In this document: positions 1-64,000 of the stretch, one piece after another
Numbering within the stretch: the stretch's first letter is position 1
How the letters are laid out: the number at the start of each line of letters is the position of its first letter
DNA from: Cinnamomum chago
Taxonomy: Eukaryota; Streptophyta; Magnoliopsida; Laurales; Lauraceae
Direction of reading: 5' to 3'
DNA length: 64,000 bases
Assembly: GCA_038049695.1 (NCBI GenBank)
Contig: CP142458.1
Span: 44,733,501-44,797,500 of the forward strand
The notes under the pieces: generated by a model
Databases searched by the model: none
What the model saw: only the letters and a program-made list of their open reading frames with translations
What the model was told of the DNA's origin: nothing
Made by a program: the position numbers and the translations under genes

Positions 1-1825
1 CGGGTCACCTCTAAGATATCCTAGGTTCAGGCCATCCATTTCCATTTTATTAACAGTTATCAGCTACAGTAAGGATATAAGAGTGACAGTAGTAAGAAAG
101 GTGAAGTATGAACTTCAAATATGAGAATCAATAGGGAAAATAACAATAGTCCAACCTAGGTAATGGACCACATTCAGGTCCAGGCCCATCTCAGGTAATT
201 TGATCTCTAAATGGAATCTCAGATGCCAAAGGATACTGTGTTTGGTGCTCCTGAAGTTACGGGCATCATTGACAACGTTTAAAGATCGAATCATCGTAGA
301 TTATACGACCAAAACCCTACTTGGTGGTCCCCACGAGTCAAGGTTGAGCCTCACCATTGACTCGGGCTTGGCACATCAATAGAAGTCCATTTGGATGGTC
401 AATGGGCCCCACAAACGATCACAACTTCAGAATACTGAAAACTGGGAAAATCACTATACACAGTGTCCTCGGTCGGCCTGGCACAGGGCTCGATCGACCG
501 GGTACACTGGATGTTGACCGCCAGGTCGACCCTGGTGGAGTGTGCTCGGTCGACCTCCTGGCCTAGTCGGTCGGCCGAGTGCATTGGGAAAAATTGGGTC
601 AAGTCCCTGGGAGACATGGTCTGATCTCAGGGGCTTCACGTTTGCTCGGTCGACCTCCTGGCCTAAGCGGTTGACCGGGCATACTGAGATCCTGGAGATT
701 GATGTCCCAACTCTCAGGCATTTCTACTGCAGGTCATGTGTGATCGGTCGACCCGGAGCAAGGTTTGCTCGACCGCGTACTCAGGATTTCTGGATCTGAG
801 GGAAATCCAACTCCGAGTCATTTTTCTGCAGAACCTATGTGCTCGGTCGGCCTGGAGCATGGCTCAGTCGACCGCGCACACTGAATTGTTAGTTTGCAGG
901 AAAAATAACTAAGACTTGTTTTTTCTCAGGTTTTAGTGTGCTCGGTCGACCCGAGCAGGGCTCGGTCGACCGAGTACACGCAGCCTACAGAAAAACCCAG
1001 ATTTCAGGGTTTTCTTCCTTTCAACCCATTTTTCCATTAAAACTCCTTCAATCTCGCCCAAACATCACCAAATCAATAGAAAACATAAAAACACTTCAAT
1101 ATACTACCATCCAACACCCAAATGGGCCATTGATCTTCCAAATGGGTAATCCCATCCATCAATGCCACAAATCCATCAATACTAAGCTCATGGGTAGATC
1201 TAGCACAAGTACATTAACTGAATTGAAAATGCAGAATCAAGGAAATAGAAACATATATTCTATGTTAAATATGTATATTGCACTTGCCTTGTTTGAAATG
1301 GAAGGTTGTAGAGAGAGAAAGAAAGAACCAAGCCAATGCAAGTAGAAATCCCAGCTCCTAGGGTCTTCTCACTCACAAAACCAACTCAGAACTCAGGTCT
1401 AGAAGAGAGAAAGGAGAGGGGAAGTGAAGAAGATGAATAGTAGCTAAGGTATAGTATGGGGAAATGTGTAGTATTTATAAGTTAGGGGTTTGACTGGGGA
1501 CTGAAATACCTTTCTAGTTTGTATAGGATTAGGGTTAGGGTAAAGAGCATTTGGGTCTTTAGGGGTAGGTTCTAGAAGAGTCTTTCATGGATACCCCCCT
1601 ATGGAAAATACTAATATCTAGCTAGCGCCCTATCTCACTAGCTAACCCTAGAAATTGCAAAAGACCCCTATTAACTCTATTATTAACACAACTAGACTAG
1701 CTAACTAAAACTTAGGAAAGTATATAACTACCCTTACTAACCCCTTAATTAGTATAATTAGCTAATATATACTATTAAATAGTATTCAAATTAAATTGAG
1801 GGCCCACAAAGGGTGGGGCCTCACA
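1..1825 (-). mobile_element. Ty3/gypsy-type LTR, partial, cut by window start
   Basis: Read on the minus strand this stretch begins TGTGAGGCCCCACCC at 1825, a typical start for a long gypsy-type LTR, and runs leftward out of the window. A TATAAATA box on the minus strand lies at 1479-1472, followed by a pyrimidine-rich leader (about 1440-1330), as expected for an LTR promoter and transcript start. The distal half holds the palindrome-cored repeat array at 463-979. The other end and its target duplication lie outside the window, so it is not known whether this is a solo LTR or part of a whole element. The short open frames here look incidental. The family call rests on LTR style only, since no coding domain is present. 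Confidence 0.55.
463..979. repeat. Array of six palindrome-cored repeats, about 98-bp period
   Basis: Six GC-rich cores of about 45 bp start at 463, 541, 641, 737, 838 and 936, so spacing is 78, 100, 96, 101 and 98 bp. Each core reads roughly GTGCTCGGTCGACC, a short gap, then GGCTCGGTCGACCGAGTACAC, so its two halves are imperfect inverted copies around TCGGTCGACCGA and could fold as a hairpin. An extra half-core lies at 514-530. The spacers between cores are AT-richer and poorly conserved, so constraint or recent homogenisation appears limited to the cores. The array sits in the distal part of a minus-strand gypsy-type LTR. Confidence 0.85.
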
Positions 1826-2753
1826 AGAAATCCCCTATCTTAGCTGCTCCAATCTACACCAAAGATCCCCATGAAAAACACTCAAAAACATCATATTTTG
1901 AAAAGAGAAGGAGCTCTCCAAGAATTCCTTTGCATGCATGATAGAAAGGCTCTAAAGGTTCTATTAAACCAGAAATTCGAAAAGGAAGCCATTGCTGACC
2001 TTTGTGGAGCTTTAAACAAAGAGAAGAGCTTGGAGAAGATGATGAACCCAGCTGAAAATCCTGAAAAATAGTATCATTCGGAAGCTAAGAGGAAGGGGAA
2101 GAGATTGGTAAAATTTTCTCTCCAAATGGCTTTCAAGAAGGGTGCATGCAAGAGGAGAGAAGGTGGCTGGAAATGGAGGAGGAAGCAAACTCTCTCTTCA
2201 GCTGAGTTGCAGGAAAATGAATAGAAGAAGAACCCATGCACTTGAGGAAGTAGGCCCCAATGGCCCTCAAATCTTCACATAGCTGGATCTATCATTTATG
2301 GGTCCCGAATGAGATCGACGAAGAAGAAAAAGTTGGTCGTCGAAATATCTAGTTTTCAAAAAGTATATTTCCCACATGATTTTCAAATTTCAAAATTTAA
2401 GCACAGATTTGGATGTGAAAAGACTATTTTGTCCTTTTTCTCGAAAAACGTGATTCCTGGGTTTCAAATGCAAACGGATAAAACACGAAAGTTGTTAAGA
2501 TCAATGAAACAAATCGAGAGGAGTAAAAATCAGAGTTTTTTTGAAATAAAAGAATAAATTCCCACGCGGACATAAATCACACGGGCCACCACTGGCTAGG
2601 TCAAAACAAACCCGCGCCTCTCAAAATTCTCCAAAGCTATGAAAAATCTAGCCAAACTCACAAACGAAGCCAAACCACCTCTAATCTCACTCAAAAAGTT
2701 AATCCACAACTAAGACAACACTAAACACGAGAATTAGGGGTCGGGGTCTTACA
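1826..2753 (-). mobile_element. Second LTR-like segment, minus strand, interrupting a copia element
   Basis: On the minus strand this segment begins TGTAAGACCCCGACCCC at 2753, a common gypsy-type LTR start. The next base on the plus strand (2754) resumes copia reverse-transcriptase coding sequence in frame (S-S-Q-F-D-M-K), so 2753/2754 looks like an insertion junction. The left side meets the other LTR at 1825/1826, suggesting one LTR nested in another. The partner ends and target duplications are not inside the window. No protein domain is present. Confidence 0.5.
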
Positions 2754-3689
2754 AGCAGTCAGTTCGATATGAAGGACTTAGGAGAAGCTAGTCACATTCT
2801 AGGGATCAATCTCTTGCGAGATCGGAAACTAAGAATGTTGGGCTTATCTCAAGCGGTTTATATTGATATGATTCTTGCCCGTTTTAGCATGCTAGATTCC
2901 AAGAAAGGATTTCTTCCTTTCAGGCATGGAATCACTTTATCCAAGGATCAGTGTCCTAAGACACCTGATGAGATACAAAAAAATGAAGAAAGTACCTTAT
3001 GCTTCGGCAGTAGGAAGCCTCATGTATGCAATGCTATGTACTGGACCTGATATTTGTTTTGATGTTGGCATGGTTAGCAGATACCAGTCTAATCCAGGGA
3101 GAGAACATTGGATTGCGGTAAAGCATATACTTAAGTAACTAAAGAGGACTAGAAATTATATGTTGATTTACCAGGCCGAGATTTGATACCCATTGGGTAC
3201 ACAGAACTCGGACTTCTAGTTAGATAATGATGCCAGAAAGTCGGCCTCAAGATCTGTATTTACCTTGGGAGGTGGAGCTATCAGTTGGAGGAGTGTCAAG
3301 CAGCCATGTACTGCTGACTCTACTATGGAGGCCGAATATGCGGCAGCTTCTGATGCGGCCAAGGAGACAGTTTTGGTCAGAAACTTCGTGATGGATCTAG
3401 AAGTGGTGCATTTGGTAAAATCACCTATAACACTTTATTGTGATAATACCGGTGCGGTTGCTAATGCAAAGGAACCCAGGATGCATAAGAAAGGTAAGCA
3501 CATCCAGCGTAAATATCATCTCATACAAGAAATTGTAAAGAGGGGTGACATAATCGTCACTAGGATTGCATCAGCAAACAACCTGCAGATCCTTTTACAA
3601 AGAGCTTACTAGCAAAGAGTTTTGATGGTCATGTGGAAGGCCTGGGGCTAAAATACATGTCAGCATGGCTTTGAGTCTAAGTGGGAGAC
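2754..3689 (+). mobile_element. Ty1/copia fossil: end of reverse transcriptase and RNase H
   Basis: This is the 3' part of a copia pol gene on the plus strand. The end of the reverse transcriptase starts at 2754 (FDMKDLGEASHILGI) and includes the family motif LMYAMLCT followed by PDIC around 3020-3060. The RNase H region lies at about 3265-3600 (MEAEYAAASDAAKE, LYCDNTGAV). It ends in a purine tract (AGTGGGAGAC, 3680-3689) directly before an LTR start. The element is broken, with a few breaks. Its 5' part is displaced by the gypsy-like insertion to the left and lies outside the window. Confidence 0.85.
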
Positions 3690-4950
3690 TGTTGGAAATT
3701 TATACTAAAAACATACTTTATGTATTTTTCTATGACTGATTCATTTTTAGTATATTTTGTTTTCTCATCTAACTGAGATTTTATATGGGCAAATGATTGC
3801 TTTATTAATTATTATGCATGTGAGTGTCCTTTATCTATAAAGTAGACAAGTTGGTGTGTAGAGTTTTACTTATACACGGAAGACTCATTTGTCAGTTCTT
3901 ATGGAATATAAGTTGTTGTTCACAATCTAGATGGATCTGGACACACCATCGGTACGATTGTAGCATGATGTTTCAGCAGGCTTGTCTTGGCTGCATGAAA
4001 CGGTATAGTTTCGACTCATTATGCTAGTACACTTTGTGTGTATTGAACAAGACCGTGTTTTTGGGTTTATTATCTTTATACTGACTATATAAGATGATGA
4101 ACACCCAAATGGTTATTATGAGTGCTTGTACTCTTAATCCCAACATAAATAATAGACACATACATTTAGTGTTTGGCATTTTGATTTACGAAGAAGTGAG
4201 ATCTTTTATGGGTCAATAATCTCAGTGAATTGGATGACTACACTACGTGTATGGTGGATATTAGTTTATTGACGGAATCCACGTCCCATAATAGGGATTG
4301 ATGATGTCCCCTTGATGAAGCTTTTAAGTTTTGATTATGTCAAACCCTGCAGTTGGACTTTGTGTCCGACATATCAAATAAGTTAAGTGTAAGGTCTCAA
4401 GGAATTATAAAGATCTCAATTAAATATGGATGTCAGTAATTATTTAATCGATGGATATCTGAAATCTTAACGTGGGGAGATTAATAAGCATTTAATAACA
4501 AGAAGCTCGAAATATTATTTTGAGAATAAGGACAGGAGTGCAATTACAATTCTTTAGTGGATTGAATTGTAATTTATGGAACTAGGATTCTAATTTGGGT
4601 CGAATTAGGGTTTTCTAGTTCTATAAGGAGCCTATCTTTATTTCCTTTTTAAGGTCCCTATTGTAGCCTATAAATATGTGTTATTGCTCCCTAGGTTAAC
4701 ACACAAGTATAAGAAGAGAGAAATCTCGTTTTTAGAGAGCAGAAGAGAATTCGCAAAAGAGGCCCACTCCCTAGTGCGAGTTCTAGCATATAAGAATACA
4801 ATAGAAGATCTTGGGATTTCGGGCCGCTGCAAGTTTGAGATCAAATCAGAGAGATCTCGCAGGTATGATTTAATCATATTCGTTCAAAGAAATTTCCGCA
4901 ACGATTTGTATGCAATATCTAGAAATCCTGGTTTCTACTCGTTTCTAATA
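3690..4950 (+). mobile_element. 3' LTR of the copia fossil
   Basis: The LTR starts TGTTGGAAATTTATAC immediately after the polypurine tract, which is the standard arrangement at a copia 3' end. It is AT-rich and runs at least to about 4900. Its right end is uncertain because an RTE LINE fragment begins at 4951 without an obvious CA end before it. A long LTR of about 1.2 kb fits the Tork/SIRE-like copia elements, but the lineage is an inference from style. Confidence 0.6.
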
Positions 4951-5586
4951 GAAACTACTATGAGAATTGAAGACCATGAGATACCACAAAGTGATTATTT
5001 CCGTTAACTTGGCTCTATAATGAGTAAGGATCAAGAGATTGATGAAGATGTCGAACATAGGATAAAAGCGGGATGGTTGAAGTGGAGACTTGCTTCTGGA
5101 GTGCTTTGTGACCGACGAATGCAAACAAGATTAAAGGAAAAAATTTACAGGACAACAATTAGACCAACTATGACCTTTGGAGCAGAATGTTGGCCAATCA
5201 AGAAGCAATATATGCACAAAATCTATGTATTAGAGATGAGAATGTTGAGCTGGATGTGTGGTAAAATTAGGAAGGATAAAATTAGAAATGAGTGATTTCG
5301 AGAGCATTTAGGGGCAGCAACAATAGGAGATAAAATTAGAGAAACCCGTTTGCAATGATTTGGGCATGTCCAACGTAGGCAAGCAACAACACTAGTATGA
5401 AGGTTGATAGCCCACCAAGGGAAGAGGTAGGCGAAAGAAGACGTGGATGGAGGTAGTAAAAATAGAAATGAAGAAGTGTAACTTATCTGAGGATTGACTC
5501 TAGATTGGAATGAAGAAATATAATTCGTGTAGCCGACCCCAACATAGTTGGGACAAGGCTTTGATGATGGTGGTGAAGATGATGAT
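4951..5586 (+). mobile_element. RTE-clade LINE, 5'-truncated 3' end
   Basis: The translated sequence has the C-terminal region of plant RTE LINE reverse transcriptases: TTMRIEDHEIPQSD, then RIKAGWLKWRLASGVLCD, then FGAECWPIKKQ and MRMLSWMCGKIRKDK. It is interrupted by an in-frame stop near 5007 and further frame changes. It ends with the family 3' tail GCCGACCCCAACATAGTTGG followed by a TGATGATGG-type repeat. It shares diagnostic bases with the LINE at 22.3-23.5 kb (ATGAGTAAGGATCAAGAG) that differ from the copy at 59.5 kb, so these two belong to one subfamily. No clear target duplication was found. Confidence 0.85.
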
Positions 5587-5859
5587 ATCTTGTTCACTTT
5601 GTTATAAATATGGGATGTTTCCATTATTGTAAGATTGATGATATCTCTTTAGTTAGATCAGTTAATTACTCTTGGACCTAAGCATAAAAGATTAATTGGT
5701 CATCTGAACAATGTATATGCCTGCTTAATTATCTAGATATTTGTCATTGGCAGATGACTATTGCTATTACTGTAATTTAAAAATGTTTTTATGCCTCATA
5801 AGTCTTTATCTGCTAATTACAATTGTTATTTGTTCACTGAGCACTCAACTTGTCTCAGA
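5587..5859. other. AT-rich spacer, nothing recognised
   Basis: No open frame, repeat or element end could be recognised between the RTE tail and the L1 fragment that follows. Confidence 0.5.
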
Positions 5860-6156
5860 ACTAGCTGAGCTAATGGAGGCTTGGAGGGGATCTCCTTTGG
5901 TCGGGTAGGGGCTGATCTTGTGGAAGATCATTCATTTTTCTATACATTGTTCTATATGGAAGGAGAGGAATGAGAGAATTTTTAGCAAGAAAGAATCATC
6001 TTGGGAGGATATTCTATTTACAATTTTCGGAAGATATTCTACCTACAACATCTATGAGAATTTCTTATCGGGCCTGTTCTAGAAAAGAATTTTCATATGT
6101 CAACATAGATAATACTTTGTATAATTGGGGAGCTTGTTTGTCGATGGGACGTAACA
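5860..6156 (+). mobile_element. L1-type LINE fragment (zf-RVT region of ORF2)
   Basis: Translation gives the motif IWKERNERIF at about 5950-5980, the usual C-terminal signature of plant L1 ORF2 proteins (zf-RVT, 'IWKERNxRIF'), followed by a typical SSWEDILF stretch. The fragment is short, carries stops, and is cut at 6157 by a sequence starting TGTAAGGACCC that looks like an LTR start. The family call rests on one motif and its context. Confidence 0.6.
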
Positions 6157-6967
6157 TGTAAGGACCCATCCCCATATATCATTTTTAAATAATTTTAAAT
6201 AATAATGAATGAGTAGAATTTGACCACTTTGAATTAGGGCACAATCAAGCTCTAATTAGGGGAAATCGAACCACATTTGACAATTAGGGCACAATTAGGG
6301 CATAAGTATGGTTAGGGCACGATTTTGGATCAATTAGGACCTATTTGTAATTTTGAGAAAATATGAGCGGTTTTTGTGATTTTGGAAATATGTCAATATT
6401 GGGCTCATTTGACAGGGAATTATTAATTGTGAAGCTTTTATTAAGCATGTGGGCCCTTTTAGTGTCAAATAAGCAATAGGAAGTCCTTGGATGAATTCCA
6501 TGTGTTTACGAAAGAGGTGGGGCCATAATGGAAAGTATAATTCCAGACAATGGAAAGCCTGCACAGTCGACCCTTTTGTTGGCTGTTAGTAATATTACAA
6601 TAGGAAAGTGAGGCATAATCCTGTTCTATTAATATTATAAGTAGAAGAGAAGTCCTTAAACATTAGAGTTTCTATAGTTATATTCAAATTAGAAATTGGG
6701 TGCTAATGTCATAGTGGTGATAGGAACCTCGTACGGTGTTAGGAAAGAGTAGTAAGCATAGGGAGCAATACCACACGACCCTTTAGTGGCTTCTCTTGCA
6801 TAGCATAGGTTAGTAAGAGGAAAGTCTAAGTTAAACTAAATGTAGTTTTATGCATTTTACGCGTAGAAGAAGTTCTTATTGTTTAAATAGTACCCAACAC
6901 ACAAACCTGTATAAATATTAGAACCCAGGTACGTTCCAGCACTAATACATCATTGAACATCGCCTTA
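6157..6967. other. LTR-like stretch of unresolved extent
   Basis: The stretch begins TGTAAGGACCCATCCCC, in the style of a gypsy LTR start, and holds GGGCACAATTAGGGC-type short repeats near 6235-6320. No matching end, target duplication or coding domain could be placed before the DNA element that starts at 6968. Confidence 0.35.
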
Positions 6968-8440
6968 GAGGGTGTTTCGAAACAAGATATTTTAAAAGAT
7001 TTGGCTATATTATCTACTGGTTTATAATGTAATCTATTCACCTAAAAAGGTGTTTGGAATACTTAGAGAGCATTTTTACAATATCTTGCTTTCTTTCAAA
7101 ACCCTTTATATTAGATTATTCAAGGATATGCGATGCAGGCCAGACAATCAGCCAACCCAATGGGTCCAGTCCATAGGCCCAAGGGGACATCCATTTAGTT
7201 AGGAAATATTATTTAGTAGTTTGGTTTGTTTATGATTAATATTAGTTAGTTTCCTTTTATTTTAGATATGATTGATATATTAGAAAATATAGTTGCTTAG
7301 GGATCAAGCCAACTCCTTTATAGAAGAATGTTAGGCCTCATTGTAATAGACATGCTTAATTTCCAATTAATCAATAGATTTTTGAATTGCTCACATGAGT
7401 TGCTTCCGTTTGTGCCCTAGTGGCTGCGTCAATATGCTGTATAAAATAATCTTCTGTTAAAAGAAGTTTCCTACATACAAATGGATAATTTTAATAAAAA
7501 CCACTGGAGAGTTCATACGCAACCATTAATTATAGTGGCCCACTATAAGTTTTAACATCAATGATTCTTATAGGCCTGCAACTCTGACTCTCAATATTAG
7601 ATTGGCTCTATAGTGCATGCAAATTTAATGCAAGGTCCTATAGGTATATCACGATTACATAGCCCTTTGTTAATTACCAATATCAGGTGGGTCCTACAAA
7701 TGTCACGCTAGAGGGCTTTCATTGTGATTACCAACATCAGGTGGGTCCCATACTAATTACCAAGATTGAATTGTGTGATTACAATTATCATTTTGTCATC
7801 ATTAAATGGGTCTTACTATTTGATAGCTTCCCTGTTGTTAATATGACTACCGATATCAAATGGGCCCACATGATTTCTCATAGATGGATTCATCAATGAT
7901 GCCTGACATTAGATAAGATTTTACCAAAAAAAAACTAGTTATAAGGCCATCCGTGATAGTCACCATTAGATTACACTATTATAAACAAGGTTTGGTGGAC
8001 CCACTTTAATTAAACAACATTGCTTGGATCTTATGCTTTTGACAATTAATCTTGTGGTTTTTTTAACAGTAGATGGGTCCTATCATGATTGCTAATTAGT
8101 AGGTCTTGCATTTGGTCAATTGATCTCTTGTTTGGTGTATCATCTTGTGAGTTTTTTTTTTTTTTTTTTTTTTTCAAAACACCGTAAGTGAATTTTTTAT
8201 TTCGTGTATCATCTCTTGTTTGGTCTAAATCTTCTCTCCATCTCTTGTTTGGTGTATCATCTTGTGAGTCTTTTTTTTTTTTTTTTTATAAATTTCTCAA
8301 AGGTATATCGAAATTTGTGGAAATTACATAACACCATAAGTGACACAATATAATAATGACACTACTTTGTTCTATGATAATGAGATCATACAATATTTAA
8401 ATTTGTTGATATTATATTATGCATTTATTCAAGCAACCCC
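6968..8440. mobile_element. Probable PIF/Harbinger-type non-autonomous element, copy A
   Basis: The left end reads GAGGGTGTTTCGAA and the right end, inverted, reads GGGGTTGCTTGAATAAATG. The better-preserved right end in the second copy (24663) inverts to GGGGGTGTTTGAAT, a good match to the left end. TTA flanks both sides (6965-6967 and 8441-8443), the target duplication expected for PIF/Harbinger elements. Inside are imperfect direct repeats of a GATTACCAACATCAGGTGGG-type unit (about 7670-7870). It carries a nested solo LTR at 7131-7431. No transposase is seen. Confidence 0.5.
7131..7431. mobile_element. Solo LTR of the TGATG...GCGTCA family (copy A)
   Basis: The sequence begins CGATGCAGG and ends GGCTGCGTCA, and is flanked on both sides by ATATG (7126-7130 and 7432-7436), a five-base target duplication. 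It is related in its right half to the solo LTR at 48376-48764, and the duplicated copy at about 23484-23659 keeps an internal block (GGAATCCATCTTTGGATTCG) missing here. No internal coding region is present, so it is a fossil solo LTR. Confidence 0.7.
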
Positions 8441-8499
8441 TTAGATATTAAGAAGTGAGGTAGCACGAGAAACCAGCCACAGAGAAGCTTTCCACAGAA

Positions 8500-8501
<2 letters not shown>

Positions 8502-8535
<34 letters not shown>
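8502..8535. repeat. (CT)n microsatellite
   Basis: An uninterrupted CT run of about 17 units. The duplicate at about 24812-24830 is shorter, as expected for a mutable microsatellite. Confidence 0.9.
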
Positions 8536-8537
<2 letters not shown>

Positions 8538-8720
8538 CATTCTCTCTCACTAGGTTCTCTCTAAGTTTCTGTCACTAGAAGGTAGTTTCTATCCAGTTCC
8601 CCTCACAACGCACGACCAAGTCCTCACTCCTAAATTAGGGTTTTTCAAATTGAAACCCTAGAAAGCTTTGACTTTTGGGAAAAGGGTAAGGAATCTAAGA
8701 ATGGACTTAGGGCTTCACAT

Positions 8721-9060
8721 GTAGAGTTCATTGTTCATCAAATTCGACAAAAAAGGCAAGTGAACAAACTCGAATTTCTATTTACTAGATGATGTTATTG
8801 TCTTATTTAGATTATTCAATTATTAGAAAGCATAAATTAAGCCGTGATGTTATTACACTAGTTTGTATGTAAAATTGGTCTTAATGGTTTCTCTTGTAGA
8901 GTTCATTGTTCATCAAATTCGACAAAAAAGGCAAGTAAACAAACTCGAATTCTATTTACTAGATGGTGTTATTGTCTTATTTAGATTATTCAATTATTAG
9001 AAACCCTAAATTAAGCCATGGATGTTATTACCCTAGTTTGTATGTAAAATTGGTCTTAAA
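8721..9060. repeat. Tandem duplication, two units of about 175 bp
   Basis: GTAGAGTTCATTGTTCATCA begins unit 1 at 8721 and unit 2 at 8896. The units share the whole run through the TTTAGATTATTCAATTATTAG motif to a GTAAAATTGGTCTTA end. The same pair is present at about 25013-25340, so the tandem doubling predates the large duplication. Confidence 0.8.
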
Positions 9061-9190
9061 AAAAAAAAAAAAACTAGAATTCAATTGGTATGGACTTAGT
9101 GTGAAGTAAAAGTGGTTTACTGTTTTTTCCACTAAGGCCGTGATCCTTCATGGGTTAAACCATATTGGCCGAATGTAATTTGGACGGAAT

Positions 9191-9523
9191 TGTTAATAAC
9201 CAAAAACACCAAAAGCCCGAGCTGTTAGTGAAAGGAATAATGTATATCAAAGGGTCCTCGGGGATTCAAACTCTTTATATTCCCCCTCATGTGCGGGGAT
9301 CCACATGTGGACATAAAAACGCCAAATGACCAACGAGGAAAGAAACACGTCCCCACGGATTCAAACACATGACCCCCCAGCTCTCATACCATGCATAGAA
9401 AGTTTGACAAATTCCATAGATATGATACAATAATTACAGCTATTCTTCTAGAACTTGAGCCTTGGACTAGGTTTGTGACTTGTTGGGCAGGGCCACTTTT
9501 TTTTCACTATCTATCTCGTTACA
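9191..9523 (-). mobile_element. 3' LTR of copia element D, copy A
   Basis: On the minus strand the LTR starts TGTAACGAGATAG at 9523, preceded by a purine tract (GAGGGGGAG, plus-strand CTCCCCCTC at 9524-9532), and ends TTGGTTATTAACA at 9191. GGAAT (9186-9190) precedes it and is the same five bases that flank the other copies and the far end of D at 42896-42900, so it is D's target duplication. Length is 333 bp. It is a fossil. Confidence 0.85.
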
Positions 9524-10470
9524 CTCCCCCTCAAACTGAGGAGGTGTTGACCGACGCATCAATTTGCTTGTCAGATCATCATGACAATGCTTGCCATCAC
9601 CTTGGTAAAAATGCCAGCCAACTAATCATATGAGCAACATGGGATGAGTGAATGGCACTAGAGAGTACATGCTAACCAATGAAGTGACAGTCGACTTCAA
9701 TGTTTGGTGCGCTCATGGAAGACATGATTAGTTGCTATATGAATAGCATGGGTGTTGTCATCAAAGAGATAGGTAGGAGCTCGAAGGAAAACACCTAGTT
9801 CACGAAGAATCCACCAAAGCCAAATAATTTCACTACTAGCAGATGACATGGATTTGTATTCAACTTTTGCCAATAATTTGGAAACTGATGGTTGCTTCTT
9901 ACATTTCCATGAGATGAGGGAAGTTCCTAACATTCACCACCCAGTTGTCGATCTTCTAGCATCTAGACATCCTGCCCAATCAGCATTAGCATATGCATTA
10001 AGAGAAAGTGGAGATTGTGAAGAGTTGAATAGTCCATGGTTGAGGATACCACGAAGATGTCGAAAGATGCGTTGAATCGCTGCAAGATGGATGGTGGGAG
10101 GATTACTCACAAACTGACTGACAATCTGAATTGCATGAGAGATATCAGATCGGGTCATAGTGAGGTATAACAAATTGCCAACTACACGACGATATGAGGA
10201 TGAATTAGACAGAGGGCTTCCATCATTTTGTTGAAGTTTCACATTAAGCTGAAGAGGTGTATCAGCAGTTTTGCATGTTGATAAATGAGTAGATCTTCTG
10301 CATATTTTCGTTGATATAAATAAATTCCCATATCTGATAGAGAAACTTCAAGGCCCAGAAAAAATGTGAGAGGTCCTAGATCTTTCATCTTGAAGGTACT
10401 TGTTAGATAGCACTTGAGTTCCTTAATATCTATTTTATCATTGCCATTGATGATCATATCATCTACATAT
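9524..10470 (-). mobile_element. Copia D, copy A: RNase H and end of reverse transcriptase
   Basis: Minus-strand frames encode copia RNase H (SWKCKKQPSVSKLLAKVEY, FDDNTHAIHIA, about 9697-9933) and the end of the reverse transcriptase (FKMKDLGPLTFFLGLEV and NLLYLTMTRSDISHAI, about 9940-10457). The fossil has several breaks. It stops at 10470, where a TG...CA element is inserted, and resumes at 13356. Confidence 0.85.
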
Positions 10471-13350
10471 TGTCACGTTCCCCAAAATAAGAATTGGGAA
10501 AAACGTGAAAAATTAAATTAAATTCAAATTTCCTGTGTTTAATACAACACAAGCTTCCAAAAGTGGACCCAAAAAATTTTCAACCTGTGGTGAGTCAAAA
10601 TAGATTTCATTAAATGCAGTGGAAGCTTATTCAATTGGTATTCAATGATCATAAATAAGATCCAACAGGAAAATCAAATAAACATTAATTGTTAAAGTTG
10701 CAGAATGAATAAAACAATTACTAAAGAAAGGTTTATCATTAAAGAAAGTTCATCTAAAGAATTGCTAAGATGACGTTCACTCTCATGCATGCTCAGACGG
10801 CTCCGAAACCGTCTCCGGCATCGCACTCGGGTTCATCAGTTGGCTCAAACGTTTGAAACGCTTGATCCTCCTCCGTCTCCTGGGTAAAGTAGGGCTCGGT
10901 ACCTATGCACCAAATATTACAAAGTAAATAGCAAGTACATAATCATAATTCAAAATTTAATACAACAACGAGAAGAATATAGACGAGAGTGATCATATAG
11001 AAGTAATGACAGTAATAATGACAAGAAAGAACGTATAGCATAATCCAAATAAAACAAAATGAGCAATATGATTCACACGAAGACAAGTGTCCCCGTTTTG
11101 GGTGGTCAGCCCTAAATAAATCGGGAGAGCCCGTCCATAACTTCGGTGGTCATAAACCGATCGAATTAAAAACAAATCAGGATAACCTGTTCACATTCAA
11201 AGCGGATTATAAGTGATCCGGTCACATCGGTGATCAACCGTTCATATATCGAGCTGCAGTCGTCCATAAATGACCCACATAAACATAAACATATAAGCAT
11301 AATAAACCTGAATAATAAAGCTACGACACAAGAGTCCTAAGTCAAAGTAAAGTGCTGGCCATTCCACATTCCATATTATAATCAAATCGTCATACAAAAT
11401 TTGCCAAGCCACTTTATAGTCCATAACACAATGGGGTATGCATCTAAAGGAATACATATCCTAAACCAACATATATATGCATGCGAAGGTTAAGACATAG
11501 ATACGAATCAATCCTAAGGTCAAACATAAGGCCTCGTACCCCACAACCATAGAAATCTCTAATAAATATAAGATCAACGCATCCCTTTTCCATCAATGGT
11601 GCATAGACCCACTTAAGGGTTTTCCAATAGAGATGGGTTGAACTCAAATCCATTCGGATTTCCCCGAGGTCATATAGTACTAAACTCCATGTTAGTAAGA
11701 TATCGTTTGCCCGTACGGTATTTACTTAGTCTATTGATTCAATTAATAGAAATATAATTTTAACACATCAAAGATAGTAAAAGGTTATAATTTAAGTTTA
11801 TAAAATAACCGGAGTTATTTTCTTAATTGTCATAAATTAAAAGGCACAGTAAATGATTAACCAAATGCAATGTCAAATGGGATGACATCACCCGTCATCA
11901 CCACTCTCTCTCTCCTATTATCCCATACTACATCAGGTCTAATATCTCATGGAATGACATCATACTTATCACCAGATGTCATTCTCTCTTTCCCAGAAAG
12001 TACCTTGGGTAAACACATACCCACACTTTCCATGCACCCTCGGATCACCAAACTTCATCCCTTCACCTGCACGTTCTGTAACAGAACGCCTTCAGTAAAC
12101 CGAGCCTCTCGCCTGCGACTTTAAGTTGATAAATCGTGGGTCCCGATGATCAAATACCCAGATCATCATCCCACACGTCGCCCAGCCCTATATGACAAAA
12201 GGGTTGGGCCAGATCTATGATCAAACCACCCAGTGGGTCCCATCACGTTTGATGCCCAAATTGATTTTTCCCCTTAAACACATCCTCTACTGATCAGGCT
12301 ACCGGATGATGGCCCAATCGGGGTCCGCTGCCTACACGTCCAGCATCCTTTAGATCGCCTGAGGCTCCACTACCGGATCTATGGTCCTGATCAAACATCA
12401 GTGGGGTCCACTTGGTCCTACAGCCAATACACAGAAACATGGCCTCCTGGATGTGCGTCCTTGAACCTGTGACAGGTCCTGTCTTGTTGGGTTTCAATGG
12501 GTAGTCCATCCACCTTGCTGAACAAATCTTCACAATCATATGCGTTTAAAAAGGGTTTGAAAACCAATGGGATGAGTAATGGCTGAAAGTAAAACCGATG
12601 GAATCACCCTCAAATCTCCGGTCTCATAATATAATAATATAATCAAATGAAAAAGGGCATAAAAAGGATTTCTATATGCATCAAACTGGAATCAACGACA
12701 AACATATATATTAAATTCACAATTTATGTTTTAGGTACTTGCCTTTTACTGGAGTTTGAGGAAAATGCACAGATCCTCACCAACACCCAATCCGAGATTA
12801 CCACAGCACTCAATCACAATCCTAACACCAATCTGATATAAGAGATGAGAAAGAAATACCCAGGTGATCAGATCTATGATATTCCTACAAAAAACCTAGC
12901 ATTGGAAAGAAAAAGAGGATAACCCAAGAATACAGATCTACTCCTAATGATTTGAGGAGAATGGTACCTGAGATAAAAAAAACCTGACAAGAATGTTGGT
13001 ATCCTCTGATCTTGATTCCGATCGCTGGATCATAAAGCTGGAATGGCTTGGAAAGTTGAAAGAGGAAGAAGACGAAGTTACGGGAGGAGTTGCAGAGAGA
13101 TAAGTGGGGAGGGATAAATCGTGCGATTAGTTAAAATAGGGTTTAGGTTAAAAGGGAATATCCTCTCATTGGGTCAAAACTACGGGTCGGGTCAGGTCAT
13201 CTACCCATTAACCCAACTTACCGATCCAAGAATCCTATCTAACGTGTGACCCACTTAATCCTACCCACTTAAATAACTAAAATACATTAAATTGATATAA
13301 TACTAATATTTTAATAATAAATATAATTAATGGTGGGACCGGATCTTACA
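10471..13350 (-). mobile_element. 2,880-bp TG...CA insertion, probable gypsy-type solo LTR
   Basis: The insert starts TGTCACGTTCCCC and ends GGATCTTACA on the plus strand. Read on the minus strand it starts TGTAAGATCCGG and ends AACGTGACA, a common gypsy LTR style. CATAT flanks both sides (10466-10470 and 13351-13355). The duplicated copy has the uninterrupted site at 28850-28854, proving the boundaries. No pol domain is visible and no repeat of one end at the other was found, so a long solo LTR is the best reading; a non-autonomous element is the alternative. Confidence 0.8.
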
Positions 13351-13355
13351 CATAT

Positions 13356-14985
13356 ATAAGTAAAATAGTGCAACCCCATGGAGTCCTCTTGAGGAATAGA
13401 GAGTTATCATCAGGGCTTTGATAAAATTGAGCCTTGAGTATGGCACCTCAGAATTTATCAAATCGACCCCTGGGAGCTTCTTTCAGCCCATAAAGTGCCT
13501 TTTTCAGGCGACAAACATGCTGAGAACATTTGTAAGCAGGCGGAGGACACATGTAGACGGTTTCAAGAAGATCACCACACAGGAAGGCATTATTTATGTC
13601 CATTTGCCACAAAGGCCAATTTCATACAACTGCCACTACTGCCAGGGTTCGGACAATTGTCATCTTGGCAACAGGTGCAAATGTTTCTTCATAACCTATC
13701 CCATACTCATACTTGTATCCTTGAGCCACAAGATGAGCTTTATATATATCTAGACTTCCATTAGATTCAACTTCGATTGAGTAGATCCATTTGTTAATAA
13801 TAACTGACGCATTATAAGGGCAAGGAATGAGATCCAATGTCCGATTAGCTTCAAGAGCAATTAATTCCTCTATCATAGCCTTATGCCAACGAGGTTCCTT
13901 AATAGCCTGGGAATAAGAAGATAGAATCGAAATCGAATCTAATGTGGTAAAGAAAGCAGAAAAGCCATATTTTTCAGGAGGTTTTGAGGCTGTAGTAGAT
14001 CGTCTCAAGGTTTGAGAGTTGGATGAAACAACGCCTAAGGGCTGAGGCAATAGAATTCAGCACTGGTTTATCATCGGGAGCAGTAGTAAGAGTAGAAGAA
14101 GCCTTTGGTCGTCGAGCATATACTTGCGTAACTGGTGGAGAAGATGATGGAAATAAGGGAAGATAGGTTACCTAAGTAGGTTCTGATTGCTAATGTAGTG
14201 TGAAAAAAAGGCATATGTTTAACGAAAACCACATTACGAGAGATACGCATGCGATGTGTGAGAGGATCATAACAAAGAAAACCTTTGCGTCTATCACTAT
14301 TGTCAAGAAAAATGCATTTTGCTGCCTAAGGTGAAAGTTGGGTTCTTTCATTAGAGGGAAGATGAACGAAGCAAAGGCATCCAAAAACACGGAAGTTGTT
14401 ATATGAAGGACGGTGATCAAACATACATTGATATGGTGTGCTATTATTTAAGACTGGACTTGGCAAACGATTTATGAGGTAAACAACAGTTTGGTATTAT
14501 TTCTTCACACCAAAACCTTGGAGGAACCAATGACTCAACTAAAAGTGCTAGAATAGTTTCAATGACATGTCCATTCTTGCGTTCGGCAACTTCATTTTGT
14601 TGAGGAGTATGAGGATAAGATTTTTTTATGAACAATGCCTTCGTCGGATAGGAAGGAAGAGAAATCTTTTTACAAATACTCCCCCTGAATCTAATCTGAG
14701 GAATTTTACTGAGTTCAGACCATGTTGTAAAATGATTAAAAGACAGAGAAAACTCATTTTTTAAACCTCAAGAAATAAATCCAAGTGTATCTACAATGAT
14801 CATCAATAAAAGTGACATAATACTTGTATTCCATTCTACTCAATTGAGGAGCAATGCCCCAAACGTCTTAAGGCAAACAACCAATATCCAATATCCAATA
14901 AAAACAATCTTCCACGCTTGGTCTCCGTCTTGATCACCTTCCCAGTTTGTTGGTCCTATATCAAACAACCAAAAGAAGAAAAATG
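13356..14985 (-). mobile_element. Copia D, copy A: integrase to N-terminal reverse transcriptase
   Basis: Minus-strand frames show the start of the reverse transcriptase (GYEETFAPVAKMTIVRTL, about 13622-14050) and integrase (YPHTPQQNEVAERKNGHVIE, about 14444-14635). The pieces are fossil with several breaks and read continuously with 9524-10470 apart from the inserted element. At 14981-14985 the bases AAATG mark the site where copia C was inserted. Confidence 0.85.
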
Positions 14986-15530
14986 CATAGAATGGATAAG
15001 GACCAATCCAATAAGATCCATCAGAAGCAGGCCCGACCCAAACTTAGCCCATGAACAAAAATATCCCACGTGGGATCTAGTTAGATTGGGTCAACATTGT
15101 ATATTATTTTCTTCCTTTCTTGGCTAGATTGTATTCTCCTTTTTTAGCTAGATGATTTCATTAGATCGGTAATGGCCTCAATTAGGCCCTGACTGTAGCC
15201 ATTCATTCCATTCATTATGGCAAGTGTATACATATAGTAGTTGTCTTTCTCAATAAGAGTGAACAACGAGTGGAGAATTCTCTCTTTTCATATGATCTAT
15301 CTCTCCTTCCTCTAATCACATTTACATGGTATCAGAGCTACAATAGATCTCAAGATTAATCAATACGGATTCAGATCTGTATTTCTGACGTTTTTTTTTC
15401 GTCATCTGGGACAAAGGAGAACCTGCTGATCAGCCCTGTGCAACGGTGGCCCACCTGCGATGATCAAGATACCCTAAGCTATCCTACCTGTGATGGTCGA
15501 CTACTTATTCCAAGAATTCTAGTGATTTTT
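14986..15530 (+). mobile_element. Copia C, copy A: 5' LTR and leader only
   Basis: A 341-bp LTR (14986-15326) ends CACATTTACA and is followed by TGGTATCAGAGC (15327-15338), the primer-binding site complementary to initiator tRNA-Met used by copia elements. The leader then runs to 15530, where homology to copy B stops and gene-flanking sequence begins. This is the truncated right edge of the duplicated block, not a complete element. Confidence 0.85.
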
Positions 15531-15844
15531 ACTGTGTAACGGAAGAACATTGTAAAACGAGCATGGCTAAGAACACATTGTAAAAAAAGAGGAAGAACAT
15601 TCATGAGCTTTACCCATGCTGAATGTAGAAATGAACATAATGAACTGCCTCAAAAACAAGATTCAATCCTGCTCCCTATGTATTTACAAGGCAATGTTTT
15701 CCTCAACTTAGAAAGAGAGTCTGATTGTGGAGAGCTTCAAGCACTTGCTTATATCACATAAATATTAGCATCAACAATCAATGTCTTTAGCACTGGTCAT
15801 TACCTCAAATTGATCAGAAACCAGCTTATCCATACTCTTGGCCA
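15531..15844 (-). other. Downstream/3' UTR region of the SPOC gene
   Basis: This short stretch separates the stop codon at 15845-15847 from the edge of duplication copy A. It is presumably the 3' UTR and cleavage region. No canonical AATAAA on the minus strand was identified with confidence, so the transcript end is not placed; the copia C LTR beyond it could even supply termination signals. Confidence 0.45.
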
Positions 15845-17386
15845 TCAAGGCTTCCTAGTCCTCCAATCAACAGGCTTGATAGGAAGTTTGACATCGAACA
15901 AGGGATGTTGTGGCCTCAAAGGCTTGTTTGGATTAAATCTGGGTGAAAAACTTGGGCCTGATTGAGCAAACCCAGCAATAGGTCTTGTTTTTTGTGGCAT
16001 CACTGCAGCAATTCCCGTGTGTTGGCCCACCAATCCGAAATTGAGACGAGGAGGAAACCCCTGTGATAATGAAGGATGCAGAGACATTGAGTTGGGGGGT
16101 AGTGGGGGCACTGGTGGTACACTTTCTGAGGCTGGTTTAGGAACATTGGAGAGGTTTGACAGTCCAATTGTTTCCATTGCTAGTGGTTGGATCCTCTGTT
16201 CCAGATCTGGGGGGCACCACTCGGGCATGTCATCATCGTCAGCCCAAACATTCTTGTGTGGAATACGTGAATCAGTTCCTTGGATAGCAGCTACTTCGTT
16301 TTCCGGTTTGACAGTAGTTGGGTTGCCCGATCCAAGGGGGGCAGGCATTTCCCTAGCAATGGACAACCCTGACACTTGAGAATTGCATTCTGCCTGTTTC
16401 CTTGGGAGGGGTATTCCATGATGAGCATCTGTCGGTAGCCCTCCTAAAGTTGTTGCATGTGATGTCTGTCGACTGGAGATAGCTTCCATTGACCTTAAAA
16501 TTGTAAGTGCTTGAGGAGTTGCCCCACCTATATTTCGGATTCCTTCAACTCCAAACTGCATGTTTGGTTCAGGAGCATCCGAGAAAAGACGCTTATTACT
16601 GGGTAAGGGAAGCTTGCTTACTGGACCTTGAGAAAGTCCACATGCAGTACTGAAGTCGAATTCTGGAAGATCATCATCCTCAGGGCTGGCAGATCTCTGC
16701 TGATGTGGTTCTGAAAGTTCCATATGAGGATCAATCTTCTTTGGTTCAGCAACATTTATGCTGGGAATTTCAGACTTCAGTGAAGACCTCAAGGGTTGCA
16801 GCAACGATTTTGAATAAGGCTTCGATGCAGTTGGCAGTGCAACTGAAGCGAATGGAGCGTTATCTGGGGTCGTCATTAACTTGGGGCTAACATCAATCAC
16901 ATGAAAGTCATCCACTTTGTCTGGATTGTTACCAGCCTGGGAATCTGTGATTTGAGTACTCATACTTTCACCAACACTTGGAGATCTCATGTCTGATACA
17001 AGTGGGGTGGAATTTCCAGCTGATTGTGTCTTTAATGGCACAGCACCATTTTCCTCCGGTTCCGTTGCATTTGGAAGTGGGGAACTGATTTCCACAGGCC
17101 GTGAAATGGTAGAATCAGAAGCTGAATCCATTTGCTGCTCTGACATGAGGAACTTCATTTTTTCTGAACTTTTTGAAACAGAATTTGATGAAGTTCGATT
17201 TTTCCGCCACACAACACAACCAATTAAAGAGTCCTTATTGTCTTCAACTGCTGCCATACCCTTGAAAAACCCATACTTCGCTAGAATTGTGATTATGGTG
17301 TCGCTACGAGGGCAGATGTAAATATCAATACCTGGCGCAGGCTGTGCAAACCCTACCTTATCCCCTTCACTGTAGCCTTTCGCAAC
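15845..17386 (-). CDS. SPOC-domain protein, terminal exon (513 codons)
   Basis: This exon encodes the end of the SPOC domain (VAKGYSEGDKVGFAQPAPG, then IYICPRSDTIITILAKYGFF and LIGCVVWRKNR) and a 430-residue low-complexity tail ending VDWRTRKP before TGA. SPOC domains bind phosphorylated RNA polymerase II tails or chromatin corepressors; plant members (FPA and the TFIIS/SPOC proteins) act in the nucleus. The tail is rich in Pro and Ser and has two related acidic motifs, DDDLPEFDF and DDDDMPEWCPP, the latter typical of plant TFIIS/SPOC proteins. The 3' splice acceptor TTTACAG lies at 17393-17387. The open frame extends upstream to a Met at 17500, but those codons are intron read-through: the spliced joint to 17492-17551 gives an uninterrupted SPOC match. 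The frame is intact over 1.5 kb, so the gene is probably functional. Confidence 0.9.
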   Translation of the reverse strand, partial: VAKGYSEGDKVGFAQPAPGIDIYICPRSDTIITILAKYGFFKGMAAVEDNKDSLIGCVVWRKNRTSSNSVSKSSEKMKFLMSEQQMDSASDSTISRPVEISSPLPNATEPEENGAVPLKTQSAGNSTPLVSDMRSPSVGESMSTQITDSQAGNNPDKVDDFHVIDVSPKLMTTPDNAPFASVALPTASKPYSKSLLQPLRSSLKSEIPSINVAEPKKIDPHMELSEPHQQRSASPEDDDLPEFDFSTACGLSQGPVSKLPLPSNKRLFSDAPEPNMQFGVEGIRNIGGATPQALTILRSMEAISSRQTSHATTLGGLPTDAHHGIPLPRKQAECNSQVSGLSIAREMPAPLGSGNPTTVKPENEVAAIQGTDSRIPHKNVWADDDDMPEWCPPDLEQRIQPLAMETIGLSNLSNVPKPASESVPPVPPLPPNSMSLHPSLSQGFPPRLNFGLVGQHTGIAAVMPQKTRPIAGFAQSGPSFSPRFNPNKPLRPQHPLFDVKLPIKPVDWRTRKP

Positions 17387-17491
17387 CTGTAAAGGACAAT
17401 GAAAATGGAATAATAGATCACTTTTTAACACTCCAATATAAGAACCATAGCACTGTACTGTTTTTTCTTTATGAACTACTCCCAGCCTCAC

Positions 17492-17551
17492 CTCTTTCAT
17501 GGCTGTGAGTCCTTTTTTGGAAGATCCAACTTTCCAACAAAGTGAGACTAC
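17492..17551 (-). CDS. SPOC-domain protein, penultimate exon (20 codons)
   Basis: A 60-bp exon encoding VVSLCWKVGSSKKGLTAMKE, the central helix/strand segment of the SPOC fold. It has a clean acceptor (CTTTTACAG, 17560-17552) and donor (GAG|GTGAGG, at 17491), and a 105-bp intron (17387-17491) separates it from the terminal exon. Both joints are phase 0. It is too short to be seen as an open frame and was found by matching the SPOC pattern across the gap. Its upstream partner lies 37.7 kb away. Confidence 0.88.
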
Positions 17552-18965
17552 CTGTAAAAGACATGGGTAAGGTACATGATGCTTCTAGTATGGTGAAACA
17601 TGAAATTATAAGAAATCCAATATGTGAGATTAAAAGGCAAAGGGATTATTGTTAATTTGAATCACATGATTCAAGCAATTCCGCTAAGCGTTAATCACTA
17701 TAACCAATAAGTTAATATTATTAATCTTTACCTTTTCTTTCTTTCTTTTAGCACTTGTATTTTTAAAAGGTTACTTAGTAGTTAACAAAACCTCCTAAGA
17801 ATTTTTTGCGACTTTGATAAGGTTTTAAAGATGAATAAAGAACATGCATTTAACTAAAGCATTCGACTGTACGTATGGTGCTTGTCTATATCTTCTTCTT
17901 CTTTTTATCTATTTTGGTTTTTTTTTCTTTACGAACACTTTCTTTAACTCCGAGAGATATCCTACTGTGTAAGATTGATGGTCTGAACTTTATTTTTATT
18001 TTTATATTTTGATTTAAAGATAAACAAATATTGACACTTTAAACTTATTTAACTATTTACACAGCATCTATTTCATATATAAATATATATATTAATATGT
18101 CATTATGTTCTTGATATGATTGTATGATAGATTTACTTGTTATTATATTTATACTTCTATAAATTGGAAAATGGATGGTTATGAATATTACTTTTCTCCT
18201 TTTCTTTTAATTATTTTTTTATTTTTATTAGAAAAATAAAAAATCATACGATTCGGGATACGATTCTCGATTCGAATCAATTCATGGTCATGAACGATTT
18301 GCAATACAATTTTGATTTTGAAAACTATGCCTCGAAGGAACTCGTTGTAAATCTGGGGAAAGTTGAGGGGTATTTTCAGAATTTCGGAAAAATTTCATTT
18401 TGGGTTAAGTAGGTAGATAAAAGTATTCCAAACAACCTTCGTGATTGACCCACAATCATTCCATGCTTGGAAACCATTCGTTTCGTAGTATTTCCCTTCA
18501 GTTGGGACACAATCATCTTTTCCATGAAACGTGAATTTTTTTCTTAGAGGCTCGAAATATGTCAATCATAGGCTCGTTGGAAAGTAGATTTAATTTTGAG
18601 AAACTATAATTAAAGGCCCGAAACCATCCGAGGTCTTGAAGCCCTCCGTTTTACCAAATCAATTTTTCACTTAAGTCAAACGGAATTTCCAGAAATCCTG
18701 AATCTACAAAGCCCCAATGACCCAGCACTATTTTCCTCCTCTGCATGTCCCAACTGATGAGACCTCCCTTCCATCTCTCATCCACTTCCTTCCCAAATTA
18801 CATCAAATCAAGGTTGCTACCTCAAATTTTGACATAGCCAACGGATCAAGCACCTCATTCTCCATCCCATCGTCGTTTTTGTGCAAATTTGTCCAAGGTA
18901 GCCCCCTCATTTCGCTGTTTCACCTTGGGCAGAGTAGCTACATGTGAGAGATTTGAGCTTGGGGG
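17552..18965. other. Proximal intron sequence, possible hAT end near 18.3 kb
   Basis: AT-rich sequence with T-rich runs and no gene. At about 18248-18335 there is GATTCGAATC-type palindromic sequence followed by GATTTTGAAAACTATG, which resembles the terminal style of hAT-2 in this window (GATTTTGAACCATG), so it may be the remnant end of a related hAT. No partner end was found. From 18336 to 18965 the sequence has the feel of LTR sequence but nothing firm. Confidence 0.35.
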
Positions 18966-20308
18966 TGTTAGATTATATGACGTCAATCCAGTGGATGATC
19001 CGAATAAATTGATTTTTTCATTAATTAATTAATATTTTCATGCTTTATTCATGTGATGAATGGTATTTTATTCTATGATTGTACATGACCAATACGAAGT
19101 GACATAATAGTTCATGAGATGAACCGGAGCCCATAAGTATATTAGATGTGATCCATATGTGGATGAGATCCACATACAGGAGACATAGATCACAAATCTT
19201 ATACTTAAAATGATTCATAATCAGTGATGAGATTGGGCATCTTATCTGATAAGGTAACAGCACTGTGATCACTATGAGATAGTGTGATATGTCTCGATTA
19301 TCAAAGTGTAAGACTCTGGATCATTGTGCTGGTACATTGGATGTACTGAAGGACGATGAGTAGCACCATGTGCAAATCTGTCTTTGATTAAAGGACTGCT
19401 CTCATAATTCCCAAGCAATAAGCTCTTAATCCTAAGAGATTAATGGACTCAAGTTTCTACTATACATTTACTTTGAGTCGTCAATGAATGAGGCCAATTG
19501 TAGGTCAACACCTTGAAGTCTTGGGTCGTGGGGCTGTGGGAACATATAATTCTCAAGATGGAATCTATCCCCTTTAATATCCCCTTGTGCCAATTAATAG
19601 ATTTTATCATTAGTGAGTGCGCACCCATCTCAATTAGGAGTTAATTGGATGGTACTGATGATTACTGTGATTAATTGGGTCTCAAGGATAATAAGATGTG
19701 GATCCACTTTGGTTGGGCAGATTTTATCCAATAGATCCATGAATATAATTGATAGAGGGGCCTACTTGTAGTAATTGGAAAGTTTAGGGGTCTTCTTGTA
19801 ATTATTCTTAGGACTGGAGTGCGATTGCATTTATTTAGTGGACTTATTTGCAATTAACTGTGGGTTGGAGTTCACATGAGATATGGGTCGAGATTCCTAG
19901 TTGGAGCTAGATTCTAAGGAATCCCTAGTGGTCCCCATGCTAGCCCTAATAATAGAAGGTTCCTAATCCAATTGAAACTCTTCAAGGAAAGGAGGAGTAG
20001 GACACATACTAAGAATAGAAGTGAGACTTCTAATCTTGGTCTAAGAGGAGGTGTTCTATAAACTATAAATAAGAGGTGAGGGTTAGAGATCTCTACACAA
20101 AAATTATCTCTCAAGTTCCTCTCTCTCTTCCTCCTCTCTCTCCTCTGGTTTCCTACTAGAGTGCTAGGGTTTTATTCAACTTGGAGATCCCACAATTCTC
20201 CTTTAGAAGTTCTCTAAGAGGGTCATAGCGTGGAAGAACACTAATGCAAAGGAGTTTAAAATATGTGAAAAAAGTTTTCGTAGAGATCAAGCTTTTCAAG
20301 TTTTTCGT
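18966..20308 (+). mobile_element. Long copia-type LTR, partial copy 1
   Basis: It starts TGTTAGATTATATGACG and matches the solo LTR at 57292-58983 over most of its length, including the TAGTGGTCCCCATGCTAGCC block. It breaks off near 20308, where a second copy begins in its middle. A fossil LTR; no pol domain accompanies it. Confidence 0.75.
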
Positions 20309-21871
20309 AGGTGATGGTTCATGAGATGAACCGGAGTCCACAAGTATATTAGATATGATATATGTGTGTGGATGAGATCAACATGCGGGAGACATGTGTC
20401 ACAAATCCTATACTTAATTGATTCACAACCGGTGATGAGATTGGGCATCTCATCTGATAAGGTTGCAGTATTATGATCACTATGAGATAGTGTGATTTGT
20501 CTCGATAATCAGTGTAAGACTCTGGATCATCATACTGGTAGACTCTGGATCATCATACTGGTACATTGGATGTATTGAAGGACCATGAGAAGCACCTTAT
20601 GAAACACTTTCTATACTTTAAGGTCTGCTCTTATAATTCCCTAGCAATAAGCTCTTAATCCTGAGATATTAATGAACTCAAGTTTTTATCTATTCACTTG
20701 CTTTGAGTCATCAATAAGTGAGGCCAACTGTAGGTCAACACCTCGGTGTCTTGGGTACCTGGTAGTAGGACCGTGGGAACATTCAATGGTCAAGATGGAA
20801 TCTATCCTCATTATCCCCTTGTGCCAATTAATGGATTTATCATTGGTAAGTGCGCACCCATTCCCTATTAAGAGCTAATTGGATGGTACTGATGATCACT
20901 GTGATTAATTAGGTCTCAAGGATAATAAGATGTGGATCTAAATTGGTGGGACAGGTTTTATCCAATTGATCCATGGATATGGATAGAGGGGTCTACTTGT
21001 GGTAATAAGAAAGTTTAGGGCCTTCTTTGTAATTTATTTCTCAGACTGGAGTTCAATTGCATTTATATAGTGGAGTTATTTGTAATTAACCATAGGCCTG
21101 GATTGCACATGAGATGTGGGGTCAAGGTATCCCAGTTGAAACTAGCTTTCTATGGAATCCCTAGTGGTCCCCACGCTAGCCCAAGATTAGATCATTACTA
21201 ATTCTACTTGAATTCAAAAAGGAAAGGAAATAGAAAGTTACTAATTGTTATGGACGTGAGACTTCTAATAATAATTAGAAAGAAGAAAGTTACTAAATCT
21301 TATGGAAGTGAGACTTCTATTATTAATTAGTAAGGGGAGGTTGCTTAGAGCTATACATAAGGGAGAAAGGGCTTTGGACGTCCCATGCAAAGCTTCCCAC
21401 ATTGGAATTCAAGCCCAAGACACCATTGTGCAAAAGTTGCACACGCCCATCTCTCTCCCTCTTTTAGTTTCTCTTCCGGTTTCCTTAAAGCTTCTAATTG
21501 TTTTCTTTTGGAGATCCCACCATTCTCCTTGAGGAAAGAGATATGAAACGGGTCATAGCGTGGAAGACTATTAGGTCTTGGAGATCCTAATTAGCTACTA
21601 CGAAAGAGTTCTCCATCTAGCAAGTCTTCTTCTCCAATAGAGCACAACCGAGTTCCCAAGATATAATCTACTTTCTTGTATATTGTGGATTTTTATGGTT
21701 GCTTGTTGGTTGCTATTTACTATCTTGGAGATAGTGTTTTACTGATCTTGATCATGAGTTTGAGGTTCTTGGATCCTGGATTTGGTTTGAAGCCTTCTGG
21801 ATACTTGATCCCTATGTCAAGTGGGTCAAAAGTTTTCGAAACCTATCCACGGGGCCCACCTACTTCCAACA
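20309..21871 (+). mobile_element. Long copia-type LTR, partial copy 2
   Basis: It begins at a point corresponding to 19107 of copy 1 (GTTCATGAGATGAACCGG) and runs to the right end CCTACTTCCAACA at 21871. The following ATTGGAGTCATGGCTCG resembles a degraded primer-binding region. It carries a 25-bp local duplication (ACTCTGGATCATCATACTGG, about 20518-20563). The two LTR pieces are in the same orientation with no internal region between them. Confidence 0.75.
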
Positions 21872-22329
21872 ATTGGAGTCATGGCTCGATAGCTCTCTTA
21901 CAATCAGACCGGCCTCGGTCCTCTCCTTTCGCTTCCACAACATTATTTCCTCAATAAAAAGCAAACATCCCCCTCGTGCATTTTTATCCATGCCTTGCGA
22001 TCTTGACATTTTCATCAAGCTTCAAGATCCTATGCTTCTAGTAGAGAGCATAAAGATTTGATACAGTGGGCCACCAACACCAACAAGCTCGTAAAGAGTA
22101 GGATGCGACAGAGATAAACAACACAAGACGGGGAGTGATCAACCGAAAAGCAAGGACATTTAGGCAAGATTAAAATGGAGAGAAAAACCTATAATTTGCT
22201 CTGGTCAGCAGCAAGATTTTTTGAAATGACAATGATATTGCAGGCGGGTGTGAGAGAGAGGAAATGAGTTTGAAATTTAAATAAATTTGCATTTGAATTT
22301 AAAGTAGAACTTGAAAGGTTTCAATTCGT
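21872..22329. other. Unassigned stretch after the LTR pair
   Basis: No coding domain or element end recognised. It may be leader sequence of the copia element whose LTR ends at 21871, since it follows the LTR directly, but no gag motif is visible. Confidence 0.35.
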
Positions 22330-23466
22330 TTTTTATAAGAGAAATGACCAAAAGGTTCTAGTGAAGGACAACGACATCAAAAAAGGGTGGAGGTATTTTA
22401 GCATACTTTTAATTGAAGATTATGTAGGAGACATAAGAACAAAAGAGGATACTTCATGAGCAAAGCACACTTTTTTTCGTAGAATTAGGGTAGTGGAAGT
22501 GAGGAAAGCATTAAAACAAACGAAGACAGGAAGGGCTATGGGTCTAGATGACATCTCGATTGAGGCTTTGAAATGCTTAGGAGAAGTTGGGGAGATTTTT
22601 CTAGCAAAAAAAAAAGAAGTTGGGGAGATTTGGTTAACTAGACTCTTCAATAAGATATTAATAACAAAGAAAATACACGACGAATGGAGACGTGTTGTAG
22701 TACCTATATATAAGAACAAGGGAGATATACAAAACTGTACCAACTATCGCGGTATTAAACTTATGAGTCATACGATGAAGTTATGGGAGAGAGTAATGGA
22801 GCAAAGACTTAGACAGAAGACTAAGATATCTGAAAATCAGTTCAGTTTTATGCTAGGGAGGTCAACGATGGAAGCAACCTTCTAACTTAGACAATTAATG
22901 GAAAAATATCGAGCTAAGAGGAAAAATCCGCATAAGGTCTTCATCAATCTAGAAAAATCCTACAACAGGGTACTTAGAGATTTAATTTGGTGGGTTTTAA
23001 ATAAAAGAAGCGTTCCAAGAGGTTATAATGATATTATTAAAGACATGTATGAAGGGGAAGTAACGAGTGTGAGAACTAGTTGTAGAGAGGCAAGGGAGTT
23101 CCCAGTGACAATAGGTATGCATCAGGGGTTAGCCCTAACCCCTTATCTCTTTGCACTAATTATGGATAAGTTAAATGCTCATATTCAAGAAGAGGTACCT
23201 TGGTGTATGTTATTTGTAGATGATATGATAGATGAATCAAGAGATGGTGCAAATGCAAAACTTGAGAGGTGGAGTGAGGCTTTAGAATCGAAAGGGTTTA
23301 AAATAAGTCATACAAAGGCGGAATATATAGATTGTGACTTCAGTGGGCATATAGAGAGTTGAAACTACTATGATAATTGAAGACCATGAGATACCACAAA
23401 GTGATTCTTTCCGTTACCTTGGCTTTCTAATGAGTAAGGATCAAGAGATTGATGAAGATGTCGAAC
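22330..23466 (+). pseudogene. RTE-clade LINE reverse transcriptase fragment
   Basis: Translated frames give plant RTE reverse transcriptase motifs in order: KDNDIK near 22365, KQTKTGRAMGLDDISIEALK (22520-22575), VVVPIYKNKGDIQNCTNYRG (22690-22755), ISENQFSFMLGRS (22828-22865), VFINLEKSYN (22940), GMHQGLALTPYLFAL (23115-23155) and the catalytic region MLFVDD (23208), where FADD is usual. There is a stop near 22883 and another at 23360. A GAAGTTGGGGAGATTT segment is tandemly doubled at about 22579-22632. The fragment ends abruptly at 23466 where duplication copy B begins. It is 5'-truncated and lacks its endonuclease. Confidence 0.88.
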
Positions 23467-23483
23467 ATGCTTATTTTCCAATT

Positions 23484-23659
23484 AACTCCTTTATAGAAGA
23501 ATGTTAGGCCTCACTTTAATAGGCATGCTTATTTTCTAATTAATCAATAGATTTTTGAATTGCTCACATGAGTTGCTTCCGTTTGTGCCCTAGTGGCTGG
23601 AATCCATCTTTGGATTCGATCAATCCTTCGGGAGATCGATCTACCCGATTGCTGCGTCA
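23484..23659. mobile_element. Solo LTR right part, TGATG...GCGTCA family (copy B)
   Basis: Only the right part of the LTR is present, ending GCTGCGTCA and followed by the target duplication ATATG (23660-23664). It keeps the GGAATCCATCTTTGGATTCG block shared with the solo LTR in hAT-2. The left part is lost at the junction with the RTE LINE. Confidence 0.65.
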
Positions 23660-24663
23660 ATATGCTGTATAAAATAATCTTCTGTTAAAAAGAAGTTTCC
23701 TAAATACAAATGGATAATTTTAATAAAAACCACTGGAGAGTTCATGCGCAACCATTAATTATAGTGGCCCACTATAAGTTTTAACATCAATGATTCTTAT
23801 AGGCCTGCAACTCTGACTCTCAATATTAGATTGGCTCTATGGTGCATGCAAATTTAATGCAAGGTCCTATAGCTATATCACGATTACATAGCCCTTTGTT
23901 AATTACCAATATTAGGTGGGTCCTACAAATGTCATGCTAGAGGGCTTTCATCATGATTACCAACATCAGGTGGGTCCCATACTGATTACCAAGATTGAAT
24001 TGTGTGATTACAATTATCATTCTGTCATCATTAAATGGGTCCCACTATTTGATAGCTCCCCTGTTGTTAATATGACTACCGATATCAAATGGGCCCACAA
24101 TGATTTCTCATAGATGGATTCATCAATGATGCCTGACATTAGATAACATTTTACCAAAAAAAAACCTAGTTATAAAGCCATTCGTGATAGTCACCATTAG
24201 ATATATTACAGTATTATAAACAAGGTTTGGTGGACCCACTTTAATTAAACAACATTGCTTGGATCTTATGCTTTTAACATTTAATCTTGTGATTTTTTAA
24301 CAGTGGATGGGTCCTACCATGATTGCTAATTAGTGGGTCTTGCATTTGGTCAATTGATCTCTTGTTTGGTGTATCATCTTTGTGTTTTTTTTTTATTTTA
24401 TTTCGAAACACCATAAGTGAATTTTTTATTTCGTGTATCATCTCTTGTTTGGTCTAAATCTTCTCTCCATCTCTTGTTTGGTATATCATCTTGTGAGTCT
24501 TTTTTTTTTTATAAATTTCTCAAAGGTATATCGAAATTTGTGGAAACTGCAGAACACCATAAGTGACACAATATAATAATGACACAACTTTGTTCTATGA
24601 TAATGAGATCATACAACATTTAAATTTGTTGATATTATATTATGCATTTATTCAAACACCCCC
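23660..24663. mobile_element. PIF/Harbinger-like element, right part (copy B)
   Basis: Equivalent to 7432-8440. The right terminus, inverted, reads GGGGGTGTTTGAAT and is followed by TTA. This is the better-preserved version of the terminus. Confidence 0.5.
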
Positions 24664-24762
24664 TTAGATATTAAGAAGTGAGGTAGCACGAGAAACAAGA
24701 AGACCTCATTGTATGTAGAAACTAGCAGCACTAGTCTTTTATGAAAGGGACCGGCCCCACCT

Positions 24763-24770
24763 TATATATA
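24763..24770 (+). promoter_or_regulatory. TATA-like box in a segment missing from copy A
   Basis: TATATATA lies in a roughly 93-bp segment (about 24693-24785) that is absent from the equivalent place in copy A (about 8482). It is followed by an AGGAGAAACAC stretch and a CT-rich leader, the layout of a plant promoter and 5' UTR. Whether it belongs to an LTR or another unit is not clear. Confidence 0.35.
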
Positions 24771-25012
24771 GGAGAAACACAAGACCAGCGACAGAGAAGC
24801 TCTCCAAAGAATCTCTCTCTCTCTCTCTCTCACTAGGTTCTCTCTAAGTTTCGGTCACTAGAAGGTAGTTTCTGTCCAGTTCCCCTCACAACACACGACC
24901 AAGTCCTCACTCCTAAATTAGGGTTTTTCAAATTGAAACCCTAGAAAGCTTTGACTTTTGGGAAAAGGGTAAGGAATCTAAGAATGGACTTAGGGCTTCA
25001 CATGTAGAGTTC

Positions 25013-25340
25013 ATTGTTCATCAAATTCGACAAAAAAGGCAAGTGAACAAACTCGAATTTCTATTTACTACATGATGTTATTGTCTTATTTAGATTATTC
25101 AATTATTAGAAAGCATAAATTAAGCTGTGACGTTATTACAATAGTTTGTATGTAAAATTGGTCTTAATGGTTTCGCTTGTAGAGTTCATTGTTCATCAAA
25201 TTCGACAAAAAAGGCAAGTAAACAAACTCGAATTCTATTTACTAGATGGTGTTATTGTCTTATTTAGATTATTCAATTATTAGAAACCCTAAATTAAGCC
25301 ATGGATGTTATTACCCTAGTTTGTATGTAAAATTGGTCTA
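25013..25340. repeat. Tandem duplication, two units of about 175 bp (copy B)
   Basis: Same pair of units as at 8721-9060. A third, partial occurrence follows at about 27189-27440. Confidence 0.75.
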
Positions 25341-25475
25341 AAAAAAAAAAAAAAACTAGAATTCAATTAGTATGGACTTAGTGTGAAGTAATAAAAGTGG
25401 TTTATTGTTTTTTCCACTAAGGCCGTGATCCTTCATGGGTTAAACCACATTGGCCGAACGTAATTTGGACGGAAT

Positions 25476-25804
25476 TGTTAATAACCAAAAACACCAAAAG
25501 CCCCAGCCGTTAGTGAATGGAACAATGTATTTCAAAGGGTCCTCGGGGATTCAAACTCTTTCTATTCCCCCTCATGTGCGGGGATCCACATGTGGACAAA
25601 AACACGCCAAATGACCAACGAGGAAAGAAACACGTCCCCATGGATTCAAACACATGATCCCCCAGCTCTGATACCATGTATAGAAAGTTTGACAAATTCT
25701 ATAGATATGATACAATAATTACAACTATTCTTCTAGAACTTGAGCCTTGGACTAGGTTTGTGACTTGTTGGGTAGGGCCACCTTTTTGTCACTATCTCAT
25801 TACA
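25476..25804 (-). mobile_element. Extra copia D 3' LTR in copy B
   Basis: A third copy of the D LTR, again preceded by GGAAT (25471-25475) and followed by the D polypurine tract and about 60 bp of D internal sequence before the sequence jumps at 25866. Since all three carry the same flanking five bases, the extra copy arose by duplication of the locus, not by a new insertion. Confidence 0.8.
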
Positions 25805-25866
25805 CTCCCCCTCAAACTGAGGAGGTGTTGACCGATGCATCAATTTGCTCGTCAGATCATCATGAT

Positions 25867-26327
25867 AATCTTGTGATTTTTTAACAGTAGATGGGTCCTA
25901 CCATGATTGCTAATTAGTGGGTCTTGCATTTGGTCAATTGATCTCTTGTTTGGTGTATCATCTTGTGTGTGTGTTTTTTTTTTTTTTAATTTCAAAACAC
26001 CGTAAGTGAATTTTTTATTTCGTGTATCTTCTCTTGTTTGGTCTAAATCTTCTCTCCATCTCTTGTTTGTTGTATCATCTTGTGAGTCTTTTTTTTTTTA
26101 TAAATTTCTCAAAGGTATATCGAAATTTGTGGAAATTGCAGAACACCATAAGTGACACAATATAATAATGACACTACTTTGTTCTATTGTAATGAGATCA
26201 TACAATATTTAAATTTCTTGATATTATATTATGCATTTATTCTCTCTCGGCATTCTCTTTCTCTCACTAGGTTCTCTCTAAGTTTCTGTCACTAGAAGGT
26301 AGTTTCTGTCCAGTTCCCCTCACAATA
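25867..26327. repeat. Partial re-duplication of copy B
   Basis: This repeats the sequence equivalent to 24284-24650 (ATCTTGTGATTTTTTAACAG onward), then skips to the CTCTCTCGGCATTCTC block and the CAGTTCCCCTCACAA motif, where a hAT fragment begins. Confidence 0.7.
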
Positions 26328-27188
26328 TTTTGACTATTTTCCATATGATCAAGTACAAGAAGAAGAACAGTCTTCAGTTTCGAGGTCCTACTCATATGAT
26401 GACTATGGTGAAACACAATATGGTAGATATCCACCTGGACCAACTCCACCTCCACCAAGTTCCTATGATGTGGGTGCAGCTGCCTTCTTTGGATTTGTGG
26501 ATCCCAATGCTCTTCAATATCAAATTCAATATGATGCCAATAGAAATGCTAACACTGATATGGATGAGGATAATCATAGCCCCTTGAATCTTGGTAGACA
26601 TTCCTTTTGGTGGTGATTAAGGTATTCCTATTTCCTTCACTAACTCTCTATTCTCTTTGTCATTTCTAATTTGGTGTTGAATGTTGATTGTTGATCACTT
26701 CATAGTTCATTCACTTGATTGAATTTGAACCTTGAACGTTGAAGTATTGATATTTGATTGTTCAATGTTCACTAATGAGTAATGACTAATGAGTAATGAC
26801 CTAACTCTTAAGTCCTCTTAATTCTTATGCCTTTATTTCATGTTCTAGTTTTATTTTTTATTTTTTATGAGCTTTCCATTACTTTTTAAGTTAGCATGAC
26901 TAAGAAACATGAATACATGTCAAAAAACTAATCATTACGATTATTTTCTATTTATACAGCGATATAGGACCTCATATATTGCGGGCACCGTTACGCCCCC
27001 TTTTCTTACTTACTGTTGCAAAAGAACCACATTTTCTTTCATTTTACATTTTTTTGGATTTTCTGGAATTTTTTCAGATTTTTTTGGAGATTTTTTCAAA
27101 TCGCACCGCTACGCCGCTACGTATCGCCCGCTTCGTAGCGGTTTGGCGGTGGGCCACTACGCCCGCCGCTACTGCTATTTTCATCCAT
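26328..27188 (+). pseudogene. hAT transposase C-terminal tail and 3' end (third hAT family)
   Basis: The frame from 26328 to the TGA at 26617 encodes a Tyr/Gln/Pro-rich tail (YPPGPTPPPPSSYD, LQYQIQYDANRNAN, DEDNHSPLNLGRHSFWW). Plant DUF659-type hAT transposases end in just such tails with a closing RRHSxW motif, as hAT-2 here does (EPRRHSTWN). It is followed by about 570 bp of non-coding sequence ending in a GC-rich subterminal region with inverted CGCTACG/CGTAGCG arms (27110-27175). The 5' two thirds of the element are missing, and it replaces about 200 bp of the surrounding duplicated sequence. It was not found elsewhere in the window. Confidence 0.65.
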
Positions 27189-27574
27189 GATTTAGATTAT
27201 TCAATTATTAGAAAGCATAAATTAAGCCATGATGTTATTACACTAGTTTCTATGTAAAATTGGTCTTAATGGTTTCGCTGGTAGAGTTCATTGTTCATCA
27301 AATTCAACAATAAAGGCAAGTAAACAAACTCGAATTTCTATTTACTAGATGGTGTTATTGTCTTATTTAGATTATTCAATTATTAGAAACCTTAAATTTA
27401 GCCAAGGATGTTATTACCCTAGTTTGTATGTAAAATTGGTCTAAAAAAAAAAAAAACTAGAATTCAATTGGTATGGACTTAGTGTGAAGTAAAAGTGGTT
27501 TACAGTTTTTTTCCACTAAGGCCGTGATCCTTCATGGGTTAGACCACATTGGCCGAATGTAAGTTGGACGGAAT

Positions 27575-27907
27575 TGTTAATAACCAAAAACACCAAAAGC
27601 TCGAGATGTTAGTGAAAGGAACAATGTATATCAAAGGGTCCTCGGGGATTCAAACTCTTTATATTCCCCCTCATGTGCGGGGATCCACATGTGGACAAAA
27701 ACACACCAAATGAGCAACGAGGAAAGAAACACGTCCCCACGGATTCAAACACAAGACCCCCCAGCTCTGATACCATGGATAGAAAGTTTGACAAATTCTA
27801 TAGATATGATACAATAATTACAACTATTCTTCTAGAACTTGAGCCTTGGACTAGGTTTGTGACTTGTTGGGAAGGGCCACTTTTTTGTCACTATCTATCT
27901 CGTTACA
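27575..27907 (-). mobile_element. 3' LTR of copia D
   Basis: 333-bp LTR, TGTAACGAG...TTATTAACA on the minus strand, next to the polypurine tract at 27908-27916. Confidence 0.85.
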
Positions 27908-30465
27908 CTCCCCCTCAAACTGAGGAGGTGTTGACCGACGCATCAATTTGCTCGTCAGATCATCATGACAATGCTTGCCATCACCTTGGCAAAAATGTCA
28001 GACAACTAATCATATGAGCAACATGGGATGAGTGAATGGCGCTAGAGAGTACATGCTAACTAATGAAGTGACAGTCGACTTCAATGTTTGGTGCGCTCAT
28101 GGAAGACATGATTAGTTGCTATATGAATAACATTGGTGTTGTCATCAAAGAGATAGGTAGGAGCTCGAAGGAAAACACCTAGTTCACGAAGAATCCACCA
28201 AGGCCAAATAATTTCACTACTAGCAGATGACATGGATCTGTATTCAGCTTTTGCCAATAATTTGGAAACTGATGGTTGCTTCTTACATTTCCATGAGATG
28301 AGCGAAGTTCCTAACATACACCACGCAGTTGTCGATCTCCTAGCATCTAGACATCCTGCCCAATCAGCATTAGTATATGCATTAAGAGAAAGTGGAGATT
28401 GTGAAGAGTAGAATAGTCCATGGTTGAGGATACCACGAAGATGTCGAAAGATGCGTTGAATCGCTGCAAGATAGATGGTGGGAGGATTACTCACAAACTG
28501 ACTGACAATCTGAACTGCATGAGAGATATCAGGTCGGGTCATAGTGAGGTATAACAAATTGCCAACTACACGACGATATGTGGATGAATCAGACAGAGGG
28601 CTTCCATCATTTTGTTGAAGTTTCACATTAAGCTGAAGAGGTGTATCAGCAGTTTTGCATGTTGATAAATGAGTAGATCTTCTGCATATTTTCATTGATG
28701 TAAATAAATTTCCATATCTGATAGAGAAACTTCAAGGCCCAGAAAATATGTGAGAGGTCCTAGATCTTTCATCTTGAAGGAACTTGTTAGATAGCACTTG
28801 AGTTCCTTAATATCTATTTTATCATTGCCATTGATGATCATATCATCTACATATATAAGTAAAATAGTGCAACCCCATGGAGTCCTCTTGAGGAATAGAG
28901 AGTTATCATCAGGGCTTTGATAAAATTGTGCCTTGAGAATGGCACTTCAGAATTTATCAAATCCACCCCTAGGAGCTTCTTTCAGCCCATAAAGTGCCTT
29001 TTTCAGGCGACAAACATGCTGAGAACATTTGTAAGCAGGCGGAGGACACATGTAGACGGTTTCAAGAAGATCACCACACAGGAAGGCATTTTTTATGTCC
29101 ATTTGCCACAAAGGCCAATTTCATACAACTGCCACTACTGCCAGGGTTCGGACAATTGTCATCTTGGCAACAGGTGCAAATGTTTCTTCATAACCTATCC
29201 CATACTCATACTTGTATCCTTGAGCCACAAGATGAGCTTTATATATATCTAGACTTCCATTAGATTCAACTTCGATTGAGTAGATCCATTTGTTAATAAT
29301 AACTGACGCATTATAAGGGCAAGGAATGAGATCCAATGTCCGATTAGCTTCAAGAGCAATTAATTCCTCTATCATAGCCTTATGCCAACGAGGTTCCTTA
29401 ATAGCCTGGGAATAAGAAGATAGAATGGAAATCGAATCTAATGTGGTAAAGAAAGCAGAAAAGCCATATTTTTCAGGAGGTTTTGAGGCTGTAGTAGATC
29501 GTCTCAAGGTTTGAGAGTTGGATGAAACAACGCCTAAGGGCTGAGGCAATAGAATTCAGCACTGGTTTATCATCGGGAGCAGTAGTAAGAGTAGAAGAAG
29601 CCTTTGGTCGTCGAGCATATACTTGCGTAACTGGTGGAGAAGATGATGGAAATAAGGGAAGATAGGTTACCTAAGTAGGTTCTGATTGCTAATGTAGTGT
29701 GAAAAAAAGGCATATGTTTAACGAAAACCACATTACGAGAGATACGCATGCGATGTGTGAGAGGATCATTACAAAGAAAACCTTTGCGTCTATCACTATT
29801 GTCAAGAAAAATGCATTTTGCTGCCTAAGGTGAAAGTTGGGTTCTTTCATTAGACGGAAGATGAACGATGCAAAGGCATCCAAAAACACGGAAGTTGTTA
29901 TATGAAGGACGGTGATCAAACATACATTGATATGGTGTGGTATTATTTAAGACTAGACTTGGCAAACGATTTATGAGGTAAACAACAGTTTGTGCAGCTT
30001 CACACCAAAACCTTGGAGGAACCAATGACTCAACTAAAAGTGCTCGAATAGTTTCAATGACATGTCCATTCTTGCGTTCGGCAATTCCATTTTGTTGAGG
30101 AGTATGAGGATAAGATTTTTTTAACAATGCCTTTGTCTGATAGGAAGGAAGAGAAATCTTTGGACAAATACTCCCCCTGAATCTAATCTGAGGAATTTTA
30201 GTTTTTGCTAAACTGGGTACAGACCATGTTGTAAAATGATTAAAAGACAGAGAAAACTCAATTTTTAAACCTCAAGAAATAAATCCAAGTGTATCTACAA
30301 TGATCATCAATAAAAGTGACATAATACTTGTATTCCATTCTACTCAATTGAGGAGCAATGCCAATATCCAATATCCAATAAAAACAATCTTCCATGCTTG
30401 GACCCCGTCTTGATCACCTTCCCAATTTGTTGGTCATGTATCAAACAACCAAAAGAAGAAAAATG
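27908..30465 (-). mobile_element. Copia D internal, left part: RNase H, reverse transcriptase, integrase
   Basis: Minus-strand frames show RNase H and the end of reverse transcriptase at 28081-28695 (LLYLTMTRPDISHAVQIVSQ; AEYRSMSSASSEIIW), reverse transcriptase start at 29121-29549 (GYEETFAPVAKMTIV) and integrase at 29825-30127 (SYPHTPQQNGIAERKNGHVI; PRFWCEAAQTVVYLINRLPS). The order PR-INT-RT-RNaseH is that of Ty1/copia. The fossil has several breaks. It is cut at 30465 by copia C. Confidence 0.88.
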
Positions 30466-30800
30466 CGTAGAATGGATAAGGACCAATCCAATAAGATCCA
30501 TCAGAAGCAGGCCCGACCCAAACTTGGCCCATGAACATAAATATCCCACGTGGGATCTAGTTAGATTGGGTCAACATTGTATATTATTTTCTTCCTTTCT
30601 TGGCTAGATTGTATTCTCCTTTTTTAGCTAGATGATTTCATTAGATCGGTAATGGCCTCAATTAGGCCCTGATTGTAGCCATTCATATGGCAAGAAAGTG
30701 TATACATATAGTAGTTGTCTTTCTCAATAAGAGTGAACAACGAGTGGAGAATTCTCTCGTTTCATATGATCTATCTCTCCTTCCTCTGATCACATTTACA
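30466..30800 (+). mobile_element. 5' LTR of copia C
   Basis: 335-bp LTR ending CACATTTACA, directly before the tRNA-Met primer-binding site. Its partner is at 39507-39841. Confidence 0.9.
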
Positions 30801-32223
30801 TGGTATCAGAGCTACAATAGATCTCAAGAATAATCAATACAGATTCAGATCTGTATTTCTGAAGTTTTTTTTGGTCATCTGGGACGAAGGAGAACCTGCT
30901 GATCAGCCCTGTTCAACAGTGGCCCACCTGCGATGATCAAGATACCCTAAGCTATCCTAACTGCGATGGTCGACTACTTATTCCAAGAATTCTAGTGATT
31001 TTTCAAGATTTTTTTGCTGCCTCGAAGAAGGTTTTCTGCACAATCTCGTGGATCTCTTGTTTTTCACAACAGTTTTCATCTCAGCCTTCCAACCTATTGG
31101 ACTTTCATCCGATTTGGGTGGGACTTGGTTTGTTGGAAGCAGAAAACCAGTCCCTTGCATCTACAGAGATCTGATTGCTCCATTGCTCAGACTGTGGACC
31201 CCACAATCAGATCCAGCGACAGAAAATAGGGTCGCCCAGCCTATTTTTTTTTTGCAAATCTTTGTGATTCAGTCACATATCTGGTTCCTTTCTGCCTTAC
31301 CATCACAGATCTGGTTTCTTCAGCTCCTCTTGGACTCTTGCTAGTCAAAGCTTGAACCAGTTCTCACAAAGATCTCACTGTAGTGGACAGATCAACTGTG
31401 GGTCCCCAATATTCTGATCAACATTGCTGCTGGTATCAACCAGCAGTCTCTCTGAAGATTAATCAAAATTTTCTGAAGAAAGGTTAGTCATCTGATCTCA
31501 TTTCTGGTTTGACAGTTTCTCTGCTTATCATTCAACCATTGGATCTACATCCAAATTCATCAGTAGTTACACAAATATGGTCTTTTTATACTCTGGAAAC
31601 TGGATTGTTCAAATAAAGTTAGATTGGTGACTTCTAGTTGAAACAGAGCAGCTTGTCTTGATTGTACAAGCTATTCTGTTTGGTTGAATTTTGGAATCTT
31701 GATTCTGTTTGCTACCAAATCTTGTTTGCATTAGTCAAAATGGACAAGAATGATATAATTCCTGTTAAGATGAATGGGACAAACTACATGACTTGGTCTT
31801 TTGACTTGAAAAATTTTGTAGAAGGGAAAGGATGGAACTGTCCCAAAAGCAGCAGTAGACAGTTCAAGTACTGCATCCAGGACTGCTGATGAGAAGGCAG
31901 TTGCAACATGGAATCAAAATAATGCTAACGTTGTGACATGGATACTCAACTCAGTTGATCCATCCTAGGAAGCAATGACACCTCTCCGCGGCCGGAGTGT
32001 CAGTGTCCGACACGTGTCGGACACGGACACGTTTCGGACATGCAAAAAAGAGTGTCCTACTTAATTTTTAATTTTTTTTTATTCCTGACACGTTTCGGAC
32101 ACGTTCCGGACACGTTTGCATTTTTTACTTGGAGAAAAAAAAAGTTTAAGAGTAAAAAAAGAAAAAGCAAAGGGGTGTTTTTGTAAAAGGTTATAACTTA
32201 AAAGCAAAGGCCATCCTGCCCTA

Positions 32224-32441
32224 ATGACATTCGAAGATCATCCAGCAATAGAGAAAAAGAAGCGGAAGAGAGAAAAAAACTGGAAGAAGAAAAACGATCT
32301 CGAAGAAGAAGAAGAACTTCCAGTGAAAGAGAAAAGCGATCTGGAAGAAGAAGAACTTCCAGCGAAAAACGATCTGGAACTTCCAGCAAAAGAGAAAAAC
32401 GATCTGGAAGAAGGAGAAGAAGAAGAAAAACGTTCTTCCAG
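32224..32441 (+). repeat. Hairpin-forming minisatellite in a Lys/Glu-rich 5' exon of hAT-1
   Basis: From 32224 an open frame encodes a Lys/Glu-rich peptide with repeated NDLEEEELPAK-like units. At DNA level the unit contains CTGGAAG and its inverse CTTCCAG around a GAAGAAGAA run; ACGATCT or GCGATCT recurs near 32294, 32336, 32368 and 32399. It ends at a possible splice donor (TTCCAG|GTACTG, 32441). It is probably the hAT-1 first exon or 5' UTR, not a host gene. Confidence 0.55.
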
Positions 32442-32928
32442 GTACTGCTGTTTTTTTTATTCTGCACTTATCTGTCAACTGGGGTTGTGGGACCCCATGG
32501 CCCACTTGATGAGGGATCGGGACCATGGATCTGAAGGAGGACCCATGGTCGACCACTGTAGCACTGGACCCATGTGCAGTGGGTCCCGATTGGCTCACCA
32601 ATTTGTGGCATCAGATCTGAGAGGCGGAAGACCCTTTTTGTTGTTTGTTTCGAGACTGTGGGGCCAGGGGAACTATTTGATCATTGATCAGATCCAAGGA
32701 TCTGCAGGCACACCCTTGGGCGACCAGTGGGGTCCACTGCCTCCCAGGCTTGTGCTGCTGTGTTTCGGGTGATGGGTTTTTGATGGGTTTTTGTTGTTTA
32801 CATGAATCTAGAAAATCTGTTTTTGCTGTTTATATATCAAATCTGTTCTTTATATCAAATATTTTTTATTTTTTTTATTGATCAGCTCTGCTTCTTTACC
32901 TTTGCGTGACAATTTGGAATTTAGGAAT

Positions 32929-35198
32929 ATGAGTTCCATTCCTGGCTCTAGTTCACACCCCTCCAATGAAGAAGATATAAATAAGCCTCTGTGGAAATAT
33001 ATAACCAAGTTTGATAAAATTAATGAAGGAGGGGGAAATATTACTTGGCAGTGTAATTTTTGCAATCAAATAAAAACGAGCTCATACACAAGGGTTAAGG
33101 CTCACTTGCTAAAATTGTCTGGCTTTGGAATTGCTGCATGTTCACGCGTTACAACAAAAGATACTTCTGAAATGCAAAAATTAGAGGAAGAAGTAAAATT
33201 AAGGATGAAGGCCAATGCACCAAAAAAGTACCTTTGCATGTTCCTAATGTTTCAGTGAGTTCTAATTCTCCGAGTATGAATAGTGTTATGCACGGAGGGG
33301 TTGACTCAGAGAAGAAAAAGACAAGTGGAAGTGGGAGTTCAAATCCAATTGAGAAGGCATTTAATATAGGAGCTCGTGATCAATTACATGCCGAGATTGC
33401 TAGGATGTTTTATTCTGCAAGCTTACCATTTCACTTAGCACAAAACCCACATTTTGTGAATGCCTTCACTTTCGCTTCCAGCAGTCCACTTACCGGTTAT
33501 GTGCCTCCGGGGTTGAGGACGAGTTTACTCCAAAGAGAGAAGGCAAACATTGAAAGATTATTGCAACCTATTAAAGGCACGTGGAGGGAAAAGGGTGTAA
33601 GCATTGTGAGTGATGGATGGAGTGACTCACAAAGGAGGCCATTAATCAATTTCATGGCTATTACAGAAGGTGTGCCTATGTTTCTTAAAGCTGTTGATTA
33701 TTCCGGTGAAACAAAAGACAAATATTTCATTGCTAATTTGATGAAGGAGGTCATTAATGATGTTGGGCATGAAAATGTAGTTCAAGTGATTACTGACAAT
33801 GCTCCAAATTGTAAGGGTGCGGGGCAAATCATTGAATCACAATTTCCTAACATTATTTGGACACCATGTGTGGTCCGCACCCTCAATCTTGCTTTGAAGA
33901 ACATTTGTGCAGCAAAAAATGTTGAGAACAACCAATTGACAAATAGCGAATGTAGTTGGATATCAGACATTGTTGGTGATGTTATGCACATAAAGCATTC
34001 TATCATGAATCACTCTATGAGGTTGGCCATGTTCAATGAGTTTGTTACTTTGAAATTGCTTTCTGTGGCAGACACCCGCTTTGCTTAAGAGATTCAAACT
34101 TATAAAGCGGTGTCTCCAAGCTATGGTTATAAGTGACAAATGGTCTTGTTATCGAGAAGATGATGTGGGGACGGCAAGATTTGTAAAAGAAAAGTGGTTA
34201 GATGACATTTGGTGGGATTCCATTGATTACATTCTTTCCTTCACATCGCCTATTTATGATATGCTTAGAATCTGTGATACGGACAAACCTTGTCTTCACT
34301 TGGTGTATGACATGTGGGATACAATGATTGAAAAAGTGAAGACCACAATATTTAGGCATGAAGGGAAGCGGCATGATGAGTCATGTGGATTTTATGATGT
34401 GGTACACCAAATACTTGCTGATCGTTGGAACAAAAACAATACCCCACTCCATTGCTTGGCACATTCTTTGAATCCCAGGTGAATTACTTTCTTTTATTCT
34501 TACATCGAAATACACATTTTTTTATTATCAAGTAATTTTGAAATTCTTCTTTCTTTTGTGAAAGGTATTATAGCGACGAATGGCTTCATGAGGACCCGAG
34601 TCGAGTTCCTCCACAAAAAGACGTGGAGGTTTCTAGAGAGAGAAAGAAATGTCTTGCAAAATACTTCCCCACTTCCGAGGAGCGCTCAATGGTTAATATG
34701 GAGTATGCCAATTTCTCACTTAGAATGGGGGAATTTGGGGAGTATGATTCTTTATATGATCGATATCATGTGGATCCAACGAGTTGGTGGGCCATCCATG
34801 GCGCATGTGCACCCATGCTTCAAAGCTTAGCTTTTAAGCTACTTATGTAGCCTTCTTCTTCATCATGTTGCGAGAGGAATTGGAGTACTTACTCCTTTGT
34901 GCACTCCGTGAGAAGGAACAAGATGATGCCAAAACGTGCTGAAGACTTGGTTTTTATTCATAGCAATCTACGTCTTTTATCAAGAAAAACCCCACAATAT
35001 ATGCAAGGTGAGACTAAGATGTGGGATATTACAGGAGATACACATGATTCCTTTAAGGATGTTGGGGTGCTTGAGGTTGCTAATCTCTCGCTTGATGAGC
35101 CAGAGTTGGAGACCGTGGTCTTTACAGATGATGTTGATCGTGATCAAATTGATGGTGATGATGAGGCAATTGAGTTGCATCAATTGAGTAAACTTTAG
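32929..35198 (+). pseudogene. hAT-1 transposase (BED, DUF659, hAT dimerisation type), damaged
   Basis: A plausible start is the ATG at 32929 (MSSIPGSSSHPSNEED), preceded by an acceptor-like TTGATCAG at 32885. The BED zinc finger follows (WQCNFCNQIK, then TRVKAHLLKLSGFGI, 33045-33130). The DUF659 catalytic-core region is at 33540-33830 (EKGVSIVSDGWSDSQRRPLI; VITDNAPNCKGAG). Then come SWISDIVGDVMHIKHSIMNH, SDKWSCYREDDVG (34120), a probable intron at 34479-34564 (GTGAAT...GAAAG, joining LNPR and YYSDEWL), and the C-terminal dimerisation region (ERKKCLAKYFPTSEERSMVN; SVRRNKMMPKRAEDLVFIHS). Lesions seen: a frame change in the A-run near 33221-33226, a break near 34080, and a stop near 34848. It looks like a once-autonomous element only lightly decayed. 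Confidence 0.85.
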
Positions 35199-38100
35199 AT
35201 GGAAATTCACTTCTTTTTGTATTTTTAGAATGGAGGGGTCTGAGGGGAAATTGATGATCCTCCCTTTTCTTTGTATGGATTTTATGGAACTACGGATATT
35301 TCATGTTTAATGATTATTAAGTATGTTTCAATTTTGTATTGCATATGTTTGTTAGTTGGTACAATGGTACTTGAATTTTTATTTATTTGATTGCTAAATT
35401 GATTACAAAGTTAAAATGATAGTATCTTTTAGTATATGATTAGATATATTATTATTATTATTATTATTATTTTAACGTGTCCCCGACGTGTCAGTGTCCT
35501 ACTTTTTTGAGAAATGCCGTGTCGGCGTGTCCGTGTCGTGTCGTGTCCGTATCTCGTGTCCATGTCCGTGCTTCTTAGGATCCATCTCTTTCTATGTCCC
35601 TACAAGCCTTTACAAAGGCCTCTGATATGTGGAACCATATGAAAAAGTTGTACCACCAGACCAATAAAGCCAGGAAATTCCATCTGGACACAGAACTGGC
35701 CAAATATTGCCAAGGTGATAAAATGGCTCAAGAATATTACAATGGATTCCTGGCTCTATGGACAGAAAGGGACCAAATGCTCCTATACTCTGTATCATCA
35801 GAATTCATACCACAAGCTCTTAAGCTTCAAGAAGAATTGCATATCCGCCAATTCCTAATGAATCTACGTCCAGAATTTGAGCCCGTTCGCACTGCTCTTA
35901 TGAATCGAAAAAATTCCCCGGATTTAGATACCTGTGTGCAGGTACTTCAGGAAGAGATCCGTCTTGTGTCGCAACATTCTCTCATGGTGGAACCAAATGC
36001 TCTTCTTACCACCCCTACACCTCCAGCATAAGAGACGACTTTCCTCAAATCTCCTGGTAAGAAATCTTAGTGCTTCGAATGCAAGGGCTTTGTAGGAAGA
36101 AACTCTTTTGTAATTATTGCAAGCAGACTGATCATATCATTTATGAATGCAAAAGGAGACCCCTAAAGCGAACTGAACAGTCCCCACCTCAAAAACAAAG
36201 CGCATTTCACGCTCATGCACAACTCTCACAAGATGCTCAACCAGATCGTGCTGAGACGGCGACTCTTAACCCCCACTCAGATTCGAGAGATGATCAACTC
36301 CTTTGTTCCATCTGCATTCACCTCCATGGGTATCAAAGGTCTGTTTGTTCCTCTCATTGCTTCTTCTGCATTTCATTCCTCCACTGCCCTTTCTACATCC
36401 ATAACACCCTCTACATGGGTCTTAGATTCAGGAGCCTCCAATCATATGACTACAGTGGAACAAAATTTACAAGCTTCTCAAACATATGTTGGACATGAAA
36501 CCATAACCACAGCAAATGGTCAGCACATGTCCATCTCTAGCATAGGTTCTTTAGCGCTTCCCACAACTGGAAAACAACCCCTCTTTCCAACGTTTACTTT
36601 GTTCCAAAATTATCTGCAAATTTGATTTCTATTGGTCAATTAGTTGATTGTGGATATCTTGTTAATTTCTCTCCCTCTAGTTGTGTTATACAGGAACGGC
36701 AAACTGGGAAGGTGATAGGGACGGGGAGTAAGCATGGCAGGCTACTCCTTCTATATATGAGACCAAGTTCTTCCTTCTTTGCTACTACTATGGGTGTTTT
36801 AAATAAATTATGGACTGTTTGGGATAGACGTCTTGGCCAATTAAATAATTCTAGTTTACTTTCTTTGTTTAAACTTGGTTGTTTGGAACATTCAGTTGAT
36901 GATAAGCCTTTTTCTGCTTTTGTTAAATCTAAATGTGAAGCTTGTTGTCTAAGCAAAAGTCATGTGTTACCTTTTCCAGTTCATTTCTCACGTACCACTG
37001 AAGCTTTTAATGTTATTCACAATTTCACACTAATGTGTGGGGAATTGCTCCTCACCTGAGTAGCATGGGATATAAAAATTATGTTACCTTTATTGATGAT
37101 CATTGTAGATATACATGGATCTACTTCTTACGGTTCAAATCTGAAGTTTTCTCTACTTCCAAAAAGTTTAATAATATGGTTTGTACTCAATTTCAGAAAT
37201 CCATCAAAATCTTACATTCTGACTCGGGGGGAGAGTAAATGTCCTCTGAATTTTCCTCTTTCTTATCTAATAAAGGTATCATTCATCAGAAATCTTGTCC
37301 TCACACACCCCAACAAAATGGGATTGCTGAAAGGAAGAATTGACATATTCTTGAGATGGTTCGATCTCTTTTGATTGAAGCACTTATTCCACCAAAATTT
37401 TGGTGTGAAGCTGCTCACGCGGCTATTCATATCATTAATCGATTACCAAGTTCTATGCTAAATAAGGTTTCTCCATATGAGTGTCTATTTGTCCATTCGC
37501 CTACCTATTCTCATTTGAGAGTCGTCGGCTGTCTATGCTTTGTCCATCTTCCATCCATTGAGAGTACTAAATTATCACCTCAGGCTGTTAAATGTTTATT
37601 TCTTGAATACAGTGATGAACACAAAGGATTTCTTTGTTATGATCCTAAAGATAATCGCCTCCGTATTTCACGGAATGTTGTCTTTTTGGAACATGTTCCT
37701 TTTTACTGCATTCGGCCTAAACATCACCCTCTTCAAGTTTCATATCTCCCTCAGTTTCCAGAATCTAGAACTCCACCACCCATCACTCAAGTATATGTCC
37801 GCCAGCCAAAGCCTATGCCTCATGTTGCACCTGCTCCAGATCAACTTCTCTTGCCAGCTCCATCCCCTTCAGGTAATGACTCTCCAGAACCTCTTACAAT
37901 GCGATGCTCGAGTCATATTTCAGTTCCACCTGACAAATATGGTTTTCCAGTGCTGTTTACTTCTTTAGATCCCATTTCAATTCCCACCTCCTATTCACAG
38001 GCTTCAAAAATACCATGTTGCCCACATGCGATGGCAGAAGAATTGCTCGCTCTCGAAGCTAATTCTACTTGGGATTTGCTTCCACTTCCGGCACATGCTT

Positions 38101-39506
38101 CTATTGTCGAAAGTAAATGGGTTTATTCCATTAAGGTCAAATCCGATAGGAGTCTTGATAGGTACAAGGCTAGATTGGTTGCTCAAGGTTTTAAACAAGA
38201 ATATGGCATGGATTATGAAGAGACCTTCGCACCAGTTGCGAAACACAGTTCGTTGTCTCAGTGTTGCAGCTGCTCAAAATTGGCCTCTTTGGCATTTGGA
38301 CGTGAAAAATGCATTTCTACATGGTGATCTTCAGGAGACTGTTTACATGCGCCCACCCCCAGGGTATGCCTATCCACCAAAGCATGTCTGCAAATTCAAA
38401 CGGTCATTATATGGCCTTAAACAGGCCCCTCGTGCATGGTTTGACAAGTTTCGCTCAACCATTTTACAGGCAAATTTTTATCAAAGTCCATTTGATAGCA
38501 CCCTCTTTATTCGCCGTACATCACGTGGCTGTACAATTCTTTTGATATATGTTGATGCTATAATAATCAGCGGCAATGATACTATAGATATTGCATACCT
38601 CAAGACTCATCTTATGCGTTCATTTCATATGAAAGATCTTGGAGCTTTGACATATTTTCTTGGGTTGGAAATCTCAAGGAGCAAGGAAGGTATTCGTGTT
38701 AACCAAACCAAGTACGTAGATGAGTTAATCGGGACAAGCAGACTCCAAGATGCGAAGACATTTGATACACCTCTTGAGCTTAATGTTAAAGTCAGCAAGG
38801 ATGATGGATGTCCTCTTGAGGATCCTACAATCTTTCGATGTTTAGTGGGGAGTCTCCTCTATCTGACTATGACTCGGCCCGATATTTCTCACGCAATACA
38901 TACTGGGTCAATTTGTCAGCAACCCACACACACCACATCTTGCTGCCGTCTATCGTATTCTACAATATCTTAAAGGTACTCGAAATCATGGACTGTTTTA
39001 CCCTTCTATGACATCCTTACAGCTTCAGGCATATGCAGACGCTGATTGGGCTGGTTGTCCAGATACTCGTCGATCCACCATAGGATGGTGTATGTTTCTT
39101 GGACACTCCATCATTTCATGGAAGCACAAAAAGCAAACTACAATATCCAAATCTTCAGCGGAGGCTGAATATCGTTCTATGTCTTCCGCAAGCAGTGAAA
39201 TCGTTTGGCTCCGTCGCTTACTCCATGAATTTGGAGTTTTTCTCACCACCCCAACTCCTCTCTATGCTGACAACACAAGTGCCATCCGGATTGCTAAAAA
39301 TACAGTCTACCATGAGCGCACCAAACACATCGAGATAGATTGTCACTTCATCCATCAACATGTAGTTTCGAACACAATCAACCTACCATGTCTCTTCTCA
39401 TGATCAGTTGGCTAATATTTTTACCAAGGCACTACCTCGTGATCGTCATGATTATCTTGTTTCCAAATTGTTGCTTGGTTCCAACCAGCATCAATTTGAG
39501 GGGGAG

Positions 39507-39841
39507 TGTAGAATGAATAAGGACCAATCCAGTAAGATACATCAGAAGCAGGCCCAGCCCAAACTTGGCCCATGAACATAAATATCCCACGTGGGATCTA
39601 GTTAGATTGGGTCAACATTGTATATTATTTTCTTCCTTTCTTGGCTAGATTGTATTCTCCTGTTTTAGCTAGATGATTTCATTAGGTCTGTGATGGCCTC
39701 AATTGGGCCCTGACTGTAGCCATTCATATGGCAAGTAAGTGTATACATATAGTAGTTGTCTTTCTCAATAAGAGTGAACAACGAGTGGAGAATTCTCTCC
39801 TTTCATATGATCTATCTCCCCTTCCTTTGATCACATTTACA
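39507..39841 (+). mobile_element. 3' LTR of copia C
   Basis: 335-bp LTR starting TGTAGAATGAATAAGG after the polypurine tract GAGGGGGAG and ending CACATTTACA before AAATG. Confidence 0.9.
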
Positions 39842-39846
39842 AAATG

Positions 39847-41674
39847 AACCGAGTAACCATTGTCAACAAGTTGTCCAACAGAAATCAAATTGGCAGACAG
39901 TTTGGGAACAACATAAACATTTGGAAGGTGAAAAAATGTATGATGAGGCGTTGATAAATTTAAGGACCCAATGCCAGATATAGTTAAATTTTGACCAATA
40001 GCTGCTGTAATTTTCTCATGACCAACATAAGGCTGAGTATGACTGATGTCACATGATTGGATGCACCGGAGTCTAAGAACCATGATGATGGAGATGTAGA
40101 AGGAAAAACAGAAAAAAGTGGTATTTTTACACTGACCATTAATTCCCATGGAGGTGAAGGCTGAGGTGACAGAAGCATTAATCATTTCTCTAATCTAATC
40201 AAGAGTGAGAACCATCACATTAGAAGAAGAAGTTTCAAATGGAGCTGAATGTCACTGAGCCTGGAGTGCAAACTGTTGAGGTTTCAAGGATTCGAACAAT
40301 GAGAAGGCTGATTGTTACATCCTTGAAGACGACATTTGCATTCTAATATGACATGTCCTATCTTCTTGCAGTAATTACAGAAGGTATTCTTTTTACAATT
40401 TTGAGCCACATGTCCGCATTCCTTGCATTCATAGCATTGGCCCTTTTGATTCTTTACCAAAAGAGCAGAGTCAGTGGTAGAAGAGGCAGCAAAAACTTTC
40501 GATTCTTCAATTGAATTTTGAGATTGAAGTCTGGTTTCTTTTCTAAGGACGTCTTGAAGACAAGTTTCAAGATCTGGTGTTGTTTCTCGATTTAGTAAGG
40601 CAGCCCTTACCGATTCAAATTCTAGATGGAAATTCATTAAAAACTGGTTAATGTGTGACTCTTCCTGGATCTTAATCACATATGAGTGTACTTCGGCAGG
40701 TATTGTTTCTAGAATCATTGAATCCTTTCAGTGCCAAAGGGTAAGAAATCCGTTGAAATAGTCCTGAACTGATTTGTCACCTTGATTATATTTAACCATC
40801 TCACTATCAACATGATATTTACCATCCTTATTTGTCTGGTGGTATATTTTTCTCAAATGATTCCACATCTCAGAGGCCTTGGAAAATTATTGCAATGACA
40901 GTGTAATAGAAGGATCTACTGAGTTCAAGATCCATGTGACTACTTTGGAATTATTCTCAATCCAAGTAGTCTTGTCTGGGTTCAGTTGTGGTGCCACCTA
41001 GATATTCAGACAATCCCTGGCCTTGGACAAAATGTTTTAGATGAAAGGGCCACACAGCATAGTTCTTTCCAATCAGTTTAATTGGAATAACCTCAGTTTT
41101 ATCCATCTAGTTTAGAAAGACTATCTCAAAAAACCAATATAACTAGAAATGGAAGCAACCAAACCAAACAAAGAACTGGGAACCAAAACAAGAACTAGGC
41201 AACTAGAAAGTCGCTGGAATGGGTTTTTCTCCACCAAATCAGTTCCAGTTAACCAATCAGAATTCCAGGTTATGCAGACTGTAACTAGACAGCTTACATC
41301 CACTTTTCAAATCAATCTGACAATTGATCAAAGATAACAACAGTACAGATGGAAACAGTTTATATAAAACTGCTGAGAAGAAAAAACACAGCTATGACTG
41401 ACCTGGAGCTTTTGAAAAATCATGAAAAAATCACCAGAAGTCCCAGCAATAATAGGTGACCCTTGGTGTGAAACATCTGGAAGATCAGATTCCAGATGGT
41501 GGGGGCCCACTAAAGATCGCTGCCTTTGTTGAGTCCTTTATGTCAACCAGAAATAACCGAACCTCTTGTAGAGATGCAGAAATTCCCACCAGCAAGTAGC
41601 ATTTGAGAGAAACAAAATCCTCTTTTCTTGGACAAGAAATAACACAGGTTAATGGGTAACCTGCTCTGATACCA
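39847..41674 (-). mobile_element. Copia D internal, right part: gag and protease region
   Basis: Minus-strand frames show gag (about 41108-40210), with CCHC zinc knuckle residues in CYECKECGHVAQNC and CNYCKKIGHVILEC (40440-40330), the protease motif LDSGASNHVTS (about 40075-40045) and the spacer motif LSANLISVGQLVDNGYSVHF just before the C insertion site. The start of gag (MDKTEVIPIKLIGKNY) is at about 41106. The fossil has several breaks. Confidence 0.85.
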
Positions 41675-41704
41675 TGTTAATAACCAGAAACACCAAAAGC
41701 TCGA

Positions 41705-42707
41705 TGATGTGGATCATGACTAAGATCAAGTATTTAAATTGGCAATCGCATTCATGGAGACCTATGATTGAGCACATGGGGGTCTTAATCCATGTGTGAG
41801 AAGTTTCCTGAAATTAGGAACTAAAACAGTCCCCGAATCACAGAATTTATATCATTCAGGGACTGTTTTGAGGAAATGCCGAGAAGCAGTTAGGTTTATG
41901 CAATTTTCAGAAAACTCAGATGCTGAAACAGGACATGACGTGCAGTCAAATTGGGCCAGTTTTTTGGAGGATCAAATACAAACCAGCCCACTGGAAACCC
42001 ACATCACTAAGGTTGTCTATGAGTCCCCAGGTAGATCATTTAGTGCTCTTGATCAAAAGGTGGGCCATGTGTGCCCCACAAGACTTCTTGAGCAAGAAGC
42101 CTGAGACTACCAGAATTTTGGAAATTGCTTAAATTTCATGGATTTCCTCTAGAAATAAGTTAATGACTTCCTTCCTCTAGAGTGTCATTAGATAGTAAGT
42201 AGTGGTTGGTGGAAAGAGATGTGGATTTGATTGCCAACTCATTGGGCTTTTAGGAAGTTTTGTGTGTGCACGGTAGACTGTGCATAGACAGCCACAGTCA
42301 ACAGTGCAACTTACCATTATTTCCCTTTTTTTTCTTTGTTTATTTTGGCAAAAGATGTGTTGTTAGTGTTATTTTAGTAAGTATGAGGTGCTAGGATTTC
42401 TAGACAACTGCAATGGGCATTTTTATGGATTTATATGCAGTGTGGGTGCCAACTGTTGAGGGGGTGCACAGTTGAGACATTGTTATTCAATAACAGTAAG
42501 GTTATTGCATTGGAATCTGTGTGTTTCTCTTCTCTACATCAGTTCCTCTTATTTTATGGTGTTAGTGTGAGAGAAAGGATTGCTCTTGGTGATTCCAAAC
42601 TGTGATCAGTTCATCAAAGGTGGATAGCAGTTACTGTTCACTACTGTCGCAGCAGAAAGAGAGATTAACGCTGTCATTGGTTTAAGTTGATATCCGTGAC
42701 TGCGTCA
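41705..42707. mobile_element. 1,003-bp solo LTR in the 5' LTR of copia D
   Basis: The insert begins TGATGTGGATCATGAC and ends GACTGCGTCA, with the target duplication CTCGA on both sides (41700-41704 and 42708-42712). Setting it aside rejoins the D LTR at AAAAGCTCGA|GCTGTTAG, as in the other D LTRs, so the boundaries are exact. No coding domain. Its terminal motifs resemble those of the shorter solo LTRs at 7131 and 48376, though the bodies are not evidently alike. Confidence 0.8.
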
Positions 42708-42712
42708 CTCGA

Positions 42713-42895
42713 GCTGTTAGGGAACAACAGAACAATGTTTATCATAGGGTCCTGCAGGACCCCCTCACGTGTGGGGCTCCGCATGTGGAAAACCACCCCG
42801 CCCCCCCCGGGCTCCGATACCTTGTATAGAAAGTTTGGACTGGGTTTGCAACTTATTGGGCTGGGCCTCTTTTTTGCCACATCTGTCTCTTTACA
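42713..42895 (-). mobile_element. 5' LTR of copia D, outer part
   Basis: Matches the 3' LTR in its right two thirds (CCTCACGTGTGGGGCTCC; CTTTACA end), shorter than its partner. GGAAT follows at 42896-42900. Confidence 0.8.
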
Positions 42896-43269
42896 GGAAT
42901 TTGGGGCCAATAAATCCATACCACTTGGGGATTTGAGAATTTAAGGTAATTCATCCATATACAAACTAGGGTTTAGTATACCCTGATGATTATGATTAAA
43001 TTGAATATTTTCGATGTCTAAAAATTAGGGTTTTACCTTGTACCAAGAGATCCCAACCATTAAAACCCTAAAAGAAATTGGGGATCATACAAAAAGAAGA
43101 TAATTACCAATGGGTGAAGGTGGACCGCACCTGGCCGTGCGGCAATGGTGGAGATCCCACCATGGCCAAACCCTATTTGGCCTTTGTCAAACAAGGTTCA
43201 GCCATGGTTTCTTCGTATGAAGTAATTTTTATTAAGTTATAGGGGTTTTAATCTCTTTGATGTTATTGT
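42896..43269. other. Pre-insertion host sequence of D and hAT-2
   Basis: Together with 27.2-27.57 kb and 49.79-50.09 kb this forms the sequence into which D and hAT-2 inserted. No gene recognised. It contains AGGGTTT-type motifs and a GGCCGTGCGGCAATGG stretch but nothing assignable. Confidence 0.4.
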
Positions 43270-43810
43270 CATGGTTCAAAATCTCAGCCGATACCGGTTC
43301 ATATCGATATGAACCGGTATTGGTCCTTACAGGGACGCTATTTTGCCGGGATACCAGTCTCGGTATCGCAGGGCAAAATATCGCAAAAATATCAGTAATT
43401 ACCGGCCGAGATGGTCCACATATCGGTTTGATCGAGCTGAGATGGAGTACAGGTCAAAAACCCTAGTTTTTTTTACTTTTTCCCTATTCCCCCATCTTCT
43501 TCTCCTCTCCCCTCATCTCCTTAGAGCAACCATATCTCCAAAGCTCATTCTCTTGCATGTTTCCAAATTCCAACACTATTTCTTGAAGAAATCATTTTAT
43601 TTGGTAAGACAAAATCAACTTAACTCCCTTATGTTACTATTATGTGTTTTTTATTTTTTATTTTTAGATAGAGCATAGGAATGAATGAAAAGATAATTGG
43701 GCTTGTTACTTGTGTTGTGTTCTTCACTTAGAAGTAAGATCTACACACTTTCATGCTATAGATCTGCTCATATATATATGATTTTGGGTGTAGAAATTTT
43801 TTTTTTTTTT

Positions 43811-45470
43811 AAATCTTCTACTGTTTAAAAAAATAATTGTTGGAATATTTATGATACTAAATAGTAAATACTAATGGCTTATTAATAGTGTATAGATGAT
43901 AGATCTACTCATACACATGATTTTGGATTTTTTTTAATTCTTTTATTTTCGGATTTTTAATGTTTGAATTAAAATATATCATTTTTTGGGGATTTCATCA
44001 TAAATATGTTCTTTTAATGATTCATGATCATTGTATGGTGTGTAAATGATTGATCTACATACTTTTATGCTAGATCTATATATTTAGGATTTTAAAAATG
44101 ATTTTATTAAATCTTTATTTTTTGTAAAAATAATTGTTGTTAAGAGTATTTATGATACCAAAGGCTTATTAACAGTGTGTAGATGATAGATCTACAACTA
44201 CTCATACTCTCACAGTCATACGCATGAGTTTCGATTTTTTTAATTATTTTATTTTCGAATTTTCTAATATTTCAATTATAATATATCATTTTTTGGGGAT
44301 TTCATCATAAATATGTTCTTTTAATGATTCATGATCATTGTATGGTGTGTAAATGATTGATCGACATACTTTTATGCTAGATCTATATATTTAGGATTTT
44401 GAAAATGATTTCCCTTCATTATGGGGGATATTCCTATGCATCATTCCATCACCATATGGTGAGGGACAAACTTAATGGGGCCCACCTAGGGACCCACTAA
44501 TCATGGGACTTGTGGGGGATGGTTAGAGACACCTTGGATGAGACCATATATCAAATTTGGGGTCAATCCCATGCCTCTAATCCATTCATCCATGGCCCAC
44601 AAATTTAATGACTTTATATTAAAGGAAAAAAAATTGACCCTCGATCCAACGGTCCAATCCATTTGGATAGGCAAAAATTCAATGGGTCTAGCGTACTTAA
44701 CGGGGTTCCATGTGTGTGGATGGTTCGGATGTGTTATAAAGTAAACCCTACTATGTTGTCCCTCACCATAACATAGTGAGGGATGGATGCACATGAATAT
44801 TTCTCATTATTAAATAAAATAATTGTTGTTACTTGTTAGAGTATTTATAATACCAAAGGCTTAGTAATAGTGTGTAGATGATAGATCTACATCTACTCAT
44901 ACTCTCATAGTTATACACATGATTTTGGATTTTTTTTTTAATTATTTTATTTTTGGATTTTCTAATATTTGAATTATAATATATCATTTTTTGGGGATTT
45001 CATCGTAAATATGTTCGTTTAATGATTCATGATCATTGTGTGGTGTGTAAATGATTGATTTATATACTTTTATGCTAGATCTATATATTTAGGATCATGA
45101 AAATGATTTTATTAAATCTTTATTTTTTTGTAAAAATATTTCTTGTTATTTGTTGGAGTATTTATGATACTTAAACTAACAAAGGCTTATTCATAGTGTG
45201 TAGATGATAGATCTACTCATAGTCATACACATGATTTTTTTTTATTTTTTTTTTTATTCTTTTATTTTCGGATTTTTTAATATTTGAATTAGAATATATC
45301 ATTTTTTGGAGATTTCATCATAAATATGTTCTTTTAATGATTCATGATCATTGTATTGTGTGTAAATGATTGATCTACATACTTTTAACCTAGATCTATA
45401 TATTTAGGGTTTTCAAAATGATTTTTTTAAATCTTCTACTTTTTCTAATAATAATTGTTGTTATGTTAGA
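43811..45470. repeat. Tandem array inside hAT-2, about 310-bp period, four units plus
   Basis: The marker GGGGATTTCATCATAAATAT recurs at about 43988, 44296, 44993 and 45308. Spacing is about 308, 309 (after removing the MITE and its duplication) and 315 bp. Units also share AGATGATAGATCTAC, TTCATGATCATTGTATGGTG and ATGCTAGATCTATATATTTA. A partial fifth unit ends near 45470, just before the BED-encoding exon. All units are very AT-rich. Confidence 0.88.
44423..44803. mobile_element. 381-bp MITE in the hAT-2 tandem array
   Basis: Ends are GGGGGATATTCCTATGCATC and, inverted, GAAATATTCATGTGCATCC, with similarity continuing through GGTGAGGGACAA for about 50 bp inward. TCATTAT flanks both sides (44416-44422 and 44804-44810), extendable to 8 bp with one mismatch, as for a hAT-type MITE. 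The neighbouring tandem units show where the array was interrupted. Confidence 0.75.
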
Positions 45471-45628
45471 GTATTACATGAATTTCTTATTGTGCGTGAG
45501 ATAGATCTGGCATGGAGCCACGGTGAAGCAGCCGGAAGCAAAATAAAGTAAAATGTAATTATTGTGGACGGGGTGCTCAATGGGGGGATTACCCGATTGA
45601 AACAACATTTGGCATATGTAACAAGAAC

Positions 45629-45742
45629 AAGTGGCGAAGTGTCATACAGTGCCACCAAATGCAAGTGGCGAAGTGTCATGCGAAGTGTCATACAGTGCCA
45701 CCAAATGCAAGTGGCGAAGTGTCATACAGTGCCACCAAATGC
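45629..45742 (+). repeat. Tandem duplication inside the BED exon of hAT-2
   Basis: A 34-bp unit (GTGGCGAAGTGTCATACAGT...CCAAATGC) occurs at 45629-45662 and 45709-45742, with a rearranged partial copy between them (45663-45708). It follows directly on the BED motif and repeats the WRSVIQCHQM-like coding segment. Confidence 0.85.
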
Positions 45743-48375
45743 AAGAGCTGAAATGCAGGAGCTCTTTAATTCATCTTCAAAAAAAAAAAAAAAAAAAGTT
45801 GTATAAGAAAGAAGAAGAACTAAGGAACTTGATGCATGCAGAGAAGAAGTATTTGGTTCTAAAGAGGAGGAATTAGTTTCCTCCGATGATGACGGTGAGG
45901 ACCCGGAAATGAGGAGGGCTAGGAGAGAAAGTGTTAGGCCACTTCCGGAGGAGGAAGAGAGGAGAAGAATGCAATATGAAGCAGCAGCTAGAAGTCACCA
46001 ATATGAGCAGGGTGGGTCACCAGGACCGAGGGGAACGGGTTTGCGTTAGGCATTTAGTCAAAAACAACCCCGTCAAGATCCAGACATTGAGGAGGCTGAA
46101 AGACCTCCTACACATGCACCTCGTAGGCTGGATGTGGTGGGGCCAACTGACCCATTTGCTTATAGAAAACCAACATCAAAGTAGCCCGGCATCATGAAAG
46201 CACTAAAGGGCAAGTTTGGTAAAGCAAGAGAACATCTAGTGAGAGCTACTGGGAAGTTTTTTTTTGGATGGAGGCATTCCACTCAACAAGGCATCTTCTC
46301 CTTATTTCACCACCATGTTAGATGCAGCAGCAGTACATGGTACGAGTATAAAGAGTAAGGACACCCACCCCTTATGAGATTAGGCATGTGTGTGTTGAGA
46401 AAGAGTGTGAGGAGTTGCAGGCTTGGGTGCAAACTTTCAAATGGGCATGGAGGGAAAGAGGTTGCACACTAATGTGCGATGGGTGGACGGTCATCACACA
46501 TCTCTTGAATTTTCTAGTCTACTCGTGTATGGGCACAATGTTTATCAAATCAGTTGATGCAACTGATTACATCCAAGATGCAAAATATATTAATAGATTA
46601 TTGAATGAGGTGATTGAAGAAATTGTGCAGATTGTGTAGTCAGGTTGTTACCGACAATGCTGCAAACATGAAGGCTTCAAGAATGATGCTTGTGAAACAA
46701 AGGCCAGGGATTTTCTGGTCTCCATGTGCAACACATTGCCTGGATTTAATGCTCGAAGATATTGCAAAAGGAAAAGTCATGCTGCAAGTGATTGATAAGA
46801 TAAAGAAGATCACCAATTTTTTTATCAGTCGTATAGACTCATTTCCATGATAAAAACGTATACAAACAACCATGAACTACTGCGGCCTGGCATCACTAGA
46901 TTTGCCACCCACTTCATTGCCATCGAAAGTGTTTACAAGTATAAAGAAGGACTTCTCCAATTGATAAAATCACAGGAGTTCATGAATTCAAAATGGGGAA
47001 TGAGGCCAAGTCCCATTACAAAAGAAGTATGTAAAGTAATTGAGTGCAACAAATTTTGGTCTCATGTGAAGGGTGTTTTGAATGTTTTTGATCCCCTAAT
47101 AAAGGTTCTTCGATTAGTTGATGGCAATGATAAGCCAACAATGGGCTTCTTACATGAGGCCATGGAGAGATCAAAGTCGGCTATTCAAGCAGATTGTAAA
47201 TATTACGAAAAGCTTTGGAAGATCATCGACGATTGATGGGGGCGACAATTGAAACATGATTTACAAACTGCTGCTAAGTGAAGGCTATTTTCTTTAATAC
47301 TTGAATTGTTGTATTCAATTCTCCTCACTATATTAATTTATCATTGACTACAATTCATTGGTTTTTCAGGATACTTCTTTAATCCACAATTTATGGATGG
47401 ACACATATCTGATGAAATCTGTTTGAGACTAAAAAATGTAATTGAAAGACTGACAGGGAGTACAGATGAATCAATTTGGGCTACTAATCATGTAGGCTAA
47501 TTGAGGGAAAAAGTATATAACATTGTAATTTCTCCAATTTATTTTTCTACGTTAATGTCTTCATATTGACATATACAATGTACATGCTGGGAGCTTTGGA
47601 ACGACGATTGCGCGGAGAGCTATCACACAGACCAATCTTGGTATTGATTGTACTGTAATCTCTATATTATTCAAGGACTTATTATTATTTTATTGACTCT
47701 AATATCATTTCTGTTTCTATTTTCAGCTGAATGGTGGTAAAATTATGGAGAGTGCGCTCTTGCACTAAGGACAATTGCTATTAAAGTCCTTAGTCAAACT
47801 ACATCGTCTTCGAATTGTGAAAGAAACTGGAGCACCTTTTCATTTATCACACAAGACTAAGAAACAGATTAACAATGCAAAAGCTAAATAAATTGGTATA
47901 CATCCACTACAACCTCAAGCTCCGGAGTCGAAATAAAGAGAGAAGACAGTTTGAGGATCAACGGGATTATTTTTGTCCAATTAATTTGGACTATATCTTT
48001 TCAGAAGAGTATACTGTGTTAAGTGAATGGCCGGAGGAGCAAGAAGAACCGGTGTTACACCAACACCCAGCGTTTGAGGAGTTAATTGAGGACTTGATTG
48101 GGGATAGGTCATAGGGCTGAGACAATGAGGGCCTTGGAAAAAGTAGAAGAAATAAACTTGACAGTGCAACAGGGGCGCACACCTATACAAGTGAGCCAAG
48201 CGGAAAGGAAGTGGATGAGGAGAGTGAGTCGAGTATTTCTACTTCTTCATCATCAGCAGGAATTCCACTTGACTCTCCCGGGGATGGTGGTCATTGTGGA
48301 GATGATGATCCTACACTTATGAGACAGTTGAGCATTTTCCTTGTGCTACTGATTTAGATCCTCGCCGTGGCTATG

Positions 48376-48764
48376 TGATGCAATACGGAAGGCCCTGGGC
48401 CCACACGATGGACCTAGCCATCCAACCCAATCCATTGGGTTCAACCCACATGCCCAATTGGCTGAGAAGCTACTGTGGATACTAATTTTATCTTAAGTCT
48501 TAATTAGGAGTTGTTCCTTGTTTTATTGTTTTATTAGGATTAGTAACTTTCTAATTTAGAGTTCTTATTACATTATATATAGAGGAGCCTCTCATTGTAA
48601 TAGACATGCTTATATCAATTAACCAAGAATTTCTCTGAGATTATCGTGAGTTATGGGTTGTTCCCTAATTTTGTTTATGCCCTAGTCGCTGGAATCCATC
48701 TTTGGATTCGATCAATCCTTCGGGAGATTGATCTATTATTCGATCGTGGATCTTGGCTACGTCA
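48376..48764. mobile_element. 389-bp solo LTR in hAT-2
   Basis: It starts TGATGCAATACGG and ends GGCTACGTCA, with the target duplication CTATG on both sides (48371-48375 and 48765-48769). It contains TATATATAGAGGAGCC (a promoter-like box, near 48574) and the GGAATCCATCTTTGGATTCG block shared with 23601-23620. No internal coding region: a fossil solo LTR. Confidence 0.85.
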
Positions 48765-49794
48765 CTATGTCAGACATGTTGGACAAACCGAGGCAAGGAG
48801 TTGTAGTGGCGCCGCTGGGCAAGGAGTGGGGGAAGGTACTCATGGTCATCATGGGAGTTACGTTGGCCAACAAGCTGCCATGTATGGACAGCATGGAGGT
48901 TATTCATATGACCCTAATTGGGTACCCCCTTCACCGACACCGTTACTTTTTATCGAACAGATATTAATTGAGCAAAGGAGGCTTGTCCCACCACCATATC
49001 CTGAACGACCTTTTTTATGCCCTTCATACCTATTTCAAGCCATTTGAGTACAACCAGCCATCGCAATCTATAAGGGATCAAGATAGTTCATCATCTTATC
49101 AAGAGCAACCTGAATATGGTCATGGGTATGGTAGTGCAGCACAACAGTATGGAGCGTATCTTTTTAACCATTACCAAAGAAATGATGATGATGATGATGA
49201 TGATGATATCGAGCCTAGGCGACACTCCACTTGGAATTAGGCTGTCATACTCATCAATCTCTCTCTACTCTCTAGTCCCCCCTAATTTCAGGTAAACCAT
49301 GAACCTTTTGATGCCCAAGTGCTTTATGATTTATCTATCTCACTATCATGTTTCAAATTTTAATATGTTATCTTCATCGTCTTGAATTTCACAACTTCTT
49401 TGATGATTAAGATAGTATTAATTGATAATTGATATGTTATCTTTATTTTCTTATATTTTACACTCATAAATTGATCATGAGCCAAAATAATTGTTGCATT
49501 ATATGAAATACCGGAGAAGACAGTGAACTGCAACACGGACAGGAATCAAAACTTAAGGTGACCAATATTTTGACTTATTGTTGTTATGGAAAAAAAAAAA
49601 AAAAACATTGTTTTCCAGCATTTTCTAATATTCTGGATATTTTCGATTTTTTTGCGAATTTTATTGGATTAAAAAAAAATCACACGGTGACGACAGCGAC
49701 GGACCGATAACCGCGACCGATACCAATATCATATCGGTTTTTCGGCCCAGCCGATACCGCGACCGAAACTACGATTTTGAACCATGGTTATTGT

Positions 49795-50093
49795 AATGCC
49801 TAGGGTTTCTAATTTTCAATATTGGATCTTGCTTTCATGTGTTCCTTTGCTTAAAACTAAGGTTTCTGATTCATGTGATTCTGATAAGAGTTAATTGGAA
49901 TTAGAATTTCTATATGTTGAATGTGCATGTGTGTGATGGAGTGGGGAATGCACTTGCTCATGGTGAAGAAACCCTAGATACAAGTTTTAGTTTTATGCGA
50001 GGAAAGCGGCTTTGGAGTGTTGGCCGTGGAACCCATGGGGACCCACCATGTTGGATGATCCTATTTAGATGAATTCCTAGGGTCCTTTGACCC
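49795..50093. other. Intron sequence between hAT-2 and a MITE
   Basis: No gene or element recognised. It includes GTTGGCCGTGGAACCCATGG near 50019. Confidence 0.4.
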
Positions 50094-50096
50094 TAA

Positions 50097-50388
50097 GGGC
50101 CTATTGCTTGGAAGAATTGTGAGAATTCATGTCTAGGAGAATTACAAGAATAACAAATGCTGCCCCTCAAAATATAACTCCAAATGCTCAACCCACCTCT
50201 AGCAATTGGAATGCTGGAATTCAAGGACTTCACAAAGCTAAAAAGTGCATTTTCATGTGGTTTGGAATTCTGAATTCTTACAACAAACAGAGCATTTTGG
50301 AATGCCCAAGGGGCAAGATGTCACATCATGTCATTAATCCCCAACAAGCCCAATTCCTTGTCAGAAATGACTCTAACCAAATAGGCCC
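50097..50388. mobile_element. Tourist-like (PIF/Harbinger) MITE, 292 bp
   Basis: Left end GGGCCTATTGCTTGG and right end, inverted, GGGCCTATTTGGTTAG match the classic Tourist terminus. TAA flanks both sides (50094-50096 and 50389-50391), the PIF/Harbinger three-base target duplication. A 90-residue open frame crossing it is incidental. Confidence 0.85.
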
Positions 50389-50479
50389 TAAGGTATCATG
50401 AGCAGTTGGAATTCTAATTCCTAGACATATAGCACCATTTGGGCTACATTAATTTGGGGACTTTGACATTAAATTAGAG

Positions 50480-50525
50480 GCCGACCCCGACATAGTTGGG
50501 ACAAGGCATTGATGGTGATGATGAC
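50480..50525 (+). mobile_element. 46-bp RTE LINE insertion with 15-bp target duplication
   Basis: The insert reads GCCGACCCCGACATAGTTGG, then GACAAGGCATTGATGG and a TGATGATGAC tail, the RTE 3' end seen at 5531 and 60600. GACATTAAATTAGAG flanks it on both sides (50465-50479 and 50526-50540), a perfect target duplication. It is an extremely 5'-truncated retrotransposition event. Confidence 0.92.
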
Positions 50526-50540
50526 GACATTAAATTAGAG

Positions 50541-51755
50541 CTTTTGGATCTTACCCAATTGAAATAATGAATATAGACCAGTAATGGGCGGTGTTTGTAT
50601 GGCTTGACATCCACCTATGGACCACCATGAAGCATGCCTAGGAATATGGTAACCTATGAGTACCACATCGTGGACTCTCTAAACATCAACTACCTTCAGA
50701 AGCGCCAATTAATTGGTCTAAACCTAATTGGACGTCCTTGAGATCGTTCAAATTGGGTTTAGGGGAAACATGCGGTGTTAGGGATTCCATGGTATCATGA
50801 GGTTGAGTTAGTGTAGAACTTGCATGTGGAAGGCGGTCCTAGACATAAGTTTGGCATGATCTGCAAAATGGTGTTAATGCTTATCGTAGTTTATCTAACT
50901 AATCTCATGCCTCAATGTACTCCTTACATGTATCCTGTTATGATGGCATATTTCGCTAGGTCATGTGAATTGTGTAGCTCAAGTATGTTATATTTTGAAA
51001 CAAAGAATTTTGATAACTTCGGAGGAATTGACATGCATACGTATAATTCCTTGTAGATTACTATTGGCTGGTACTTATATGTACTTTTTTGCTGAAAGTC
51101 AAGGTGACAACACTAGGCTGTTTAAACCTAGCATAGTGAAACACTACTATGAAAGGGCCGTATTTTCAGAAACGATGTGCAAATTAGTTAATTCCTTTGG
51201 AACGGACCAACGGTCGCTTTGGTACCAAAACTTTGTATAAGTTCTGATGGCCTTAACTCTTGTATCTGGGTACTAAACTCTATTCTCGCCACGATTAAAT
51301 TGGGGCGCAATAATATCGTGGCAAAACTCTATTCCTCATCGATCTCCATGACTACTTAGGCAATTACTTTTTAGATTTGCATTTGATGAATTCTCCTTAA
51401 GTAACTCTATCCTTCATGAATTTCCTTTGTCCACAAATGTTTGAAAACTCCGTAATCTTACCTGTCTTCTATTCTGTTTCGAACTTGCATGGAATGTGAA
51501 ATTTTGGATTGCTTACTCGTTGAGGTTCTAATAAAACCTCACATAATAGAATTGGCACTTGTAGGTGAAAAAATAGATATTGAATCTCAGGACGTTATTG
51601 TGAGTATAAGAAAAGAGTGCAGATGACATAGTCTAGAGACACTAGGGAACGCTCCATAATGATTATCTAATTTAATTCGTTCATAATTGTTGCCAGACAA
51701 TTGACATTGATTAAAGAAATAGAATTATTAAACTTGTGTTCCGTTATTATGTCTT
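50541..51755. other. Intron sequence, nothing recognised
   Basis: About 1.2 kb without a recognisable coding domain, LTR end or inverted terminus. The two open frames of 78 and 91 codons have no motif and look incidental. Confidence 0.4.
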
Positions 51756-51879
51756 TTGATAAGATTGATACTTGTAAAGTTTTCACTGCAAAAGTTTTGG
51801 ATTGGACCTAATTTCATATTTGCAGTAAAAAAATTAAATTCGCGGCTCGAAAGATGGACTTCATTGGAAATAAGCATTT

Positions 51880-52834
51880 CGGGTCGTGACCATGGGAGAA
51901 GCAAAGAAGAGGAAGAAAGTGACTTGGAGCTCTCCTCCGCCAAGTTTTTTAAACATTAATGTGGACGGAGCAACTCATGGTAAACCAGGGCCGGCTAGTA
52001 TTGGCTATGTTCTTAGAAATCACAAAGGAGAGGTGTTGTACATGTTTTCAAAAAATGTGGGGGTTAATAACTTGGAACGGATAGGATCACAAGTGGGACC
52101 ACCCAAGATAGGAATATAAAAAATATTCCTTTTATCTCCCTAATTAGTTGGTAGTAGGTTTCTAATTTTATCGAAAGGGTTGTAATTAGGATTAGGTTTT
52201 CTTAGCCCCTAAATGTGTTCTCCTATTTATATGCAATGTAGGAGATGGAAATCTAAGACTTGATTAATAGAAATATAATTGGTTTATTCCATTGAGGTGC
52301 ATCCTTGTGTCAATATCTCTGCGGAGATCTCACAGTGTATACAGACACATGCTTGGGCACTTCCATGGAAGCACTAACCCTAGGGCCTGGATTAGTTAAA
52401 GACTCCAATGATGAAGAAGTTTTGGCCATTTTAGAAGCTCTTCACATCAACTGTTACTCTTTCCGGTTTAGCTTCATTGTAGAAAGTGATTCTTTCAATG
52501 TCGTATCTTGGGCAAAAGCTTTCAAAGTCCCTTGAAAACTGCAGTTCTATTTTAACAAGATTAAACATCTATCATTGGAGTCTTGTGTTTTTCTTTTCTT
52601 TTTTTTTTCCCAGCATTTTATTAGGTCCGCTAATGGGATGACAGACACATTAGCTAAGCAAGGGGTTGATCGCGTATGCAATTTAAGTGCAGTCATTAGA
52701 ATGCTGGGCCTCAAGGGTGATGCCTGGTACATATCTCTTACACCAGCACTACTTGGTTGTTATCATTCGATGCACTTCCTTGTATTAACTTTTCATTTTA
52801 ATATATATGATCGTTACCTCCTTCCAAAAAAAAA
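51880..52834 (+). pseudogene. L1-type LINE RNase H remnant with poly(A) end
   Basis: The frame from 51886 encodes FLNINVDGATHGKPGPASIG, then VLRNHKGEVLYMFSKNVGV, the start of an RNase H (RVT_3) domain as found in plant L1 elements. The domain resumes at about 52400 with DSNDEEVLAILEALHINCYS and FIVESDSFNVVSWAKAF, and ends with HFIRSANGMTDTLAKQGVDR (52612-52670). The sequence closes with TACCTCCTTCC and a run of nine A (52826-52834), a typical L1 3' end. About 330 bp (roughly 52065-52400) interrupts the domain. It is 5'-truncated. A degraded host RNase-H-like gene is the alternative, but the poly(A) favours L1. Confidence 0.7.
52065..52400. mobile_element. Unidentified insertion in the L1 RNase H domain
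   Basis: Sequence foreign to RNase H separates the two halves of the domain. It contains CTCCTATTTATATGCAATG followed by a purine-rich run and TTAATAGAAATATA, the look of a small LTR promoter/terminator. Exact ends and target duplication were not resolved. Confidence 0.4.
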
Positions 52835-53700
52835 TCTCTGGATGGCCATTCCTAATGGGCTTGAAACCAAGGAGGTTTTGGCTTCCATAGGCATCCAAAT
52901 GGACACGTTAATTGCATCTTTTACAACCTCATTATGCAAAGCTCAACCAATCTGCACGCTGCCTGCCCTTTACCTCTCTGATTTAGGATTCAGTCGCCTC
53001 CAAATTTTGCATAAATCAGCAAGATCCTGAAACCAATGTAACCATTGTTTAAGCTGTCTGCTGTGAGATGGTTTATAGACATCTGTAGACACTGTAAGAA
53101 AGGAGACAACCCTTGCCAAGCTGTGTTTTTCTTCTGTAGTTTGGAATGTTTGGAATTAACATAATTAATGCATTTTCCAGAATGTTTGTAGGCCTTGGGA
53201 TCCAGTTCTGAGAGAGATTCTGCACCAGATCAGAACCAGAGCCATGTATCTGTGTCTTGAATCTCTTGATGCTTCCTCTCCTATCAATGCTCTTTGGGAC
53301 CACCCCCCTCCTCCTACCAACGTCACAAAGTTCCTGGGCTTGGCTAACCAAGAGTGGAATTCATTCATATCTGTCCAGGATGGTCTTTCAGTGGGGTTTT
53401 CTTCAAAATTGATTCTATCATGGAACCGTGGGCAAGATCAGTCATGGAAGAAGATATTTTTGTTGCTGCTTTCACCATCTCCTAAGGTGCTAAATTCATC
53501 TCCAAGATGATCCTCTCTATTCATTGTAAAATTCTCATATTCCCCTTGCCAATCCAAACCTTTCTCCATGGCATAAGAGGTTCTAAGCTAGAAAGGTAGC
53601 CGCACTCATCAACCAGGACCAAGCCTCTTTCAGGTGCATCAGTTCAGATGCTGGTTTCATCCATTCCAGAGCGGTTGCACAGATTAGGAACATTAACCCT
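52835..53700. other. Sequence between two L1 poly(A) ends, unassigned
   Basis: Open frames of 90-150 codons cross this stretch on both strands, but none shows a recognisable motif. It may be body sequence of the L1 whose poly(A) is at 53933. Confidence 0.35.
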
Positions 53701-53946
53701 CTCTGAGCTTCCTTCTCAGTTTTGCATGGCCCACGCAGTGAGCAGTGCTTTTTTCTTTTTGGGTTTTGCGTGTACTGGGCTGTGGGTTGGCTCGCCCTTG
53801 TACCGGGTTGTTCCCATTTTTGTTTCCTTCTTTCCTGGGCTTCTGTTTCTTTGCGCTGAGCGCACAATGCCAATAAACATGGTTCCGTGCTTCATAATGT
53901 TTTGTCTCTATAATATAACAAAATTACCTTCCAAAAAAAAAAAAAA
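53701..53946 (+). mobile_element. L1-like LINE 3' end with poly(A)
   Basis: A G/T-rich stretch (CTGTGGGTTGGCTCGCCCTT) followed by a T-rich end, AAATTACCTTCC and 14 A residues (53933-53946). The end CCTTCC plus poly(A) mirrors the L1 end at 52820-52834. The extent to the left is not known, and no target duplication was found. Confidence 0.5.
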
Positions 53947-53975
53947 CTATTATTGGTCTCAAGTTGCTAAACAAT

Positions 53976-54196
53976 ACACCCAAAATCCCTAGGCATTAGA
54001 GGTGCGACAGATTAACTACTTAAACACCACCGGGACTCGAAGCACGAGCCCGAACAAGACGCCACATGTGGCCTTTTTTTTTGTCATCTACGGATATGAA
54101 CCAGGAACATGTTGGCTTGGACACCATCTCAACTTGGTAACCAACACACCCAAAATGCCTATCCTTTAGAGGTGAGGCAAATTAACTAATTAAAAA
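53976..54196. repeat. Pair of 50-bp direct repeats
   Basis: CACCCAAAATCCCTAGGCAT...GATTAACTACTTAA (about 53978-54023) recurs as CACCCAAAATGCCTATCCTT...AATTAACTAATTAA (about 54148-54193), about 170 bp apart, with a GAACATGTTGGCTTGG stretch between. Confidence 0.6.
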
Positions 54197-55270
54197 TTTC
54201 TTCATTATTTGCAGAATATCTGTTAGTATATGTTGTCTTTTTCACTGCTTTTATCAGACTGCCACAATATTCAGGGCTTAAATTACTTCAACTTGCTCTC
54301 TCCCAAGAAGTGCCCTATTTTAATAATTCTCTCTCATTTCCCATTTCACTGTCTTTAAAATGAACTTATTGCCTTTAAACAAATCTATTCTCCTTTACTT
54401 TTCTTTCTTTGCATTGGGGTTCTTGCTTGATCATCAAGACTAATAAGTTTCATTGGATAATTTTACTAATATAGTCAAGTCAAGTCAAGTCAAGTTAAAC
54501 ATCCCATCAAAAGCACTTTTTACCAAAATTCCCTCCATCTTTTCCAAAAAAAGTCAAAAAACAACTACATTTACTCACTAAAAGACAAAAAAACTCCATT
54601 TCCCCAGACAAAAAGTCAAAAATATCCATCCCAAACAACTAAAAACAAAATACCATCATAACTCACTTATATTTTATTCATTCTTTTCATTTCACTTCAC
54701 TCCACTTTATTTTAAAAGTAAATTACCAAACGGTCCTTTAAGAGTCCTTTAAGAGACAAACTTCTAAAAATGAAGGGAAGTGAAGACATGGCATAGAAAA
54801 TGGACTCCTATCCACAAGTAATCTTCAGGAAATATTTAAAAAAAGAAATAAAACCATAAGGTAAAATTACACCCCAATAACATATTTTCAGGACTAAATA
54901 TCAAAAAGTCATGGATTTATCAAGCACATTAATAGATATGTAGGGAAGTTTGCACGAAAAGCCATCATGAAAAAAGAATACCTCATGGACACTATGAAGG
55001 AAAGAAGAGTGCAATGGCAGATATTAAAATACTCGTACATTTTTCACAATGCGACTACTAGCAAATACTAAAATACTCAATACATTTTTCACAATGCAAC
55101 TAATAGCAAAGTCCAGTAATTTTCCCCGTTATTTCTATCCTAGGATATTTTCATATTAAATTTCTAGTATCAGGAACTTTTCCAGCTGATTACATTTCCC
55201 ACAAATAACTACAGTATCCATGATTTTTATGGTTTCCAGTTGACAGATTAAATGATGGGAATTAAAAAAA
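54197..55270. other. Probable original intron sequence next to the upstream exon
   Basis: AT-rich, no coding motif. It contains a (TCAAG)n microsatellite at 54474-54495 and a doubled GCAAATACTAAAATACTC / ATATTAAAATACTCG segment (55018-55090) with TTTTTCACAATGC repeated. It ends at the donor of the exon at 55277. Confidence 0.45.
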
Positions 55271-55276
55271 TCTTAC

Positions 55277-55428
55277 CATCAAGGCACGGTTGCGAGATCG
55301 AGGAAGCTCTTGGATATACTTTTCAAAGGCCTCCAGTTTTACTTTTCCTTTAACTTCTACAAGTTTAGACCAATTTACCTGCAAGGCCTTCTCACCACTG
55401 CACAAAAATTTCGCTGTTGACATGTCGC
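55277..55428 (-). CDS. SPOC-domain protein, upstream exon (N-terminal half of SPOC)
   Basis: On the minus strand this encodes DMSTAKFLCSGEKALQVNWS, then KLVEVKGKVKLEAFEKYIQE and LPRSRNRALM, the first half of a SPOC domain. The donor is ATG|GTAAGA (55276-55271). Joined to the exon at 17551 it yields RALM-VVSLCWKVG, exactly the expected continuity of a SPOC domain, in phase 0. The acceptor is less certain: an AG at 55430-55429 gives 152 bp, but the preceding tract is AT-rich rather than pyrimidine-rich. No further upstream exon was recognised to 64000. Confidence 0.87.
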
Positions 55429-55776
55429 CTACCATATATTTTTATTATTCTGCTCTTCATAAAATTGATTCGCATTTTTTAAGCAACAACTTAGCAAAAC
55501 ATTTAGAAGCTAATGATACTATTAGAATGGATGTCAATTTAACTTGCAAAGCAGATCAATTGAGCCATGAGCAAGACATGTAATTATCATGTTGGAACAA
55601 GTAAATGTGAGTGCATAAAAAGGTAAGAAAGTTGTCATTGACAAAGCTAAAAAAATAACCTTTTCTCTTACTCTTAGAAGCGCATAATACTTTTATTTAT
55701 AATTTATCAACAAGATGAGAAATCGTATTATTGGTTTGGACATAACTTTAAGTAGGCTGATTGAAAGATGTTCCAG
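55429..55776. other. Intron sequence upstream of the 55.3-kb exon
   Basis: AT-rich, no recognisable coding or element sequence. A SPOC-type exon was looked for on the minus strand here and not found. Confidence 0.4.
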
Positions 55777-56794
55777 TTGTAAGACCCCAACCCTTCTTAA
55801 TCATGATTAGTAGCTAATTAATGTTGATTAAATACTACTTAGTGTGTTTTGTGTGGTGATTGATTGGTTAGGTAGATTAGAGGGGTTTTGAACCAAGTTA
55901 GGTAGCCAAAAGGACCCTTTTTTGTAATTTCCGGAGGGGTTGCCCGCAATTTCAGAAAGGGGTGATTTTGGGTTTGTTGGGTAGAGAATTCCGCCCCGAC
56001 CAACTTCCGTGTTTTGACCAAGTCCATTTGAAGCCTTAAAAGATACATTTCCAGCCCATTTACTAAGTACCATAATTCACTTTAGCTATATGGACCTATT
56101 TGAAATTTCCAGAACTTCACGCCAAAACACAAACTCAACCCAATCGATCCTCACTCTGTCTTGCTGCTTGAAATTAGCTGGAACTCTCTCTTATCCACCA
56201 ATCCTCTCTTCTTGCTTCCAATCGATCAAGGTGCTGTTGCATTTTGGATTTTTTTTCAAGCCAAAGATAATCTTCTTCCTCAACTACACCTTCTACAAGC
56301 CATAATAGTTCATTTCGTCTCTTCTTCACTCCATTGGTAAGAAATCTCTTCCCTAGTGTTTGAAATTAGTTAGTGGATCTTAGATTTGTTGCATGCATCC
56401 CTTGAGTCCATTCCACTATTTCACCATTGTAGGAGTTCTTGAACGTTTAGAGATTTGGGCAGTTTCACTCTAGAGCTCGATTTGAGTAGTAATAGCTTGG
56501 AATCAGTTGAATTTGGGTAGAGCACCAAACTAAGGCAACTAAACACTTATAAGATCATGCATGCATGCTTTATTGATGATTCCTAATATGATGCAGGTCA
56601 AGCTCTATATGTGATTCTATTTTTTTTTTTAATGGAAATACAAATCCCTAAATGTCTAGGTAGTTGAAATTGTATATAAGCTTGGGAGCTCTTATTGTAT
56701 TCAAGAAACATGCCGCTGAAACCTGGAATGAAATGGGAAACAATCCCACCTGAAAAACACCATTTCGAATTCGAGCTTTAGAAGTTATGAAGCC

Positions 56795-57145
56795 TACGGC
56801 TAGCCATGGAAGGCTCTACGGCTAACCGTAAGCCCACCGTGAACCACCTTATTTTACACAGCGGTGGCTTTCACAAAACTAAGCTTCTCGGACATTTGTA
56901 CTACAGCTAACAATATGTGCCTTTACAGCTAGCCATAAGGCCGGCCGTACGGTCACCTTGGAGACATTTGAGTCCCACGGTTGCAAAGGTAGAACTATGC
57001 AAATTTTGGAGTTTGTACTATGGCTCAAGGTAAGCTAACCGTAGGTTACCTTACGGCTAACCGTTAGCTAACGCTGCAGACACTGTGAAACTCAACTTAA
57101 GAGTTGATTCCCAAGTTGTAACACTACGGCTGGTCGTAAGTGGTT
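56795..57145. repeat. Second palindrome-cored array, ACGGCTAGCCGT, about 110-bp period
   Basis: Cores of the type TACGGCTAACCGTAAG, themselves imperfect palindromes (CGGCTAGCCG), occur in pairs starting near 56795, 56900, 57017 and 57124; pair members are about 20-40 bp apart. Pair spacing is about 105, 117 and 107 bp. Spacers are not conserved. Layout matches the 463-979 array, but the core sequence is different. Confidence 0.75.
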
Positions 57146-57291
57146 CACGGCTAACCGTCAGGTAACCATGAAGCAACCATAGAACTCAAGATTTTTTGGA
57201 ACTTTTGGACCTAGTTTGGGACCCTACCATACACCTAAAAGGATACCCGGAATTCAATATCCGACCATGCCAAGCCAAAAGGTGTTGACTT

Positions 57292-58983
57292 TGTTATATT
57301 ATATGGTCTCAATCCAGTGGATGATGTAATAAATTGATTTATTTATCAATATAATCATGCTTTCCTTTCATGAGATGAATGGTGTTTTATTACTTCCTGC
57401 ACATACCCAATACGAATGGCATAATGGTTCATGAGATGAACCGGCACGAGTATATTAGATGTGATACATGTATATGGATGAGATCCACATACGGGAGACA
57501 TGTGTCACAAATCCTATACTTAAATTGATTCACAACAGGTTTCATTTGATAAGGTTGGGCATCTCATCTAATAAGGTTGCAGCACTTTGATCATTACGAG
57601 ATAGTGTGATTTGTCTCGATCATCAGAATGTAAGATTCTGGATCATGGTGCTGGTACATTGAATGTATTGAAGGACCATGAGAAGCACCTTATAAAACAC
57701 AGTATTTACTTTAAGGTCTACTCTCATAATTCCCTAGCAATAGGCCCTTAATCCTGAGACATTAATGAACTCAAGTTTCTATCTATTCATTTGCTTTGAT
57801 TCACCAATGAGTGAGGCCAAATGTAGGTCAACACCTCAGTGTCTTGGGTACGTGGCAGTAGGACTGTGGCAACATTCAATGGTCAAGATGGAATCTATCT
57901 TCATTATCCTCTTGTGCCAATTAATGGATTTATCATTGGTAAGTGCGCACCCATCTCAATTAAGAGTTAATTGGATGGTATTGATGATCACTGTGATTAA
58001 TTAGGTCTCAAGGATAATAAGATGTGGATCTAAATTGGTTAGACAGGTTTAATCCAACTGATCCATGGATATTGATAGAGGGGGCTACTTGTGGTGATAG
58101 GGAAGTTTAGGGTCTTCTTTGTAATTTATTCCTAAGACTGGAGTGCAATTGCATTTATATAGTGGAATTATTTGCAATTAACTGCAGACCCGGATTGCAC
58201 ATGAGATGTGGGGTCAGGGTGTCCCAGCTAGAGTCAGCTTTCTATGGAATCCCTAGTGGTCCCCACGCTAGCCCAATTATTAGATCATTACTAATTCTAC
58301 TTGAACTCAAAAGGAAAGAAAATAGAAACTTATTATTTCTATTGGAAGTGAGACTTCTAATAGTAGTAATAGGAAGAAGAGAATGTTACTAATTCTTATA
58401 GAAGTCAGACTTCTATTATTAATTAATAAGAGGAGGTGACTTAGAGTTATAAATAAAGGAGGAAAGGAGGTGGACGTCCCTATGCTTCCAATACTTGGAG
58501 TTCACGCCCAGCCCCAGTGTGTGCAAGAGTTGCACACTGCTCCTCCCTCTCCTCTCTCTTCTAGTTTCTCTTCTGGTTTGCCTTTGAGGTTTTAGTCGGT
58601 TTTTTTTTATTTTTTTTATTTTGAGATCCCACCATTATCCTTGAGAATAGAGATCTGATACGGGTCATAGCATGGAAGACTATTAGGTCTTGGAGATCCT
58701 AATTAGCTACTAAGAAAGAGTTCTTCATCGAGCAAGTCTTCTTCTCCATTAGAGCACAACCGAGCTCCCAAGGCATAATCTACTTTCTTGTATATTGTGG
58801 ATTTTTGTAGTTGCTTGTTGGCTGCTATTTACCATCTTGGAGATAATGTTTTACTGATCTTGATCATGAGTTTGAGGTTCTTGGATCCTGGATGTGGTTT
58901 ATGGCCTTATGTGTACTTGATCCCTAAGTCAAGTGGGTCAAAAGTTTTGAAAACCTATCCACGAGGCCCACCTACTTCCTACA
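57292..58983 (+). mobile_element. 1,692-bp copia-type solo LTR
   Basis: Starts TGTTATATTATATGG and ends CTACTTCCTACA. Flanks are GACTT (57287-57291) and AACTT (58984-58988), a target duplication with one mismatch. It matches the two partial LTRs at 18966-21871 closely. It has TATA-like and leader regions (ATAAATAAAGGAGG near 58452, then CTCTCTTCTAG). No internal region. Confidence 0.75.
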
Positions 58984-59483
58984 AACTTAAGGCATTCGAT
59001 GTCCATAAACTGAAGTAATGCCACGGTTATGACAACCAGGAGACATCAAAGACCCTAGGACTACATATAGTTGGATAGTGATGCCTACTGGCAATCCAGA
59101 CCTTAGGATTGGATTGTAATCCAAGACTTAACATCAAACTACTACACATGCATTTATATGTCACAACCCAAATTCCAAGGCCCTATTGGATTCCAGGTGG
59201 TAACTAATAGGCAATATTCACCATGCACCATCACAATATAATTAAACCTTCATTAGTTTAATCTTTTGATATTTAATATTATGATTATACTGCTCATACT
59301 TATTTTCACAAATCTATAATATCATGATTATATTGGCCATGCTAAGTACGGTCATATTTTGCACACTTCTTTATTTCTTAATATCATTTAATAGTTTCCA
59401 AAAAAAAAAAAAGGCCTTATACTTGATTAAGGCTATCAATGTATTTAAGTTTGGCTCAAACCTATTGAAACTTTTCACTGCCA

Positions 59484-60640
59484 AGGAGGTCAACGATAGA
59501 AGCCATCTTCTCACTTAGGCAATTAATGGGAAAATATCGAGCAAAGAGGAAAAATCTGCATATGGTCCTCATCAATCTAGAAAAAGCCTACGACAGGGTA
59601 CCTAGAGATTTAATTTAGTGGGATTTAAATAAAAGGAATGTTCTAAGAGGTTATATTGAAATTATTAAAGACATAAATGAAGGAGAAGCAGTAACGAATG
59701 TGAGAACTACTTGTGGAGAGACAAGAGACTTCCCAATGACCATAGGTTTGCACCAGGGGTCAACCCTAAGCCCTTATCTCTTTGCACTAATTCTGGATGA
59801 GTTAACTGCTCATATTCAAGGAGAGGTACCTTAGTGCATGTTATTTGCAGATGCTATTGTGTTGGTAAATGAATCAAGAGATGGTGTGAATACAAAACTC
59901 AAGAGATGCAGAGAGGTTTTAGAATCCAAGGGCTTTAAAATAAGTCGTACAAAGACAGAATATATGGTTTGTGACTTCAGTGGGCATAGAAAGAGCTGAA
60001 ACTACTATGAGAATTGAAGACCATGAGCTACCACAAAGTGATTCTTTCCGCTACCTTGGCTCTATAATTAGCAATGATGGGGAGATTGATGAACATGTCG
60101 AACATAGGATAAAAGTGGGATGGTTGAAGTGGAGAGTTGCTTCTAGAGTTCGTTGTGACCGAAGAATGCCAACAAAATTGAAGGGAAAATTTTATAAGAC
60201 AGCGATTAGTCCAACTATGATCTATGGAACAGAATGTTGGCCAATCAAGAAGCAGCATATGCACAAAAAGGATGTGACAGAGAAGAGAATGTTGAGATGG
60301 ATGTGTGGTCAAACTAGGAAGGATAAAATTAAAACTGAATGCTTTCGAGAGCATTTAGAGGTACCGACAATATGGGATAAAATTAGAGAAACCTGTTTGC
60401 GATGGTTTGGGCATGTCCAATGTAGAACGGTAACGGCGCCGGTAAAGAAAAGTTTGTCCATGAAGGTTGATGGCCCCCCAAGGGGAAGGGGTAGGCCAAA
60501 GGGGATGTGGATGCAGGTAGTAAGAATGGATATCAAAAAGTGTAACTTATCTGAGAATTTGGCTCGAGATAGATCGGAATGGAGAAACAGAATTCGTGTA
60601 CCCGTCCCAACTAGGGACAAGGCTTTGATGATGATATGAT
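59484..60640 (+). pseudogene. RTE-clade LINE, 5'-truncated, longest C-terminal frame
   Basis: Reverse transcriptase motifs appear in order: FSLRQLMGKYRAKRKNLH-like region (59510), HQGSTLSPYLFALI (59752-59795), MLFADAIVLVNESRDG (59838-59885, where FADD is usual), KGFKISRTKTEYMVCDFS (59930-59985). An open frame of 222 codons (59971-60639) carries the C-terminal part (RYLGSIISNDGEIDEHVEHR; WLKWRVASRVRCDRRMPTKL; YGTECWPIKKQH; MRMLRWMCG-like; CLRWFGHVQ). It ends CCCGTCCCAACTAGGG, then GACAAGGCTTTGATGATG. Stops lie in the upstream half. It is better preserved than the copies at 5 and 22.5 kb and of a different subfamily. Confidence 0.87.
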
Positions 60641-60645
60641 GATTC

Positions 60646-63368
60646 ATAATTAAATAATAGGATTCCCTGAATTCTTATTGGAGTATTTTTCCAAGATCCC
60701 AATTCCTAATTGTACAATTTTTAGCAATTATTTGGGCTTAGCAACTAATTAAGTGTGTTTAAATGCTAATTGATTAGTTTTGTGGTTGGAATATGTTTCG
60801 TGCGTTTCACGAAATTTTGAGAGCATTTGGACTCGGTCTAGTAACTAAAAAATTCACTCGGTGGTTTGCCCGAGTAGGGTGAACCAGACTGAATATAAAG
60901 GCCACTCTACCATTTGACTTGTCCTGGCCCATTTGACCTATTTTCCGGTCCTTTCTTGCCTTGACAACCGAGGACCCAAATTTGGTGAATTGCGAACCCT
61001 TGTTTGACCTACCCTTGACCAATGGATATTTTAAACACGGTTTTTCATGGGCAAGACCTTAGACTTTAGAACTTGGAAAATGGATTAGAATTGGGACTCA
61101 CAATGGAGTTTCAATTAAAACCCTTACCGAAACCTTAGCAAATTTGTCTAGGTTTCGGGGAGGTTGCTCCCGAACCCTCAGGGCCCCAACAGTGGCGCGC
61201 TACCCGGCTCGCTATAGAGCTCGACCCACGTTTGTAGAGTTTACCGTACCCCTCTTGCCAGTAAGCACCTTAGAGCTTGGACTCACTTAATTGTTTTGAC
61301 TTGAGACCAATGTGGAAAGATGTATGAGCTGACATAAACTCCCAGGTTTGTCCGGAGACTCGCATAACGCAGTGTTAGGTCAAGAGGATGCTTAGTTAGG
61401 ATCTTGAATGTCAATACCATCGGAGCACCAAGTAACTTCTAAATCCAGACATTCGGGGTCCGAGGCGAAGCATGGGATTTCATGACACCGTATCACCTTT
61501 TTTATGACAATCCAAGAGTTAAGATTTGGTAGTTATACTTATTCCTCTGTAATGCAAATGTCTACATGCTTATCATGCTAGTCTCAAGTCTATTTCACTA
61601 CATGCATTACTAGTGTGTTGTCATGCATAGCACTTGTCTGTTGTTGTACTGACTACCTGATTTTTAGGTTTGACCCCTGTTTGACCTAAAATGGACTTAG
61701 TATACCTTATTTTGGACAGGAGGAACTGTACTCTACCCTTTGGACTTGTGTAAAGCATTCTCAAAGTTGTAGCGCGCTTTGAGTTGCCCTGCTCCTTGTG
61801 TCTAATAGTATCTTTAGTATGAATAATTCGTCAGCGTGCGTGCATTTGTTGCCCCGCGGCCTTCCAAGTTTGTCTGGAACCAACAAACCTTTCTAACCCA
61901 TTTCGAGGCTAGTCATTGTATGCCGAAATGCTGCCCGTTTGTCCGAAACTCATGTACAATATCTGTACTCTATCTAATCTCGCTTGCATCATCTTGCCCT
62001 ATTCATTTATCATTCCAGCTTGTCTGGTCTTGCATGGTAATGTCTAGCTGGTCACTTGAGAATTAATTAAGGCTACTCATGAAGGTCATGACTTTAGCTC
62101 AACTTACAAGGTACTCGGAGTATTTCATTTCATGGGGTAATTCTTGATCATGGTTTCTAGTCAGCATTGGTTCATGCATTCACGAGTCGGCAACACCTAG
62201 CTGGTACTATTATTGTGTGTTTGTATGTGTGTGTATATGATATAGCTCGTTGCAGTGTAGTGTCGATAGGTGACAAGGGTGTCACTTCAATACCAACCTT
62301 GCCAAGGAAATGCAGACACACCCGTGGCAAGGCAAATCTTGTTTGATGGCCATATTATACTCAAGGGAGTTCTCGTGGTACTGCTCGCTCGCTCTTGGCT
62401 ATGGGAAATGTAGATGCACCCAGCAAGGATAATTAAGCCACGTGATTGCCAAAGTTCATTACTTAGCGTGCATTAGTTTAATTGCCAAAGTAGACATGAG
62501 TATTTAGTTGTCTTGCATTCACCATACTTGCCAAGTTGTTATCTTGTCTTGCATATTCCTCATTTGCCAAAGTTCATTACTTGTCTTACATTTATTATCA
62601 CACCCGCATCATTATTTGTGGCCTTGCATTTATCCTCACTTATCTAGTTTTCCTGCCTTACTCATTTATTAATTTTAACTTGTGATTTAATTATATTTAT
62701 GCAACATGCTATGGTGTTTATATTGACAACTTGCCAGGCTTTTGTACGATCCTACACTTGGTGTTGTAGGTAACAAGCCCCTTACCCTTGCCGAGGAGGA
62801 GAGCAGTAGTTGAAGCGAAACAACAGAGCCTAGTCAACTGGTATAAAGCATCGGGCTACTGCATGAGGGCGACAATTTTGGGACATTATCTGAGTTTTGT
62901 TACTTTTGGACTGTATAAACGGCCATTGTTTCAGGCCTTTACTCTGTTTCTGGGTTGTAATAAAAATAATTTGTTAATGCTACTTGAACATCAATTTATT
63001 TTGAGATTTGTGCTACTCTGATATCGTGTTATTGTATTTATGCTTATGTTTCTTGTCTATTTACTTCCACGCAAGCTTCCACCTGCTATTCCTCTTGAGC
63101 AAGGGGAAAGTGCAAGTTCATTCTCACAAGCAGAATCCTGGGGGGGAAATCAGCATGCAGGGAAAAGCTTTTATTAACGGCATCATTAACCCTCCACATG
63201 CAGCCACAACTCCGGATCTTTGCCCCACCATCTGTCTGGGGTCACCAAATTTTGATTTAACTAGTGAATGTGATGTTTTACCCAAAAAAAAAACCCTGAG
63301 AATGTGATGAGATACTTTTATAAGTCACGACGCGGAATTCTAAGGGCCCCGGGTTCTGTGTCGTGACA
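60646..63368. other. LTR body right of the RTE LINE
   Basis: No coding domain. The open frames of 70-100 codons have no motif. This is treated as the larger part of the long LTR ending at 63368. Confidence 0.45.
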
Positions 63369-63637
63369 ATTTAGAGGTACCATCAATAGATAATAAATTA
63401 ATAGAGACACATTTGAGAGTGTTTGGACATGTCAATGCAGCCCAGCAATGGTGCTAGTGAGAAAAAGTTTTTCCATGCAAGTTGATGGCCCCTCAAGGAA
63501 AAGGGGGATGGAAGTTTTTAGGATCTATCTGAAGAGATCCAACTTGTCCAAGGATTTTAGCTCAAGATAAAATGAAAAAACAATATTTATGTAGCTAACC
63601 CCAACACAGATGGGACAAGGCTTTTCATGATGATGAC
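63369..63637 (+). mobile_element. RTE LINE 3'-end fragment
   Basis: Starting exactly after the LTR end (TCGTGACA), ATTTAGAGGTACC and what follows match the RTE copy at 60353-60640 (GTGTTTGGACATGTC; GTTGATGGCCCC; AACCCCAACACAGATGGG; tail GACAAGGC...ATGATGATGAC). It is more diverged than that copy. The abrupt start at the LTR edge suggests the LTR interrupted or truncated it. Confidence 0.8.
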
Positions 63638-64000
63638 ACTTCTGCCACCATATTTCTGAGAACACATCTATATGACAGACATGCACAAACTAAAGGAAAA
63701 AATGTTGTTCTCTTCGGAAAACTATTATCATGAAAAAAAATTTGTTCAGAGGCAGGAAATCAGCAGGAAATCAGCATAACAGCATCTAGTTATGCCGAGT
63801 AATTATTAACGAAGACAATAATGTACAAGTATTACTTCATTATGTAGATTTTATGCTTATAGGGAATTGCAAAAATCTTGATTGTCTTCTATATCTGGTG
63901 TCTAGACATCAATGTGATTAAGTATTTCAAAAACATAACAAGACCACTTGAAGCAACATCAAAGTACAGCAGAGTAGCATTGTTTAATCAGGTATTTCTA
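63638..64000. other. Right edge of window, nothing recognised
   Basis: AT-rich, with a doubled CAGGAAATCAGCA motif near 63751-63774. Possibly intron of the SPOC gene, since upstream exons have not yet appeared. Confidence 0.35.

Follow-up and report, generated by a model that had tools for sequence, protein, structure and literature searches.

Passages on Chloranthus spicatus discuss a class of introns longer than 40 kb and state that LTR elements contribute to long introns (PMC8626473). For gymnosperms, passages in a set of three papers (PMC9364684, PMC7642918, PMC10473749) include a table of maximum introns ranging from 36 kb to 1.4 Mb across eight genomes, and in two of these papers the very long introns of conifers are said to be a possible obstacle to gene identification. 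A passage on Picea describes the long introns of conifers as rich in repeats. In rice and Arabidopsis, loss of IBM2 leads to premature polyadenylation in heterochromatic introns, according to the portion of PMC7145194 that deals with these introns. With regard to the protein, BDR1-3 of Arabidopsis each carry a SPOC domain and a TFIIS central domain, as described in part of PMC6761125.

We analyzed a 64-kb window of Cinnamomum chago (the whole stretch of DNA, 64,000 nucleotides) in which one SPOC gene is, with high probability, split within its domain by a spliceosomal intron swollen to 37.7 kb by nested insertions, with a later segment duplication. The predicted gene model comprises the following features:

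55277 to 55428, minus strand: internal exon, SPOC profile positions 25-71 (PF07744, 29.0 bits alone), 5' edge at 55428 or 55397
17552 to 55276, minus strand: putative phase-0 intron of 37,725 bp, GTAAGA...TTTTACAG, at profile junction 71|72
17492 to 17551, minus strand: 60-bp exon, SPOC from profile position 72 onward
17387 to 17491, minus strand: 105-bp intron, in frame, stop-free, exitron-like
15845 to 17386, minus strand: terminal coding exon with the SPOC end and a long C-terminal region, 513 codons plus stop

In the Pfam SPOC profile (PF07744), the exon at 55428-55277 corresponds to positions 25-71 and the exons past the gap to positions 72-153, and thus the exons flanking the 37.7-kb interval are adjacent in the protein family. 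The spliced peptide spans positions 26-153 of 153 and scores 68.4 bits (E 8.5e-19; cutoff 25 bits), more than the sum of its separate pieces (29.0 and 25.5 bits). Omission of the 60-bp exon lowered the score from 68.4 to 45.5 bits, and retention of the 105-bp intron lowered it to 57.0 bits. The window contains a single second half of the SPOC domain, on the same strand as the first half and in the correct order, with no alternative elsewhere in the 64 kb. The interval has GT...AG ends and preserves the reading frame. The case for a single gene with a predicted 37.7-kb intron is strong: the domain profile continues across the junction, the phase fits, both controls (exon skip and intron retention) score lower, and the window holds no rival second half. 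The exon coordinates, the 37,725-bp interval, its GT-AG ends, its phase 0, and the adjacency of the exon peptides in one SPOC family, all proposed in the initial annotation, were borne out (the adjacency by junction 71|72), as was the 513-codon open frame at 17386-15845. Its proposal that two exons complete one SPOC domain held insofar as they share the domain, but three exons are needed, the third carries most of the second half, and the model lacks profile positions 1-24. Neither these positions nor any upstream exon was found in the window, which extends 8.6 kb upstream of the exon at 55428-55277. The terminal exon scanned alone against Pfam gave no match; its three codon positions differ in base composition in the manner of coding DNA, and a random sequence of the same base composition would stay open over 513 codons with a probability of ~1.5e-12.

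Splice sites were ranked by a crude ad hoc consensus score against all minus-strand AGs (3,688) and GTs (3,158) in the window. By this measure, the giant intron appears to have good motifs at both ends, with equal or higher scores for 58 of the 3,688 AGs (acceptor at 17551) and 129 of the 3,158 GTs (donor at 55276). The 5' edge of the exon at 55428-55277 is uncertain: the acceptor for position 55428 is poor, being matched or exceeded by 1,912 of 3,688 AGs, whereas the alternative edge at 55397 has a better acceptor (851/3,688) and a lower SPOC score (65.5 vs 68.4 bits).

The locus is most likely the 3' part of a single plant nuclear gene encoding a SPOC-domain protein of the BORDER/DIDO/PHF3 type, a group of transcription-elongation factors combining TFIIS-central and SPOC domains. 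The BORDER label would derive solely from the SPOC domain, and a TFIIS central domain was absent from the 10 open reading frames scanned among the 13 listed upstream on the minus strand; it may lie past base 64000 or in short exons. The same scan gave two matches to other families, both below the cutoff (E 0.09 and 0.1). The structure of the SPOC domain of FPA, a plant SPEN protein, was reportedly described in a 2016 paper and is presumably present in the PDB copy searched. With E allowed up to 10, phmmer matched 6 PDB sequences and no SPOC protein was among them, an outcome that leans against an FPA identity. The N-terminal RRMs of FPA would belong to the 5' part of such a gene, for which no exon was detected in the window. 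Sequence matches in the PDB to fluorinases (best E 0.019) and to a designed protein were dismissed as chance.

Within the interval, a nest of transposable elements was resolved, which includes two copia elements, here called M (older) and P:

27904 to 30465, minus strand: 3' part of M (integrase, RT, and RNase H side), with SH3_retrovirus and RVT_2 matches and inverted homology to P
30466 to 39841, plus strand, antisense to the gene: P, a copia LTR retrotransposon with a nested hAT element; both LTRs, PBS, PPT, and TSD
31965 to 35578, plus strand: hAT DNA transposon within P; DUF659 at 6.5e-47, TSD, and TIR
39842 to 41106, minus strand: 5' part of M (gag/protease side), belonging to an older copia element that runs in the same sense as the gene

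P has the features of a Ty1/copia element, namely an LTR pair (about 30466-30800 and 39508-39841, 95.5% identical), PBS, PPT, a 5-bp TSD (AAATG at 30461-30465 and 39842-39846), and gag-pol in copia order, while its 5' LTR starts with CG, not TG. Its pol region gave Pfam matches above the cutoff, and gag scored 26.5 bits, just under the cutoff of 27. The hAT element is flanked by an 8-bp TSD (GATCCATC at 31957-31964 and 35579-35586), has short TIRs matched at 9 of 11 positions (reached by 0 of 200 shuffles), and encodes a hAT-type transposase with DUF659, presumably a domain of such transposases, the dimerisation match being below its cutoff. M is split in two by P, and homology of P to M is present on either side of the hAT element. 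The interval grew stepwise in the order M, then P with its TSD, then hAT with its TSD.

Part of this nest has a second copy beyond the gene:

23484 to 31003, no strand: X', an intron segment with a second copy (X) 3' of the gene; contains the M/P junction
7311 to 15530, no strand: X, the copy of X', with M sequence, the M/P junction, and the 5' LTR, PBS, and ~200 bp of leader of P
10471 to 13349, no strand: TG...CA insertion of 2,879 bp in X only, TSD CATAT, solo-LTR-like

The intron segment (now 7.5 kb) was duplicated to ~315 bp past the stop codon of the SPOC gene, where X ends, and this happened after P had inserted. Between X and X' there is 2.8% divergence in aligned blocks, in addition to the 2.9-kb insertion and internal rearrangements. 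The intron copy was probably the source of X, because P is complete there. The terminal exons are consequently flanked by direct repeats (~5.3 kb shared), and the P-type LTR copied in X (14988-15326) is oriented antisense toward the last exon. The possibility that X and X' are independent insertions of one element family was ruled out by the M/P junction common to both, and a plain 15.5-kb tandem duplication is less simple, given that the SPOC-gene exons have no second copy in the window. This duplication was not mentioned in the initial annotation.

Two further features lie toward the acceptor end of the intron:

18966 to 21872, strand not given: repeat family Y, two partial copies, with a third copy at 57292-58984
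22460 to 23468, plus strand: LINE reverse transcriptase fragment (RVT_1, 9.9e-14 for 22886-23359; 22460-22882 below cutoff)

The occurrence of Y with LINE pieces both at 57-60 kb and at 19-23 kb may reflect an older segmental duplication; the LINE pieces of the two regions differ in their start and end points. A tandem array at 43.7-45.5 kb was visible in the repeat search and by BLAST and is not among the 24 rows returned by Tandem Repeats Finder. In total, repeats of some kind occupy 23,497 of 37,725 bp (62%), a sum that takes in positions 23484-27903 of X', family Y, and the tandem array, counted only for having a second copy in the window. Identified elements hand-summed to ~14.4 kb (38%), and 8.5 kb adjoining the exon at 55428-55277 carries no assignment. 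The interval is element-rich, but not nearly all retroelement and transposon sequence as had been claimed. Scans for bacterial-type signals, not made for plant signals and restricted to 30000-40500, gave 26 promoter-like sites against a shuffle mean of 26.7 and 16 terminator-like sites against a shuffle mean of 7.0 (sd 2.8); they do not demonstrate the promoters and terminators that the initial annotation placed in the interval. Rfam at gathering thresholds gave no match, and the tRNA scan was empty.

We propose that an ordinary spliceosomal intron within the SPOC domain was enlarged to 37.7 kb, that the gene would be transcribed across the whole interval, and that the intron would be spliced out. 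The element-rich intron DNA would be silenced, and the gene probably reliant on machinery of the IBM2/ASI1 type, which shields genes whose introns are heterochromatic against premature polyadenylation. The initial annotation held that the gene still works. The intact frame favors this claim indirectly, since under neutral decay from the insertion of P the probability of no frameshift or stop is 0.006 (0.04 ignoring 1-bp indels), but the test is weak when counted from the later X duplication only (0.05, or 0.16 ignoring 1-bp indels).

A recently dying copy, with exons still intact, inefficient splicing of the intron, transcripts that stop at poly(A) sites supplied by the elements, and its work taken over by a paralogue, would fit the weak acceptor of the exon at 55428-55277, the lack of an upstream exon within 8.6 kb, and an intact frame whose neutral probability is 0.05 to 0.16 when counted from the X duplication only. 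We regard it as unlikely, though deserving some weight, in view of the 1,752 coding bases free of stops and frameshifts, the good splice sites of the giant intron, and the probability of 0.006-0.04 since P inserted. It is more doubtful still that the exon arrangement or distance is an assembly artefact, arising from joined haplotypes or a misplaced repeat, with X and X' as allelic versions. The two are indeed versions of one segment, M/P junction included; however, the window is N-free, X lies outside the intron attached to the gene's 3' flank, and the 2.8% difference in aligned blocks comes with the 2.9-kb insertion and rearrangements. Moreover, a misplaced X would leave the exon distance unchanged, and a misplaced X' would still leave an interval of ~30 kb.

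Only physical distance speaks for two separate loci, or for trans-splicing instead of a single cis-spliced transcript, and we consider this scarcely credible given that the exons share a strand, follow in the right order, and match in phase, with GT-AG ends to the interval and a profile that continues from one to the next. Very improbable, too, is a regulatory unit formed by the intron and its copied piece, in which a gene encoding a pausing/elongation factor of Pol II would have to be transcribed across 37.7 kb of silenced elements, and the copied LTR just past its 3' end would fire antisense into its last exon. If true, the amount of the factor would depend both on the kind of activity that it exerts itself (3' pausing, premature termination) and on anti-silencing factors, a feedback through gene structure.

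Returning to a single gene with a giant intron, the locus offers a sequence-level record of an intron becoming giant, with nested insertions of known order and intact coding exons around them. With 37.7 kb separating the halves of a single conserved domain, it is also well suited to testing gene finders. From the direct repeats around the terminal exons one can predict that recombination might delete these exons, which would be detectable in populations.

Compared with BDR1-3, as far as they are described in PMC6761125, the likeness is a SPOC domain in a plant protein; here only the SPOC domain and the C-terminal region are visible, and a TFIIS central domain would be upstream. The genes handled by IBM2 (passages of PMC7145194) resemble this one in the transcription across intronic elements that is predicted here, whereas the chromatin state and IBM2 dependence belong to rice and Arabidopsis. 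The gymnosperm introns in the passages of PMC9364684, PMC7642918, and PMC10473749 are similarly long (over 20 kb, up to 1.4-1.5 Mb) and repeat-linked, and against their maxima 37.7 kb is small. The locus is a clear yet ordinary instance of the giant introns of large plant genomes, with size precedents in Chloranthales and gymnosperms. With the long introns of Chloranthus spicatus and magnoliids, as portrayed in parts of PMC8626473, it shares the length and the LTR contribution, and here there are in addition a resolved nest of insertions and an intron interior copied into the 3' flank of the gene.

Two minus-strand exons, 55428-55277 and 17551-17492, join in phase 0 across an interval of 37,725 bases with GT-AG ends; the translation of the first ends ...SRNRALM and that of the second opens VVSLCWKVG. 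Beyond a 105-base intron, a third exon (17386-15845) remains open for 513 codons, a statement of the initial annotation that our translation confirmed. The matches to the Pfam SPOC profile (PF07744) are divided as follows:

55428-55277, minus strand: SPOC match of the first exon, profile positions 25-71, 29.0 bits alone
17551-17492 plus 17386-15845, minus strand: SPOC match of the downstream exons, profile positions 72-153, 25.5 bits alone

The spliced peptide scored 68.4 bits, with no profile position skipped or repeated at the join (71|72), whereas the score was 45.5 bits with the 60-base exon omitted and 57.0 bits with the 105-base intron retained. A tblastn search of the window with the joined peptide returned its own exons and two other matches (E 2.3 and 5.1), taken as chance. 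The exon join that restores the split SPOC domain is well beyond chance. The initial annotation had the first two exons completing this domain; their phase, spacing and GT-AG ends stand, but most of the second half lies in the third exon and profile positions 1-24 are absent. The 105-bp intron (17387-17491) is a stop-free multiple of three, and its retention would add 35 residues within the SPOC domain, as in an exitron.

Splice sites were ranked by our own simple consensus, with a crude pyrimidine score for acceptors, rather than by a trained model. On this scale both donors were equalled or exceeded by 129 of 3,158 GTs, and the acceptors at 17551 and 17386 by 58 and 25 of 3,688 minus-strand AGs, respectively. 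The acceptor of the first exon (5' edge 55428) is poor, 1,912 of the 3,688 scoring as high; an alternative at 55397 is better (851 as high) but lowers the SPOC score to 65.5 from 68.4 bits. A motif search for the upstream SPOC start found nine W-x-G places within 55429-64000, none right by eye for start and phase. A family scan, which short exons could escape, took in 10 of the 13 upstream ORFs listed on the minus strand (60 aa or longer; the other three overlie a LINE) and yielded neither a TFIIS nor a SPOC match.

The interval (17552-55276) contains the following elements:

30466-39841, plus strand: P, a copia element recognised by LTRs, PBS, PPT, target-site duplication and Pfam matches
31965-35578: hAT transposon within P, with an 8-base duplication (GATCCATC) and terminal bases matching at 9 of 11
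39842-41106 (gag/protease side) and 27904-30465 (integrase/RT side), minus strand: M, an older copia element split by P
22460-23468: LINE fragment
18966-21872: repeat family Y
43738-45508: tandem array of four degenerate copies, unit roughly 230-315 bp
46352-46728: remnant carrying DUF659, a domain of hAT-type transposases

The two LTRs of P show 15 differences in 334 positions. The element has a PBS after the 5' LTR and a PPT before the 3' LTR, and its target-site duplication, at both flanks, is AAATG. Its interior carries Pol_BBD, SH3 and RVT_2 in order above the Pfam cutoff, and a gag match slightly under it. The terminal match of the hAT transposon was reached by none of 200 shuffles (maximum 8), and homology between P and M breaks off at its left edge and picks up again at the right one, with 8 bases of overlap. 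Of the window's 103 ORFs of 85 aa or longer, 40 were scanned, 38 from the interval and 2 from elsewhere; nine passed the cutoff, seven with retroelement domains and two with DUF659. Repeats account for 23,497 of the 37,725 bases (62%) and identified elements for about 14.4 kb (38%, hand-summed), the remaining repeat share being counted solely through a second copy within the window; the earlier description of nearly the entire interval as elements was thus too broad. The 8,548 bases adjoining the first exon (46729-55276) showed no recognised repeat, and no domain above cutoff in the ORFs scanned there; 2,821 bases around 41-43.7 kb received no repeat assignment.

Overlooked in the initial annotation was a copy of an intron segment, X' (23484-31003), lying 3' of the gene as X (7311-15530), with its edge ~315 bases from the stop codon. 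Without an insertion of its own (2,879 bases, TG...CA, duplication CATAT), X measures about 5.3 kb. The copies differ at 127 of 4,568 aligned positions (2.8%; 1.9% to 4.1% per block) in five chosen blocks of 4,612 bases that leave out long-homopolymer or rearranged stretches; BLAST pieces, gaps included, show 90-96% identity. Independent insertions of one family are ruled out, because the junction of M with the 5' LTR of P is common to both. The pair is instead a DNA-level duplication later than the insertion of P. The duplication edges fall within elements, in the leader of P (31003/15530) and in a LINE (near 23361/4951), and X' alone has further internal duplications. Between duplicated pieces of X' lies ~0.86 kb (26326-27189) absent from X. 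X and X', direct copies with about 5.3 kb in common, flank the terminal exons, and recombination between the two would remove the gene's terminal part. At 14988-15530, a duplicated copia 5' LTR, PBS and leader lie antisense into the last exon; the LTR copy (14988-15326), ending 519 bp short of the stop codon, points into that exon and may be active.

Divergence (K) is 0.047 for P, about 0.028 for the X duplication, and 0.13-0.15 for the Y and 57-60 kb LINE copies, which suggests that the Y and LINE copies are oldest, followed by P and then by the X duplication. Y and LINE occur in the same order at 57292-60643 and 18966-23468 (K 0.13-0.146), by either an older duplication or independent insertions. 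At a grass rate of 1.3e-8 per site and year, P would be about 2 My old. At 1.51e-9, the rate quoted in PMC8626473, it would be about 15 My old. Of this dating, the order of events is usable and the absolute ages are not.

The claim that the gene still works was examined from the disabling changes expected in 1,752 coding bases drifting at repeat rates. Drift since the insertion of P should have left 1.5 stops and 3.5 frameshifts, against none observed (P 0.006; 0.04 with 1-base indels ignored); since the X duplication, the values are weaker (P 0.05 and 0.16). The frameshift rate is derived from 11 indels, and mutation may run faster in repeats than in exons. These values favour, but do not prove, that the reading frame was under selection when the intron had already reached a very large size. 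In this gene, Pol II would transcribe from a 5' part outside the current model through the elements, and the giant intron would be removed at 55276/17552. PMC7145194 describes IBM2, in Arabidopsis and rice, as needed by genes with heterochromatic introns against premature polyadenylation; by analogy, the present gene may depend on it.

The protein comprises SPOC and then a long C-terminal region. A PDB sequence search (E up to 10) returned no SPOC relative; this counts to some degree against a close ortholog of FPA but is not a full test. Plant SPOC/TFIIS proteins contain acidic motifs of the DDDLPEFDF kind. Arabidopsis BDR1-3, the BORDER proteins, each combine SPOC with a TFIIS central domain, and their role is to promote 3' Pol II pausing (PMC6761125). 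We provisionally place the gene with them, provisionally because SPOC is seen here whereas the TFIIS domain is not.

Long introns are widespread in Chloranthales and magnoliids according to PMC8626473, where a class above 40 kb is discussed for C. spicatus. In gymnosperms, introns above 20 kb are numerous (PMC9364684), the maxima tabulated across eight genomes range from 36 kb to 1.4 Mb (PMC7642918), and an intron of 1.49 Mb is reported for Wollemia (preprint PMC10473749). The latter two sources note that gene identification can be hampered by very long introns, in general agreement with the initial remark that annotation software would very likely split this gene. Introns of the order of 37.7 kb are already known, and the present one is of a known kind; what makes it of interest is that it was built up by nested insertions in a definite order and that part of its interior is copied in the 3' flank.
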